Shown here piece after piece: positions 1-39,472 of a DNA stretch of 39,472 nt. Each line of letters begins with the position of its first letter. Within the stretch, counting starts at the first letter, position 1. The translations under genes and the position numbers were made by a program. The notes beneath the pieces were generated by a model. The model was not told where the DNA came from, ran no database searches, and saw nothing but the letters and a program-made list of their open reading frames with translations. Source of the DNA: Anaerolineae bacterium (GTDB lineage: Bacteria > Chloroflexota > Anaerolineae > J036 > Brachytrichaceae); contig JAHBAL020000552.1 of the NCBI GenBank assembly GCA_018500105.2, positions 1 through 39,472 on the forward strand. Reading direction: 5' to 3'.

Positions 1-1
1 G

Positions 2-25
2 GCGTCAGATGTGTATAAGAGACAG
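2..25 (+). other. Residual Nextera adapter with Tn5 mosaic end (artefact)
   Basis: Bases 7-25 read AGATGTGTATAAGAGACAG, the 19-bp hyperactive Tn5 mosaic end used in Nextera tagmentation libraries. They are preceded by GCGTC, as in the Illumina read 1 transposase adapter. The match lies exactly at the contig edge, so this is library sequence left in the assembly and not genome. Genomic sequence begins at about base 26. Confidence 0.96.
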
Positions 26-371
26 CATCTAGCGTGCGAAAAACGTCGAGGCTGGTGGCGCGTTTGTCCATCAGCGGCATGTCGTGGTTGCCCACCAGCA
101 CCAGCGTCGGCAGCCCTGCGCGTGACAGCCGCATGATCTGCCGCCCAAATTCGCGCAAATAAGTTGGGTTGGGGTCGCGGGTTTTGAAGGCGTCACCGGC
201 AAAAATCACCAAATCGGCGTCATTGTCGAGCGCATAATCCACAATCTCTTTGAGACGGCGAATGAAATCCAATACCCGTTCGTTCACCCCCGTCAATGGG
301 TCAATCTGCCCGTAATTCTCCATCCCGATGTGTAAATCGGCGAAATGTAATACCCGTATCGCGTCTGCCAT
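26..371 (-). CDS. SbcD/Mre11-like DNA repair metallophosphoesterase, 5' part only
   Basis: The reading frame starts at the ATG complementary to 369-371 and stays open to the contig edge, giving about 115 N-terminal residues. It carries the calcineurin-like phosphoesterase motifs in order: HFADLHIG (Asp12, His14), AGD (Asp60) and VGNHD (Asn95, His96). These are metal-binding motifs I, II and III of the SbcD/Mre11 nuclease family. The 'LHFADLHIG' opening and the GNHD block suit an SbcD-type DNA double-strand-break nuclease better than a small phosphodiesterase. An SbcC-like ATPase partner would be expected beyond the left edge but cannot be seen. The final codons before base 26 run into adapter sequence, so the true continuation is lost. 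The motifs make the superfamily clear; assignment to SbcD rather than another phosphoesterase is likely but not proven. Confidence 0.8.
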
Positions 372-387
372 CGCTACGCATTTTAGC

Positions 388-576
388 GGAGTTGCAGAGT
401 GGCAGGTTGCAGGTTGCAGGTTGCAGGTGGCAAAGTGGCAGGTGGCAAAGTTGTAGGAAGAATACTGAAAATCAGTAAGGGAAAGCACTTAGAACTTAGC
501 ACTTAGCACTTGCCACTTTGCAACCTGCAACCTGCAACCTGCCACTCTGCCCCCTGCAACCTGCAACCTGCAACCT
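388..576. repeat. Inverted heptamer tandem repeat (unit GCAGGTT)
   Basis: The left arm (about 388-455) is built of GCAGGTT/GCAAAGT-type 7-nt units. The right arm (about 511-576) carries the reverse-complement units AACCTGC, repeated at least six times. Between them lies a third heptamer run, CTTAGAA-CTTAGCA-CTTAGCA (about 486-510). The whole could fold into a long imperfect hairpin. It fills the spacer between the divergent sbcD-like and cox3 genes. No coding frame explains it. Confidence 0.85.
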
Positions 577-656
577 CCTCATGACATTCCTCCGTGTAAC
601 GGCTGCACATCCTCATAGGCAGGCAAATAAAAATTGATACAATTGGCGCTTGATTT

Positions 657-1274
657 ATGAATACTCCCTCATCCTTGCAAAACGACTCGCATGAATCTGT
701 TCACGGTGAGTTGTCGCTTTCGGAAGGCAATCGCAAATTTGGTATTTGGTTGTTTCTTAGTTCCGAGTTGCTCATATTTATGGGCTTGATCGCTGGTTTG
801 TTGTTGGTGAAATGGGGCGCGGAAAAGTGGCCGCATTTTGAAGGTCCAACGTTTTATTTGGTCAGCATCAACACCTTGGTGTTGCTGCTCAGCAGCTTGA
901 CTGTGGTGCTTGGGATTGATGCCATTAAGGCCGGCGATGTTAAAAAGCTGTCAATTTATATCGCCATTAGTGCGTTCTTGGGTGTGGTGTTTTTGGGCGG
1001 GCAGGCCATCGAATACAACAATTTGATTGTGCACGAAGGACACGGCTTTGCCGATGATCCATTCGGGGCGCCATTCTTTACCCTGACTGGTTTTCACGGT
1101 TTGCACGTGTTGGTGGGCGTCATTTGGGCGCTGGCGATTTTGAATCGCGCTAAGGCTGGCGTGTTTAACGCGAAGAACTACACAACCATTGAGATGTTTG
1201 GGTTGTTTTGGCACTTTGTTGACCTCGTGTGGATTGTGATCTTTACCATTGTCTATCTGATTAACTTTAAATAA
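657..1274 (+). CDS. Cytochrome c oxidase subunit III
   Basis: This 205-residue protein belongs to the heme-copper oxidase subunit III family (CoxC/CyoC). Subunit III is an integral membrane subunit that stabilises the oxidase and supports proton uptake. About five hydrophobic helices are visible (roughly residues 28-50, 64-86, 96-117, 138-160 and 180-202). Family signatures include the SSELLIFMGLIAG block in helix 1, GHGFADDPFG in the loop, GFHGLHVLVGVIWA and the C-terminal GLFWHFVDLVWIVIF. The length matches the short five-helix form. The next gene, subunit IV, starts 3 nt downstream, so the two are co-transcribed. No subunit I or II gene adjoins this pair; the ba3-type subunits lie across lepA from about 3.77 kb. 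No clear Shine-Dalgarno precedes the ATG. Confidence 0.93.
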   Translation: MNTPSSLQNDSHESVHGELSLSEGNRKFGIWLFLSSELLIFMGLIAGLLLVKWGAEKWPHFEGPTFYLVSINTLVLLLSSLTVVLGIDAIKAGDVKKLSIYIAISAFLGVVFLGGQAIEYNNLIVHEGHGFADDPFGAPFFTLTGFHGLHVLVGVIWALAILNRAKAGVFNAKNYTTIEMFGLFWHFVDLVWIVIFTIVYLINFK

Positions 1275-1277
1275 ACC

Positions 1278-1568
1278 ATGTCATCTTCAACTCAAACCAC
1301 CCACGCCCACGCCGAGCACAAGCACGTTGATCCTAAGCGTGTATTTGTGATCTTGTTGGTTGCAACCATCATCGAAATTTTGTTGGCCATTTTTAAAGTT
1401 GCGCCAGCGGTTGCGATGCCGTTGCTGTTGGCGCTTAGCTTTGTCAAGGCGGCGTTGGTTGCGCTGTATTTTATGCACCTGCGCTACGAAAAGCCGATTT
1501 ACGGTATCGCCTTCATTGCGCCAACGCTGTTTGCGCTGTTGTTGATTGTGCTGATTTCGTTGGCGTAA
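1278..1568 (+). CDS. Cytochrome c oxidase subunit IV (prokaryotic, CyoD/CtaF-like)
   Basis: This is a 96-residue small oxidase subunit. It has a His-rich hydrophilic N-terminus (residues 7-17), the typical 'VFVILLVATIIEILLA' first helix, a second helix 'PLLLALSFVKAALVALYFMHLRYE' and a third C-terminal helix. The 'ALYFMHLRYE' segment is characteristic of prokaryotic subunit IV. In quinol and aa3 oxidases this subunit assists assembly around the CuB site. It starts 3 nt after the subunit III stop. Its stop is 7 nt before a MITE-like element at 1576, so transcription would read into that hairpin and the lepA terminator. Family assignment is firm; which subunit I it serves is unknown. Confidence 0.88.
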   Translation: MSSSTQTTHAHAEHKHVDPKRVFVILLVATIIEILLAIFKVAPAVAMPLLLALSFVKAALVALYFMHLRYEKPIYGIAFIAPTLFALLLIVLISLA

Positions 1569-1575
1569 ACAATCA

Positions 1576-1709
1576 CGGGACTTACGCGAAAGTTTGATTT
1601 TCACCACAAAGCGCACAAAGAACTCGAAGATTTGCATTGGTAAACCTTTCTTTTCTTTGTGCGCTTTGTGTTCTTTGTGGTGAAATATTTTTAATGCGCG
1701 TAAGCCCTA
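1576..1709. mobile_element. MITE-like palindromic element A, copy 1
   Basis: This is a 134-bp element with inverted ends, GGACTTACGCG on the left and CGCGTAAGCCC on the right. The interior is self-complementary and rich in ACAAAGNNC/CTTTGTG 9-nt units. It lies in the opposite orientation to the copies at 13261 and 27315. The flanks carry the direct repeat AATCA (1571-1575 and 1710-1714), consistent with a target duplication. There is no open reading frame for a transposase. It sits between the convergent cox4 and lepA genes, directly against the lepA terminator. Confidence 0.8.
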
Positions 1710-1710
1710 A

Positions 1711-1740
1711 ATCAAAAAGCCCGTCGAATTTCGACGGGCT
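1711..1740 (-). terminator. Rho-independent terminator of lepA
   Basis: An 11-bp GC-rich stem pairs AGCCCGTCGAA (1718-1728) with TTCGACGGGCT (1730-1740). On the minus strand it is followed by TTTTTGAT, a proper U tract. It begins five bases after the lepA stop codon. It may also act on plus-strand transcripts from cox3-cox4, where TTCTTTATT follows the stem. Confidence 0.85.
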
Positions 1741-1744
1741 TTCT

Positions 1745-3547
1745 TTATTCCTCAAGTTTCAGCATCGCCATGAAGGCTTCTTGTGGGATTTCGACACTGC
1801 CCACCATCTTCATGCGCTTCTTGCCTTCTTTTTGCTTTTCCAACAATTTGCGCTTACGTGTGATGTCGCCTCCATAACCCTTGGCAAGCACGTCTTTGCG
1901 CATGGCCCGCACGGTCTCACGCGCAATGACCTTTGCGCCGATGGCGGCCTGAATCGGCACTTCAAACATCTGGCGCGGAATCACGTCTTTCATTTTCTTG
2001 GTCAGCAATGCGCCCTTGTGCTGGGCCGCATCACGATGCACGATCATGGCGAGCGAGTCGAGCGGGTCGCCATTGATGAGAATATCCATTTTGACCAATT
2101 CACCGGTGCGGTAAGTGTCAAATTGATAATCGAGCGAGGCGTAGCCGCGTGAAATGCTCTTGAGTTTGTCGTAAAAATCCACGATCAGCTCGGCCAGCGG
2201 CAACTGATAGCTCAGCACCACGCGCTCGGTATCGAGATACTCCATATTCACGCTGACGCCGCGCCGCTTAATCACCAAATCCATAATCGCGCCGATATGT
2301 TCCTTGGGCGTGAAAATCTGAATCTTCATCCAAGGTTCGCGCATTTCTTCCAACTTCGACGGGTCGGGCATGTCTGATGGGCGGTCAAGTCTAACCACAT
2401 CGCCGTTCGACATCACTGCCTCATATTCGACGCTGGGCGCGGTCACCACCACATCCAGATCATATTCGCGTTCTAGCCGCTCTTGAATGATCTCCATGTG
2501 GAACATGCCCAAGAAGCCAACACGGTAGCCGAACCCAAGCGCGGTCGAGCTTTCGGGCGAGAACGTGAGCGAGGCGTCGTTTAATTGCAGTTTTTCGAGC
2601 GCGTCGCGCAGCAAGGGGTAATCGTCGGTATAGGTTGGGTAGATGCCCGCAAACACCATCGGCTTGGCGGGTTTGTAGCCCATCAGCGGCTCGACCGGGT
2701 TGAGCGCATCAATGAGCGTGTCGCCCACGCGACACTCGCGCACGCTCTTAAATCCGGTAGCAATATAACCGACTTCGCCTGCTTTCAAATCGGGCGTGAC
2801 CATCATGCGTGGGTTAAAGGCGCCAATTTCGATTGCGCCGAAGGTCGCGCCGGTGGCGGCCATGCGCAGCTTGGTTTTGTTCGTCACCATGCCGTTGATC
2901 AGCCGCGCATAGGCGATCACGCCTTTGTAGGCATCGTAGTGCGAATCGAAAATGAGCGCTTGTAGCGGCGCGTCCGTATTGCCTTTGGGCGATGGCACAT
3001 CACTTACCACCCGTTCCAGCACATCTCGAATGCCGATACCGGCTTTGGCCGAGATCTTCAAAATGTGGTCGGGGTCGTCGCCGAGCAAATTGCTGACCTC
3101 TTTTGCCACCTCATCGGGGCGGGTATGAGGCAGGTCAATCTTGTTGATGACGGGGATGACGTGTAAGTTGGCTTCGAGCGCCAAATACAGGTTTGCCAAC
3201 GTTTGCGCCTCGACCCCTTGCGAGGCATCCACCACCAACAACGCGCCTTCGCAGGCATTGAGGGCACGGCTTACTTCATAGGTGAAGTCAACATGGCCGG
3301 GGGTGTCAATTAGGTTAATCTCGTACTCAATCCCATCGTTGGCGGTGTAATTCATACGCACCGCCGAGGCTTTGATCGTCACGCCTTTTTCGCGTTCAAG
3401 ATCCATCGAGTCGAGCAATTGCTCTTGCATCTCGCGGCGTGTTACCGTGCCGGTGGCCTCGATCAGCCGGTCGGCCAAGGTTGATTTGCCATGATCAACA
3501 TGTGCAATGATGCAAAAATTTCGTATACGTTCGAGCGAATGTGTCAT
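1745..3547 (-). CDS. lepA: Elongation factor 4 (LepA), back-translocating GTPase
   Basis: At 600 residues this is the standard length for LepA/EF4, a ribosome-associated translational GTPase that remodels stalled or mistranslocated ribosomes. It opens with [21 protein letters not shown] (G1, residues 8-28) and includes DTPGHVDF (G3) and NKID (G4). The LepA-specific C-terminal domain is present: [23 protein letters not shown] near residue 565, followed by the usual [13 protein letters not shown] tail. A strong terminator follows. Upstream, a 226-bp region separates it from the divergent ba3 oxidase operon and contains an unusual palindromic site at 3617-3666. The gene appears intact. Confidence 0.98.
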
Positions 3548-3616
3548 TCAATTTGTCCAGTTTAAAAAATCGCGGCTGACATTATAAGTTGATTGCCTGA
3601 CACGTTGCTGAGGGCG

Positions 3617-3666
3617 CAATACCTAGCCAACTGGCTAGGTATTGCTGGACGGTTGGCTAGGTATTG
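3617..3666. promoter_or_regulatory. Candidate operator: inverted plus direct repeat GGCTAGGTATTG
   Basis: CAATACCTAGCC (3617-3628) and GGCTAGGTATTG (3633-3644) form a perfect 12-bp inverted repeat with a 4-bp spacer. A third exact half-site, GGCTAGGTATTG, follows at 3655-3666. The cluster lies in the divergent region between lepA and the ba3 oxidase operon. Two palindromic half-sites plus an extra direct half-site look like a binding array for a dimeric regulator. There is no T tract, so it is unlikely to be a terminator. The regulator is unknown. Confidence 0.55.
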
Positions 3667-3773
3667 TTATCCACTTGATGGTTTATTGAATCCTTATTTT
3701 TATGTAGGCTTGCACCTATGTGCGCACTTAGCGTACTCATAGACACCTACTCATTAGGATGGAGAACAAAAAA

Positions 3774-3956
3774 ATGGCAGAACCCAAAAATACACATTCG
3801 GGTCCCGAAGAATGGGGCGAGCATGTCCTCGATTCGGGCGAGCATTTTGTGCCGCGTGGCACATTTGCATTTCTCATGCTCATGTTTACCGGCTTTGCCC
3901 TGTATTGGGGCTATATGTGGTACCTCGCAGTGATTGTGCGTGGCGTGGGAGCATAA
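3774..3956 (+). CDS. Cytochrome c oxidase subunit IIa-like small membrane protein (ba3-type)
   Basis: This is a 60-residue protein with one transmembrane helix (about residues 27-49) and a charged, soluble N-terminus. It fits the CoxIIa role in ba3-type oxidases, where subunit II has lost its first helix and a separate peptide supplies one. It is immediately followed (3-nt gap) by subunit II, as in known ba3 operons. I chose the ATG at 3774 because GGATGGAG lies 9 nt upstream; an in-frame ATG at 3759 would put that Shine-Dalgarno inside the gene. Sequence similarity to Thermus IIa is only general, so the call leans on size, helix and position. Confidence 0.7.
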   Translation: MAEPKNTHSGPEEWGEHVLDSGEHFVPRGTFAFLMLMFTGFALYWGYMWYLAVIVRGVGA

Positions 3957-3959
3957 ATC

Positions 3960-4454
3960 ATGGCATTAGATAAATACGAAAGAGTATGGCTTACCGCCGT
4001 CGGCGGGCTGATCGGTTCATTCATGGCCGCCCTGATGGTGGCTTATTTGATTTTTGACATTCGTTTACCCACCTTTGAGGGGCGTATTGATCCGGCCAAT
4101 TTGAGCAATACGAAATTTGCCAATTTGGGCGTGAAAAAATTGAGCGAAAATAACTATGAAGTTGTGATGTTGGCTAAGATGTGGTCGTTTGATGTGGGTA
4201 AGGATGGTGGCAACCCCGGCGCACCGCCAGTGGTCCGCATTCCAAAAGGCTCGCGGGTGACGTTTTATGTCACCAGCCTTGATGTGACGCACGGGGTGTA
4301 TGTTGAAGATCACAGCATTAACCTCGAAATTGTGCCGGGTCAAATTGCCCGTCAGTCCATTCCATTTAATCGCCCCGGCGAGTTCCGCATTATTTGTAAT
4401 CAATATTGTGGCACTGCGCATCAGGCCATGTATGGAACCATTGTTGTTGAATAG
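3960..4454 (+). CDS. Cytochrome c oxidase subunit II (ba3-type), CuA domain
   Basis: This 164-residue subunit carries the CuA electron-entry site. One N-terminal membrane anchor (about residues 9-33) is followed by a cupredoxin domain. The CuA ligands are His111 (DVTHGVYVEDH) and, in CNQYCGTAHQAM, Cys146, Cys150, His154 and Met157. The CNQYC spelling, with Gln where aa3 enzymes have Glu, and the short single-helix form match the Thermus ba3 type. It starts 3 nt after the IIa gene and precedes subunit I by 44 nt. The CuA site implies that cytochrome c, and not quinol, is the donor, which agrees with the cytochrome c gene downstream. Confidence 0.95.
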   Translation: MALDKYERVWLTAVGGLIGSFMAALMVAYLIFDIRLPTFEGRIDPANLSNTKFANLGVKKLSENNYEVVMLAKMWSFDVGKDGGNPGAPPVVRIPKGSRVTFYVTSLDVTHGVYVEDHSINLEIVPGQIARQSIPFNRPGEFRIICNQYCGTAHQAMYGTIVVE

Positions 4455-4498
4455 TTGCGCAGGCTGATTTAAATATTCAACCTTCGCTTTTCTGAAAA

Positions 4499-6217
4499 AT
4501 GCAACTTACCCAATCACAACCCAAATCCTCAGCCGTGAATACCCAAGACTTTGCCATGCTCAATAGCGAGCGCTGGCTGGTTGGGTTACACATCCTTTCC
4601 GCATTCTTTGCTCTATTTTGGGGCGCACTCATGGGACCCTTCCAAACGTTCCATCGCTCACCGGCATTTGTGGCCGCTTTTCCAAACGCCACCATGCCCA
4701 TTTTTAGCTATTATTACCAAGCGCTCACCGCACATGGGGTATTGAACGCGCTGTTCTTTACCACCATGTTTATCACCGGCATTAGTTACTATGTCACTTG
4801 GCGCTCATTCAACCGCAGTTTGGTGGGCATGCCATTGGCATGGGTGGCCTATGTGCTTGAATTGGTCGGCCTCTTGCTCATCTTCTTTGTGCTGCTCAAT
4901 GACCCTCAACGCTCGGCGGTGCTCTTCACCTTCTATCCGCCGCTCATCGCCCCGCCGATCTTCTACATTGGCTTGGTATTGCTGGTGGTGGGTAGCTGGA
5001 TTGGTTTGTTGGTGGTTTTTTTGACCTATGGCGCTTGGCGCAAAGAGAACAAAACCGCCCGCATTCCATTGGCCCCCTTCGGCGTGATGGCAAATTATGT
5101 CATGTATTTCTTGGCGAGCTTGGGCGTGGCTGTCGAAGTCTTGGTGTTGGCGCTGCCCGCCTCACTCGGCCTCATTCAAAATACCGACCCACAACTGTCA
5201 CGCGCGTTGTTCTGGTTCTTCGGTCATCCCGTCGTTTACTTCTGGCTCATTCCGGCCTATGTGTCTTGGTATACCATGTTGCCCATTCAATCGGGGGCCA
5301 AGCGCGTGTTTAGCGAGCCGTTAGCAAAAGTAGCCTTCTTGATGCTGATGGTGTTCTCGGTTCCCACCGGTATTCACCACATGTTCGCCGACCCCGGCAT
5401 CAGCAGCACTTGGAAAGCCATTCACACCGTCTTCACTTTGATGGTGGCCGTGCCCAGCTTTATGACCGCCTTTAACATTGGCGCAACGCTCGAAATTGCG
5501 GGCCGCAATCGCGGTGGCAAGGGGTTGTTTGGCTGGATGTTTACCCAAAAGTGGACTGATCCCGTTGTGGCGGCCCAACTCATGGGCATGTTGCAATTCA
5601 TCACCGGCGGCGTGACTGGGTTGATCAACGCCTCGGCCCAAATCAACACCGTCGTGCATAACACCTCGTGGGTTCCAGCGCATTTTCATCAAACGGTGGG
5701 CGGCGCGGTTGCCATGACCTACATCGGCATCATGTATTGGCTATTGCCCATGATTCGCGGACGCGCCTTGTATAGCAAGAAGATGGCTTTGGCTCAAGTG
5801 TATACGTGGGGTTTCGGCATGACCATGTTTGGTCACACCTTGGGCGAGGCGGGTTTGGCTGGCGTGCCACGCCGCACCCTGTCTGGCTTGTCGCCTTATC
5901 TGTCAGAGGCCGCAACCTATTGGTTAAATGCCAACGCCGTGAGCGGCGTGATCTTATTGATTAGCGTCATTTTGCTATACGCCAACATCGTGCTCACTTT
6001 GTTCGCCTCGAAGGAACCCGTGACCGAAGGCGGTTATACCGTGACCAAGGGCGACCCCACCACGCCCGCCATTCTCGAACGCTGGGGCTTGTGGGTCGGT
6101 GTGGCCGTGTTTTTGGCGGTTTTGGTTTGGACCATCCCCTTCATTGATGCGATCAACTTGACCGAAGGCTTCCAGATTTTGCGCTATTCACCGGCTGGCC
6201 CAGCGCCACTCAAGTAA
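4499..6217 (+). CDS. Cytochrome c oxidase subunit I (ba3-type heme-copper oxidase)
   Basis: This is the 572-residue catalytic subunit that reduces O2 to water. The metal ligands are present: His79 (low-spin heme, TAHG), the cross-linked His243-Tyr247 pair (FGHPVVYFW), CuB ligands His293-His294 (GIHHMF), high-spin heme His395 and low-spin heme His397 (PAHFH). Many hydrophobic helices span the protein. The divergent sequence around the helices, together with the CuA form of subunit II, supports family B (ba3). Family B enzymes generally have high oxygen affinity and a single proton channel. The C-terminal membrane segment (about residues 530-555) is retained. Confidence 0.96.
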   Translation: MQLTQSQPKSSAVNTQDFAMLNSERWLVGLHILSAFFALFWGALMGPFQTFHRSPAFVAAFPNATMPIFSYYYQALTAHGVLNALFFTTMFITGISYYVTWRSFNRSLVGMPLAWVAYVLELVGLLLIFFVLLNDPQRSAVLFTFYPPLIAPPIFYIGLVLLVVGSWIGLLVVFLTYGAWRKENKTARIPLAPFGVMANYVMYFLASLGVAVEVLVLALPASLGLIQNTDPQLSRALFWFFGHPVVYFWLIPAYVSWYTMLPIQSGAKRVFSEPLAKVAFLMLMVFSVPTGIHHMFADPGISSTWKAIHTVFTLMVAVPSFMTAFNIGATLEIAGRNRGGKGLFGWMFTQKWTDPVVAAQLMGMLQFITGGVTGLINASAQINTVVHNTSWVPAHFHQTVGGAVAMTYIGIMYWLLPMIRGRALYSKKMALAQVYTWGFGMTMFGHTLGEAGLAGVPRRTLSGLSPYLSEAATYWLNANAVSGVILLISVILLYANIVLTLFASKEPVTEGGYTVTKGDPTTPAILERWGLWVGVAVFLAVLVWTIPFIDAINLTEGFQILRYSPAGPAPLK

Positions 6218-6307
6218 TTTTAGAGTTTAGATTTTGGATTTTAGATTCTTTAACTTAAATAAGCTTAAAGCGAAAAATCCGAAATCTAAAATCCAAAATC
6301 TAAAATT
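6216..6307. repeat. Inverted heptamer repeat (unit TTTAGAT / TTTGGAT)
   Basis: The left arm (6216-6248) consists of TTTAGAT, TTTGGAT and TTTAGAT units. The right arm (6281-6307) holds the reverse complements AATCTAA-AATCCAA-AATCTAA. The roughly 30-nt spacer itself contains CTTTAA...TTAAAG. The left arm begins at the last base of the subunit I stop codon, and the repeat fills nearly the whole gap to the next gene. A long AT-rich hairpin in the transcript is likely. Confidence 0.85.
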
Positions 6308-6314
6308 CTGACTC

Positions 6315-6602
6315 ATGACGACAACAACCAAACCCGACACCTTTACGTGGACAGTGATCACCGCCTTATTTATCGGGATGGGCACAACCTTTCTGCTGTT
6401 TAGCCTGATTTACGCACGCGACTTTGCAGATATTTTGAGCACCCCCGAAGTGCTGTGGAACGCAGTGTGTGGGCGGCAAATGCCCGCCAATGAACTGCTG
6501 ATGCCCTTGTTACGCGGTTTAGGCACTGCCGCCATTGGCTTAGGCTTGGCGGTGCAGTGGCTCAAGAATCGTGTGTTGAGTTACAAGTTGATGACCTCAT
6601 AA
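6315..6602 (+). CDS. Small two-helix membrane protein in the oxidase operon, unknown function
   Basis: This 95-residue protein has two predicted transmembrane helices (about residues 11-33 and 64-82), with a short loop containing a single Cys (CGRQMPANELL). I do not recognise the family. It lies between oxidase subunit I and a membrane-anchored cytochrome c, 10 nt upstream of the latter, on the same strand. An accessory or assembly subunit of the oxidase is a reasonable inference. No metal-binding motif is visible. Confidence 0.65.
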   Translation: MTTTTKPDTFTWTVITALFIGMGTTFLLFSLIYARDFADILSTPEVLWNAVCGRQMPANELLMPLLRGLGTAAIGLGLAVQWLKNRVLSYKLMTS

Positions 6603-6612
6603 AGAGATTACT

Positions 6613-7569
6613 ATGGACGTCCCTTATTTACTATTCCTGTGTCTTGGCACACCGATGGTGTTCTTTTTGGTGGCGGTGATGGGTGTGGTGCTGGCGAGCC
6701 TTTCTACATCGTTTAGCAAAACACGCCGCCAATATGCCCCCGCCGGGCAGTTTGTTGATCAGTTTGACGAACGCTTGATTAAGGAGATGCAGTTAAAGGA
6801 CAAATTGTCACGCGAAGCAGCCATTGCACGTTTGGCCGCGCGTCCCATCTACGCCGATGATCGCAGTTTGTTCTTGTGGTTTTCTATTATCACCTTTGCG
6901 GTTACGTTATGGCTGTTGCTCAATTCGCCGGGTGAAAAGAATGTGTTCTTTTTGTTCATGTTTTTATCGGTAATTGGCGGCGCGGCCATTGCCTACATTT
7001 TGCAACGCTACAATGGGTTGGTTGACCTTGACCTCGTTGAGAAGTTAGAAGGTAACGACCCGCGACTCGCCAGTATTCCTGACATTACCGTGTTTGGTTT
7101 CTTTGCGGCTGCAATGATGGTGGCGATTTTGGCGGCGTGGGTGGCGGCTCCACCTGCTCGCAATGGCCGCCCAATTGAATCGGCACAAGCGAATGCTGGC
7201 AAAAAAGTCTTGGTAGCTAAAGCGACCGCGACACCTGTAGCAGCGGCAGTGGGCGCAGATGGGTTGCCCGTTGGCAGCCCGGCTCGCGGCAAAGTTGTCT
7301 TTAACGGCCCCGGCACATGTAATGCGTGTCACAGCATCGTTAAAGACCAAAAACTGGTCGGGCCATCGTTAGCGGGCGCATGGGCGGCAGCCGCCACTCG
7401 CAAGCCCAGCATGAGCGCCAAAGACTATATGCGTGAAAGCATTGTCAGCCCCGGCGCGTTTGTGGTAGATGGCTATCCGGCGGGCGTTATGCCTGCCACC
7501 TTTGGCGAATCGCTCAGCAAACAGCAGTTGGCCGACCTCTTGGCGTATCTCGAAAACGACTTGAAGTAG
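6613..7569 (+). CDS. Membrane-anchored c-type cytochrome with four-helix N-terminal domain
   Basis: This 318-residue protein has a C-terminal class I cytochrome c domain: heme attachment at Cys236-Asn-Ala-Cys239-His240, an axial Met candidate at 293 (GVMPATFGE), and the usual C-terminal 'LSKQQLADLLAYL' helix. The N-terminal 180 residues contain about four hydrophobic helices (roughly 5-29, 85-103, 111-130 and 157-179) separated by a charged segment (35-80). An Ala/Pro-rich linker (about 180-225) joins the halves. It probably passes electrons to the CuA site of the adjacent ba3 oxidase at the outer membrane face. The multi-helix anchor is unusual, since most such cytochromes have a single anchor or none. 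I do not recognise the N-terminal domain. Confidence 0.85.
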   Translation: MDVPYLLFLCLGTPMVFFLVAVMGVVLASLSTSFSKTRRQYAPAGQFVDQFDERLIKEMQLKDKLSREAAIARLAARPIYADDRSLFLWFSIITFAVTLWLLLNSPGEKNVFFLFMFLSVIGGAAIAYILQRYNGLVDLDLVEKLEGNDPRLASIPDITVFGFFAAAMMVAILAAWVAAPPARNGRPIESAQANAGKKVLVAKATATPVAAAVGADGLPVGSPARGKVVFNGPGTCNACHSIVKDQKLVGPSLAGAWAAAATRKPSMSAKDYMRESIVSPGAFVVDGYPAGVMPATFGESLSKQQLADLLAYLENDLK

Positions 7570-7604
7570 GGTTCGCCTCGCGTTTTAGCTAAATTGTTGC
7601 CGAA

Positions 7605-7647
7605 ATCGCCCACCCGTCGCCCAATTTGGGAATGGCAGGTGGGCGAT
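7605..7647 (+). terminator. Possible terminator hairpin after the oxidase operon
   Basis: ATCGCCCACC (7605-7614) pairs perfectly with GGTGGGCGAT (7638-7647) across a 23-nt loop, 36 nt after the cytochrome c stop. There is no T run, only GTTATATG. It could be a weak or factor-assisted terminator, or a transcript-stabilising hairpin. Confidence 0.4.
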
Positions 7648-7708
7648 GTTATATGATGAAGCAGGTGACTCATGACGTATATCAACGATGAATCTGCTCT
7701 AAGGACAT

Positions 7709-7872
7709 TAAGGCTGTTCAAAAGTCGCCTCGTCATTCCCTCGAAAGAGGGAATCCATAACGCTACAGGCACAAATCGAGTGCGTTGCGCCATTTTTTGC
7801 GGGCCTCGTTATGGATCTCCGCGTTCGCGGAGATGACGTATTAAGCGCAATGCTGACTTTTGAACAGCCTTA
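7709..7872. mobile_element. MITE-like element C with 16-bp inverted ends and TA flanks
   Basis: AAGGCTGTTCAAAAGTC (7710-7726) and GACTTTTGAACAGCCTT (7855-7871) are perfect inverted ends, and both are flanked outside by completion to TA. This fits insertion at a TA dinucleotide, as in IS630/Tc1-mariner elements. Internally, CGTCATTCCCTCGAAAGAGGGAATCCATAACG-type hairpins and the partner CGTTATGGAT...ATGACG make a second level of pairing. There is no transposase frame. It ends 54 nt upstream of glcD and may affect glcD expression. Confidence 0.75.
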
Positions 7873-7926
7873 CTAAGGCCATATGATGTGTCAAAAATGA
7901 TCGCAAAATGCGATAAACTATAGCCA

Positions 7927-9483
7927 ATGAACCACATTGCGTTTATCCAGGCCCTTGAAAAAATTGTTGGCAAAAAATATGTTGTGCAAGACAAGGCCGC
8001 GTTGATGCTGTATGAGGCCGATGGCTGCATTATGGAGACCCACGCCCCCGACGTGGTGATTATGCCGAACAGCACCGAACAGGTGGCGGCAGCGATCAAA
8101 TTGGCGCGTGAGCATGGTGTGCCGGTCACGGCGCGTGGCAGCGGCACTGGCTTGTCGGGCGGCAGCACGCCGGTGTTTGGCGGTTTGGTCATTACCACCA
8201 CCCGCATGAACCGTGTGCTAGAGCTAGACACGCGCAACAATCGGGTGCGGGTGCAACCCGGCGTCATCAATTTTGAATTGTCGCAATATCTGATGTCATA
8301 TGGCTATCATTTTGCGGCAGACCCATCGTCGCAAAAAGCCTGCACCATTGGCGGCAATATCGCCATGAACAGCGGCGGGCCGCATTGTGTGAAATATGGC
8401 GTGACGGGCAGCCATGTGTTGGGCTTGCAATTGGTGCTCGAAGATGGCTCGGTGATGTGGACGGGCGACGGCACGCCCGATGGCATCGGCTACGATTTGA
8501 CCGGTGTCAACGTGGGCGCAGCAGGTGGGTTTGGCTTTGTCACCGAGGCTTGGCTGCGCATCATGCGTGTGCCCGAAAGTGTGCGGGTGGTTTTGGCCTT
8601 ATTCCCCGAAATACGCCCCGCTGCCGAAACCGTCTCCGAGATCATTTCGAGTGGCTTTTTGCCCACTGCGATGGAAATGATGGATAAGTGGGTGATTAAG
8701 GCCGTGAACAACGCTTACAAATTGGGCATCCCCGACGAAGCCAAAGCCGCGCTGATTATCGAGGTGGATGGGGTAGATGAGGGGCTGGACGGCTTGCTGG
8801 CTGAGATTGTCGGCGTGTGCAAAAAAAATGGTGCACTCGAAATTCGCCCTGCCAAAACACCCGAAGAGCAAACCCAAGCTTGGGCGGCCCGCAAAAATGC
8901 GTTCGGCGCAATGGGTCGGGTGGCGCGATCTTACTATTTGGTGGATACCGTCGTGCCGCGCACCAAATTGCCGGCGGTGCTTGACCAGGTGCAAAAGATC
9001 TCCGAAAAATATGACCTTCCGGTTGCGAATGTTTTTCACGCAGGCGACGGCAACCTGCATCCGCTGGTGCTTTATGATCGCACACGCGGCGACGAAGACG
9101 AACGCGCCCACAAGATCGCCACCGAGGTTATGCAGTTGTGCGTAGCGATGGGTGGCGTGATCAGCGGAGAGCATGGCGTGGCGCTAGAGAAGAAAAACTA
9201 CATGCCGGCCTTGTATGATACCAACGACCTCGGCGCGATGGCGGCCTTGCATGAGTGTTTTAACGCCTCTAAAATGTTTAATCCGGGCAAAACTTTCCCC
9301 GATACTTGCCCGCCGGGGGCATTGGTGGCGCAGCGGCGACGCACTTTCGGCGACGAAGCTGGCGCACAGTCTGTCGTTGTCGGCCTCGCGGCGGCGCTGG
9401 TCAATCGGGCGCATGCCCCGCATGGGCATCACGATCAGCAGCAAGCGCTTGATAGCGTGGTGAAACAAGGGGCATGGGTGTGA
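7927..9483 (+). CDS. glcD: FAD-linked oxidase, glycolate oxidase subunit GlcD-like
   Basis: This 518-residue flavoprotein belongs to the FAD-binding PCMH/GlcD family, which oxidises 2-hydroxy acids such as glycolate or D-lactate. The FAD-binding loop is TARGSGTGLSGGS (68-80). The C-terminal cap domain has HAGDGNLHP (371-379) and ISGEHG (412-417), both typical of GlcD. Family members usually end near residue 460-480; here an extra hydrophilic tail of about 50 residues follows, His-rich at the end. The gene partner glcE lies on the same strand but is separated by the xisH-xisI pair. The start is the ATG at 7927; no convincing Shine-Dalgarno is visible. The exact substrate cannot be told from sequence. 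Confidence 0.9.
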   Translation: MNHIAFIQALEKIVGKKYVVQDKAALMLYEADGCIMETHAPDVVIMPNSTEQVAAAIKLAREHGVPVTARGSGTGLSGGSTPVFGGLVITTTRMNRVLELDTRNNRVRVQPGVINFELSQYLMSYGYHFAADPSSQKACTIGGNIAMNSGGPHCVKYGVTGSHVLGLQLVLEDGSVMWTGDGTPDGIGYDLTGVNVGAAGGFGFVTEAWLRIMRVPESVRVVLALFPEIRPAAETVSEIISSGFLPTAMEMMDKWVIKAVNNAYKLGIPDEAKAALIIEVDGVDEGLDGLLAEIVGVCKKNGALEIRPAKTPEEQTQAWAARKNAFGAMGRVARSYYLVDTVVPRTKLPAVLDQVQKISEKYDLPVANVFHAGDGNLHPLVLYDRTRGDEDERAHKIATEVMQLCVAMGGVISGEHGVALEKKNYMPALYDTNDLGAMAALHECFNASKMFNPGKTFPDTCPPGALVAQRRRTFGDEAGAQSVVVGLAAALVNRAHAPHGHHDQQQALDSVVKQGAWV

Positions 9484-9484
9484 T

Positions 9485-9901
9485 ATGGCAAAGGATTTTT
9501 ATCATCGCGCCGTTTGTCAAGCGATTGTGAAAGAAGGCTGGCAAATCACACATGATCCTTATCAGATTTCATGGGCAAGCACTGACCTTTATATTGATTT
9601 GGGTGCAGAAATGGTGGCAGCAGAGTTAGATTCACGGAAAATTGCAATCGAAATTAAGAGTTTTCGCGGTGCATCGGCGATTACTGAACTAGAGCGGGCG
9701 CTTGGGCAATATATACTTTATCGTAGGGCGTTAGTCAAACAAGATCCAGATCGAGAATTGTTTTTGGCAATGCCTGTAGAACCTTTTGATATTTTGTTTC
9801 AAACTTTGGATGGTCGAGAATTGATCGTAAGTGAAAAATTGCGATTGGTTATATTCGATCCTTTTATCGAGGAGGTTGTAAGATGGATATTGCCGACTTA
9901 A
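9485..9901 (+). CDS. xisH: XisH family protein, predicted PD-(D/E)XK-like fold
   Basis: This 138-residue protein matches the XisH family in length and in hallmarks: the MAKDFYHRAV opening, AELDSRKIAIEIKSF, and the alternating 'ELERALGQYILYRRAL' helix. XisH was first described as one of the controlling factors for excision of the fdxN element in Anabaena, but the family is widespread in genomes without that element. Asp38 and the Glu56-Ile-Lys58 motif resemble the PD-(D/E)XK nuclease core, which is an inference about fold, not activity. It begins one base after the glcD stop and overlaps xisI by 19 nt. Base composition is clearly more AT-rich than the flanking glc genes, which suggests acquisition by transfer. 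Confidence 0.92.
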   Translation: MAKDFYHRAVCQAIVKEGWQITHDPYQISWASTDLYIDLGAEMVAAELDSRKIAIEIKSFRGASAITELERALGQYILYRRALVKQDPDRELFLAMPVEPFDILFQTLDGRELIVSEKLRLVIFDPFIEEVVRWILPT

Positions 9902-10209
9902 AAAAAATTGCTGAAGCCACATTACGACAATTCATTGAAACACACGCATCCCAGTTTAAACATGAACTCATGATAGATCAATCAGGCAATCGCTATTTGG
10001 TGATTGTTTCTGGCTGGAGACAGTATCAATATATACATCACGTTGTCATTCATATTGATATTATTGGTGATAAATTGTGGATTCAATGTGATCGAACAGA
10101 AGATGCGATTGCTTATGATTTGCTTGCCGCCGGTATTCCAAATAATAAAATTGTTTTGGGATATAAATCTGAGCGAATGCGTGCTCATTCTGAGTTTGCA
10201 ATCTCGTGA
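9883..10209 (+). CDS. xisI: XisI family protein
   Basis: This 108-residue protein is recognisable as XisI by the central block RYLVIVSGWRQYQYIHHVVIHIDI and the C-terminal 'DLLAAGIPNNKIVLGY' motif. It is almost always paired with XisH. Its start is fixed by a strong GAGGAGG at 9869-9875, 7 nt before the ATG and inside the xisH reading frame, so translation is probably coupled. The pair behaves as a mobile two-gene cassette in many genomes. No site-specific recombinase (XisF-like) lies nearby, so element excision is not supported here. Composition is AT-rich like xisH. Confidence 0.92.
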   Translation: MDIADLKKIAEATLRQFIETHASQFKHELMIDQSGNRYLVIVSGWRQYQYIHHVVIHIDIIGDKLWIQCDRTEDAIAYDLLAAGIPNNKIVLGYKSERMRAHSEFAIS

Positions 10210-10447
10210 TTTTGAAGATCAAATTTGTATTTAATAGAGAGAATCTATGTTGCAATACAGCACTGATTATTAACAAGCAAAGCAGCGTTTTTGGCCCGAA
10301 TAGAAGAAGGATTGGATTTAGGTCTAAACGGAAAATTACTTAGCCTCGTGAATCGTTGCACGAGCGAATGCCTTTTGTTATTGACGATATACATCGAGAT
10401 TAGCATATAGACGACGAACGAAATAAATCAAACGCAGAAGAAACCAA
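10210..10447. other. AT-rich gap with possible gene relic upstream of glcE
   Basis: The 238 bp keep the low GC of xisHI. An ATG at 10247 opens a frame that stops after eight codons. A second frame then reads FLARIEEGLDLGLNGKLL without a start, looking like the debris of a small gene; I cannot name the family. TTGACG (10381-10386) and TATAGA (10406-10411) could be a weak promoter for glcE, though the 19-bp spacing is long. Confidence 0.4.
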
Positions 10448-11656
10448 GTGACTACCCTAACCCCCCACACACCCGCCGAACTTGCCGAGATTGTGCGCGA
10501 GGCACAGGCAAAAAATGTCGTGATTGTGCCGCAAGGCGGCGATACGCACCAAAGCATTGGCAACCCGCTGGCCCCGAATGGCCGCGAGGTGATTAAGGCT
10601 AATCTGCGCTGGCTCAACCGTGTGGTTGAATACGAACCAAACGATATGGTCATCGGCGTCGAGGCGGGCATGACCTTTGCCGAGCTAGACGCGCTGGTGC
10701 GCCCAAACGGGCAAATGCTGCCGCTCGATGTGCCAGTGCCGAGCCGATGCACAGTGGGCGGAGCGCTGGCTGTGGCCGCCGATGGCCCTCGCCGCCTTGG
10801 GTATGGCACATTGCGCGACCTGACTTTGGGCGTGCAGGTGGTCGAAGCCAGCGGGCAGCAAAGCAAAGCCGGTGGCATGACGGTGAAAAACGTGAGTGGC
10901 TACGACCTGATGAAGTTGTATCACGGCAGCTATGGCACATTGGGCATTATCACCCGCGTCAATTTTAAATTGTTGCCGCGTCCACGCGCCGCCGCTACGG
11001 TGCGAATGGGTTTCGAGTCGTTTGAGGCAGCCTTCAAATTGATTGATGCCCTGCAAGCCAGCCAATACACACCAGCGGCGGTTGAGCTAATTTGCGATTC
11101 AAAGCACAATGGCGTGTCGCGTGCCGCCCAAATCGAAGTGGCGTTGCTGGCCGATGGCTTGCCCGAAGCTGTTGCGCGGCACGAGCGCGACATTCCAGTG
11201 TTGGCTAAAAAATTTGGCAGCAAAGACGCGATTATTTTGCGCGGCGAAAGTCACGACACATTTTGGGCCTATGTTGCCGATCTGCCCCAAGTCGCTGAGC
11301 TTTCACTCGACAAACTGGCCTTGAAATTGGCATGTTTGCCCAGCGAACTGGGTAAAGCTGTGACCTTGGCCCAAAAACTGGCCGATCAATTTAACCTTGT
11401 GTTGACGTTGAATGCGCGGGCGCTGAATGGCGTGGCTTACGTGCGGGTGCGCGGCAGCAATGCCAATTTGCAAGCCTTTCATGCCGCCTTGCTGGTGCAA
11501 TTTCCTCGCACTATTGTTATGGGTGCGCCCGAAGGGTTGCGTGGCAAACTGGCCGTGTGGGGCAACGATGTCAATGGCCTCGACATCATGCGCCGCATCA
11601 AACACGAATTTGACCCACATAATCTGTTCAATCCGGGCCGGTTTGTGTGTCTGTGA
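10448..11656 (+). CDS. glcE: FAD-binding subunit GlcE-like of glycolate oxidase
   Basis: This 402-residue protein has the FAD-binding PCMH fold: an N-terminal 'TPAELAEIVREAQAKNVVIVPQGG' segment, 'VEAGMTFAELDALV', and the PVPSRCTVGGALAVAADGPRRLGYGTLRDLTLG block that corresponds to the flavin site. It ends with DPHNLFNPGRF, the standard family C-terminus. GlcE pairs with GlcD in the glycolate oxidase complex. The usual third subunit, the iron-sulfur protein GlcF, is absent here; the next gene is an opposed P450. The start is GTG at 10448, the first start codon in the homologous frame. The stop codon TGA is the first triplet of a tandem heptamer repeat. Confidence 0.88.
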   Translation: MTTLTPHTPAELAEIVREAQAKNVVIVPQGGDTHQSIGNPLAPNGREVIKANLRWLNRVVEYEPNDMVIGVEAGMTFAELDALVRPNGQMLPLDVPVPSRCTVGGALAVAADGPRRLGYGTLRDLTLGVQVVEASGQQSKAGGMTVKNVSGYDLMKLYHGSYGTLGIITRVNFKLLPRPRAAATVRMGFESFEAAFKLIDALQASQYTPAAVELICDSKHNGVSRAAQIEVALLADGLPEAVARHERDIPVLAKKFGSKDAIILRGESHDTFWAYVADLPQVAELSLDKLALKLACLPSELGKAVTLAQKLADQFNLVLTLNARALNGVAYVRVRGSNANLQAFHAALLVQFPRTIVMGAPEGLRGKLAVWGNDVNGLDIMRRIKHEFDPHNLFNPGRFVCL

Positions 11657-11766
11657 GCCATGAGCCATGAGCCATGAGCCATGAGCTTTGGATTTTGATT
11701 GAGCTAATAGCTGCGTAAACGCGCACTCTTAAAGCTCAAAGCTCATGGCTCAAGGCTCAAAGCTTC
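11654..11766. repeat. Inverted heptamer repeat (unit TGAGCCA) beginning in the glcE stop codon
   Basis: Five units of the TGAGCCA type run from 11654, so the glcE stop TGA is the first triplet of the array. The right arm (about 11731-11766) carries AAGCTCA/GGCTCA units that are its approximate reverse complement. The array fills the gap between the convergent glcE and P450 genes, and no other terminator is visible there. It may act as a bidirectional transcript-end hairpin. Confidence 0.85.
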
Positions 11767-11771
11767 TTAGC

Positions 11772-13169
11772 CTATCGCTTCTCAAGCGTCACCCATAGCC
11801 CGCCTTTGGGGCGCATGGTGACGGCGACTTGCGGCGTGACCGTTTGGTTAGGCGTTTCGCGCACAACATAATGCCGCGCTATCATTGCCAGCAACAATTG
11901 CCCCTCCATGAGCGCGAAATGATTGCCGATGCACATGTGCGGGCCGGTGAGGAAAGGCATATAGGCGTTACGGTTAAGTTTGCTTTTGTTCTCTGGCAAA
12001 AATCGTTCAGGTTTAAATGTATCAGCATCGGGCCAGAAATCGGGGTGACGATGAATATTTCGGATGGCAATGAGTGAGGCTGTGTATTTTGGCACATCAA
12101 TACCGTCCAATTGCGTATCTTCATAAGCCACCCGCACGGTAAGCGGCACAGGTGGGTAAAGTCGCATCGTCTCTTCGATGCAGGCCAGCGTATAGGGCAA
12201 ATTGGGCAAATCGGCCATGGTCGGCGCACGCCCACTCTCTAGCACACGGTCAACTTCGGCTTGCAGCTTGGCCAGCGCCTCTGGGTGTTGATTGAGCATA
12301 TGCCACGTCCATGTCAGCGCAATGGCGGTGGTTTCGTGGCCTGCGCCATAGATACCCGCCACTTCGTTGCGCACTTGCTCGTCATTCATGCCAGCGCCCG
12401 TGTCTTCATCTCGCGCTGCCAATAGCATGTCGAGCAAATCGCTCGTTTCTTGCGTTCGTCGGCCCGCATCAACCTCGGCCCGGCGATCACGAATAATCTT
12501 ATACAAATACGCATCCATGAGCGCACGGTTGCCCCAAAAGCGGCGGTTGGCTGGCGTGGGCCAGCGAGCCGGTAATTGAATGGGATTCGTGATGCGCCCG
12601 CTGATCCACGTTAGGCTGTTGTCAATGGTCTGCCCAATTTTGTCAATTTCGGGCAACACATTCGTGCTAAACATGGTGCGGTTGATGATATCGAGTGTGA
12701 CGGTTTTCATCTCTTCGCTAAAATTGAGCGCCGCGGGGTTTGTGCTGTGCTTTTCCCAGTTGGCTAACATGAGTTGCCCGGCCGCCACCATTGTATCGCC
12801 CATGCCCGCGATGCGCTGGCGATGGAAAATCGGCTGCATGAGACGACGCTTTGCCAGCCAGCTTTCGCCATCGGTGGTGATGAGGCTAAGCCCTAGCACA
12901 TAAGTTAATGGCGTGCCGCCCTCAAAAATATTCGAGCGCTTGAATGTGTGTTTACGTTCAATTAACACTTCGCTTGCTAATTTAGGGTGCGAGACCACTA
13001 CCAATTTGCGCGGGCCGAGTGAGGCGATAAACGCATCGCCGTGTGCTTTCCATGCGCTTTCGAGAAAATCAATTGGGCTTTTTCTAAAAGCCAACATCGA
13101 GCCTAAAACGGGGTTGCCTTTGACTTTAGGGAAGCTGCGCTTCACAGGGAGTGTCGCTAAGGTATTCAT
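11772..13169 (-). CDS. Cytochrome P450
   Basis: This 465-residue heme-thiolate monooxygenase has the I-helix oxygen-binding motif GAGHETT (about residues 275-281), the K-helix ExxR (Glu333, Arg336), the PERF region (FKPERFLPEN) and the Cys-ligand loop PFLTGPHMCIGNHFA with Cys413. The Arg usual at the position two before Cys is His. The long-chain-acid/CYP102- or CYP110-like style suggests a hydrophobic substrate, but this is only inference. No fused reductase is present. I start at the ATG complementary to 13167-13169. A GTG eight codons upstream lies inside a perfect palindrome that looks like an operator, which makes it a poor start. A TetR regulator is divergent to it. Confidence 0.93.
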   Translation of the reverse strand: MNTLATLPVKRSFPKVKGNPVLGSMLAFRKSPIDFLESAWKAHGDAFIASLGPRKLVVVSHPKLASEVLIERKHTFKRSNIFEGGTPLTYVLGLSLITTDGESWLAKRRLMQPIFHRQRIAGMGDTMVAAGQLMLANWEKHSTNPAALNFSEEMKTVTLDIINRTMFSTNVLPEIDKIGQTIDNSLTWISGRITNPIQLPARWPTPANRRFWGNRALMDAYLYKIIRDRRAEVDAGRRTQETSDLLDMLLAARDEDTGAGMNDEQVRNEVAGIYGAGHETTAIALTWTWHMLNQHPEALAKLQAEVDRVLESGRAPTMADLPNLPYTLACIEETMRLYPPVPLTVRVAYEDTQLDGIDVPKYTASLIAIRNIHRHPDFWPDADTFKPERFLPENKSKLNRNAYMPFLTGPHMCIGNHFALMEGQLLLAMIARHYVVRETPNQTVTPQVAVTMRPKGGLWVTLEKR

Positions 13170-13177
13170 GATTTTAT

Positions 13178-13218
13178 GTGAGTTTTTACTCACGTTTATA
13201 ATAAGAGTAAATACTCAC
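13178..13218. promoter_or_regulatory. Twin TetR-type operator palindromes at the P450 start
   Basis: GTGAGTTTTTACTCAC (13178-13193) and GAGTAAATACTC with an adjoining AC (13205-13218) are two near-identical palindromes of the form GTGAGTNNNNACTCAC. Their centres lie about 25 bp apart. They sit directly upstream of the P450 ATG, where bound repressor would block transcription or initiation. The TetR-family gene next door is the obvious candidate ligand-responsive repressor; that link is inferred from position and symmetry. Confidence 0.7.
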
Positions 13219-13260
13219 ATTGTCAATAGGCAAACCCAATTTCACAGCAAACTCTTAGGT

Positions 13261-13394
13261 TAGGACTTACGCGCATTAAAAACATTTCGCCATAAAGAAC
13301 ACAAAGGGCACAAAGGAAAGAAAGATGTGTCAATGCAAATCTTTGAGTTCTTTGTGCCCTTTGCGGTAAAAATCAAACTTTTGCGTAAGTCCTA
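13261..13394. mobile_element. MITE-like palindromic element A, copy 2
   Basis: This is an intact 134-bp copy with ends TAGGACTTACGCG and GCGTAAGTCCTA. The interior is self-complementary, with ACAAAGGGC/GCCCTTTGTG units. It is flanked exactly by the direct repeat AGGT (13257-13260 and 13395-13398). It lies between the twin operators and the TetR start, so it has been inserted into the divergent promoter region and separates the regulator gene from the operator sites. Confidence 0.87.
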
Positions 13395-13422
13395 AGGTTA
13401 GATAAAATTCAGGGGTTCATTT

Positions 13423-14076
13423 ATGAAAAGCGAATCATCAACCCCATCTCGGCGTGCGCCGATGCAGGCGCGGGCGCAGCAGCGCGTCGCCGAAATCCTT
13501 GACGCTGCTGAGCGTTTGATTGGTTCGCAGGGGTATGATGCGCTCACCACCAACCATATCGCGGCGGCGGCGGGGGTGTCTATTGGCTCAATTTACCAAT
13601 TTTTTGCCAACAAATTTGAGATTTTGCAAGCCCTCACCACCCGCTATCGAGACGGCTTGCTGGGCGTGTATGCCAATTCGTTGCCGAATCTCGCGACGTT
13701 GCCGCCCGAAGAAATTATCAACTTTATTTACGATGGTGTTATGCGTTATAACAACGACCGCGCGGCGTTTTCGCTGGTGGTAATGAGCGCCGCGCCGGGC
13801 AGCGAGTTGGCGCAGGCCGCGCAAATCATTTACGATGCCATGCACTTTGCAATTGACCGGCTAATGGCGGTGCGTGCGCCTTGGCTGAGCGCCGAACAGC
13901 GACACCTTTACACCACCATTAGCCTTACTTCGGCGCGAGCCATTCAAGCGCGGCGGCTGGCCGAGCTATTGGCCGGTAATGAGGCATTTGCGAATCAAAT
14001 CGAGCAAGAAGCGCGGGCCTTGCAAACAGCTTACTTTAACCAGTTGTTGCAAAAGCACACCCAACGGCTTGACTGA
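13423..14076 (+). CDS. TetR/AcrR family transcriptional regulator
   Basis: This is a 217-residue one-component regulator. The N-terminal HTH spans about residues 15-62: RVAEILDAAERLIGSQGYDALTTNHIAAAAGVSIGSIYQFFANKFEIL, the classic TetR tri-helical domain with the recognition helix at AAAGVSIGSIYQFF. The C-terminal two-thirds is an all-helical ligand-binding domain of unknown specificity. It is divergent from the P450 gene, whose promoter carries two palindromes, so it probably represses that gene and possibly itself. Its stop codon is immediately followed by the stop of the convergent decarboxylase. A MITE-like element occupies its upstream region. Confidence 0.93.
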   Translation: MKSESSTPSRRAPMQARAQQRVAEILDAAERLIGSQGYDALTTNHIAAAAGVSIGSIYQFFANKFEILQALTTRYRDGLLGVYANSLPNLATLPPEEIINFIYDGVMRYNNDRAAFSLVVMSAAPGSELAQAAQIIYDAMHFAIDRLMAVRAPWLSAEQRHLYTTISLTSARAIQARRLAELLAGNEAFANQIEQEARALQTAYFNQLLQKHTQRLD

Positions 14077-15513
14077 TTAAACGGACTCTGCCGCCTCACG
14101 AATGAGCTGCCAAGAGGCCGCGACATCTTCGCGTTCGGTGGCGTATGAGCCGATACTGACGCGGCACATCCATTGCCCACTCAGTGTGGATGGTGTGAGG
14201 TAAGCCCCGCCCGATTGATTGACCCGATCAACCCACGCGAGGGTGTGCGCGTTGAGCGCATCGCCGTGCGAGATGCCTTGCAAATGGGGTGGGGTGTGGC
14301 GAATGCACACGGTTTGCAAATGCACTGGGGCCAGCACTTGCCAATTTGGACAAGCCCGCACTTGCTCGGCCAGCCATTGGGCATTGGCGATATCGCGGCG
14401 CAAGCGCGTTTGCAGGCCAGTCACCCCTTGCTCACGAATGAGCGTCCATAATTTTAGGGCGCGGAATCGGCGACCGAGCGGCACGCCCCAATCACGATAA
14501 TTTTTCACTTGTCCGTCGGCGTTGCTTTGCAAATAACTGGGGTTTGTGCCCATTACGCGGATGAGGTGCTGTGGGTCGCGCACATAAAACAGCGTGCAAT
14601 CGAATGCCGCGCCCAGCCATTTGTGCGGATTTAGCACAATCGAATCTGCGCCCTCAATGCCGTCAAACATCCAACGACATTCGGGCAAAATCATCGCGCT
14701 GCCAGCCATTGCCGTATCAATATGTAGCCATAGATTATGTTGGCGGGCAATGGGGGCAATGTGAATTAATGGGTCAACGGCGGTGGTCGAGGTTGTGCCA
14801 ACCGTTGCCACAATGGCGCATGGTTTTCGCCCAGCCTTTAGATCGCTTTCGATGGCTTGGGCGAGCGCCGCTGGGTTCATGGCAAATTCGCCGTCGGTGG
14901 GCACAACGTGAATATTGTCGCGGCCAAATCCTGCCAGCAAGGCCGCCTTGTCTACTGAGCTATGGCTGTGTTCAGATACATACACGATGAGTGGTTGGGG
15001 TTGGGCTTGCAGGCCGCCGTGCGCCAAGCCAAATTGGGTGGCGCGTTCGCGGGCGCACATGATCGCCACCATCGTAGCAGATGACGCGGTGTCTTGAATC
15101 ACCCCTTGCCATGCCGCCGATAGGCCGGTCATTTGCCGCATCCAATCCGTCATCACCTCTTCTAGTTCGGTGAGCGCGGGCGCAGATTGCCACGACAACC
15201 CCAATGCGCCCAAACCGGTGCTCAGGTAATCGCCCAAGACGCTGGAAAGCAAGGAATTGGACGGGAAATAGCCATAAAAACGCGGATGCACGAAATGCGA
15301 CAAGCCGGGCACAATGATGCGATCGAGGTCATCGAAAATGCGGTCAAAGGATTCTGGCTGTTGCGGCGGGGCGCTGGGCAATTGGGCTTTGATATCGCCG
15401 GGTTTTACTTGCGACATTACCGGGCGCGTGTGCACCTCGGTGCGGAAATCGGCGACCCAGTCAATGAGTCGGTGGCCGTGTTGGCGAAATTCTTCGGGTG
15501 TCATGAACGGCAA
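14077..15513 (-). CDS. Group II PLP-dependent amino acid decarboxylase
   Basis: This 478-residue protein is a fold-type I, group II decarboxylase of the aromatic-L-amino-acid/tyrosine/glutamate family. Visible landmarks are the N-terminal HPRFYGYFPSN block (76-86), the cofactor-stacking His184 in SEHSHSS, Asp266 in HIDTAMAG (which contacts the pyridine nitrogen), and the Schiff-base Lys298 in NPHKWLG. The overall pattern is closest to aromatic amino acid decarboxylases, which make tryptamine, tyramine or phenethylamine. The substrate cannot be fixed from sequence. It converges on the TetR gene with no gap and probably has its own promoter upstream of 15513. Confidence 0.93.
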   Translation of the reverse strand: MPFMTPEEFRQHGHRLIDWVADFRTEVHTRPVMSQVKPGDIKAQLPSAPPQQPESFDRIFDDLDRIIVPGLSHFVHPRFYGYFPSNSLLSSVLGDYLSTGLGALGLSWQSAPALTELEEVMTDWMRQMTGLSAAWQGVIQDTASSATMVAIMCARERATQFGLAHGGLQAQPQPLIVYVSEHSHSSVDKAALLAGFGRDNIHVVPTDGEFAMNPAALAQAIESDLKAGRKPCAIVATVGTTSTTAVDPLIHIAPIARQHNLWLHIDTAMAGSAMILPECRWMFDGIEGADSIVLNPHKWLGAAFDCTLFYVRDPQHLIRVMGTNPSYLQSNADGQVKNYRDWGVPLGRRFRALKLWTLIREQGVTGLQTRLRRDIANAQWLAEQVRACPNWQVLAPVHLQTVCIRHTPPHLQGISHGDALNAHTLAWVDRVNQSGGAYLTPSTLSGQWMCRVSIGSYATEREDVAASWQLIREAAESV

Positions 15514-15591
15514 TTTTATCTATGATTGGATGGTGGTGGGTTTGCGAAATTTGAGGTTTCTTAGTTGATTTATTAGAGTAGAATAAGGGAG

Positions 15592-15613
15592 GCATTATGA
15601 GAGGACATAATGC
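15592..15613. promoter_or_regulatory. Palindrome upstream of livK, candidate operator
   Basis: GCATTATG (15592-15599) and CATAATGC (15606-15613) are a perfect 8-bp inverted repeat around AGAGGA. It is centred 38 bp upstream of the livK start and just after a TAGAAT hexamer (15579-15584) that could be a -10 box. It may bind a regulator of the liv operon. Evidence is positional only. Confidence 0.4.
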
Positions 15614-15640
15614 AGGCTAAATTTATTTGGAGAAGAAACA

Positions 15641-16855
15641 GTGAACACAACAAAAATTTTAAGCATCGCTTGTTTGTTATCGGTAACGCTGGCGGCTTGC
15701 GCCCAGCCGACAGCCGCCCCCGCCAAACCGGCTGACGCTGCCAAACCGGCTGCGCCTGCCGCCGGTGCAAAAGGCGACCCCTATGTCATTGGCGTGTTGG
15801 TTGACCTAAACGGTCCTAGCTCGGCCTTGGGCGACCCATCGAAGAAGACAGTGGAACTGTATGCCAAAAAAATCAACGATGCCGGTGGCGTAAAAGGCCC
15901 TGACGGCAAGATGCACGACATTAAATTGGAAGTGTATGATGGCGAAAGCGACCCAGCAAAGAATACCGTTGGTATGAAGGCGTTGGTTGATAAGAAAGTA
16001 TTGGCGGTGGTTGGCCCCACCAGCACGGCCTCGGCTTTGGCAGTTGCACCCATCGCCACCGAATCAAAGATTTCGGTGATGGCTGTCGCCGCCGGTATCG
16101 CGGTTCCGTCTGCGTCGCCATTTATGTTCCAAACCGCGCAAAATGATGCAAACGGCTCGGCTGCATTGGCGGGTTATTTCAAGACCCAAAATATCAAGAA
16201 GATCGCCATTTTGCATGACACCACTGCGTTTGGTCAAGGCGGGCGCGACGAATGGCGCAAATTGCGCGACAAGGGCGATGTCGCCATTACGTATGAGGGC
16301 GGTTTTGCTACCACCGATACCGATGTGAGTAGCCAAATTTCTGCCGCCGATGCCACCAAACCCGATGGCATTGTGGTGTGGACGACGGTCAACCCTGCTG
16401 CTGTGGTGGTGAAGAACTGGGCTAACCTTGGCGGCAAGACACCCATTTTCTTTAGTCACGGCATCGGCAACCCTACGCCGTTCATCAAGACCACCGGCTC
16501 ATCGGCCAATGGCGCACGCTTGCCGATTGGGCGCATTATTGTGGTGAACGAAGTGCCGGATGGACATCCGCAAAAGAGCTTGTTGGCGCAATATGACAAA
16601 GATTGGCGCGCCGCCTATAACACCGACCCCTCGACCTTCGGCGGTCACGCTTATGATGGTTTCATGCAAGTCGTTCGCGCGCTCGAAACAGCCGGTAACG
16701 ATACGGTTAAGTTGAAAGAGACGATCGAATCGGGCAAGCCTTTCGTTGGCATCACTGGCGTATTCACCTATGTAAAAGACAACCACAACGGGTTGCCCAA
16801 TGATTCATTGGTGATGGTCGAAATCAAGAACGAGAAATTCCAATTGATTAAATAG
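15641..16855 (+). CDS. livK: Branched-chain amino acid-type ABC transporter substrate-binding lipoprotein
   Basis: This 404-residue Peripla_BP_6 (Leu/Ile/Val-binding) protein has a lipoprotein signal peptide, lipobox LAAC with Cys20. It is followed by an Ala/Pro linker (21-45) typical of surface-anchored binding proteins in monoderm-like bacteria. The mature domain starts at 'YVIGVLVDLNGPSSALG' and includes VVGPTSTASALAVAPIA, the usual ligand-cleft region. It captures ligand for the LivHMGF complex encoded directly downstream. The ligand may be an amino acid, amide or urea; sequence cannot say. It uses a GTG start with GGAGAAG 5 nt upstream. Its stop codon runs into a heptamer repeat. Confidence 0.92.
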   Translation: MNTTKILSIACLLSVTLAACAQPTAAPAKPADAAKPAAPAAGAKGDPYVIGVLVDLNGPSSALGDPSKKTVELYAKKINDAGGVKGPDGKMHDIKLEVYDGESDPAKNTVGMKALVDKKVLAVVGPTSTASALAVAPIATESKISVMAVAAGIAVPSASPFMFQTAQNDANGSAALAGYFKTQNIKKIAILHDTTAFGQGGRDEWRKLRDKGDVAITYEGGFATTDTDVSSQISAADATKPDGIVVWTTVNPAAVVVKNWANLGGKTPIFFSHGIGNPTPFIKTTGSSANGARLPIGRIIVVNEVPDGHPQKSLLAQYDKDWRAAYNTDPSTFGGHAYDGFMQVVRALETAGNDTVKLKETIESGKPFVGITGVFTYVKDNHNGLPNDSLVMVEIKNEKFQLIK

Positions 16856-16979
16856 CCATGAGCCGTGAGCTATGAGTCGTGAGCGACGAGTTTTGGATGC
16901 ATCGTATTTCTATCAAACTCAAAGCGCATGGCGCATGGCTCACGGCTATCTGACTACTGACTACTGATTACTAACTACG
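16854..16979. repeat. Heptamer repeats between livK and livH (GAGCCGT and ACTGACT units)
   Basis: The left arm (16854-16892) reads AGCCATGAGCCGTGAGCTATGAGTCGTGAG-like units from inside the livK stop TAG. Its right arm (16918-16949) is GCGCATG-GCGCATG-GCTCACG. A second, unpaired array of ACTGACT/ACTGATT units (16950-16979) abuts the livH start. The GAGCCAT-type unit is shared with the glcE-P450 junction. Confidence 0.82.
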
Positions 16980-16983
16980 CCAC

Positions 16984-17973
16984 GTGGATATTTTTCTCGC
17001 AACACTGCCGCAACTAATTGTGCTGGGCATCTCGTTGGGCGCAATTTACGCCCTCATCGCGCTCGGCTTTGTCGTCATTTACAGCGTCTCGAACGTCATC
17101 AATTTGGCGCAGGGCGAATTTTTGATGATCGGAGCGCTGGTTTTTGTGGCGGTGGTAGATGCGGCGACAAAAACAACGGGCGCTGGGTTAGCGGTGTTGG
17201 TCGGGTTGTTGGTTGCCATCATCGTCACCGGAGGCGTTGGCGCACTATCGTATGCTTTGGCGTTTCGCCCTGCGATCGAACGTCGAGCGTCGGTGCAAAC
17301 CCTCATCATTATCAGCATGGGCGTGTCCATCGTTTTACGCGCCTTTGGCAATCTGGTTTGGGGGGTTGACCCCACCTCGACGCCCGCTTTTTTGCCGGGC
17401 CGAACGTTGCGAGAGGCCGGCATGACCAACGTCATCGGCGATTCGTTGCGGCTAGGTGGCGTGGCGCTGCAAACCCAATCAATATGGATTATTTTTGCGC
17501 TGATTGTGACCGTGACTGGGTTATTCGTCTTTTTTAACCGCACCATGACCGGTCGCGCCTTACGGGCTTGTGCAATGAATCCTGACTCGGCGCGATTGAT
17601 GGGCGTGCCATTATCGAAGATGTCGTTGATTGCGTTTGCACTCAGCGCCGCCATCGCTGCACTGGCAGGAGCCATCATTGCGCCCATGCAGCCCGTGCTC
17701 TACACAATGGGCTTGGGGCTGGGGTTGCGCGGCTTCGTGTCTGCCATTATGGGGGGCATCGCCAATCCGGTCGGGGCGATTTGGGGCGGGTTGCTGCTTG
17801 GCATCATCGAGGCCGTTGTCGGTGGGCTGCCGCAGATGGATTTGCCGGGCCTAGGCAAGGTTAACCCGGCCAGCCTGCGCGAAGCCATCGCATTTGTTAT
17901 TTTGCTCGCTGTGCTAATTATTCGTCGCTTGCGTGGGGCCAATGGCCTCGGCGGCAAACGATTTGGCTTGTAG
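16984..17973 (+). CDS. livH: Branched-chain amino acid-type ABC permease LivH
   Basis: This is a 329-residue inner-membrane permease with about eight hydrophobic helices. The N-terminal 'GISLGAIYALIALGFVVIYSVSNVINLAQGEFLMIGA' is the LivH family signature. The cytoplasmic coupling region is 'RALRACAMNPDSARLMGVPLSKM', equivalent to the EAA loop that contacts the ATPases. It forms the channel with LivM. The start codon is GTG at 16984, the first start codon in the homologous frame; repeats directly upstream leave little room for a Shine-Dalgarno. The following intergenic gap to livM is filled by another palindromic repeat. Confidence 0.94.
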   Translation: MDIFLATLPQLIVLGISLGAIYALIALGFVVIYSVSNVINLAQGEFLMIGALVFVAVVDAATKTTGAGLAVLVGLLVAIIVTGGVGALSYALAFRPAIERRASVQTLIIISMGVSIVLRAFGNLVWGVDPTSTPAFLPGRTLREAGMTNVIGDSLRLGGVALQTQSIWIIFALIVTVTGLFVFFNRTMTGRALRACAMNPDSARLMGVPLSKMSLIAFALSAAIAALAGAIIAPMQPVLYTMGLGLGLRGFVSAIMGGIANPVGAIWGGLLLGIIEAVVGGLPQMDLPGLGKVNPASLREAIAFVILLAVLIIRRLRGANGLGGKRFGL

Positions 17974-18115
17974 GAAATTACGAATTACGAATTTGGGGAA
18001 GGTGTGTTATGAATGAAGCGTAATCGTAATGAGTAATGAGTAATGAGTAATGAGTAATATAAATTCGCAAAACTCAATTCGTAATTCGTAATTCGTAATT
18101 CGTAATTCGTAATTC
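17974..18115. repeat. Nested heptamer repeats between livH and livM (GTAATTC around GAGTAAT)
   Basis: The left outer arm (17974-17998) has AATTACG units. The right outer arm (18075-18115) has six GTAATTC-type units that are its reverse complement. Between them sits an independent tandem array of four GAGTAAT units (18026-18058). The array starts immediately after the livH stop and ends 5 nt before the livM ATG. The same GTAATTC unit recurs at 29701. Confidence 0.9.
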
Positions 18116-18120
18116 TAAAG

Positions 18121-19086
18121 ATGCGTTTTCGATCATTTCTTCCGGTGCTGGCTGTTGGGCTAATTTTGGCGCTTGTGCCGCTCGTCACCACTTCCAAACA
18201 AGTGCTTGGCACATTTATCTTTGCCGGCATCTATGCGATTGCCGTCATCGGCTTGGCGTTGTTTTCGGGCTATGCAGGTCAGCCTTCGATGGGGCAGGCG
18301 GGTTTTTGTGCGATTGGGGCCTATGCCAGCGCCATTGTCGCCACTAAATTCAGCCTGTCGCCTTGGCTGGGGATGTTGGCCGCAGGCGCGACCAGTGGTT
18401 TGGTCGGCTGGCTGATTGGCAGTTTGATTTTGCGGCTGAGTGGGCATTATTTGGCAATCGGCACGCTTGGGTTTGGCATCATTGTGGCAGCCTTGCTCAA
18501 ACAATGGGAATGGACTGGCCTGTCATCGGGGATGCGCAATGTGCCACGTTATGAATTTGTTGGCGATGTGCTCAAGACCGAGGCGGGTTATTATTATTTG
18601 GTTTTAGTCGTTTTGTTGGTCGTCATCGTGCTGTCACTCAACTTGGTGCGCTCGCGTCCGGGCCGCGCCTTACGCGCCTTGCATGAGAGCGAGATCGGGG
18701 CCGAAATGTTGGGGGTAGATACCGCCACCGCCAAATTGCGTGTGTTTGTGCTGTCGGCGGTTTTGGGTGGTGTTGCTGGCAGCTTATATGCCCATTATGT
18801 CGGTTCCATCACGCCAGACACATTTGAATTTACCATTTCGGTCGAAATGCTGGTCATGGCCGTCATTGGCGGCGTGTCGTCGGTGTGGGGGGCAGCGTTC
18901 GGCACGGCGTTCATTTGGGGACTCTCGCAAGCCATCAAAGCCTTGCCCGATTTGCTCCCCAGCGCCGTTAAAATCCCCAGCATCACCCAATTTGAACTTA
19001 TGATCTTTGGCGCAATTCTCATCCTCGTCATGATCTTTATGCCCGATGGCCTTGTGCCGACGATGACGAAGCGGCAGCGCCGTTAA
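18121..19086 (+). CDS. livM: Branched-chain amino acid-type ABC permease LivM
   Basis: This 321-residue LivM-family permease is the membrane partner of LivH. It has about nine hydrophobic segments, the family signature 'LALFSGYAGQPSMGQAGFCAIGAYASAIV' near residue 48, and the cytoplasmic coupling loop 'SRPGRALRALHESEIGAEMLGVDTATAKL', which docks onto LivG/LivF. The C-terminus 'MIFMPDGLVP' is also typical. Repeat arrays flank the gene on both sides. It starts at ATG 18121, only 5 nt after the last GTAATTC unit, with no proper Shine-Dalgarno apart from TAAAG. Confidence 0.94.
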   Translation: MRFRSFLPVLAVGLILALVPLVTTSKQVLGTFIFAGIYAIAVIGLALFSGYAGQPSMGQAGFCAIGAYASAIVATKFSLSPWLGMLAAGATSGLVGWLIGSLILRLSGHYLAIGTLGFGIIVAALLKQWEWTGLSSGMRNVPRYEFVGDVLKTEAGYYYLVLVVLLVVIVLSLNLVRSRPGRALRALHESEIGAEMLGVDTATAKLRVFVLSAVLGGVAGSLYAHYVGSITPDTFEFTISVEMLVMAVIGGVSSVWGAAFGTAFIWGLSQAIKALPDLLPSAVKIPSITQFELMIFGAILILVMIFMPDGLVPTMTKRQRR

Positions 19087-19087
19087 G

Positions 19088-19162
19088 GTAGTGGATAGTG
19101 GATAGTGATAGTGGATAGTAAAAACAACGATCACTATCTACTATCACTATCCACTATCCACT
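19088..19162. repeat. Inverted heptamer repeat between livM and livG (unit GATAGTG)
   Basis: The left arm 19088-19119 reads GTAGTGGATAGTGGATAGTG-like units, and the right arm 19129-19162 reads CACTATC/CCACTATC units. A spacer of about 10 nt gives a nearly complete hairpin. It begins 2 nt after the livM stop and ends 6 nt before the livG ATG, filling the gap. Confidence 0.9.
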
Positions 19163-19168
19163 TCTCAC

Positions 19169-19930
19169 ATGTTATTGCAAACGCAAAACCTGACCATGAA
19201 ATTTGGCGGCATTATGGCGCTGAAGGATGTGACGCTGGGCTTTCAGCCGGGCCAGATCAGCGCCGTCATTGGGCCAAATGGCGCAGGCAAAACCACTTTT
19301 TTCAACGCCTGTTGCGGCGTATATGCGCCAACGGCGGGACAAGTCATCTTTAAGCAAACGCCGCTCAATGGCAAAGCCCCACACCAAATTGCACATATGG
19401 GCATCGCCCGCACATGGCAAAATTTGCAAATTTTCCCTCAGCTCACGCTGATCGAAAACGTGATGGTGGGCGGCGAAATGCGCGACCATAGCTCTGGTTT
19501 TGTGACGAGCATGTTGCGGTTGCCGAGTGTGGCGAGCAAAGAAAATGTCGCCAAGGTCAAAGCCAAACATTGGCTCGATTTGGTTGGGCTGGGTGATCGC
19601 GCCGAGACGCAGGCTGGTAATTTGGCGTTTGGGCAACAACGGGTGCTCGAAATTGCTCGCGCGATGGCAACTTCGCCGCAATTGTTGATGCTGGATGAGC
19701 CAGCGGCGGGTCTGAGCAGCAACGAACGCGATGCGCTTATGGCGGTCATCCGCCGTATCCGCGATGAAGGCATTACCGTCTTGTTGGTCGAGCACGACAT
19801 GCGCTTGGTGATGCAATTGGCCGACTACGTCGCCGTGCTCAATTATGGCGAATTGATCGCCAAAGGCCCACCCAGCGAGGTGCAATCCAACCCAGATGTG
19901 ATTAAAGCCTATTTGGGCGAAGATGAATAA
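19169..19930 (+). CDS. livG: Branched-chain amino acid-type ABC transporter ATPase LivG
   Basis: This 253-residue cytoplasmic ATPase has Walker A GPNGAGKTT (35-43), a degenerate signature LAFGQQRVLEIARAMA in place of LSGGQ, Walker B LLMLDEPAAGLS, and the switch His in LLVEHDM. The LAFGQQR form is characteristic of LivG. The C-terminal 'VIKAYLGEDE' is also LivG-like. It works with LivF to power the LivHM channel. It starts at ATG 19169, 6 nt after a palindromic repeat. Confidence 0.95.
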   Translation: MLLQTQNLTMKFGGIMALKDVTLGFQPGQISAVIGPNGAGKTTFFNACCGVYAPTAGQVIFKQTPLNGKAPHQIAHMGIARTWQNLQIFPQLTLIENVMVGGEMRDHSSGFVTSMLRLPSVASKENVAKVKAKHWLDLVGLGDRAETQAGNLAFGQQRVLEIARAMATSPQLLMLDEPAAGLSSNERDALMAVIRRIRDEGITVLLVEHDMRLVMQLADYVAVLNYGELIAKGPPSEVQSNPDVIKAYLGEDE

Positions 19931-19935
19931 TTTGC

Positions 19936-19993
19936 TGAATGAATGAGCGGATGCGTGCAATCCCGCATTCGCTCATTCATTCATTCACTCATT
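19936..19993. repeat. Inverted tandem repeat between livG and livF (GAATGAAT / ATTCATTC)
   Basis: TGAATGAATGAGCGGATGCG (19936-19955) faces CGCATTCGCTCATTCATTCA (from 19964) across an 8-nt spacer. The perfect inner core is GAATGAGCG(G)ATGCG against CGCAT(T)CGCTCATTC. The unit is mixed 4/7-nt. It fills the gap between livG and the true livF start at 20000. Confidence 0.82.
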
Positions 19994-19999
19994 TCTAAT

Positions 20000-20722
20000 A
20001 TGACATTGTTGTCTGTTACTAATTTAAGCGCCAGTTACGGCAAAATACAGGCATTGCGGCAGGTTAATTTGCATGTCGAGGCGGGCGAGTTTGTGGCTGT
20101 GATTGGCGCGAATGGCGCAGGCAAAACCACCTTGCTCAAGACGCTGAGTGGGTTGATGCAGCCGCAAGGCGGGCATGTGCAATTGGCGGGCAAATCGCTC
20201 AACGGTCTGAGCGCTGAGACGCGGGTAGGGCAGGGCATTGCACTTGTGCCCGAACATCGGCAATTATTTGGCGGGATGTCGGTCAAAGAAAATTTGCTGA
20301 TGGGCAGCTATTCGCGCTATACCCGCGCCCAAAAAGCCGAGATCGAGGCCGATGTCGAGCGTGTGTATGCGTTATTTCCCATTCTGCGTGAGCGCCAAAA
20401 CCAACTGGCTGGCACATTGTCGGGCGGGCAGCAACAAATGGTGGCAATCGGGCGTGGTCTTATGGCGCGTCCGCGTGTTTTGATGCTCGATGAACCGTCG
20501 GTGGGTTTGGCTCCGTTGGTGGTGCGCGAAATCTTCCGCGTCGTGGCGGCCCTGCCTGCTCAAGGCACAACGGTGCTGATTGTCGAGCAAAATGCACGTC
20601 AAATCCTTAAATTAGCTGACCGTGCCTATGTGCTTGAAAATGGCGTGGTAAAACTAGAGGGCGTAGCCAGCGATCTAGCCAACAACCCTGTCGTGCAGCA
20701 AATTTATTTGGGGCATGGCTAA
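20000..20722 (+). CDS. livF: Branched-chain amino acid-type ABC transporter ATPase LivF
   Basis: This 240-residue ATPase has Walker A GANGAGKTT (36-44), signature LSGGQQQMVAIGRGLMARP, Walker B LMLDEPSVGLAP, and the switch region LIVEQNA, which is LivF-specific (Glu-Gln in place of Glu-His). The end 'VQQIYLGHG' is standard. I start at the ATG at 20000; the frame extends 19 codons upstream, but those are translated repeat sequence with no homology. It completes the liv operon. The opposed 72-residue gene ends 6 nt beyond its stop. Confidence 0.95.
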   Translation: MTLLSVTNLSASYGKIQALRQVNLHVEAGEFVAVIGANGAGKTTLLKTLSGLMQPQGGHVQLAGKSLNGLSAETRVGQGIALVPEHRQLFGGMSVKENLLMGSYSRYTRAQKAEIEADVERVYALFPILRERQNQLAGTLSGGQQQMVAIGRGLMARPRVLMLDEPSVGLAPLVVREIFRVVAALPAQGTTVLIVEQNARQILKLADRAYVLENGVVKLEGVASDLANNPVVQQIYLGHG

Positions 20723-20727
20723 TGCAC

Positions 20728-20946
20728 TCAACTTAGTAACTTGGCTAGTTTTTGCGTGGTTTTACTTAGCCCCCACGCAATAAGGTTGAGCAACCCGAAA
20801 ACCAAGATACTGAAAAAGACCATGAAAGGGAAATTTTCGGCATTGAAAAGCTGCCACACCGATTTGGTTTCATAGTCAATTAGCCCAACATACAACGCTG
20901 CTGCAACACTGAGCATGGCGAAAATCCCGAATTGTATTTTCTTCAT
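20728..20946 (-). CDS. Small two-helix membrane protein, unknown
   Basis: This 72-residue protein has two hydrophobic helices (about residues 5-23 and 40-60) and a basic C-terminus (KTTQKLAKLL). I do not recognise the family. Its ATG overlaps the GNAT gene stop by 4 nt, so it is probably translated by coupling with that gene. It ends against livF without a recognisable terminator. Confidence 0.6.
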   Translation of the reverse strand: MKKIQFGIFAMLSVAAALYVGLIDYETKSVWQLFNAENFPFMVFFSILVFGLLNLIAWGLSKTTQKLAKLLS

Positions 20947-21455
20947 GCCAATATTTTATAGTAATAAGCAGTTCCGTGCAACGTGCCATCGGGGCTGAGC
21001 GCATATTGTGGAATTTCGCCGATGCGTAAGTAGCCCAGTTTTTGATAGAGCTTTTCGGCATTTGAGCCAGCATCTGTATCGAGCACGAGCAAACTTCGCC
21101 GTTCTTGCTTGGCATAATCCTCAAGTGTTTGCATCAACCGAGACGCAATCCCGCTGCCACGCGCTTGGCGATGCACAAACAGTTTTTGCACTTCGGCCCG
21201 GTGCTGCCCATTTTCTTTTTGGCATAGCGATAATTGCACCGCGCCGAGCACTTGCTCGTCATCTTCGGCCACCCACAACACAAGGTCGGGGCCAAGCGCT
21301 GCAAACACCCCTTGCCAATAGTGCAGGGCTTTATCATGGCTCAACGGCGCGAGAAACCCGACCGATGCTCCGCCATTGACGCTATCAATCAGCACTTGGC
21401 ACAACCCATCAACCAAAGCCGGTGTAGGCTGTGCGATTCGGTGAATGTTTGTCAT
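20943..21455 (-). CDS. GNAT family N-acetyltransferase
   Basis: This is a 170-residue GCN5-related acetyltransferase. Motif A, the acetyl-CoA pyrophosphate loop, is RQARGSGIASRLMQTLEDYAKQ (about residues 96-117). It is preceded by strand 'KLFVHR' and followed by LLVLDTDAGSNAEKLYQKLGY, the GNAT motif B. The acceptor substrate cannot be inferred. It reads out of a 290-bp repeat block at its 5' side and overlaps the following small membrane-protein gene by 4 nt. Confidence 0.9.
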   Translation of the reverse strand: MTNIHRIAQPTPALVDGLCQVLIDSVNGGASVGFLAPLSHDKALHYWQGVFAALGPDLVLWVAEDDEQVLGAVQLSLCQKENGQHRAEVQKLFVHRQARGSGIASRLMQTLEDYAKQERRSLLVLDTDAGSNAEKLYQKLGYLRIGEIPQYALSPDGTLHGTAYYYKILA

Positions 21456-21458
21456 ATG

Positions 21459-21743
21459 TTGAATGGTTGATTAGTTGAATGGTTGATTAAATGGTTGATT
21501 AGTTGATTGGTTGATTGGTTGATTGAACGGTTGATTGGTTGATTGAATGGTCGAGTTGATTGAGTATCACTTGTAGGTCATTATTCAACCAATCAACTAA
21601 TCAACGAATCAACTAATCAACCAATCAACTAATCAACCAATCAACTAATCAACCAATCAACCAATCAACTAATCAACCAATCAACCAATCAACCAATCAA
21701 CTAATCAACCAATCAACTAATCAACCATTCAACTAATCAACCA
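21459..21743. repeat. Large inverted octamer/heptamer array (GGTTGATT / AATCAACC)
   Basis: The left arm (about 21459-21563) has repeated GGTTGATT, AGTTGATT and GGTTGATTG units. The right arm (21581-21743) holds about twenty AATCAACC/AATCAACT units, its reverse complement. The array fills the gap between the GNAT start (21455) and the AOR stop (21746). It is the longest such array in the window. Unlike a CRISPR, the units are contiguous with no spacers. Confidence 0.95.
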
Positions 21744-21745
21744 AC

Positions 21746-23638
21746 CTATACCCAATCTAACCCCAAGGCCGCCATTTTGGCGGTGGAAGGGTTGCCGGTG
21801 GCGAGTTCGTAACCCGCAAATTCATAGTAATGATCTTTGGCGCGTTCGATGTCGGCCTCGACCAGTGTCACACCGGCGGTTGGGCCAGTGCCTTTGAGCG
21901 CCTTGAAAAACTTCTTGGGCAATTTGTCGTTGTCGCGGGTCAAGCCTTCACGGGCATTGAAGGCTCGCATCATCGCCAAGCGGCGCTCGCCAATTTCTTG
22001 CATCTCGGCAATGCTGAAATCGGTCCAGCCCATAATCGCACGAACGATATTGACCGTATCTTCGGGGCCAAACAGCGTCCACGCCGGGCCATACACAAAT
22101 TGGCACAAATTGGCGCTGTCGAGGAACGAATACATCTTTTGCGTCTCGAACGCATAGCGCACCTTTTCCGCACCGAGGCTGCCCTTGGGCAAATGTTCAT
22201 TAAACCCGAGCGACTTCAGCTTGTTCATATAGCTCTCGCCCGCACCCTCTTCAATCGAACCATCGTGCTCGCTTGATTGATGATCTGACCCGAAGGCGTT
22301 TACCGCATAAATGAGGCCAAGCGAGCGCTTCTTTTGCGGCATATGGGCCGGTGCTTCTGTGCCTTTGCTGGTAATGAGGTAATCGTGCCCGACGCCTAGT
22401 CGGTTTGCCGCGCGTTCCGAGCCATCGGCCAACACATCGCCAAACCCTTCGCGCTTGGCGATCATTTCGGTCATGCGCAACATGGCGTCGGCATCGCCAA
22501 ATTTCAATGGAAAGCCAACTTGTGCCTCGCTCAGCAAGCCATTTTCATAGCATTCCATCGCCCAAGCGATGGTTGCACCGCAACCCACCGTGTCCATGCC
22601 ATATTCATTACACAACTGATTTGCCAGCGACACCGCGTGTAGATCGTCAATGCCGCAATATGAGCCGAAAGTGGCGATGCTTTCATATTCGGCCCCGCCG
22701 TAAAATGGGTCAACTTTGCGGCCCTTGTATTCGGTTTCGACCACGCGCTTGCACTTGACCGCGCATGAATAGCACGTGTCGCGCTCTTTCAAGATCGTCT
22801 CGGTCATCAATTCGCCGCCGATCGAATCACAGCCTTCAAATTGACCTTCGTTGTAGTTTCGGGTAGGCAAAGTGCCGCCGATATTTTGCCAAACCACCAC
22901 GCCTGCCGTGCCGTGCAAATGCAGGCCGTGCATATCGGGATTGCTCTCAACCGATTTTGCGCCACCCTTGGCGATCTCGTTGAGCGCCTTGCTGTCGGCA
23001 ACTGGCACACGTTTGCTTTTGCCGCGCACCGCGACCGCTTTGAGGTTTTTGCTGCCCATTACCGCACCCACGCCAGTGCGCCCGGCGGCGCGGTTGCTCA
23101 TGTTCATCACGGCGGCCACGCGCACCAAATTCTCGCCCGCTGGGCCAATTTGAGCCACTTCGATCTTCTCATCGCCCAATTCTTTGCGGATGAGTGCCTC
23201 GGCGTCGCCGGTGGTTTTGCCCCACATGGCGCTGGCATCGCGGATTTCGGCTTTGCCATCGGTCAGCCACAAATACACGGGGGTTGGCGATTTGCCGCGA
23301 ATGACAATGCCATCAAATCCGGCAAAGCGCATCTCGGCAGGGAAAAAACCGCCTGCTTGCGAATCTGCGATGCCGTGTGCCAGCGGCGATTTGCAACTGA
23401 TGGTCATGCGGCTTTGTCCGCTCACCGGTGAGCCGGTTAACGGCGATAGCATCATGGTGAAGATGTTATCGGGGCCGAGCGGGTCTACGCCGGGCGTCAT
23501 CTCTTTCAATAAATAATACAACCCCATCGCTGAACCGCCCATATATTTGCGGTAAAAATCGTCGCTGGGGTTCTCAATCCACGTCTTTGCGTGGGTCAAA
23601 TCAACATGTAATATGCGTCTAGTAAATCCGTTTGACAT
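21746..23638 (-). CDS. Tungsten-dependent aldehyde ferredoxin oxidoreductase
   Basis: This 630-residue AOR-family enzyme oxidises aldehydes to carboxylic acids (or the reverse) with ferredoxin, using a bis-pterin tungsten cofactor and one 4Fe-4S cluster. The family landmarks are visible: GGSAMGLYYLL (34-44), SGQSRMTISCKSPL (73-86), AGGFFPAEMRFAGFDGIVI (95-113), and NRAAGRTGVGAVMGSKNLKAV for pterin contact. The cluster Cys are Cys289, Cys292 and Cys296 (CYSCAVKC), with a later Cys in SANLCQFV. The length agrees with archaeal AOR. The enzyme class usually marks anaerobic or microaerobic metabolism, which sits oddly beside a ba3 oxidase. A MoaD-like protein gene is divergent next door. Confidence 0.96.
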   Translation of the reverse strand: MSNGFTRRILHVDLTHAKTWIENPSDDFYRKYMGGSAMGLYYLLKEMTPGVDPLGPDNIFTMMLSPLTGSPVSGQSRMTISCKSPLAHGIADSQAGGFFPAEMRFAGFDGIVIRGKSPTPVYLWLTDGKAEIRDASAMWGKTTGDAEALIRKELGDEKIEVAQIGPAGENLVRVAAVMNMSNRAAGRTGVGAVMGSKNLKAVAVRGKSKRVPVADSKALNEIAKGGAKSVESNPDMHGLHLHGTAGVVVWQNIGGTLPTRNYNEGQFEGCDSIGGELMTETILKERDTCYSCAVKCKRVVETEYKGRKVDPFYGGAEYESIATFGSYCGIDDLHAVSLANQLCNEYGMDTVGCGATIAWAMECYENGLLSEAQVGFPLKFGDADAMLRMTEMIAKREGFGDVLADGSERAANRLGVGHDYLITSKGTEAPAHMPQKKRSLGLIYAVNAFGSDHQSSEHDGSIEEGAGESYMNKLKSLGFNEHLPKGSLGAEKVRYAFETQKMYSFLDSANLCQFVYGPAWTLFGPEDTVNIVRAIMGWTDFSIAEMQEIGERRLAMMRAFNAREGLTRDNDKLPKKFFKALKGTGPTAGVTLVEADIERAKDHYYEFAGYELATGNPSTAKMAALGLDWV

Positions 23639-23671
23639 AGAAATAGATTATACAGAGGCGGAAGGCGGACC

Positions 23672-23763
23672 GAGGATTGGGATTTTGCAAATTTGGCTTT
23701 GGCTTGTCAAGATTGAGTGATAAACTGCGAGTAATCCCTAATCCCTAACCCCAATTCCTAATC
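23672..23763. repeat. Weak inverted heptamer repeat upstream of the moaD-like gene (TAATCCC)
   Basis: GTAATCCCTAATCCCTAACC (from 23731) is a tandem TAATCCC array reaching the start codon of the moaD-like gene. GAGGATTGGGATT (23672-23684) is a short partial reverse complement. The rest of the 125-bp divergent gap holds no clear promoter. The array leaves little space for a conventional ribosome site. Confidence 0.55.
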
Positions 23764-23766
23764 TTG

Positions 23767-24006
23767 ATGAATATTTCTGTCAAACTTTACGGGCTGTTGC
23801 GCCCGCACCATCCGGGGCCAAATCGTTCGCTCCCGATTCCGCTCGTCATTGCCGAAGGCGCAACGGTAGCACAGGCAGTGCTGGCGCTTAACTTGCCGCC
23901 CGAATTGGCGCGGGTGGCGGCGGTGAATGGTGAACAAACCGACCTCAATACCACGCTGCACGAAGGCGATCAGGTGATGCTGATGTCAATCTTGGTCGGT
24001 GGCTAA
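23767..24006 (+). CDS. MoaD/ThiS-type sulfur carrier protein
   Basis: This is a 79-residue ubiquitin-like protein ending in the essential diglycine (LVGG), preceded by the DQVMLMS strand common to MoaD. Such proteins donate sulfur as a C-terminal thiocarboxylate during synthesis of molybdopterin, the ligand of both Mo and W enzymes. Its place opposite an aldehyde ferredoxin oxidoreductase gene suggests a dedicated role in making that enzyme's tungstopterin; ThiS or another carrier role cannot be excluded. Two ATG codons are adjacent, at 23764 and 23767; either may be used, and the difference is a single residue. Confidence 0.85.
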   Translation: MNISVKLYGLLRPHHPGPNRSLPIPLVIAEGATVAQAVLALNLPPELARVAAVNGEQTDLNTTLHEGDQVMLMSILVGG

Positions 24007-24017
24007 CATTGCTTGAA

Positions 24018-24050
24018 ATAAAAAAAAAGCGCGATCAATTTGATCGCGCT
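24018..24050 (-). terminator. Rho-independent terminator of tRNA-Cys
   Basis: AGCGCGATCAA (24028-24038) pairs with TTGATCGCGCT (24040-24050). On the minus strand the stem is followed by a run of at least eight T. It lies 5 nt downstream of the tRNA-Cys gene and is a textbook intrinsic terminator. It can also serve the moaD-like gene from the other strand, less efficiently. Confidence 0.9.
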
Positions 24051-24054
24051 CTTA

Positions 24055-24126
<72 letters not shown>

Positions 24127-24173
24127 AGCATTGCTTGCGAGGTAGAATCATACCATAGTCTTTGCAGGCAAAC

Positions 24174-26147
24174 ATGATTTGGTGGATTAAAAATTTTGCA
24201 ACGGCAAAATTAGCCTTGCTTGCCGTGCTGATCTTGGCGGCTGGGCTGCGCCTATTTGCCCTTGATCAAATAGACGTGCGTTACGACGAGGCCGCCGCGC
24301 CAATTTTTGCCCACGAGGTCGCGCACGGCATCTTACATCCAGTCGTGCCATTTAGCGGCTCGGTGGCGCGGCATCCGGCTGTTTGGATCTATGTTTTGGC
24401 GCTGCCGTATCTATTTACCGCCAATTTTTATGTCATCGCCGCTTATCGTGTCATGCTCGACGTGCTGGCGGTGGCGCTGACCGGCTGGCTCGGCTGGCGC
24501 TATTTCAATCGGCGTGTCGGCTTATTTGCCACGCTATTATTTGCCACCGCACCTTGGGCCGTGCATTTGTCGCGCAAATTATGGACTGCGCCGCTGGCCT
24601 TGTGGTCGGTGTTGGCCCTGATTGGGTTGCTCGAAGTGGCCCAGCGCCGCAACCCTAAAGGTTGGTTATTGGCGTTGTGGGGGTTGTCATTGGCCGTCGG
24701 CACACACTTAGCCGCGCTCTATCTGCTGCCACTGGCGCTGTTTGTGGCAATGGCTTTTTGGCGCACCTTGCGTTGGCGCTGGCTGGCAATGGGTTTGCTG
24801 CCCGCGTTGCTCATTGCTGCGGCCTATGGCTATTACGACCAGCAACACAGTTTCGCCAACCTTCGCGCCATGCTTGGGCCATCGGCTCAGCCCAGCGTGC
24901 TTGGCCTGAGCGCATTTCGCTTTGCCTTGTGGCTAAGCGGCGGCACGCACCTCAGCGATTTGACCGGCAGCGCCATTTTGCAATGGCAGTGGCAAAATGC
25001 GTGGGCGCTTGAGTGGATTGACGAATTGCAAATGGCGTGGTTATTGCTGGCCTTGTTTGCGGCTATTTTTGCTGGCGCAAAAGCAATTGTTCCGCGTTGG
25101 CAGGCTGGTGAGATAAATGGCGTCATGCAGCGCCGTGTCGGCCTTGGCATTTTGGCCTTGTGGTGGTTGCTGCCGGTGCTGGCGCATGTGCGCCACGTCG
25201 AACCTTTTCAGGTGCATTACATTTCGCCGCTTTACCCAGCGCCGTTTTTGCTCATGGCATGTTTTGCCGATCAACTTTGGCGTAGTTTGGCGCAATGGGG
25301 GCGGGCGTTTCGTTGGGCGTGGCGCGGGGCGATTATGCTGTTTATGCTGAGCGTGTGTGCGTGGCAACTGTTCACCGTGTGGCGCTTCGGCAATTTTGTG
25401 GCGCAACACGAGACCAGCGGCTATCGTCCCATTGCGCCAGCGTTGCGGGCGGCACAGGCGGTGGCAAGTGTCGCACAGCAGCGCGGTGGCGAGGTGATTG
25501 TGCTTGTGCCCAATGCCGACCCAGCCGTGAACGAAGAGGCGGCGATTTTGCACTTTGCTTTGCTCGGTCAGCCGCATCGTTTTAGCGATGCATCGGCGGG
25601 GTTAATTGTATGCCCTCAAAACCACTGCCAATATTTGATTGGGCCGGGCGGGGCGCAAGCCAGCGATTATTTAACCCCGCAAGCCTTGTCACAAACACGA
25701 CTCGATCCGCGTTATGGCGTGGCAACCTTAAATCTGGCGCAGGTGTTCCCCGTCCCGTTACAACCCATTCCCAACGCCCCGCTGGGGGCCAATGGGGTGC
25801 AATTTACCGCCTACGCCATCCAGCGCCAGCCCGACAAATTGCGCGTGTGGCATTGGCTCACAGTGATGAATGCGCCACCCCCTCGGCAAGATTATCATTG
25901 GTATAACCACGTGTTAAACGCCGCTGGGCAAAAAGTTGCCCAGCGCGACAGCGGCGGTGTTGCCCCCGCGAATTGGCAGTTGGGCGATCAACTATTGCAT
26001 TGGTTCGATATTCCGCTCACAGCGGAGCAGTCGCGCCAGACTGACTCACTTCGCATAGGCAGTTATGAATATCCCAAAATCAAGCCGGTGATGCTGAAAT
26101 TTGCCGATGGATCGGAGCAGGATGGGGTAATGCTGAATATCCGTTAG
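24174..26147 (+). CDS. Membrane glycosyltransferase, GT39/ArnT-like (polyprenyl-phosphate sugar user)
   Basis: This is a 657-residue polytopic membrane protein. The first helix (about 12-28) is followed by 'LRLFALDQIDVRYDEA', where Asp38-Glu39 is the acidic motif in the first outer loop of GT-C enzymes such as ArnT, PMT and related mannosyltransferases. About 11-12 further hydrophobic helices extend to near residue 410. They are followed by a soluble C-terminal domain of about 250 residues with a beta-rich pattern. Such enzymes transfer a sugar from a polyprenyl-phosphate carrier to protein or lipid at the outer face. I start at the ATG at 24174 rather than a TTG at 24162; neither has a good Shine-Dalgarno. 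Family placement is fairly safe; substrate is unknown. Confidence 0.78.
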   Translation: MIWWIKNFATAKLALLAVLILAAGLRLFALDQIDVRYDEAAAPIFAHEVAHGILHPVVPFSGSVARHPAVWIYVLALPYLFTANFYVIAAYRVMLDVLAVALTGWLGWRYFNRRVGLFATLLFATAPWAVHLSRKLWTAPLALWSVLALIGLLEVAQRRNPKGWLLALWGLSLAVGTHLAALYLLPLALFVAMAFWRTLRWRWLAMGLLPALLIAAAYGYYDQQHSFANLRAMLGPSAQPSVLGLSAFRFALWLSGGTHLSDLTGSAILQWQWQNAWALEWIDELQMAWLLLALFAAIFAGAKAIVPRWQAGEINGVMQRRVGLGILALWWLLPVLAHVRHVEPFQVHYISPLYPAPFLLMACFADQLWRSLAQWGRAFRWAWRGAIMLFMLSVCAWQLFTVWRFGNFVAQHETSGYRPIAPALRAAQAVASVAQQRGGEVIVLVPNADPAVNEEAAILHFALLGQPHRFSDASAGLIVCPQNHCQYLIGPGGAQASDYLTPQALSQTRLDPRYGVATLNLAQVFPVPLQPIPNAPLGANGVQFTAYAIQRQPDKLRVWHWLTVMNAPPPRQDYHWYNHVLNAAGQKVAQRDSGGVAPANWQLGDQLLHWFDIPLTAEQSRQTDSLRIGSYEYPKIKPVMLKFADGSEQDGVMLNIR

Positions 26148-26197
26148 AAATCGGGTAGAAATCGAGTTTCTGAAAGAAACCCGATTTCTTAATTTTG
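26146..26197 (+). terminator. Hairpin terminator after the glycosyltransferase gene
   Basis: AGAAATCGGGT (26146-26156) pairs with ACCCGATTTCT (26179-26189). An inner pairing, GAAATCGAGTTTC against GAAACCCGATTTC, gives an alternative fold. A T-rich tail (TTAATTTTG) follows. It begins within the stop codon of the gene and probably terminates it ahead of the next gene at 26213. Confidence 0.65.
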
Positions 26198-26212
26198 AGT
26201 TACACTAACGCC

Positions 26213-27265
26213 ATGAAAATACTCATCATTGGGGCAGGAGCGATTGGCATTTGGGTGGCGAGCCAGATTCGTCAGCACGACCCAGACGGCAAGCATGCGG
26301 TCATTTTGTTGGGCCGGCCTCGTTTTGTGGCGGCTGCCAATGCGGATGGCATTCAGGTCAGCCATTTGCAAGCACCCGCGCAACCCCTGCACCATGTGAC
26401 GCCGATTGCGGACTTGGCCGACTTGCCCGCCTCAGCCACGCCTTTGGATGCAGTGATCGTTTGCACCAAGGCGTATTCTGTGCCGAGTGTGATCGCCGAT
26501 TTGCAGGCAGGACAGGCGGCAAACCCAATGCTGATGGACAAACGAACCTGTGTGGTGGCTTTTCAAAATGGGGTGGGCAGCGAAGAAGCCTTTGCTGAGG
26601 CGTTTGGCGCAGGCAATGTTGTGGCGGCGACGACCACCGTGCCCGTATCTGTGCTTGGCGCGGCGGCGATTCGCATTGAGCGGCTGAAGGGTGGGGCGGG
26701 TGTGGCGAGCATGGGCGGTGCGCCTGTTGACGATTTGGCGCAATTGCTCGGTGCAGTGATGTATGCCGACTGGCGGGCGATGAAATGGTCGAAATTGTTG
26801 CTGAATCTGGTTGGCAATGCCAGCAGTGCCATCTTGGGTTGGCCCGTCGGGCAAATTTATGCGCATTCGGCTGGTTTTCGGCTTGAAATTGCCATGTTGC
26901 GCGAATGTTTGGCCGTAATGCACGCGCAGGGTATTGGCGTGGTTGATCTGCCGGGTTCACGCGCTCGGCAATTGGCGCTGGTGGTGAAATGGCTGCCCAA
27001 TGCGCTGCTGAAACCCATTTTGGGCAAGCAAGCTGCCAAAGGGCGCGGCGATAAAATGCCCTCGTTTTATTACGAGGTGGAAAATCGTAGCCGCGATTGC
27101 GAGGTGAGCTATTTGAATGGCGCGATTGCCGCGCATGGGCAGCGGCTTGGCGTCGCTACGCCCACCAATCATTGCTTAAATACCGTGCTTAAGCAAATCA
27201 TTGCCCAGCCAGAAACTTGGCAAGCATGGAAAGGGCAGCCCGATAAATTGCTTGCCGCTGTGTGA
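26213..27265 (+). CDS. panE: 2-Dehydropantoate 2-reductase (ketopantoate reductase)
   Basis: This 350-residue PanE/ApbA-family oxidoreductase reduces ketopantoate to pantoate with NADPH in the pantothenate/CoA pathway. It opens with the Rossmann motif GAGAIGIW (7-14). The catalytic Lys lies in TKAYSVPS, and the substrate-binding 'WSKLLLNLVGNA' block with the conserved Lys and Asn is present. The C-terminal domain includes 'PSFYYEVENRSRDCEVSYLNGAI', the family's substrate-recognition region. Other ApbA-like reductases share these traits, so the specific substrate is not certain. I start at ATG 26213; a TTG 18 nt upstream lies in the terminator tail. Confidence 0.88.
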   Translation: MKILIIGAGAIGIWVASQIRQHDPDGKHAVILLGRPRFVAAANADGIQVSHLQAPAQPLHHVTPIADLADLPASATPLDAVIVCTKAYSVPSVIADLQAGQAANPMLMDKRTCVVAFQNGVGSEEAFAEAFGAGNVVAATTTVPVSVLGAAAIRIERLKGGAGVASMGGAPVDDLAQLLGAVMYADWRAMKWSKLLLNLVGNASSAILGWPVGQIYAHSAGFRLEIAMLRECLAVMHAQGIGVVDLPGSRARQLALVVKWLPNALLKPILGKQAAKGRGDKMPSFYYEVENRSRDCEVSYLNGAIAAHGQRLGVATPTNHCLNTVLKQIIAQPETWQAWKGQPDKLLAAV

Positions 27266-27314
27266 GGTGTTATGCTGGACAAAGCGGAGCGGCAATGGCC
27301 TTGATGTCTTTGCT

Positions 27315-27586
27315 TAGGACTTACGCGCATTAAAAATATTTCGCCACACAGAACACAAAAATCACAAAGAAAAGAAGGTTTACCAATGCAAATCTTTGAT
27401 TTCTTTGTGTGCTTTGTGTCAAAAATCGTAAAAGCTTAGGCAGGCAAGTCGTTCGGGATATTTTAACCACGAAAAGCACAAAACACACGAAAGAGAATTC
27501 TATTTTAGTGTGTTTCGTGTCTTTCGTGGTTCAGCAAGCCCAGCGACTAAGCTTTTACCAAAAATCAAACTTTCGCGTAAATCCTA
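27315..27586. mobile_element. MITE-like palindromic element A, copy 3, split by a nested element
   Basis: The ends are TAGGACTTACGCG (27315-27327) and CGCGTAAATCCTA (to 27586), flanked exactly by the direct repeat TGCT (27311-27314 and 27587-27590). It is in the same orientation as the copy at 13261. It measures 272 bp instead of 134 because element B is inserted at 27428-27558; removing element B and one 8-bp duplication restores 133 bp. Confidence 0.88.
27428..27558. mobile_element. Nested MITE-like element B with 12-bp inverted ends and 8-bp target duplication
   Basis: GTAAAAGCTTAG (27428-27439) and CTAAGCTTTTAC (27547-27558) are perfect inverted ends. The 131-bp element is flanked by exact 8-bp copies of CAAAAATC (27420-27427 and 27559-27566), where intact element A has only one. 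The interior contains a hairpin of CACGAAA/TTTCGTG units (27465-27532). No transposase is encoded. Confidence 0.9.
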
Positions 27587-27588
27587 TG

Positions 27589-28236
27589 CTAACTCAATAA
27601 TAAGCGGGTGAAAAAGTTGGCTGGCGCTGAAACAAGCCCGCTAAAGATGCCGGTATTCATCGCCAAGATGAGGATGATGAAGCCGTATCGCTCGATTTGG
27701 TGCAGAATATCGCTCATCGAGTCGGGCAAAACGGCGGCCAAAATGCGCGAACCATCGAGTGGCGGCACTGGAATGAGGTTGAAGAAAGCCAAGAATAGAT
27801 TAATGCGCACGGCAATAATGCACAAATATTCTAACAAAATAATGTCAGATGTTTTGATCAATTGGTAAACGAAACCAAAACCAATCGCCAGCAAAATATT
27901 TGACACTGGCCCAGCCAATGCCACCAGTGCAAAGGCGACCTTGGGATTTCCGTTTAGGCGATAGGTGTTGACCGGCACAGGTTTGGCCCAACCAAAGCCA
28001 AACGCGAGCAATAACAGCGAGCCAACCAGATCGAGGTGCACAAACGGGTTGATGGTGAGCCGCCCCATGCGTTCGGCGGTGTCGTCGCCCAACTTATTGG
28101 CAGCCCAAGCGTGGGCGTATTCGTGGATGGGAAAGCAGATGAACAACAAAACAGCCATTGCGCCGAGCGTCGCTAACGCTGCCATGAAATTGCCGCTTGC
28201 GAGTGCGTTGATAAAATCAAAAATTGGTCCGCCCAT
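27589..28236 (-). CDS. Site-2 protease-like M50 membrane metalloprotease
   Basis: This is a 215-residue membrane protein of the M50 (S2P) family. The zinc motif is HEYAH (His38, Glu39, His42) within the first hydrophobic region. The third ligand motif is NLIPVPPLDGS (153-163), with Asp161. Five to six hydrophobic helices are visible. It is the short form without PDZ or CBS domains. Substrates of such small S2P proteases are largely unknown; membrane anchors or signal peptide remnants are plausible. The start, ATG complementary to 28234-28236, is followed upstream by the mreB-side repeat. Its stop lies 3 nt from the end of MITE-like element A copy 3. Confidence 0.9.
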   Translation of the reverse strand: MGGPIFDFINALASGNFMAALATLGAMAVLLFICFPIHEYAHAWAANKLGDDTAERMGRLTINPFVHLDLVGSLLLLAFGFGWAKPVPVNTYRLNGNPKVAFALVALAGPVSNILLAIGFGFVYQLIKTSDIILLEYLCIIAVRINLFLAFFNLIPVPPLDGSRILAAVLPDSMSDILHQIERYGFIILILAMNTGIFSGLVSAPANFFTRLLLS

Positions 28237-28241
28237 GGTGG

Positions 28242-28324
28242 AAATTAAAAATTGAAAATTGAAAATAGAGAATTTAAAATTGGACTTCAGTTGTTAATTT
28301 TAAATTTTCCATTTTAAATTTTAC
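28242..28324. repeat. Inverted heptamer repeat (unit AAATTGA)
   Basis: The left arm (28242-28281) contains AAATTAAAAATTGAAAATTG-type units, and the right arm (28295-28324) contains TTAAATTTTCCATTTTAAAT-like reverse complements. It fills the gap between the mreB stop and the M50 protease start on the minus strand. Confidence 0.75.
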
Positions 28325-28326
28325 AT

Positions 28327-29412
28327 TTACAAACGTGATGTGCTTGAGCCTGCGCGTGAGGCGGTGGTGCGTTCGAGGCCGACCAACACACGCGACAAGT
28401 CGTCCAGTTTTTCCAATACAGCCTCGGCCCCACGCGCCACACAGGTGAGTGGGTCTTCGGCCAGCCAGGTGTGAATGTTGGTTTCGTCGGCCACCCGCTC
28501 GACCAACCCTTGCAGCATTGACCCGCCACCAGCCATCCCGATGCCCGTTTCCATCAGGTCGGCCACCAATTCGGGCGGGGTTTCGTCGAGCGTCGAGCGC
28601 ACGGTTTCAATGATGGTATTGACCGAGTTTGACAGCGCTTCGCGCACCTCGATGGACGAGATTTCGACCGACTCTGGCAAGCCGGTCACCAAATTGCGCC
28701 CGCGTAGTGACATGGTTTTTTCTTCGGGCAAGGGGAAAGCCGACCCAATCGAGATTTTGATTTTCTCGGCCATGCGTTCGCCGATGAGCAAGTTGTATTT
28801 TTGGCGGGCATAGTTGATGATGTCTTCGTCCATTTCATCGCCTGCCACACGGATCGAGCGGCTGACGACGATGCCGCCCAAGGCAAATACGGCAACTTCG
28901 GTGGTGCCGCCGCCAATGTCCACAATCAAGCTGCCGTGTGCTTCGGTCACGGGCATGCCTGCGCCAATCGCTGCCGCCATCGGTTCTTCGATCAAAAAGA
29001 CTTCGCGTGCGCCAGCCGAGCGAGCCGCGTCATACACGGCGCGTTTTTCCACCTCGGTTACGCCCGATGGAATGCCGATGACGACACGCGGACGGGGCAC
29101 GTTGAACAAGGCGCGACTGTGGGCCTTTTTGATGAAATTATCGAGCATGGCTTCGGTAATTTCAAAGTCTGAAATCACGCCGTCCCGCAAGGGGCGAATT
29201 GCCACGATTTTGTTGGGCGTGCGGCCTACCATCTCTTTGGCCTCGGCCCCCACCGCCAACACTTGGCGCGATTTACGGTCAACGGCAACCCATGAAGGCT
29301 CGTTGATGACGATGCCTTTGTTGCGAACTGCAACCAGTGTGTTTGCTGTGCCTAAGTCGATGCCAAGATCGAGCGAAAACAAGCCTAAAATGCGGTCAAG
29401 GAACGATGCCAT
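28327..29412 (-). CDS. mreB: Rod shape-determining protein MreB
   Basis: This 361-residue bacterial actin assembles on the inner membrane face and guides peptidoglycan synthesis in rod-shaped cells. Nucleotide-binding motifs are DLGIDLGTANTLV (phosphate 1) and LIVDIGGGTTEVAVFALGG (phosphate 2), with the adenosine motif in GIGMAGGGSML near residue 300. A short amphipathic N-terminal helix (SFLDRILGLF) suits membrane binding. The last roughly 15 residues (TASRAGSSTSRL) extend past the usual end. MreCD genes are not adjacent; the M50 protease gene follows instead. Presence of MreB suggests a rod or filament shape. Confidence 0.97.
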   Translation of the reverse strand: MASFLDRILGLFSLDLGIDLGTANTLVAVRNKGIVINEPSWVAVDRKSRQVLAVGAEAKEMVGRTPNKIVAIRPLRDGVISDFEITEAMLDNFIKKAHSRALFNVPRPRVVIGIPSGVTEVEKRAVYDAARSAGAREVFLIEEPMAAAIGAGMPVTEAHGSLIVDIGGGTTEVAVFALGGIVVSRSIRVAGDEMDEDIINYARQKYNLLIGERMAEKIKISIGSAFPLPEEKTMSLRGRNLVTGLPESVEISSIEVREALSNSVNTIIETVRSTLDETPPELVADLMETGIGMAGGGSMLQGLVERVADETNIHTWLAEDPLTCVARGAEAVLEKLDDLSRVLVGLERTTASRAGSSTSRL

Positions 29413-29756
29413 GCGTAAATTTTCTTTTTAATGAGGCACTTGATTTAAATGTTTACCCTCATTGTTCTATGTGTTTTGAGGATGAGTTTATCATAATTTG
29501 CGTCTATGAAATTGTCATCTGACGTTAGGCCGATTTGAGATGTTTGCGTGGGGATTGCGTTTTGGGGTTGCGATAAATGGCGAATCTGGCGTTAATGAGG
29601 GAGTTGTTGCGAAGATGCAAAGATGAAAAACGGCGAAAAATAGCAAAAAACGACAAAAATGCGCCTTTTTATGGCGTTTACCCGATGTTGTCATTGATTT
29701 GTAATTCGTAATTCGTAATTCATAATTTCAAAGTTAGGCTTACAATTAAGGCACAC
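29413..29756. other. 344-bp divergent intergenic region between mreB and proC
   Basis: It holds the upstream region of both genes. A triple GTAATTC heptamer array (29701-29721) plus CATAATTTC lies 35 bp before proC. The unit is the one used between livH and livM, but here no reverse-complement arm is present. AT-rich runs of AAAAACG-like units occupy about 29620-29660. No confident promoter or RNA gene was found. Confidence 0.6.
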
Positions 29757-30581
29757 ATGTCAGAACACACATTAAAAGGACTGCGCATCGCTTTTGTTGG
29801 TTGCGGTGCAATGGGCAGTGCCATTATCAACGGTTTATTTGCGGCGGGTTCAGCCCAGCCGACCCAAATTACAGTATTTGATCCCGCGCCGTCTCGCCAA
29901 AAGCAAATGGCGGATTTGGGCGTTCAAGTGGCTGCCAATAATATTGCGGCGGTGCAAGGGGCGCATATCGTCTTGTTTGCCATTAAGCCACAAATGGCAA
30001 ACAAAGTTTTGGCCGAGCTAAACGGGCATCTTGCGCCCGATGCCTTGGTCATTTCAATTTTGGCAGGCACACCGATTCGCACATTTACGGCGCTGTTGAA
30101 TGAGCAGCAGCCGGTGGTGCGGGTCATGCCCAATTTGCCCGCCCAGATTAACCAAGGCATGTCTGGCTGGACCTGCTCGGTGAGTGTGACGCCAGCCCAG
30201 CGCGAACAGGCGCAGGTGATTTTGCGGGCGATTGGCGAAGAGGCGTATTTTGACGATGAGCATTATATTGACTTGGTGACTGGCGTGAGCGGCAGTGGGC
30301 CGGGCTTTGTATTTTTGCTCATCGAGGCGTGTATTGATGGGGCGGTGCGGGCTGGTTTGCCGCGCCCAACGGCTGAAAAATTGGTCATTCAAACCTTTAA
30401 AGGTGCGTCACTGTATGCGGCTTCATCGGGCGATGGGGTTGTGTCGCTGCGACATCAAGTGACATCGGCAGGCGGCACAACGGCGGCTGGTTTGCACGAG
30501 CTAGAACTTGGCTCGGTGCGGGCCGATCTCGCCAACGCCATCATGGCGGCTTATCAACGTAGCGTGGCATTGGGAAAGTAA
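29757..30581 (+). CDS. proC: Pyrroline-5-carboxylate reductase
   Basis: This 274-residue enzyme catalyses the last step of proline synthesis, reducing pyrroline-5-carboxylate with NAD(P)H. The Rossmann motif is FVGCGAMGSAI (13-23). The family C-terminal signature is present as VTGVSGSGPGFVFLLIEA and LRHQVTSAGGTTAAGL. One residue, Ala instead of Pro in 'VTSPGGTT', is a minor variation. The length is normal. lon follows 44 nt downstream on the same strand. Confidence 0.95.
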   Translation: MSEHTLKGLRIAFVGCGAMGSAIINGLFAAGSAQPTQITVFDPAPSRQKQMADLGVQVAANNIAAVQGAHIVLFAIKPQMANKVLAELNGHLAPDALVISILAGTPIRTFTALLNEQQPVVRVMPNLPAQINQGMSGWTCSVSVTPAQREQAQVILRAIGEEAYFDDEHYIDLVTGVSGSGPGFVFLLIEACIDGAVRAGLPRPTAEKLVIQTFKGASLYAASSGDGVVSLRHQVTSAGGTTAAGLHELELGSVRADLANAIMAAYQRSVALGK

Positions 30582-30625
30582 TGGTCAATGCTTAATCATT
30601 AATAACTGATTATTAACAACAAAAT

Positions 30626-33166
30626 ATGAAGCAACCTTCATCGAATCCTTCACCAGAATTTACACGGACGGTTTTTCCATCTGACATGCGTGGCTGGCCG
30701 CTGCCAACCGATGGCTTGAACGCGACGAGCAACCTGAAATTGCCCGAAATGTTTGATGTGCCGGTATTGCCATTGCGCGAGATGGTTATTTTTCCTCGTT
30801 CGATCTTGCCATTGACCATTGGGCGTGATCGCTCGCTTAATGCAATTGAGGCAGCCAGTAGCGTGAGTATTATTGCGACCATTGCCCAAAAGACGGGTAA
30901 CGAGACTGATGCTGCGCCTTTGCCGTCAGATTTGTTTACAGTGGGCACGCTGTGCGGTATGGGGCGTTCATTGCGCCTGCCAGATGGCACGACCAGCTTG
31001 GTGGTGCAGGGTGGCAGCCGTGTTGAGGTGGTCGAGTGGGTGCAAGCCACGCCATTTTTGGTGGCGCGGGTGAAATTGGTGCAAGAGCCGCAAAGCCAAA
31101 GCCCGGCCCTCAGCGCCATGTCGCGGGCGGTGTTGTCGTTGTTTGAGCAAGTGGTGTCGTTTGATCGCACCTTGCCCGAAGAATCGTATGTGTATGCCAT
31201 GAACGCGAGCGGGCCGAGTGCGTTGGCCGATTTTATTGCGCAGGCGCTCAATTTGCCGTTGATCGAGGCACAAGAATTGCTCGAATTGCGCGACCCATTG
31301 GTGCGGCTGCAAAAAATTAGCGTCAAGCTCGGCAAACGATTAGAGGTGCTCGAACTCGAAGACCGTATTCATGAGCAAGTGCAGCTTGAGATGGACAAAG
31401 GCCAGCGCGAAGTGTTTTTGCGCGAGCAAATTCGGGCCATTCAAACCGAGCTGGGCGAATTGGAAAGCGACGAGCATTCGGTGAGCGCGTTGCGGGCGCG
31501 GTTGCAGCATAAGAACATGCCTGAAGCGGTGCGTTTGAAAGCCGAACAAGAAATTAATCGTCTGAGCCATATGAATGGCATGATGCCCGAAGTAGGCATG
31601 GCGCGGGCGTATATCGAATGGCTGTTGAATTTGCCTTGGTCGGAGCAAACGCAAGATCGCCTTGATTTGACTTATGCGCATCAAATTTTGAACGAGCGAC
31701 ATTATGGCTTGCAAAAGATGAAAGAGCGCATCCTCGAATATATTGCGGTGCGCAAATTGGCAGGCGACAAAATGCGCAGCCCAATCTTGTGCTTTGTTGG
31801 GCCGCCGGGCACGGGCAAAACCTCGTTGGCGCGTGGCATTGCCGATTCGCTGGGCCGCAAATTTGTGCGGATGTCGTTGGGTGGTGTGCGCGATGAGGCC
31901 GAGATACGCGGACATCGGCGCACTTATATTGGCGCGTTGCCGGGCCGCATTTTGCAAACCATGCGGCGGGCGGGCACAGTGAACCCGCTGTTTGTGCTGG
32001 ACGAAATTGACAAGATCGGCGATGATTTTCGCGGCGATCCGGCTGCGGCCTTGCTCGAGGTGCTTGACCCCGAACAAAATAGCGAATTTGAAGATCATTA
32101 TCTTGATGTGCCTTACGATTTGTCGAAAGTGCTGTGGGTGACGACGGCGAATAGCTTGCACAGCTTGCCGCCCGCGTTGGTTGATCGCATGGAGATCATC
32201 GAGTTTTCGGGCTATGTTGAAGAAGAAAAATTGGCGATTGCCAAGCGTTATCTTGTGCCGCGCCAGTTGGAGGAGAATGGCTTGCTCAATCATCCGATGC
32301 GATTTTCGGATGAATTTTTAACCCAAATTATTCGTGAATATACCTATGAAGCGGGGGTGCGTAATCTTGACCGCGAGATTGCGACTGTGTGTCGCAAGGC
32401 GGCGCGAAAAGTGGCCGAAAATAAGCCATTCCCAAATCGGCCTACGCCGAAAATGCTGCCCAAATACCTTGGCCCGCCGCGCTTTGATTTTGGCCGCACC
32501 GAAGACACCGACCAAGTTGGGATTGCCAATGGGGTGTCGTGGACTGAGAGCGGCGGCGATTTGATGCCGATTGAAGTGACTTTGGTGGCAGGGAAGGGGA
32601 ATTTAATGTTGACTGGTTCGCTGGGCGAGGTGATGCAAGAGTCGGCCCAAGCCGCCATGAGCTATGCGCGTTCAGTCGCTGACCAATACGGCATCAATGC
32701 GCAGATGTTTGAAAAGAGCGATATTCACATTCATGTGGCTGAGGGTGCTGTGCCAAAAGATGGCCCATCGGCGGGCATTACGATGGCGACGGCGCTTATT
32801 TCGTCGCTTACAAAAACACCGGTGCGGCGTGATGTGGCGATGACGGGCGAAATTACGCTGCGTGGGCGTGTATTGCCGATTGGCGGTGTGCGCGAAAAGT
32901 TGCTGGCTGCGCATCGGGCCGGTGTGCGCACGTTTATTTTGCCCAAGAAAAATGATAAAGACCTTGAAGAAGTGCCAAAGCGCGTATTGCGCGATGTCAA
33001 ATTGATTAAAGTGAATGATATGGCTGAGGTGCTGAATGTGGCGATGACGCCGGGATTGGTGGCGGGGCAACCTGTTGCGAAAGCCAAGACTAAACGCACC
33101 CCTCGTCCAACGACTGCCCCTCGCCGCCCGCGTGCGCCAAAAGCCAGTGTTACGGCAACGGCGTAA
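30626..33166 (+). CDS. lon: ATP-dependent Lon protease
   Basis: This 846-residue AAA+ serine protease degrades misfolded and regulatory proteins in the cytoplasm. In order: an N-terminal LonN domain from about residue 45 (VPVLPLREMVIFP), a coiled-coil stretch (about 240-315), Walker A GPPGTGKT (392-399), Walker B FVLDEID (456-462), and a protease domain with the Ser-Lys dyad Ser715 (KDGPSAG) and Lys758 (GGVREKLL), at the standard 43-residue spacing. Two unusual ends are seen: a 40-residue N-terminal extension and a basic Pro/Arg/Lys-rich C-terminal tail (about 820-846), which may bind nucleic acid or partners. Both are readable in frame. Confidence 0.97.
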   Translation: MKQPSSNPSPEFTRTVFPSDMRGWPLPTDGLNATSNLKLPEMFDVPVLPLREMVIFPRSILPLTIGRDRSLNAIEAASSVSIIATIAQKTGNETDAAPLPSDLFTVGTLCGMGRSLRLPDGTTSLVVQGGSRVEVVEWVQATPFLVARVKLVQEPQSQSPALSAMSRAVLSLFEQVVSFDRTLPEESYVYAMNASGPSALADFIAQALNLPLIEAQELLELRDPLVRLQKISVKLGKRLEVLELEDRIHEQVQLEMDKGQREVFLREQIRAIQTELGELESDEHSVSALRARLQHKNMPEAVRLKAEQEINRLSHMNGMMPEVGMARAYIEWLLNLPWSEQTQDRLDLTYAHQILNERHYGLQKMKERILEYIAVRKLAGDKMRSPILCFVGPPGTGKTSLARGIADSLGRKFVRMSLGGVRDEAEIRGHRRTYIGALPGRILQTMRRAGTVNPLFVLDEIDKIGDDFRGDPAAALLEVLDPEQNSEFEDHYLDVPYDLSKVLWVTTANSLHSLPPALVDRMEIIEFSGYVEEEKLAIAKRYLVPRQLEENGLLNHPMRFSDEFLTQIIREYTYEAGVRNLDREIATVCRKAARKVAENKPFPNRPTPKMLPKYLGPPRFDFGRTEDTDQVGIANGVSWTESGGDLMPIEVTLVAGKGNLMLTGSLGEVMQESAQAAMSYARSVADQYGINAQMFEKSDIHIHVAEGAVPKDGPSAGITMATALISSLTKTPVRRDVAMTGEITLRGRVLPIGGVREKLLAAHRAGVRTFILPKKNDKDLEEVPKRVLRDVKLIKVNDMAEVLNVAMTPGLVAGQPVAKAKTKRTPRPTTAPRRPRAPKASVTATA

Positions 33167-33173
33167 TTTGATG

Positions 33174-33215
33174 ATGCGTCGGTGATGTCGCTACATTCAG
33201 ATCTCACCGACGCAT
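33174..33215 (+). terminator. Possible terminator hairpin after lon
   Basis: ATGCGTCGGTGA (33174-33185) pairs perfectly with TCACCGACGCAT (33204-33215), with an 18-nt loop, 7 nt after the lon stop. No T tract follows. It may be a weak terminator or a stabilising hairpin. Confidence 0.4.
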
Positions 33216-33300
33216 GCGGCATATGACATTTGTCATGGCGTTGTATAGGATGTATGGCCCTTTGTTTTAGATGTTTGCTCAATATGACCGAAGACAGTCC

Positions 33301-33306
33301 TATAAT
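33301..33306 (+). promoter_or_regulatory. Probable -10 box of the peptide transporter operon
   Basis: A perfect TATAAT lies 77 bp upstream of the binding-protein start. The nearest -35-like hexamer, TTGCTC (33275-33280), is 20 bp upstream, which is longer than ideal. The gene has its own strong ribosome site (AAAGGAGAG), as expected for an abundantly made binding protein. Confidence 0.45.
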
Positions 33307-33383
33307 GTAATGAATGTGTTTGCAAAAATTCATTTGCAACTCATCTAACGATAACCTCATCGAAAATATAAAAGGAGAGTTTA

Positions 33384-35228
33384 ATGAACAAGCGATATTT
33401 AACCGTTAGCGGCAGCACAATTGTGGCTGCCTCTATCCTTCTCGCTGCTTGTGCTGCCCCCACAGCACCGCCGCCAGTGGAGAAGATTGTCGAAAAAGTG
33501 GTCACTTCGGCTCCACAGGTGGTCGAAAAAGTGGTCGAGAAGGTGGTTGTGGCAACGGCAGTGCCAGCCCCGGCTAAGCCAGCCGCCGCCAAAGCCCTGC
33601 GCATCAATCTTGGCGCATTCCCCGACAACATTGACCCTCAAAAGGCTTCATTTGTGAACGAAATCGCCCATCTTAAGCTGATGTATGAAGGCTTGGCAAA
33701 ATTTAATGAAAAGCTCGAGACTATCCCGGGCGCTGCCGAGAAGTGGGAGAGCAACAAAGATGGCTCTGAATGGGTTTTTACCTTGCGCAAGGGTTTGAAA
33801 TATAGCGATGGTAGCCTCTTGAATGCCAAGCGCTTTGAATATTCGGCAATTCGCAATATTAACCCTGTCACCGCAGGCGAATATGGGACCATCACCAACG
33901 AAGTGAAGGGCGCAGAAGATTGGCAAGACAACTATGGCGTTGCCAACGATGCCAAGGAAAAGGATGCTGCCAAGAAAGCCAAAGCCGCCGACGCTGCCAA
34001 GAAAGGCGAAGAGACCGTCCGCGCGAGCATTCAAGCCCTTGGTGCGGATGGCAAGGCATGTAAGGACTATAAGCAAGAAGATTGCTTAACCTTGAAGTTC
34101 AGCCTTAAGCAACCCGCTCCTTACTGGCCCACCATCATGGCTTTGTGGACCATGTTCCCCGCTAAGGAAGAGAATATTGAGAACGGCACATTTAAGGACT
34201 GGTTTAACTATCCAAAATTCCAGACCGGCAATGGCCCCTATGTGATGGCCTCGCTCGAACCCTTCCAACGCGCTAAGTTCACACCCAACAAGAACTACTA
34301 TGGTGGCGTGGGCAAGACCGATATTGAATATAGCTATTTGACCGATAGCGCCGTCGCCTTCCAAGCGTATAAGAGCGGCGACTTCGATATTGTTGGTTTG
34401 GCGGCTGAAGACTTGCCAACCGTGAACAATGACGCAACCTTGAAGGCACAAGCCAAGATTTATCCTGGATCGTGCACCACTGGTTTGCAATTCCGTAACT
34501 TTACCAAGCCATTTGATGATCCGAAGGTTCGCCAATCATTTGCCTATGCCATTGACCGTGAGCGCTGGGTGAAGGACGTGTTGAAGGACTTGGGCGCACC
34601 GGCCTTGACTTGGATTCCACCCGGATATCCCGGCTTCAAGCAAGGCGAAACTAGCTTCAAATATAGCAAGGATGCCGCGTTGAAGTCATTGTCTGAATCA
34701 ACTTATAAGGATGCAAAGTCGTTGCCACCCATCGTTTTGAGCTTCGGCGACAACCCACGCAACCGCACTCGCTACGAGTGGCTGGGCGCACGCTTTAAAG
34801 AGGTTTATGGCAATGACCTGAAGATCGAATTGAAACCAATTGAGGCCACTGCCTTCACTGCCTTGCAAAAGGACAAGAACAGCGGTTTGCAAATGTTTAT
34901 CGGTGGTTGGTGTGCTGACTATCCGGATCCACAAAACTGGTTGAGCGTGTATTTCAACAGCAAGACTACGTTTGCGCAACGCATTGGCTATGTCAACCCA
35001 GAATTTGACAAGCTGACCCAACAAGCCGATGTTGAGTTGGATGCAAAGAAGCGTGCTGATTTGTATCAAAAGGCGCAAGATGTGTTGGTTGCCGATCAAC
35101 CCATCGCCTTCTTCTGGAACAACGTCAATTCTTATTTGGTCAAGCCAAACGTGAAGGGCATCAAGACCACGCCACAAGATTCAGGTTGGCCGGGAGACAT
35201 TGACCCCATCAATATCACCATTGACTAA
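33384..35228 (+). CDS. Peptide/nickel-type ABC transporter substrate-binding lipoprotein (SBP family 5)
   Basis: This 614-residue OppA/DppA-family binding protein has a lipobox LAAC with Cys23. A linker of repeated Val-Glu-Lys units (VEKIVEKVV, then VVEKVVEKVV, residues 32-58) follows. Such linkers are common in Chloroflexota binding proteins, which supports the taxonomic inference. The mature domain begins at 'ALRINLGAFPDNIDPQKA' and contains the family region 'WVFTLRKGLKYSDGS'. An Ala/Lys-rich insertion (about 186-213, KDAAKKAKAADAAKK) is unusual and probably helical. The start has GGAGAG 6 nt upstream. The permease genes follow after a large hairpin. Confidence 0.93.
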   Translation: MNKRYLTVSGSTIVAASILLAACAAPTAPPPVEKIVEKVVTSAPQVVEKVVEKVVVATAVPAPAKPAAAKALRINLGAFPDNIDPQKASFVNEIAHLKLMYEGLAKFNEKLETIPGAAEKWESNKDGSEWVFTLRKGLKYSDGSLLNAKRFEYSAIRNINPVTAGEYGTITNEVKGAEDWQDNYGVANDAKEKDAAKKAKAADAAKKGEETVRASIQALGADGKACKDYKQEDCLTLKFSLKQPAPYWPTIMALWTMFPAKEENIENGTFKDWFNYPKFQTGNGPYVMASLEPFQRAKFTPNKNYYGGVGKTDIEYSYLTDSAVAFQAYKSGDFDIVGLAAEDLPTVNNDATLKAQAKIYPGSCTTGLQFRNFTKPFDDPKVRQSFAYAIDRERWVKDVLKDLGAPALTWIPPGYPGFKQGETSFKYSKDAALKSLSESTYKDAKSLPPIVLSFGDNPRNRTRYEWLGARFKEVYGNDLKIELKPIEATAFTALQKDKNSGLQMFIGGWCADYPDPQNWLSVYFNSKTTFAQRIGYVNPEFDKLTQQADVELDAKKRADLYQKAQDVLVADQPIAFFWNNVNSYLVKPNVKGIKTTPQDSGWPGDIDPINITID

Positions 35229-35279
35229 CGTTTCGTTGTGCTCGCTATCTTGACCATGTCATATTAAGAGAGCGATATA

Positions 35280-35329
35280 CCGATTTCACCCTATTTGTCT
35301 TGCTTGCAAGACAAATAGGGCGAAATCGG
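35280..35329. repeat. Long perfect-stem hairpin between binding protein and permease genes
   Basis: Two 24-nt arms (35280-35303 and 35306-35329) are complementary at 23 of 24 positions around a TT loop. The sequence is single-copy in the window and shows no heptamer unit. No T run follows, so simple termination is unlikely. It sits 52 nt after the binding-protein stop and 73 nt before the permease gene, where transcript processing or 3'-end protection commonly gives the binding protein higher expression than the permeases. Confidence 0.85.
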
Positions 35330-35402
35330 CGAACTGATTTAAGCTTAATTTGAGTTCTTTGCAAGAATTAAGCCATAAAAACCCTCTTTTTAATCTTTAA
35401 TT

Positions 35403-36407
35403 ATGTTTGGATTCATCCTTCGGAGACTTGTCTCGACCATCCCAGTCTTAATTTTGATTTCGCTGGTGACGTTTTTGCTCATGCACGCTGCTCCGGGTGG
35501 CCCTTGGGACCGCGACGAGGAAAATGGCAAGGAAATCCCAGCAGCGATTAAGAAACTGCTCGACCAAGAATTTGGCCTTGATCAGCCACTCTGGCGACAA
35601 TATACCGGCTATGTGATCGGCGATTATCGAAATGCCGATGGTTCGTTCAAATGTGGCGCAATTTGCGGTAACCTTGGGCCTTCATCAAAGCAGCGTGGGC
35701 GCTATGTGCAAGATATTTTGTTCAGTACCACCGCTGAAAATGGCTCTTGGCTGCAATCTAAATTTGGCTTTTCGGTGCGTTTGGCCATTTACGCCTTGTT
35801 ATTTGCGGTGATTTTAGGCATTCCGCTGGGTGTTATTGCGGCGATTAAGCAAAACAGCTTGGTTGATTACGTCGTCACGCTATTTTCAAATATTGGGGTC
35901 GCGGTTCCCAATTTAGTGATGGGCGTATTTTTAATCATCTTATTTGGCGTTCAGCTCAAATGGTTGCCTGTTGTCGCCAAAGATTGGGATTCGGTTACCG
36001 CATGGGTATTGCCCTCATTGACGTATGGGCTGGGCACAATGGCCCGTATGGCAAGCTATACCCGCTCGACCATGCTCGACGTGATGCGCCAAGATTATGT
36101 GCGCACCGCCCGCGCAAAGGGCGCGGCTGAGTTTATTGTGATTTGGAAGCACATGTTTCGTAACACTCTGATTCCAGTCATCACCATTCTTGGCCCAGCA
36201 TTGGCCGGTTTGATCGTCAGCGGTGTCACGATCGAGGCTATGTTTGCCTTCCCGGGCATGGGTTTCGATTTCTTCCGCGCCATCAGCAACCGCGATTATT
36301 CGATGATTATGGGCACGTCGTTGCTTTTTGCCGCGTTGATCGTGATTGCCAACATGAGCGTAGACATTTTGTATGGCTTGGTTGACCCGCGTGTGCGTGT
36401 TGAATAA
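35403..36407 (+). CDS. Peptide/nickel-type ABC permease, DppB/OppB-like
   Basis: This 334-residue membrane permease starts with the conserved FILRRLVSTIPVLILISLVTFLLMHAAPGGP segment of the DppB family. It ends with a DPRVR motif. The EAA loop that contacts the ATPases is YVRTARAKGAAEFIVIWKHMFRN (about 235-257). Between helices 1 and 2 there is a long outer loop (about 30-120), typical of the family, with Cys82 and Cys86 present. It works with the next gene product as a heterodimer. The start lies in an AT-rich stretch without a strong ribosome site. Confidence 0.94.
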   Translation: MFGFILRRLVSTIPVLILISLVTFLLMHAAPGGPWDRDEENGKEIPAAIKKLLDQEFGLDQPLWRQYTGYVIGDYRNADGSFKCGAICGNLGPSSKQRGRYVQDILFSTTAENGSWLQSKFGFSVRLAIYALLFAVILGIPLGVIAAIKQNSLVDYVVTLFSNIGVAVPNLVMGVFLIILFGVQLKWLPVVAKDWDSVTAWVLPSLTYGLGTMARMASYTRSTMLDVMRQDYVRTARAKGAAEFIVIWKHMFRNTLIPVITILGPALAGLIVSGVTIEAMFAFPGMGFDFFRAISNRDYSMIMGTSLLFAALIVIANMSVDILYGLVDPRVRVE

Positions 36408-36425
36408 AAGCTCAGGAGAAAGATC

Positions 36426-37418
36426 ATGGCACAAATTGCAAAACCCGCGCCGCAACTGACAAAAGCACAAATTGACGCAAAAATGGCGAATTCGGACAAC
36501 CAATGGCAATTGGCTTGGCGGCGTTTGCGTCGTAACAAAGCGGCATTGGTCAGCATGGTCATTTTGATTGGCTTTTTAGTCATCTCATTGCTCGCCCCGG
36601 CCATTGCGCCACACAACCCGCTTGAGCAGCGCACCACCGAATTTCAGCAAACGCCGCCATTTTGGCAGGCCCAATCGCCAGCGGGCAAAAATTACAACTC
36701 CTCATTTTTATTGGGGACCGATAGCCTTGGGCGTGATGTGTTCAGCCGCATCATTTACGGCTCACGCACATCATTTGTGCTCAGCCTCTTGCCGCTGGTC
36801 ATCGTCATGGTTATTGGCATGTTGATCGGCTTTACGGCGGGGCTGTTGGGTGGCAAAGTAGACAATATTTTGATGCGCATCACCGACATTTTTTATGCGT
36901 TTCCAGATACATTGTTTATCGTGCTCATTTTCGTCACGGTTGGCAATACCTTTATTGGGCGCGTCGGCAATGGCGTATTGTTGTTTGCCTTGTCTATTGG
37001 TGTGCTATTTTGGGTTGGCTTGGCACGCCTCACACGTGGGCAAGCGCTGATCTTGAAAGGCCGTGAATTTGTCGAGGCTGCACGCAGTCTCGGTTCGTCG
37101 CAGTGGGAACTGATGTGGAAGCATATCTTCCCCAATAGCTTGAGCATTATCATCATTTGGGCCGCCTACGCCATCCCCGGCTTCGTGCTGATTGAAGTGA
37201 CACTCGGTTTCTTGGGCATTGGTTTGCGCCCGTCGCTCGACCCGAACGAGATATTCCTGACCAGTTGGGGGCGTTTGCTGCTCGATGGCCGCAACGATAT
37301 TCAAAGCCAACCCGGTTTCTTGCTTGGCACAGTTGGCACAATTGCGCTTTATGTCATTTCATTGCGCTTTTTTGCCGATGGCTTGCGCGATGCGCTCGAC
37401 CCACGCCAGAAGGGTTAA
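36426..37418 (+). CDS. Peptide/nickel-type ABC permease, DppC/OppC-like
   Basis: This 330-residue partner permease has the N-terminal 'WQLAWRRLRRNKAALVSMVILIGFLVISLLAP' helix characteristic of DppC and the phrase 'LLGTDSLGRDVFSRIIYGSRTS' (about 97-118). The coupling loop is EFVEAARSLGSSQWELMWKHIFPN. It ends GLRDALDPRQKG, as in the family. A Shine-Dalgarno CAGGAGAA lies 7 nt before the ATG. No ATPase gene follows; the usual DppD/DppF genes are missing from the window, so ATPases must be supplied from elsewhere. Confidence 0.95.
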   Translation: MAQIAKPAPQLTKAQIDAKMANSDNQWQLAWRRLRRNKAALVSMVILIGFLVISLLAPAIAPHNPLEQRTTEFQQTPPFWQAQSPAGKNYNSSFLLGTDSLGRDVFSRIIYGSRTSFVLSLLPLVIVMVIGMLIGFTAGLLGGKVDNILMRITDIFYAFPDTLFIVLIFVTVGNTFIGRVGNGVLLFALSIGVLFWVGLARLTRGQALILKGREFVEAARSLGSSQWELMWKHIFPNSLSIIIIWAAYAIPGFVLIEVTLGFLGIGLRPSLDPNEIFLTSWGRLLLDGRNDIQSQPGFLLGTVGTIALYVISLRFFADGLRDALDPRQKG

Positions 37419-37419
37419 T

Positions 37420-38271
37420 ATGAATTTCCCCATTATTGATACCCACGTGCATTTGTGGGACCCGACCTTGTTTCGTATGGCGTGGCTTGATGGACAAGTC
37501 GCCATCAACCAGCCGTTTTACCCCGCCGATTATGCTGAGCATACCGATGGCTTGAATATTGAAGCCTATGTTTACGCCGAGGTGAATATTGCGCCTGAAT
37601 ATGCGCTGATGGAGGCATATTGGGTGGCCGAGCAGGCCAAAGACGACCCACGTCTTAAAGGCTTGATCGCCCATGCACCGCTCGAATATGGCGAACAAGT
37701 GCGGGCCTATTTGCATTCGTTGGTCGAAATTACGCCCCTGACCAAAGGCGTGCGGCGCTTGCTGCAAGGCGAAGCCGACCCCGCTTTTTGCTTGCAACCA
37801 CGTTTTGTGGCTGGCGTGCAAATGCTGGCCGAATTTGGCTTGTCCTTCGACATTTGCGTCAAGCATCATCAGCTTGCCAGCGCGGTGGAATTGGCGCGCC
37901 GCTGCCCAAATACACAATTCATCCTCGATCATATCGGCAAGCCCGATATCAAGGCCGGTTTGCTTGATCCTTGGCGCGATCATATCCGCCAATTGGCAGC
38001 CTTGCCAAATGTGACCTGCAAAGTGAGCGGCATGGTCACCGAGGCCGATATGCTGCGCTGGCAACCGGCAGACTTAAAGCCATATCTGGAGCATGTGCTG
38101 GCGTGTTTTGGCGAAGACCGCGTGATGTTTGGCGGTGATTGGTCGGTGGTGTTGCTTGCCGCCAGCTACAAGCAGTGGGTCGAAGCCTTGTCACAACTCA
38201 CTGCCCACCTCTCACCCGATGCCCAACGCAAATTATGGGCCGAGAATGGTCGGCGCGTATATCGTTTGTGA
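37420..38271 (+). CDS. Amidohydrolase superfamily metal-dependent hydrolase (COG3618-like)
   Basis: This 283-residue TIM-barrel hydrolase shows the metal motif DTHVHLW (Asp7, His9, His11) at the start. A second conserved segment is 'FILDHIGKPDI', and the C-terminal catalytic Asp lies in MFGGDWSVVL. This pattern fits the lactonase/2-pyrone-4,6-dicarboxylate hydrolase group (COG3618, including L-fucono-1,5-lactonase). The exact lactone is unknown. I start at ATG 37420, one base after the permease stop; the frame runs 45 codons further upstream, but that part only overlaps the permease gene. Its place in the operon suggests it acts on an imported compound, which is an inference. Confidence 0.88.
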   Translation: MNFPIIDTHVHLWDPTLFRMAWLDGQVAINQPFYPADYAEHTDGLNIEAYVYAEVNIAPEYALMEAYWVAEQAKDDPRLKGLIAHAPLEYGEQVRAYLHSLVEITPLTKGVRRLLQGEADPAFCLQPRFVAGVQMLAEFGLSFDICVKHHQLASAVELARRCPNTQFILDHIGKPDIKAGLLDPWRDHIRQLAALPNVTCKVSGMVTEADMLRWQPADLKPYLEHVLACFGEDRVMFGGDWSVVLLAASYKQWVEALSQLTAHLSPDAQRKLWAENGRRVYRL

Positions 38272-38288
38272 GCATCATTATGCTTGCG

Positions 38289-39341
38289 CTATTTGTTTTT
38301 GGCCGCCACAATTTGCGCCATCGTCGCCAAGGCGATTTCTTCGGGCGTTTTGCTCGCAAGATCAAGACCGATTGGCGCATGGAGCCGATCAACCACCTCG
38401 ACCGCCAACCCCGCCGCCAATAGCCGCTCGCGGCGTTTGGCGCGGGTGCTTTTGCCGCCCAGCGCGCCCACATAAAACGCCACGCTGGGCAAGGCGATTT
38501 TGAGTGCTTGGTCGTCGAATTTGGCATCGTGAGTGAGGGTAACAATGGCAGTGGCGCGGGTGATGGGCACATGTTTAAATGCCTCACGCGGCCATTCCCT
38601 CACCAGTTCATCTACATGCCCAAAACGCAAGCTGTTGCCAAACGCGGCGCGAGGGTCAATGACAATGCTGCGATAGCCGACCAGTTTGGCGATATGGGTC
38701 AGGGCGATGGCGATATGCACCCCGCCGATGATGATCAGCGTTGGGGAGGGCAATTGCACATCCACAAAAACATCGAGGTCTTCGCCCAGCCCTGTTTGGG
38801 TGGCGGTTAATATGACTCGTTGCGATTGCCCACGCGCCAAAGCCGCCTGTGCTGCTTGTTGCAAAGAGAGACCGATCGGCGATGTGGCTGCCGATGCGTC
38901 TTGGCGGGATGGGGTATCGGTGACAATGGCCTTTTGCCCGACCATGCCTGCGCCTTGCACGACGGTGGCGATGGCAACAGCATATTCTCCCGCTGCCGCG
39001 TCGCGCCACAATTGGTGAATATGGGGCTGTAGTGGCTCGACAAATACCTCGACCGTGCCGCCGCAAGCCAAGCCGATGGTCTCGAAGGCAGTTTCATCGG
39101 CCACGCCAAATTGCAACAATTGTGATTTGCCCTCCTCAAGTGCCTGCATGGCGGCTTCGAATACCGCGCCTTCGATGCAGCCGCCACTCACCGACCCCGC
39201 AATTTTGTGGTCGGGCGTCATTGCCATTTTTGCGCCGATGCCACGCGGCGCTGACCCCCATGTTTGGATGACAGTCGCGATGGCGATTTTGTCATTGCCG
39301 TCTTGTTGCCATCGGTTGATCTGGTTGATGATTTCTCGCAT
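38289..39341 (-). CDS. XdhC/CoxI family protein, molybdenum hydroxylase maturation
   Basis: This 350-residue protein contains an N-terminal XdhC region with GSVSGGCIEGAVFEAA (49-64) and LACGGTVEVFVEP (91-103). The C-terminal Rossmann domain starts near residue 205 (LIIIGGVHIAIALTHIAK). XdhC inserts sulfurated molybdopterin into xanthine dehydrogenase-type enzymes. The usual 'GAGHVG' glycine motif is here GGVHIA, a modest variation. The partner hydroxylase is not in the window; genes upstream, beyond the right edge, may encode it. It converges with the amidohydrolase gene with only 17 nt between them. Confidence 0.9.
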   Translation of the reverse strand: MREIINQINRWQQDGNDKIAIATVIQTWGSAPRGIGAKMAMTPDHKIAGSVSGGCIEGAVFEAAMQALEEGKSQLLQFGVADETAFETIGLACGGTVEVFVEPLQPHIHQLWRDAAAGEYAVAIATVVQGAGMVGQKAIVTDTPSRQDASAATSPIGLSLQQAAQAALARGQSQRVILTATQTGLGEDLDVFVDVQLPSPTLIIIGGVHIAIALTHIAKLVGYRSIVIDPRAAFGNSLRFGHVDELVREWPREAFKHVPITRATAIVTLTHDAKFDDQALKIALPSVAFYVGALGGKSTRAKRRERLLAAGLAVEVVDRLHAPIGLDLASKTPEEIALATMAQIVAAKNK

Positions 39342-39472
39342 ACATTTAATTTAGCTCATTCAGCGCTGAGCTTATAGGCAAACAAAATAGATCTTGCATA
39401 TTTACCTGCCAATTTTTAGATGTTTACAAGCCAAAACATTTGCGAGTGCCGCGCCCGCGCGGGGATCAATCC

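What the first reader, a model, noticed from the sequence alone, without database searches (positions are those of the whole stretch)
388..28324. A dispersed family of intergenic heptamer palindromes, each locus with its own repeat unit
Seen directly: at 388-576, 6216-6307, 11654-11766, 16854-16979, 17974-18115, 19088-19162, 19936-19993, 21459-21743 and 28242-28324 (weaker at 23672 and 29701), the gene-free gaps are built of short tandem units, mostly 7 nt, placed as arm, spacer and reverse-complement arm. Units differ by locus: GCAGGTT, TTTAGAT, TGAGCCA, GTAATTC, GATAGTG, AATCAACC (8 nt), AAATTGA. None lies inside a gene. The design is constant while the sequence varies. Heterocystous cyanobacteria carry heptameric STRR repeats, but a system of locus-specific inverted pairs in a Chloroflexota-like genome looks little described. 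Possible roles (inference): transcript-end hairpins, mRNA stabilisers, or a replication-slippage or template-switch product that copies an arm to the other side.
Basis: partly seen in the sequence, partly recalled or inferred. Interest (0 to 1): 0.78.

Follow-up and report, generated by a model that had tools for sequence, protein, structure and literature searches.

The report
Inward-facing heptamer hairpins between genes
Many gaps between genes in this uncultured Chloroflexota bacterium are filled by seven-letter repeats that face each other in one strict orientation and often swap their repeat word between sister species, which points to a DNA copying or repair process rather than to an ordinary gene signal.

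Summary
The arrays are real, at the stated places, and far beyond chance. They recur through the genome and in two of three relatives of the genus, often at the same gaps, so they are not assembly artefacts. 'Locus-specific' needs correcting: units come from a shared lexicon, many one base apart. Two rules were not in the finding. Polarity: units face inward, the C-poor strand forming the 5' arm on either strand (112 of 114 testable arms; 21 of 21 in divergent gaps); for one unit, 10 loci in 21 whole genomes have this order, none the reverse. Place: arrays abut the stop codon (median 2 nt) but keep off start codons (median 17 nt). Loops are locus-specific, stem mismatches show no G-U bias, units change at orthologous gaps, and reverse transcriptase or Y1 transposase genes do not track the arrays. 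The closest published case is the G-rich heptamer pairs of Xanthomonas; here 5 of 144 arms have GGG, so G-quadruplexes are not the general cause. Best guess: break-and-copy turnover of DNA, extending C-poor 3' ends toward the centre; that step is inferred. A new variant of a known kind.

The parts
390..457 (+). left arm, unit GCAGGTT and variants (strand = strand that reads the inward, C-poor unit, here and below)
   Evidence: TRF; read
484..522 (-). inner array AGCACTT, merging into the right arm
   Evidence: TRF
519..576 (-). right arm, AACCTGC (reverse complement of GCAGGTT)
   Evidence: TRF
6217..6247 (+). left arm, ATTTTAG/TTTTGGA, starting at the stop codon of the COX1-like gene
   Evidence: TRF; Pfam COX1
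6274..6306 (-). right arm, AAAATCC/AAAATCT
   Evidence: TRF
11654..11686 (+). left arm, TGAGCCA; the stop codon TGA is its first triplet
11731..11764 (-). right arm, AAAGCTC/TGGCTCA
16854..16891 (+). left arm, TGAGCCG and variants, between a substrate-binding protein gene and a livH-like permease gene
16924..16947 (-). inner right arm, GCGCATGGCGCATGGCTCACGGCT
16950..16978 (-). outer right array CTGACTA; possible remnant of the TAGTCAG/CTGACTA hairpin that fills the orthologous gap of G003
   Evidence: ortholog L116:3448-3529
17976..17993 (+). left arm, GAATTAC, between livH-like and livM-like genes
18026..18058 (+). inner array GTAATGA
18076..18115 (-). right arm, GTAATTC
19089..19119 (+). 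left arm, GATAGTG, between livM-like and livG-like genes
   Evidence: folds at -51.5 kcal/mol, z -11.8
19132..19162 (-). right arm, CACTATC
19936..19993 (.). small inverted pair GAATGAATGAGCG ... CGCTCATTCATTC (4/8-mer) between the livG-like gene and the next reading frame
21458..21563 (+). left arm, 8-mer GGTTGATT
21585..21744 (-). right arm, 8-mer AATCAACC; same unit in G002 and G003
23732..23763 (-). weak right arm TAATCCC; orthologous gaps of G002 and G003 carry GAAGGAT arms with an inner TAATCCC-type array
28242..28282 (+). left arm, AAATTGA
28296..28328 (-). right arm, AATTTTA/TTTTACA, running up to the stop codon of mreB; the same gap is 10, 10 and 18 nt without array in G003, G002 and G001
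29697..29727 (-). solo array GTAATTC

Best explanation
These are palindromes built and rebuilt at the DNA level. Shown: in each gap the C-poor heptamer strand runs 5' to 3' from each gene edge toward the middle; the unit is shared between loci but the loop is not; units are exchanged at about half of the orthologous gaps compared while the place is kept. Inferred: when such a palindrome breaks or stalls a fork in its middle, both 3' ends carry the C-poor strand; they re-prime on any array of the same or a one-step-related heptamer elsewhere in the genome, copy a few units and are rejoined. Arms thus grow inward from the gene edges, keep their polarity, drift by point mutation and now and then switch unit. 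Sequence that is not needed is eaten away as far as the stop codon on one side and the start signals on the other. No benefit to the cell is required; any effect on mRNA ends would be secondary.
For: Polarity: 78 of 78 same-unit neighbouring pairs in consistent order; per locus, 55 G-richer-first, 1 the other way, 7 balanced (63 loci); of 144 arms, 114 have a unit also seen in another gap and 112 of these agree with it, 21 of 21 in divergent gaps (no ties). GCAGGTT in 21 whole genomes: 9 loci of G000 and 1 of G003 in this order, 0 in the reverse. Array-free hairpins of the same genomes: 20 of 58. Solo arrays follow the rule from the nearest gene, 26 against 8, 28 undecided. Heritable units: 37 one-substitution links in the inward orientation against mean 23.6, maximum 32, in 200 random flips. 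Arms share a unit or a one-step variant in 53 of 72 gaps (30 plus 23; random pairing gives 2.9 identical). Loops: of 16 loop-to-loop matches among 40 loops (0 in five shuffles), the 14 listed are heptamer-like stretches or one pair of orthologs. Turnover: 15 orthologous gaps read by eye: same unit 4, same outer unit with other interior 1, changed unit 7, presence or absence 3. Array edge to stop codon median 2 nt (n=70), to start codon 17 nt (n=74), p=7e-8. No G-U bias: 37 against 40 and 13 against 19.
Against: No break, no copying event and no enzyme was seen. Ku matches in none of the 21 genomes, so the rejoining step has no known route here. SbcD matches in 19 of 21 genomes, with or without arrays, so it explains nothing by itself. 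In one divergent gap the loop core is nearly identical between G002 and G003, which fits growth around a kept core better than a break in the middle. Layers inside orthologous gaps cannot be ordered in time without an outgroup. Shared order of variants between the two arms is slight (52 of 60 above the permuted mean, 1 of 60 with p at or below 0.05) but leans the other way, to arm copying. 8 solo arrays and 2 arms break the polarity.
Confidence: 0.4

Rival explanations
1. RNA hairpins kept by selection at gene ends: bidirectional terminators, mRNA 3' stabilisers or processing signals. Any heptamer would do if it pairs, so sequence drifts while the stem stays.
For: Arrays abut the stop codon; six window gaps fold far better than shuffled RNA (z -3.5 to -11.8, 0 of 200 shuffles as good in each); stems of array gaps are far above shuffled. 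Ordinary long hairpins sit in array-free gaps of the same genomes (8 of 153, 14 of 87 and 24 of 114 gaps). Arrays per kb of gap are fewer between divergent genes (0.87 against 1.33 to 1.64).
Against: Stem mismatches show no G-U preference. Polarity has no obvious RNA reason and holds in divergent gaps (21 of 21). They sit between genes of one liv-like cluster. Depletion between divergent genes is uncertain per gap: 15 of 76 against 94 of 294, but 23 of 102 against 111 of 411, p=0.38. Array-free hairpins, which should serve the same role, lack the polarity.
Confidence: 0.22
2. Replication slippage alone: heptamers grow by polymerase slippage wherever sequence is unconstrained, and template switching makes the inverted arm.
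For: Heptamers were the commonest long simple repeats in most genomes surveyed, and slippage tied to the stretch held by the polymerase was proposed (Mrazek 2007, as told in PMC4679880, passage seen; the 2007 paper itself was not read). Arrays fill sequence that is free to change.
Against: Does not explain the strict polarity, the lexicon shared by many loci, or arms with unrelated units that mostly still face inward (12 such gaps). Arms are not closer to each other than to arms elsewhere.
Confidence: 0.2
3. A trans-acting writer: an unknown enzyme, telomerase-like or transposase-like, adds C-poor heptamers to 3' ends or moves them.
For: Polarity is that of repeats added to both 3' ends of a break. 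Presence differs sharply within one genus: 0 exact arrays in 148 kb of G001 against 27 in 177 kb of the window and random contigs of G000.
Against: No RVT_1 match in G000 or G002, both with arrays (3 in G003). No Y1 transposase match in G002, 3 in G001, which has no arrays (5 each in G000 and G003). Whole hairpins with their loops are not moved. Assemblies are 78 to 95% complete, so a missing gene is weak evidence.
Confidence: 0.12
4. G-quadruplex elements, as proposed for the G-rich heptamers of Xanthomonas and Nostoc.
For: Same layout, same stop-codon side and same strand rule in PMC4692102.
Against: Only 5 of 144 arms have a unit with GGG; orientation is as strict in units whose longest G run is 1 (73 against 2).
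Confidence: 0.02

Closest known systems
GGGAATC repeats of Xanthomonas and GGGGA(C/T)T repeats of Nostoc PCC 7120 (Rehm et al. 2015, PMC4692102; passages and the discussion section read)
   Same: Heptamer units, mostly intergenic; in Xanthomonas 70 and 75 pairs in convergent orientation; [quoted passage not shown] length and sequence variation between related species at the same gaps.
   Different: There one G-rich unit type was studied, read as a G-quadruplex former. Here dozens of units, few with GGG, one polarity for nearly all, and unit exchange at orthologous gaps.
P6b stem of the trnL group I intron of Nostoc (PMC4476775, passages and section 18 read; PMC3488679, passages read)
   Same: Stem built of heptamer repeats (TDNGATT or NNTGAGT); whole repeat class replaced several times independently while the hairpin stays.
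   Different: Inside an intron of one tRNA gene, not dispersed in gaps between protein genes; no Rfam intron match in the window.
Heptamer repeats of heterocystous cyanobacteria (STRR); Nostoc PCC 7120 hyp operon repeats (PMC2408588, passages and table 3 read)
   Same: Intergenic tandem heptamers; ccactgactactgac there is the CTGACTA unit here, and attgcgaattg gives the unit AATTGCG, seen here at L024.
   Different: Other phylum; described as repeats, few as inverted pairs. My cyanobacterial sample was plasmids only (1 Mb, 14 exact period-7 arrays, one inverted pair).
TAACTGA repeats of Beggiatoaceae (PMC4679880, passages read)
   Same: Intergenic direct heptamers spread through a genome and scattered over phyla.
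   Different: One unit, nearly all direct, most just before start codons.
REP elements with RAYT transposases (PMC3733652, passages read)
   Same: Dispersed extragenic palindromes, reported from Chloroflexi among others.
   Different: Not built of heptamers; tied to a Y1 transposase, which is not consistently present here.

Membership tests
Xanthomonas/Nostoc G-rich heptamer repeats (PMC4692102) | period of 7, mostly intergenic | tested here: met
Xanthomonas/Nostoc G-rich heptamer repeats (PMC4692102) | pairs in convergent orientation | tested here: met
   112 of 114 testable arms
[quoted passage not shown]
   median 2 nt
Xanthomonas/Nostoc G-rich heptamer repeats (PMC4692102) | GGG tracts able to form G-quadruplexes | tested here: not met
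   5 of 144 arms
Xanthomonas/Nostoc G-rich heptamer repeats (PMC4692102) | rare between divergent genes | tested here: inconclusive
   23 of 102 against 111 of 411 gaps, p=0.38; 15 of 76 against 94 of 294 by another criterion
Xanthomonas/Nostoc G-rich heptamer repeats (PMC4692102) | preference for four units | not tested
   -
Xanthomonas/Nostoc G-rich heptamer repeats (PMC4692102) | transcribed | not testable with these tools
   no RNA data
cyanobacterial STRR | intergenic tandem heptamers | tested here: met
cyanobacterial STRR | same units as in cyanobacteria | tested here: inconclusive
   1 of 5 units of a 250 kb cyanobacterial plasmid stretch shared, 0.26 expected, P 0.24; two published Nostoc units occur here
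trnL P6b heptamer stem | lies in a group I intron | tested here: not met
   only a tRNA reaches an Rfam gathering score in the window
REP/RAYT | RAYT (Y1_Tnp) in the genome | tested here: not met
   0 matches in G002, which has arrays; 3 in G001, which has none; 5 in G000 and 5 in G003
REP/RAYT | GTAG tag at one end of the palindrome | not tested
   -
reverse-transcribed or telomerase-like repeats | reverse transcriptase gene | tested here: not met
   no RVT_1 match in G000 or G002 (3 in G003); G000 and G002 are 92 and 94% complete

The most novel reading that the evidence does not exclude
A bacterial end-healing process adds C-poor heptamer repeats to both 3' ends at broken intergenic palindromes, telomere fashion, from a heritable genome-wide lexicon, and the scattered heptamer repeats of Chloroflexota, Xanthomonas and heterocystous cyanobacteria are all traces of it. 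Nothing here excludes it: the polarity is the one predicted, loops are not carried along, and units switch at fixed places.
Probability: 0.15. Interest if true: 0.88.

Novelty: new variant of a known kind. Interest (0 to 1): 0.56.

Why it matters
Heptamer repeats in bacterial gaps have been known for decades (recalled) and, in the papers I read, have no accepted origin or function. A polarity that holds for dozens of units in every gap type, and unit switching at fixed places, are strong constraints that any mechanism must meet. In this genus they also set aside G-quadruplex formation as the general reason for the layout. The rules can be tested at once in other genomes and in a cloned E. coli assay.

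Tried and rejected
Fold-back copying of one arm from the other: a first permutation test looked strong (57 of 65 above the permuted mean, 28 with p below 0.05) but used arms already chosen for matching. Repeated on whole tracts it fell to 1 of 60 with p at or below 0.05, though 52 of 60 stayed above the mean, and against other loci own arms were not closer.

Transposition or gene conversion of whole hairpins: loops are not shared between loci beyond heptamer-like stretches (14 of 16 matches seen). Reverse transcriptase, Y1 transposase and Ku do not track the arrays; SbcD is nearly universal.

Stop-codon supply as the cause of polarity: 88 of 144 arms carry a stop triplet in the inward unit and 59 in the reverse complement, a lean but not a rule, and divergent gaps obey the polarity too.

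Cyanobacterial lexicon: 1 Mb of Nostocales plasmids holds few arrays, so the comparison has little power; cyanobacterial chromosomes were not reached.

The first gene caller failed for three genomes and was replaced. A first gap-type count hinted at depletion in divergent gaps; with another criterion and more loci it was not significant.
Full report
What is there. The window is one contig (G000:C55) of a 5.34 Mb, 574-contig genome. Its phylum follows from a relative: G003, of the same genus, has a contig 40 of the same length (30,892 bases) as contig 40 of a public MAG labelled Thermoflexus hugenholtzii, a Chloroflexota name that may be a placeholder. Arrays of period 7, some 8, stand at nearly every listed place. 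Exact period-7 arrays dominate (27 of period 7 and 8 of period 8 in 177 kb; none of any period in five Markov shuffles). Across 439 kb, 114 of 132 TRF arrays of period 7 are mostly outside predicted genes (genes from a home-made caller). Two relatives of the same genus have them (G002, G003); the third (G001) has no exact array in 148 kb. G005 (15 exact arrays) and G010 (5) of the same family have some, in pieces partly chosen for matching arrays.

Orthologous gaps. The window is collinear with contigs of G002 and G003 at roughly 70-86% identity in the main matches. I compared gaps by their flanks: 25 window gaps, 22 with an ortholog, and the gaps of two further contig pieces. In 15 gaps at least one genome has an array and an ortholog was found, counted by eye with imperfect and 8-mer arrays included (exact period-7 runs occur in at least one genome at 9 of the 11 window gaps). 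Of these 15, 4 keep the unit in all genomes compared (11657, 17974, 19087, 21396), 1 keeps the outer unit with a different interior (L019:3350), 7 have a different unit (324, 6218, 16856, 23639, 29413, L018:15635, L018:18889) and 3 have the array in only some genomes (28237, 38272, L019:2330; the last has no period-7 run in 847 nt of G002). The clearest switch is L018:15635-15860, a divergent gap: a left flank matching at 91% is followed by GAGTAAC arms in G000 and TGAGCC arms in G002. At 28237-28326 the window has a pair of arms; the same gap is 10, 10 and 18 nt without array in G003, G002 and G001. At 16856-16983 the window has a TGAGCC hairpin plus an outer CTGACTA array, while G003 has a TAGTCAG/CTGACTA hairpin only; the outer array may be a remnant, though the unit is common enough to be acquired twice. 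Arrays at the same places in separate assemblies also speak against an assembly artefact.

A shared lexicon. 171 period-7 runs in 439 kb of G000 fall into 55 units. 18 of 36 G003 units and 17 of 32 G002 units are shared with G000, against about 2 by chance (maximum 9 and 6). The two arms of a gap have the same majority unit in 30 of 72 gaps (random pairing 2.9, maximum 9) and one-step-related units in 23 more.

Polarity. Reading from either gene edge inward, a unit nearly always has one orientation. Same-unit neighbours: 78 of 78 pairs. Per locus: 55 with the G-richer unit first, 1 the other way, 7 balanced. Of 144 arms in 72 two-arm gaps (34 in G000, 14 in G002, 24 in G003), 30 have units seen in no other gap; of the rest 112 agree with other gaps and 2 do not, by gap type 42 to 2, 32 to 0, 17 to 0 and, divergent, 21 to 0. 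Whole-genome test with one unit in 21 genomes: GCAGGTT arm, up to 60 bases, AACCTGC arm gives 13 matches at 9 loci of G000 and 2 matches at 1 locus of G003; the reverse order gives none. The sampled contigs were partly chosen for holding this unit, which biases density but not order. Inward units are poor in C (A 33%, G 29%, T 27%, C 11%). Hairpins without arrays in the same genomes show no such order (20 of 58 G-first). Solo arrays mostly obey it from the nearest gene (26 to 8, 28 undecided). Units one substitution apart are more often related in the inward orientation than after random flips (37 against mean 23.6, maximum 32 of 200; letters shuffled within units, mean 19.2, maximum 30), so polarity seems to be inherited as units mutate.

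Place. In two-arm gaps array edges lie a median 2 nt from stop codons and 17 nt from start codons (70 and 74 edges, p=7e-8); start positions are less certain than stops. Lag-7 similarity climbs across the stop codon (0.23 at -25, 0.45 at -5, 0.74 at +5; 97 gaps). Often the stop codon belongs to the array, as at 11654. Array-free hairpins in tandem gaps stand further off, though some in convergent gaps abut.

What it is not. G-quadruplexes: 5 of 144 arms have GGG. Selection on RNA pairing: mismatches compatible with G-U are not commoner (37 and 13) than the incompatible ones (40 and 19). A mobile cassette: of 16 loop-to-loop matches the 14 I saw are heptamer-like or orthologs. RAYT or RVT_1 products: the genes do not track the arrays. 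Simple arm copying: own arms are no closer than arms elsewhere, although a slight shared order remains.

How it may work. The facts ask for something that adds C-poor heptamers toward the centre of a gap, takes the unit from elsewhere in the genome and leaves the loop alone. Palindromes are known hot spots of double-strand breaks (abstract start of PMC4245961, seen in the listing). A break in the middle would give two 3' ends that both carry the C-poor strand. Re-priming on other arrays would extend them with related units, keep polarity and allow switching. Erosion of useless flanks would stop at the stop codon and at the start signals. This chain is inferred; the rejoining step is unexplained since no Ku match was found, and one divergent gap with a kept loop core does not fit a central break.

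What is known. Rehm et al. (PMC4692102; passages and discussion read) described GGGAATC pairs in convergent orientation, close to stop codons on the sense strand, in Xanthomonas, and few such pairs in Nostoc. They showed G-quadruplex formation by oligonucleotides and found no function. In Nostoc the trnL P6b stem is built of one of two heptamer classes, with repeated replacement of one by the other (PMC4476775). Among the titles and abstract starts listed by seven searches of an open-access library (lists capped at 10 to 15) I saw no report of such pairs in Chloroflexota, nor of one polarity across many units; most subscription papers were not searchable. So: a new variant of a known kind, with rules that bear on its origin.

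Noticed in passing
window 1-25: The contig starts with a sequence that looks like the Nextera transposon end adapter (recalled), so its first bases are probably an untrimmed adapter; the gene there (SbcD-like) is cut and seems to continue on contig C513.
   Followed up: partly
window 13258-13394, 1578-1710, 27314-27427: A roughly 135-base dispersed element with palindromic ends (AGGACTTACGC...GCGTAAGTCCTA), perhaps a MITE: 12 copies in the 439 kb sample of G000, 4 in G002, 1 in G003, 0 in the G001, G005 and G010 samples. A related copy seems, by eye, to lie inside the loop of the heptamer hairpin at the G003 ortholog of gap 17974.
   Followed up: partly
window 7707-7873: A second dispersed element of about 165 bases; many copies in G003 and several in G002 by whole-genome search; 5 in the G000 sample, 3 in the G003 sample, 0 in the G002 sample.
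   Followed up: partly
window 35229-35402 and orthologs: Long non-heptamer hairpins in other gaps; between G002 and G003 the stem differs by changes on both sides that largely keep pairing, as for ordinary terminators (by eye).
   Followed up: no
G000 contig and locus ends: 11 of 73 exact period-7 arrays lie within 150 nt of a locus end, where 2.6% of the bases are (contigs partly chosen for arrays, and some locus ends are not contig ends), so arrays may break the assembly and be undercounted.
   Followed up: no
L073, L074, L090, L188-L193 (G005): A genome of another genus of the family has exact arrays of mixed period (6, 7, 9, 10, 11, 13); its AAATCTG pairs are 4 of 4 in one order.
   Followed up: no

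What the first reader, a model, noticed from the sequence alone, without database searches (positions are those of the whole stretch)
27311..27590. A MITE inside a MITE, with a clean 8-bp target duplication
Element B (27428-27558; ends GTAAAAGCTTAG/CTAAGCTTTTAC) interrupts element A copy 3. The 8-bp CAAAAATC is present on both sides, once each, and removing element B plus one CAAAAATC restores the 133-134 bp size of element A. This orders the events (A first, B later) and shows that B is a real transposing unit. The 8-bp duplication differs from the 4-5 bp of A, so two different transposases are implied.
Basis: seen in the sequence. Interest (0 to 1): 0.66.

Follow-up and report, generated by a model that had tools for sequence, protein, structure and literature searches.

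The report
Mini-transposon nested inside another mini-transposon
In an uncultured Chloroflexota bacterium, a small non-coding jumping element, probably moved by an IS66-type transposase, landed inside an older and unrelated small jumping element; the event is real and cleanly ordered in time, but it is a new example of a known kind of thing.

Summary
Element A (27315-27586, 4-bp duplication TGCT) is split by element B (27428-27558, ends GTAAAAGCTTAG/CTAAGCTTTTAC) with an 8-bp duplication CAAAAATC. Removing B and one CAAAAATC leaves 133 bp, as in uninterrupted A copies. B lies at about 22 places in this genome. Across 12 copies with both ends readable, plus three 236-238-bp elements with the same ends, 10 of 15 flank pairs match at 8/8 and 3 at 7/8; none of 210 mismatched pairs reaches 8/8. 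A is older: same-genus genomes carry many A copies and no B. Four contig ends carry termini of a larger insertion sequence with the same end; its right end encodes a C-terminus like that of single-ORF IS66 (ISBst12-group) transposases. So B is best read as an IS66-derived MITE; the full transposase gene is not in the assembly. A's transposase was not found. This is a new member of a known kind. In passing: both elements enclose a hairpin built on a 9-base CACRAAR motif, and such hairpins also occur without transposon ends in this and other Chloroflexota genomes.

The parts
27311..27314 (.). TGCT, left copy of the 4-bp target duplication of element A
   Evidence: 4-bp register also seen at many other A copies
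27315..27586 (+). element A copy 3 (MITE, ends TAGGACTTACGCG / CGCGTAAATCCTA), interrupted by B
27420..27427 (.). CAAAAATC, left copy of the 8-bp target duplication of element B
27428..27558 (+). element B, 131-bp MITE with 12-bp perfect inverted ends GTAAAAGCTTAG/CTAAGCTTTTAC
27465..27531 (.). core hairpin of B: (NNCACRAAR)x3-type arm, spacer, complementary arm
   Evidence: (DNA fold of whole B, z = -7.2)
27559..27566 (.). CAAAAATC, right copy of the 8-bp target duplication of element B
27587..27590 (.). TGCT, right copy of the 4-bp target duplication of element A
13261..13394 (+). element A copy 2, uninterrupted, flanked by AGGT on both sides
1577..1709 (-). element A copy 1, uninterrupted; flanking 4 bp no longer match

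Best explanation
Element B is a non-autonomous mini-transposon (MITE) moved in trans by an IS66-family (ISBst12-type) transposase that recognises the 12-bp end GTAAAAGCTTAG and makes an 8-bp staggered insertion. It inserted into a pre-existing copy of element A, an older MITE family with other ends (TAGGACTTACGCG) and 4-bp duplications, mobilised by a different and unidentified transposase. Shown: the nested structure, both duplications, the many independent B insertions, A's presence and B's absence in genus mates, and termini of a larger insertion sequence in the same genome with the same ends. Inferred: that this insertion sequence, whose full gene is missing from the draft assembly, is IS66-type and moves B.
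For: Structure and restored A size. About 22 B places; 10 aligned full copies average 92% identity. The 8-bp register: 112 of 120 flank letters match at k=8 against 32-45% at other lengths; 10/15 perfect against 0 of 210 mismatched pairs. A second non-coding element of 236-238 bp (C383, C504, C553) has the same ends and perfect 8-bp duplications TCAAAACT, GTTTTTTG, TTTGTTTG but a different interior. IS termini: C334 and C127 (left, start of an ORF MALENETAELKKL...) and C125 and C367 (right); the C334 and C125 flanks AAACCTTT/AAAGGTTT are reverse complements, as expected for the two sides of one insertion. The right-end ORF STLRKHSMNVFSALTRIFDRQPVVFQAA ends with its stop codon inside the terminal repeat and aligns to the C-termini of PF03050 transposases of G002 and G009 (scores 55 and 50, 0 of 500 shuffles as high); the G009 element ends GTAACTGCTCAG/CTGAGCAGTTAC. 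A published ISBst12-group element, ISDge4, has ends GTGACTACTCAGCA/GTAACTGCTCAGCA and an 8-bp repeat (PMC12898284); IS66 elements ISPpa5a and ISPpa7 make 8-bp repeats (PMC3281130). Age order: G002 and G003 have many A copies, G001-G003 no B.
Against: No PF03050 match in the assembly, so the transposase domain was not seen, and Pfam gives nothing for the two short terminal fragments. Only 12-14 bp are shared between B and the IS ends. That C334 and C125 are two sides of one insertion rests on the matching 8 bp alone.
Confidence: 0.85

Rival explanations
1. B is a MITE as described, but is moved by a transposase of another family that also makes 8-bp duplications; the resemblance of the ends and of the C-terminal fragment to IS66 is coincidental.
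For: No PF03050 domain in the assembly; several other IS families also make 8-bp duplications (general knowledge).
Against: The C-terminal fragment aligns to IS66 C-termini far above shuffles and shares the stop-in-terminus layout; GTAA-type ends and 8-bp repeats agree with ISBst12-group elements.
Confidence: 0.12
2. A with B inside is an inherited composite, not a record of one insertion at this place.
For: B lies in or beside A at three of about 22 places; composites of B with a third palindromic repeat do seem to spread as units (C46, C166, C233).
Against: The two B-in-A cases have different junctions and orientations; most B copies are not in A; most A copies checked contain no B; A keeps its own TGCT duplication and B its own CAAAAATC.
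Confidence: 0.03

Closest known systems
IS66 family, ISBst12 group (e.g. ISDge4 of Deinococcus geothermalis, PMC12898284)
   Same: Ends of GTnA..n.CTCAG type, 8-bp target duplication; the partner IS encodes a C-terminus like single-ORF IS66 transposases
   Different: B is 131 bp and non-coding; its end GTAAAAGCTTAG differs at several positions from ISDge4's; the full partner was not recovered
Bacterial MITEs in general
   Same: Short, no transposase, inverted ends, target duplications, many copies, hairpin-forming
   Different: Nothing fundamental; nesting of two families at base-pair resolution is merely a clear case

Membership tests
MITE | short non-coding element with terminal inverted repeats | tested here: met
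   131 bp, 12-bp perfect inverted ends
MITE | many copies at different sites with a constant-length target duplication | tested here: met
   about 22 places; 8-bp register
MITE | autonomous element with matching ends in the same genome | tested here: inconclusive
   IS termini with the same 12-14 bp at four contig ends, body not assembled
IS66-derived element | 8-bp target duplication | tested here: met
   literature values
IS66-derived element | ends beginning GTAA | tested here: met
   GTAAAAGCTTAG in most copies
IS66-derived element | IS66 DDE transposase (PF03050) encoded by the partner IS | tested here: inconclusive
   no PF03050 in the draft assembly, but a 28-aa C-terminal fragment at the IS right end aligns to IS66 C-termini

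The most novel reading that the evidence does not exclude
Two unrelated MITE frames (A with 4-bp and B with 8-bp duplications) have each taken up the same kind of pre-existing hairpin repeat, built on a 9-base NNCACRAAR motif. Such hairpins stand alone elsewhere in this genome (C11, C106, C256) and in other Chloroflexota families. The hairpin would then be a repeat class in its own right, either mobile by itself or favoured as MITE cargo.
Probability: 0.3. Interest if true: 0.45.

Novelty: new member of a known kind. Interest (0 to 1): 0.22.

Why it matters
It gives a clean relative order for two mini-transposon families in a little-studied Chloroflexota lineage and names the probable mobiliser of the younger one. 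My paper searches found little on IS66-type MITEs in the open literature held here. The wider point, if it holds, is the shared hairpin interior.

Tried and rejected
PF03050 in the own genome found nothing, probably because multi-copy IS bodies are missing from the 574-contig draft. A scan of named genomes for GTAAAAGCTTAGGCNGNCAAGNCG found no other carrier. The IS left end was sought in 396 genomes of the class: only the own two copies, plus a 30-bp weak match in G561. Contig ends bearing TAGGACTTACGCG were thought to be ends of A's transposase element, but all those read were truncated A copies. Rfam gave only sub-threshold chance matches on the hairpin. Paper searches for the hairpin's letters found nothing relevant; papers combining MITE, IS66 and Chloroflexi: none.

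Full report
Setting. The window is contig C55 of a 5.34-Mb draft genome in 574 contigs. The nearest named records by the neighbouring site-2 protease gene are Chloroflexi MAGs JAGWYZ010000007.1 and CAMDWA010000040.1 at 87-88% identity; tblastn identities match those of the genus mates G002 and G003. The element pair lies between two convergent genes, a ketopantoate-reductase-like gene (26195-27265, +) and the protease (27589-28236, -) (names from my reading of the translations).

Observation. B (27428-27558) has 12-bp perfect inverted ends and sits between two CAAAAATC. A copy 3 spans 27315-27586 between two TGCT. Taking out B and one CAAAAATC gives 133 bp; the other copies in the window are 133 and 134 bp. 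The matching stretch in uninterrupted A copy 2 reads GTAAAAATCAAAC with a single xAAAAATC, so the second copy here is a true duplication.

B as a mobile unit. BLAST in the own genome finds B at about 22 places. For 12 copies with both ends readable plus three copies of a 236-238-bp element with the same ends, the flanks agree in the 8-bp register only: 112 of 120 letters, 10 of 15 perfect, 3 more at 7/8. Among 210 mismatched left/right pairs the best is 7/8, once. Targets are AT-rich, 71% against 48% for the window. Ten aligned full B copies average 92% identity, 30 A copies 90% (the A sample is the best-matching 30, so this comparison is biased and is not used for dating).

Order of events. 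Two lines agree. Structurally, B interrupts A. In distribution, A is present in many copies in G002 and G003 of the same genus (none in G001), whereas B has no match in G001-G003. At this locus G002 and G003 have neither element, only a short intergenic stretch with another palindrome.

B and A. Besides the window, B is inside an A copy on C562 at a different position and in the other orientation, and 1 bp outside an A on C415.

Mobiliser of B. Pattern search for the B end found it near contig ends of C125, C367, C127 and C334. C127 and C334 share a left end followed by an ORF starting MALENE-AELKKLIAKLLSEIEA (complete to this length on C334 only); C125 and C367 share a right end that encodes STLRKHSMNVFSALTRIFDRQPVVFQAA with the stop codon in the terminal repeat. 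The 8 bp outside C334 and C125 are reverse complements, which fits two sides of one insertion, though this rests on 8 bp. The C-terminal fragment aligns to the ends of PF03050 transposases in G002 and G009 (PF03050 assignment), and G009's element has ends GTAACTGCTCAG, as does one end of the published ISBst12-group element ISDge4. The full transposase is absent from the draft. I therefore put the IS66 assignment at about 0.85.

A's mobiliser remains unknown. The end TAGGACTTACGCG occurs 135 times with up to one mismatch, against 5 for the reversed control; every such site read closely was an A copy or a truncated or decayed A copy, except C27, which was unrelated sequence.

Hairpin interior. 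Both A and B enclose a hairpin whose arms repeat NNCACRAAR in 9-base steps. A pattern for such hairpins matches 14 of 301 Chloroflexota genomes (own included), control pattern none; several of these hairpins, and C11 and C106 in this genome, lack the ends of A or B. G033 of another family carries about a dozen or more similar ones without such ends. Whether the likeness is by descent or by convergence was not tested.

Verdict. The finding is real and its interpretation right in all main points. It is a well-resolved example of nested MITEs, the younger one probably IS66-derived.

Noticed in passing
G000:C11:7717-7782, C106:1448-1514, C256:261-380; G033 loci L099-L111; pattern hits in 14 of 301 Chloroflexota genomes: Stand-alone hairpins with arms of 9-base NNCACRAAR repeats, like the interiors of A and B but without their terminal repeats.
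   Followed up: partly
G000:C46 (274 bp), C166 (319 bp), C233, C373, C545: B derivatives whose hairpin arm holds a third palindromic repeat (TGTAAGGGGCAAGATGATAGTA...CCCCTACA); C166 and C233 share a junction at different sites, so the composite may move as a unit; the C46 copy keeps an 8-bp duplication TTGGATTT.
   Followed up: partly
G000:C383:2977-3212, C504:5239-5476, C553:100-335: A second non-coding element of 236-238 bp with B's 12-bp ends and 8-bp duplications but an unrelated interior.
   Followed up: partly
window 21454-21750: Array of 8-bp units (ATCAACTA/ATCAACCA) with an inverted counterpart just upstream, forming long imperfect palindromes.
   Followed up: no
G000:C379:1057-1181 and 2814-2946: Two A copies 1.6 kb apart, a possible composite arrangement; the DNA between was not examined.
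   Followed up: no
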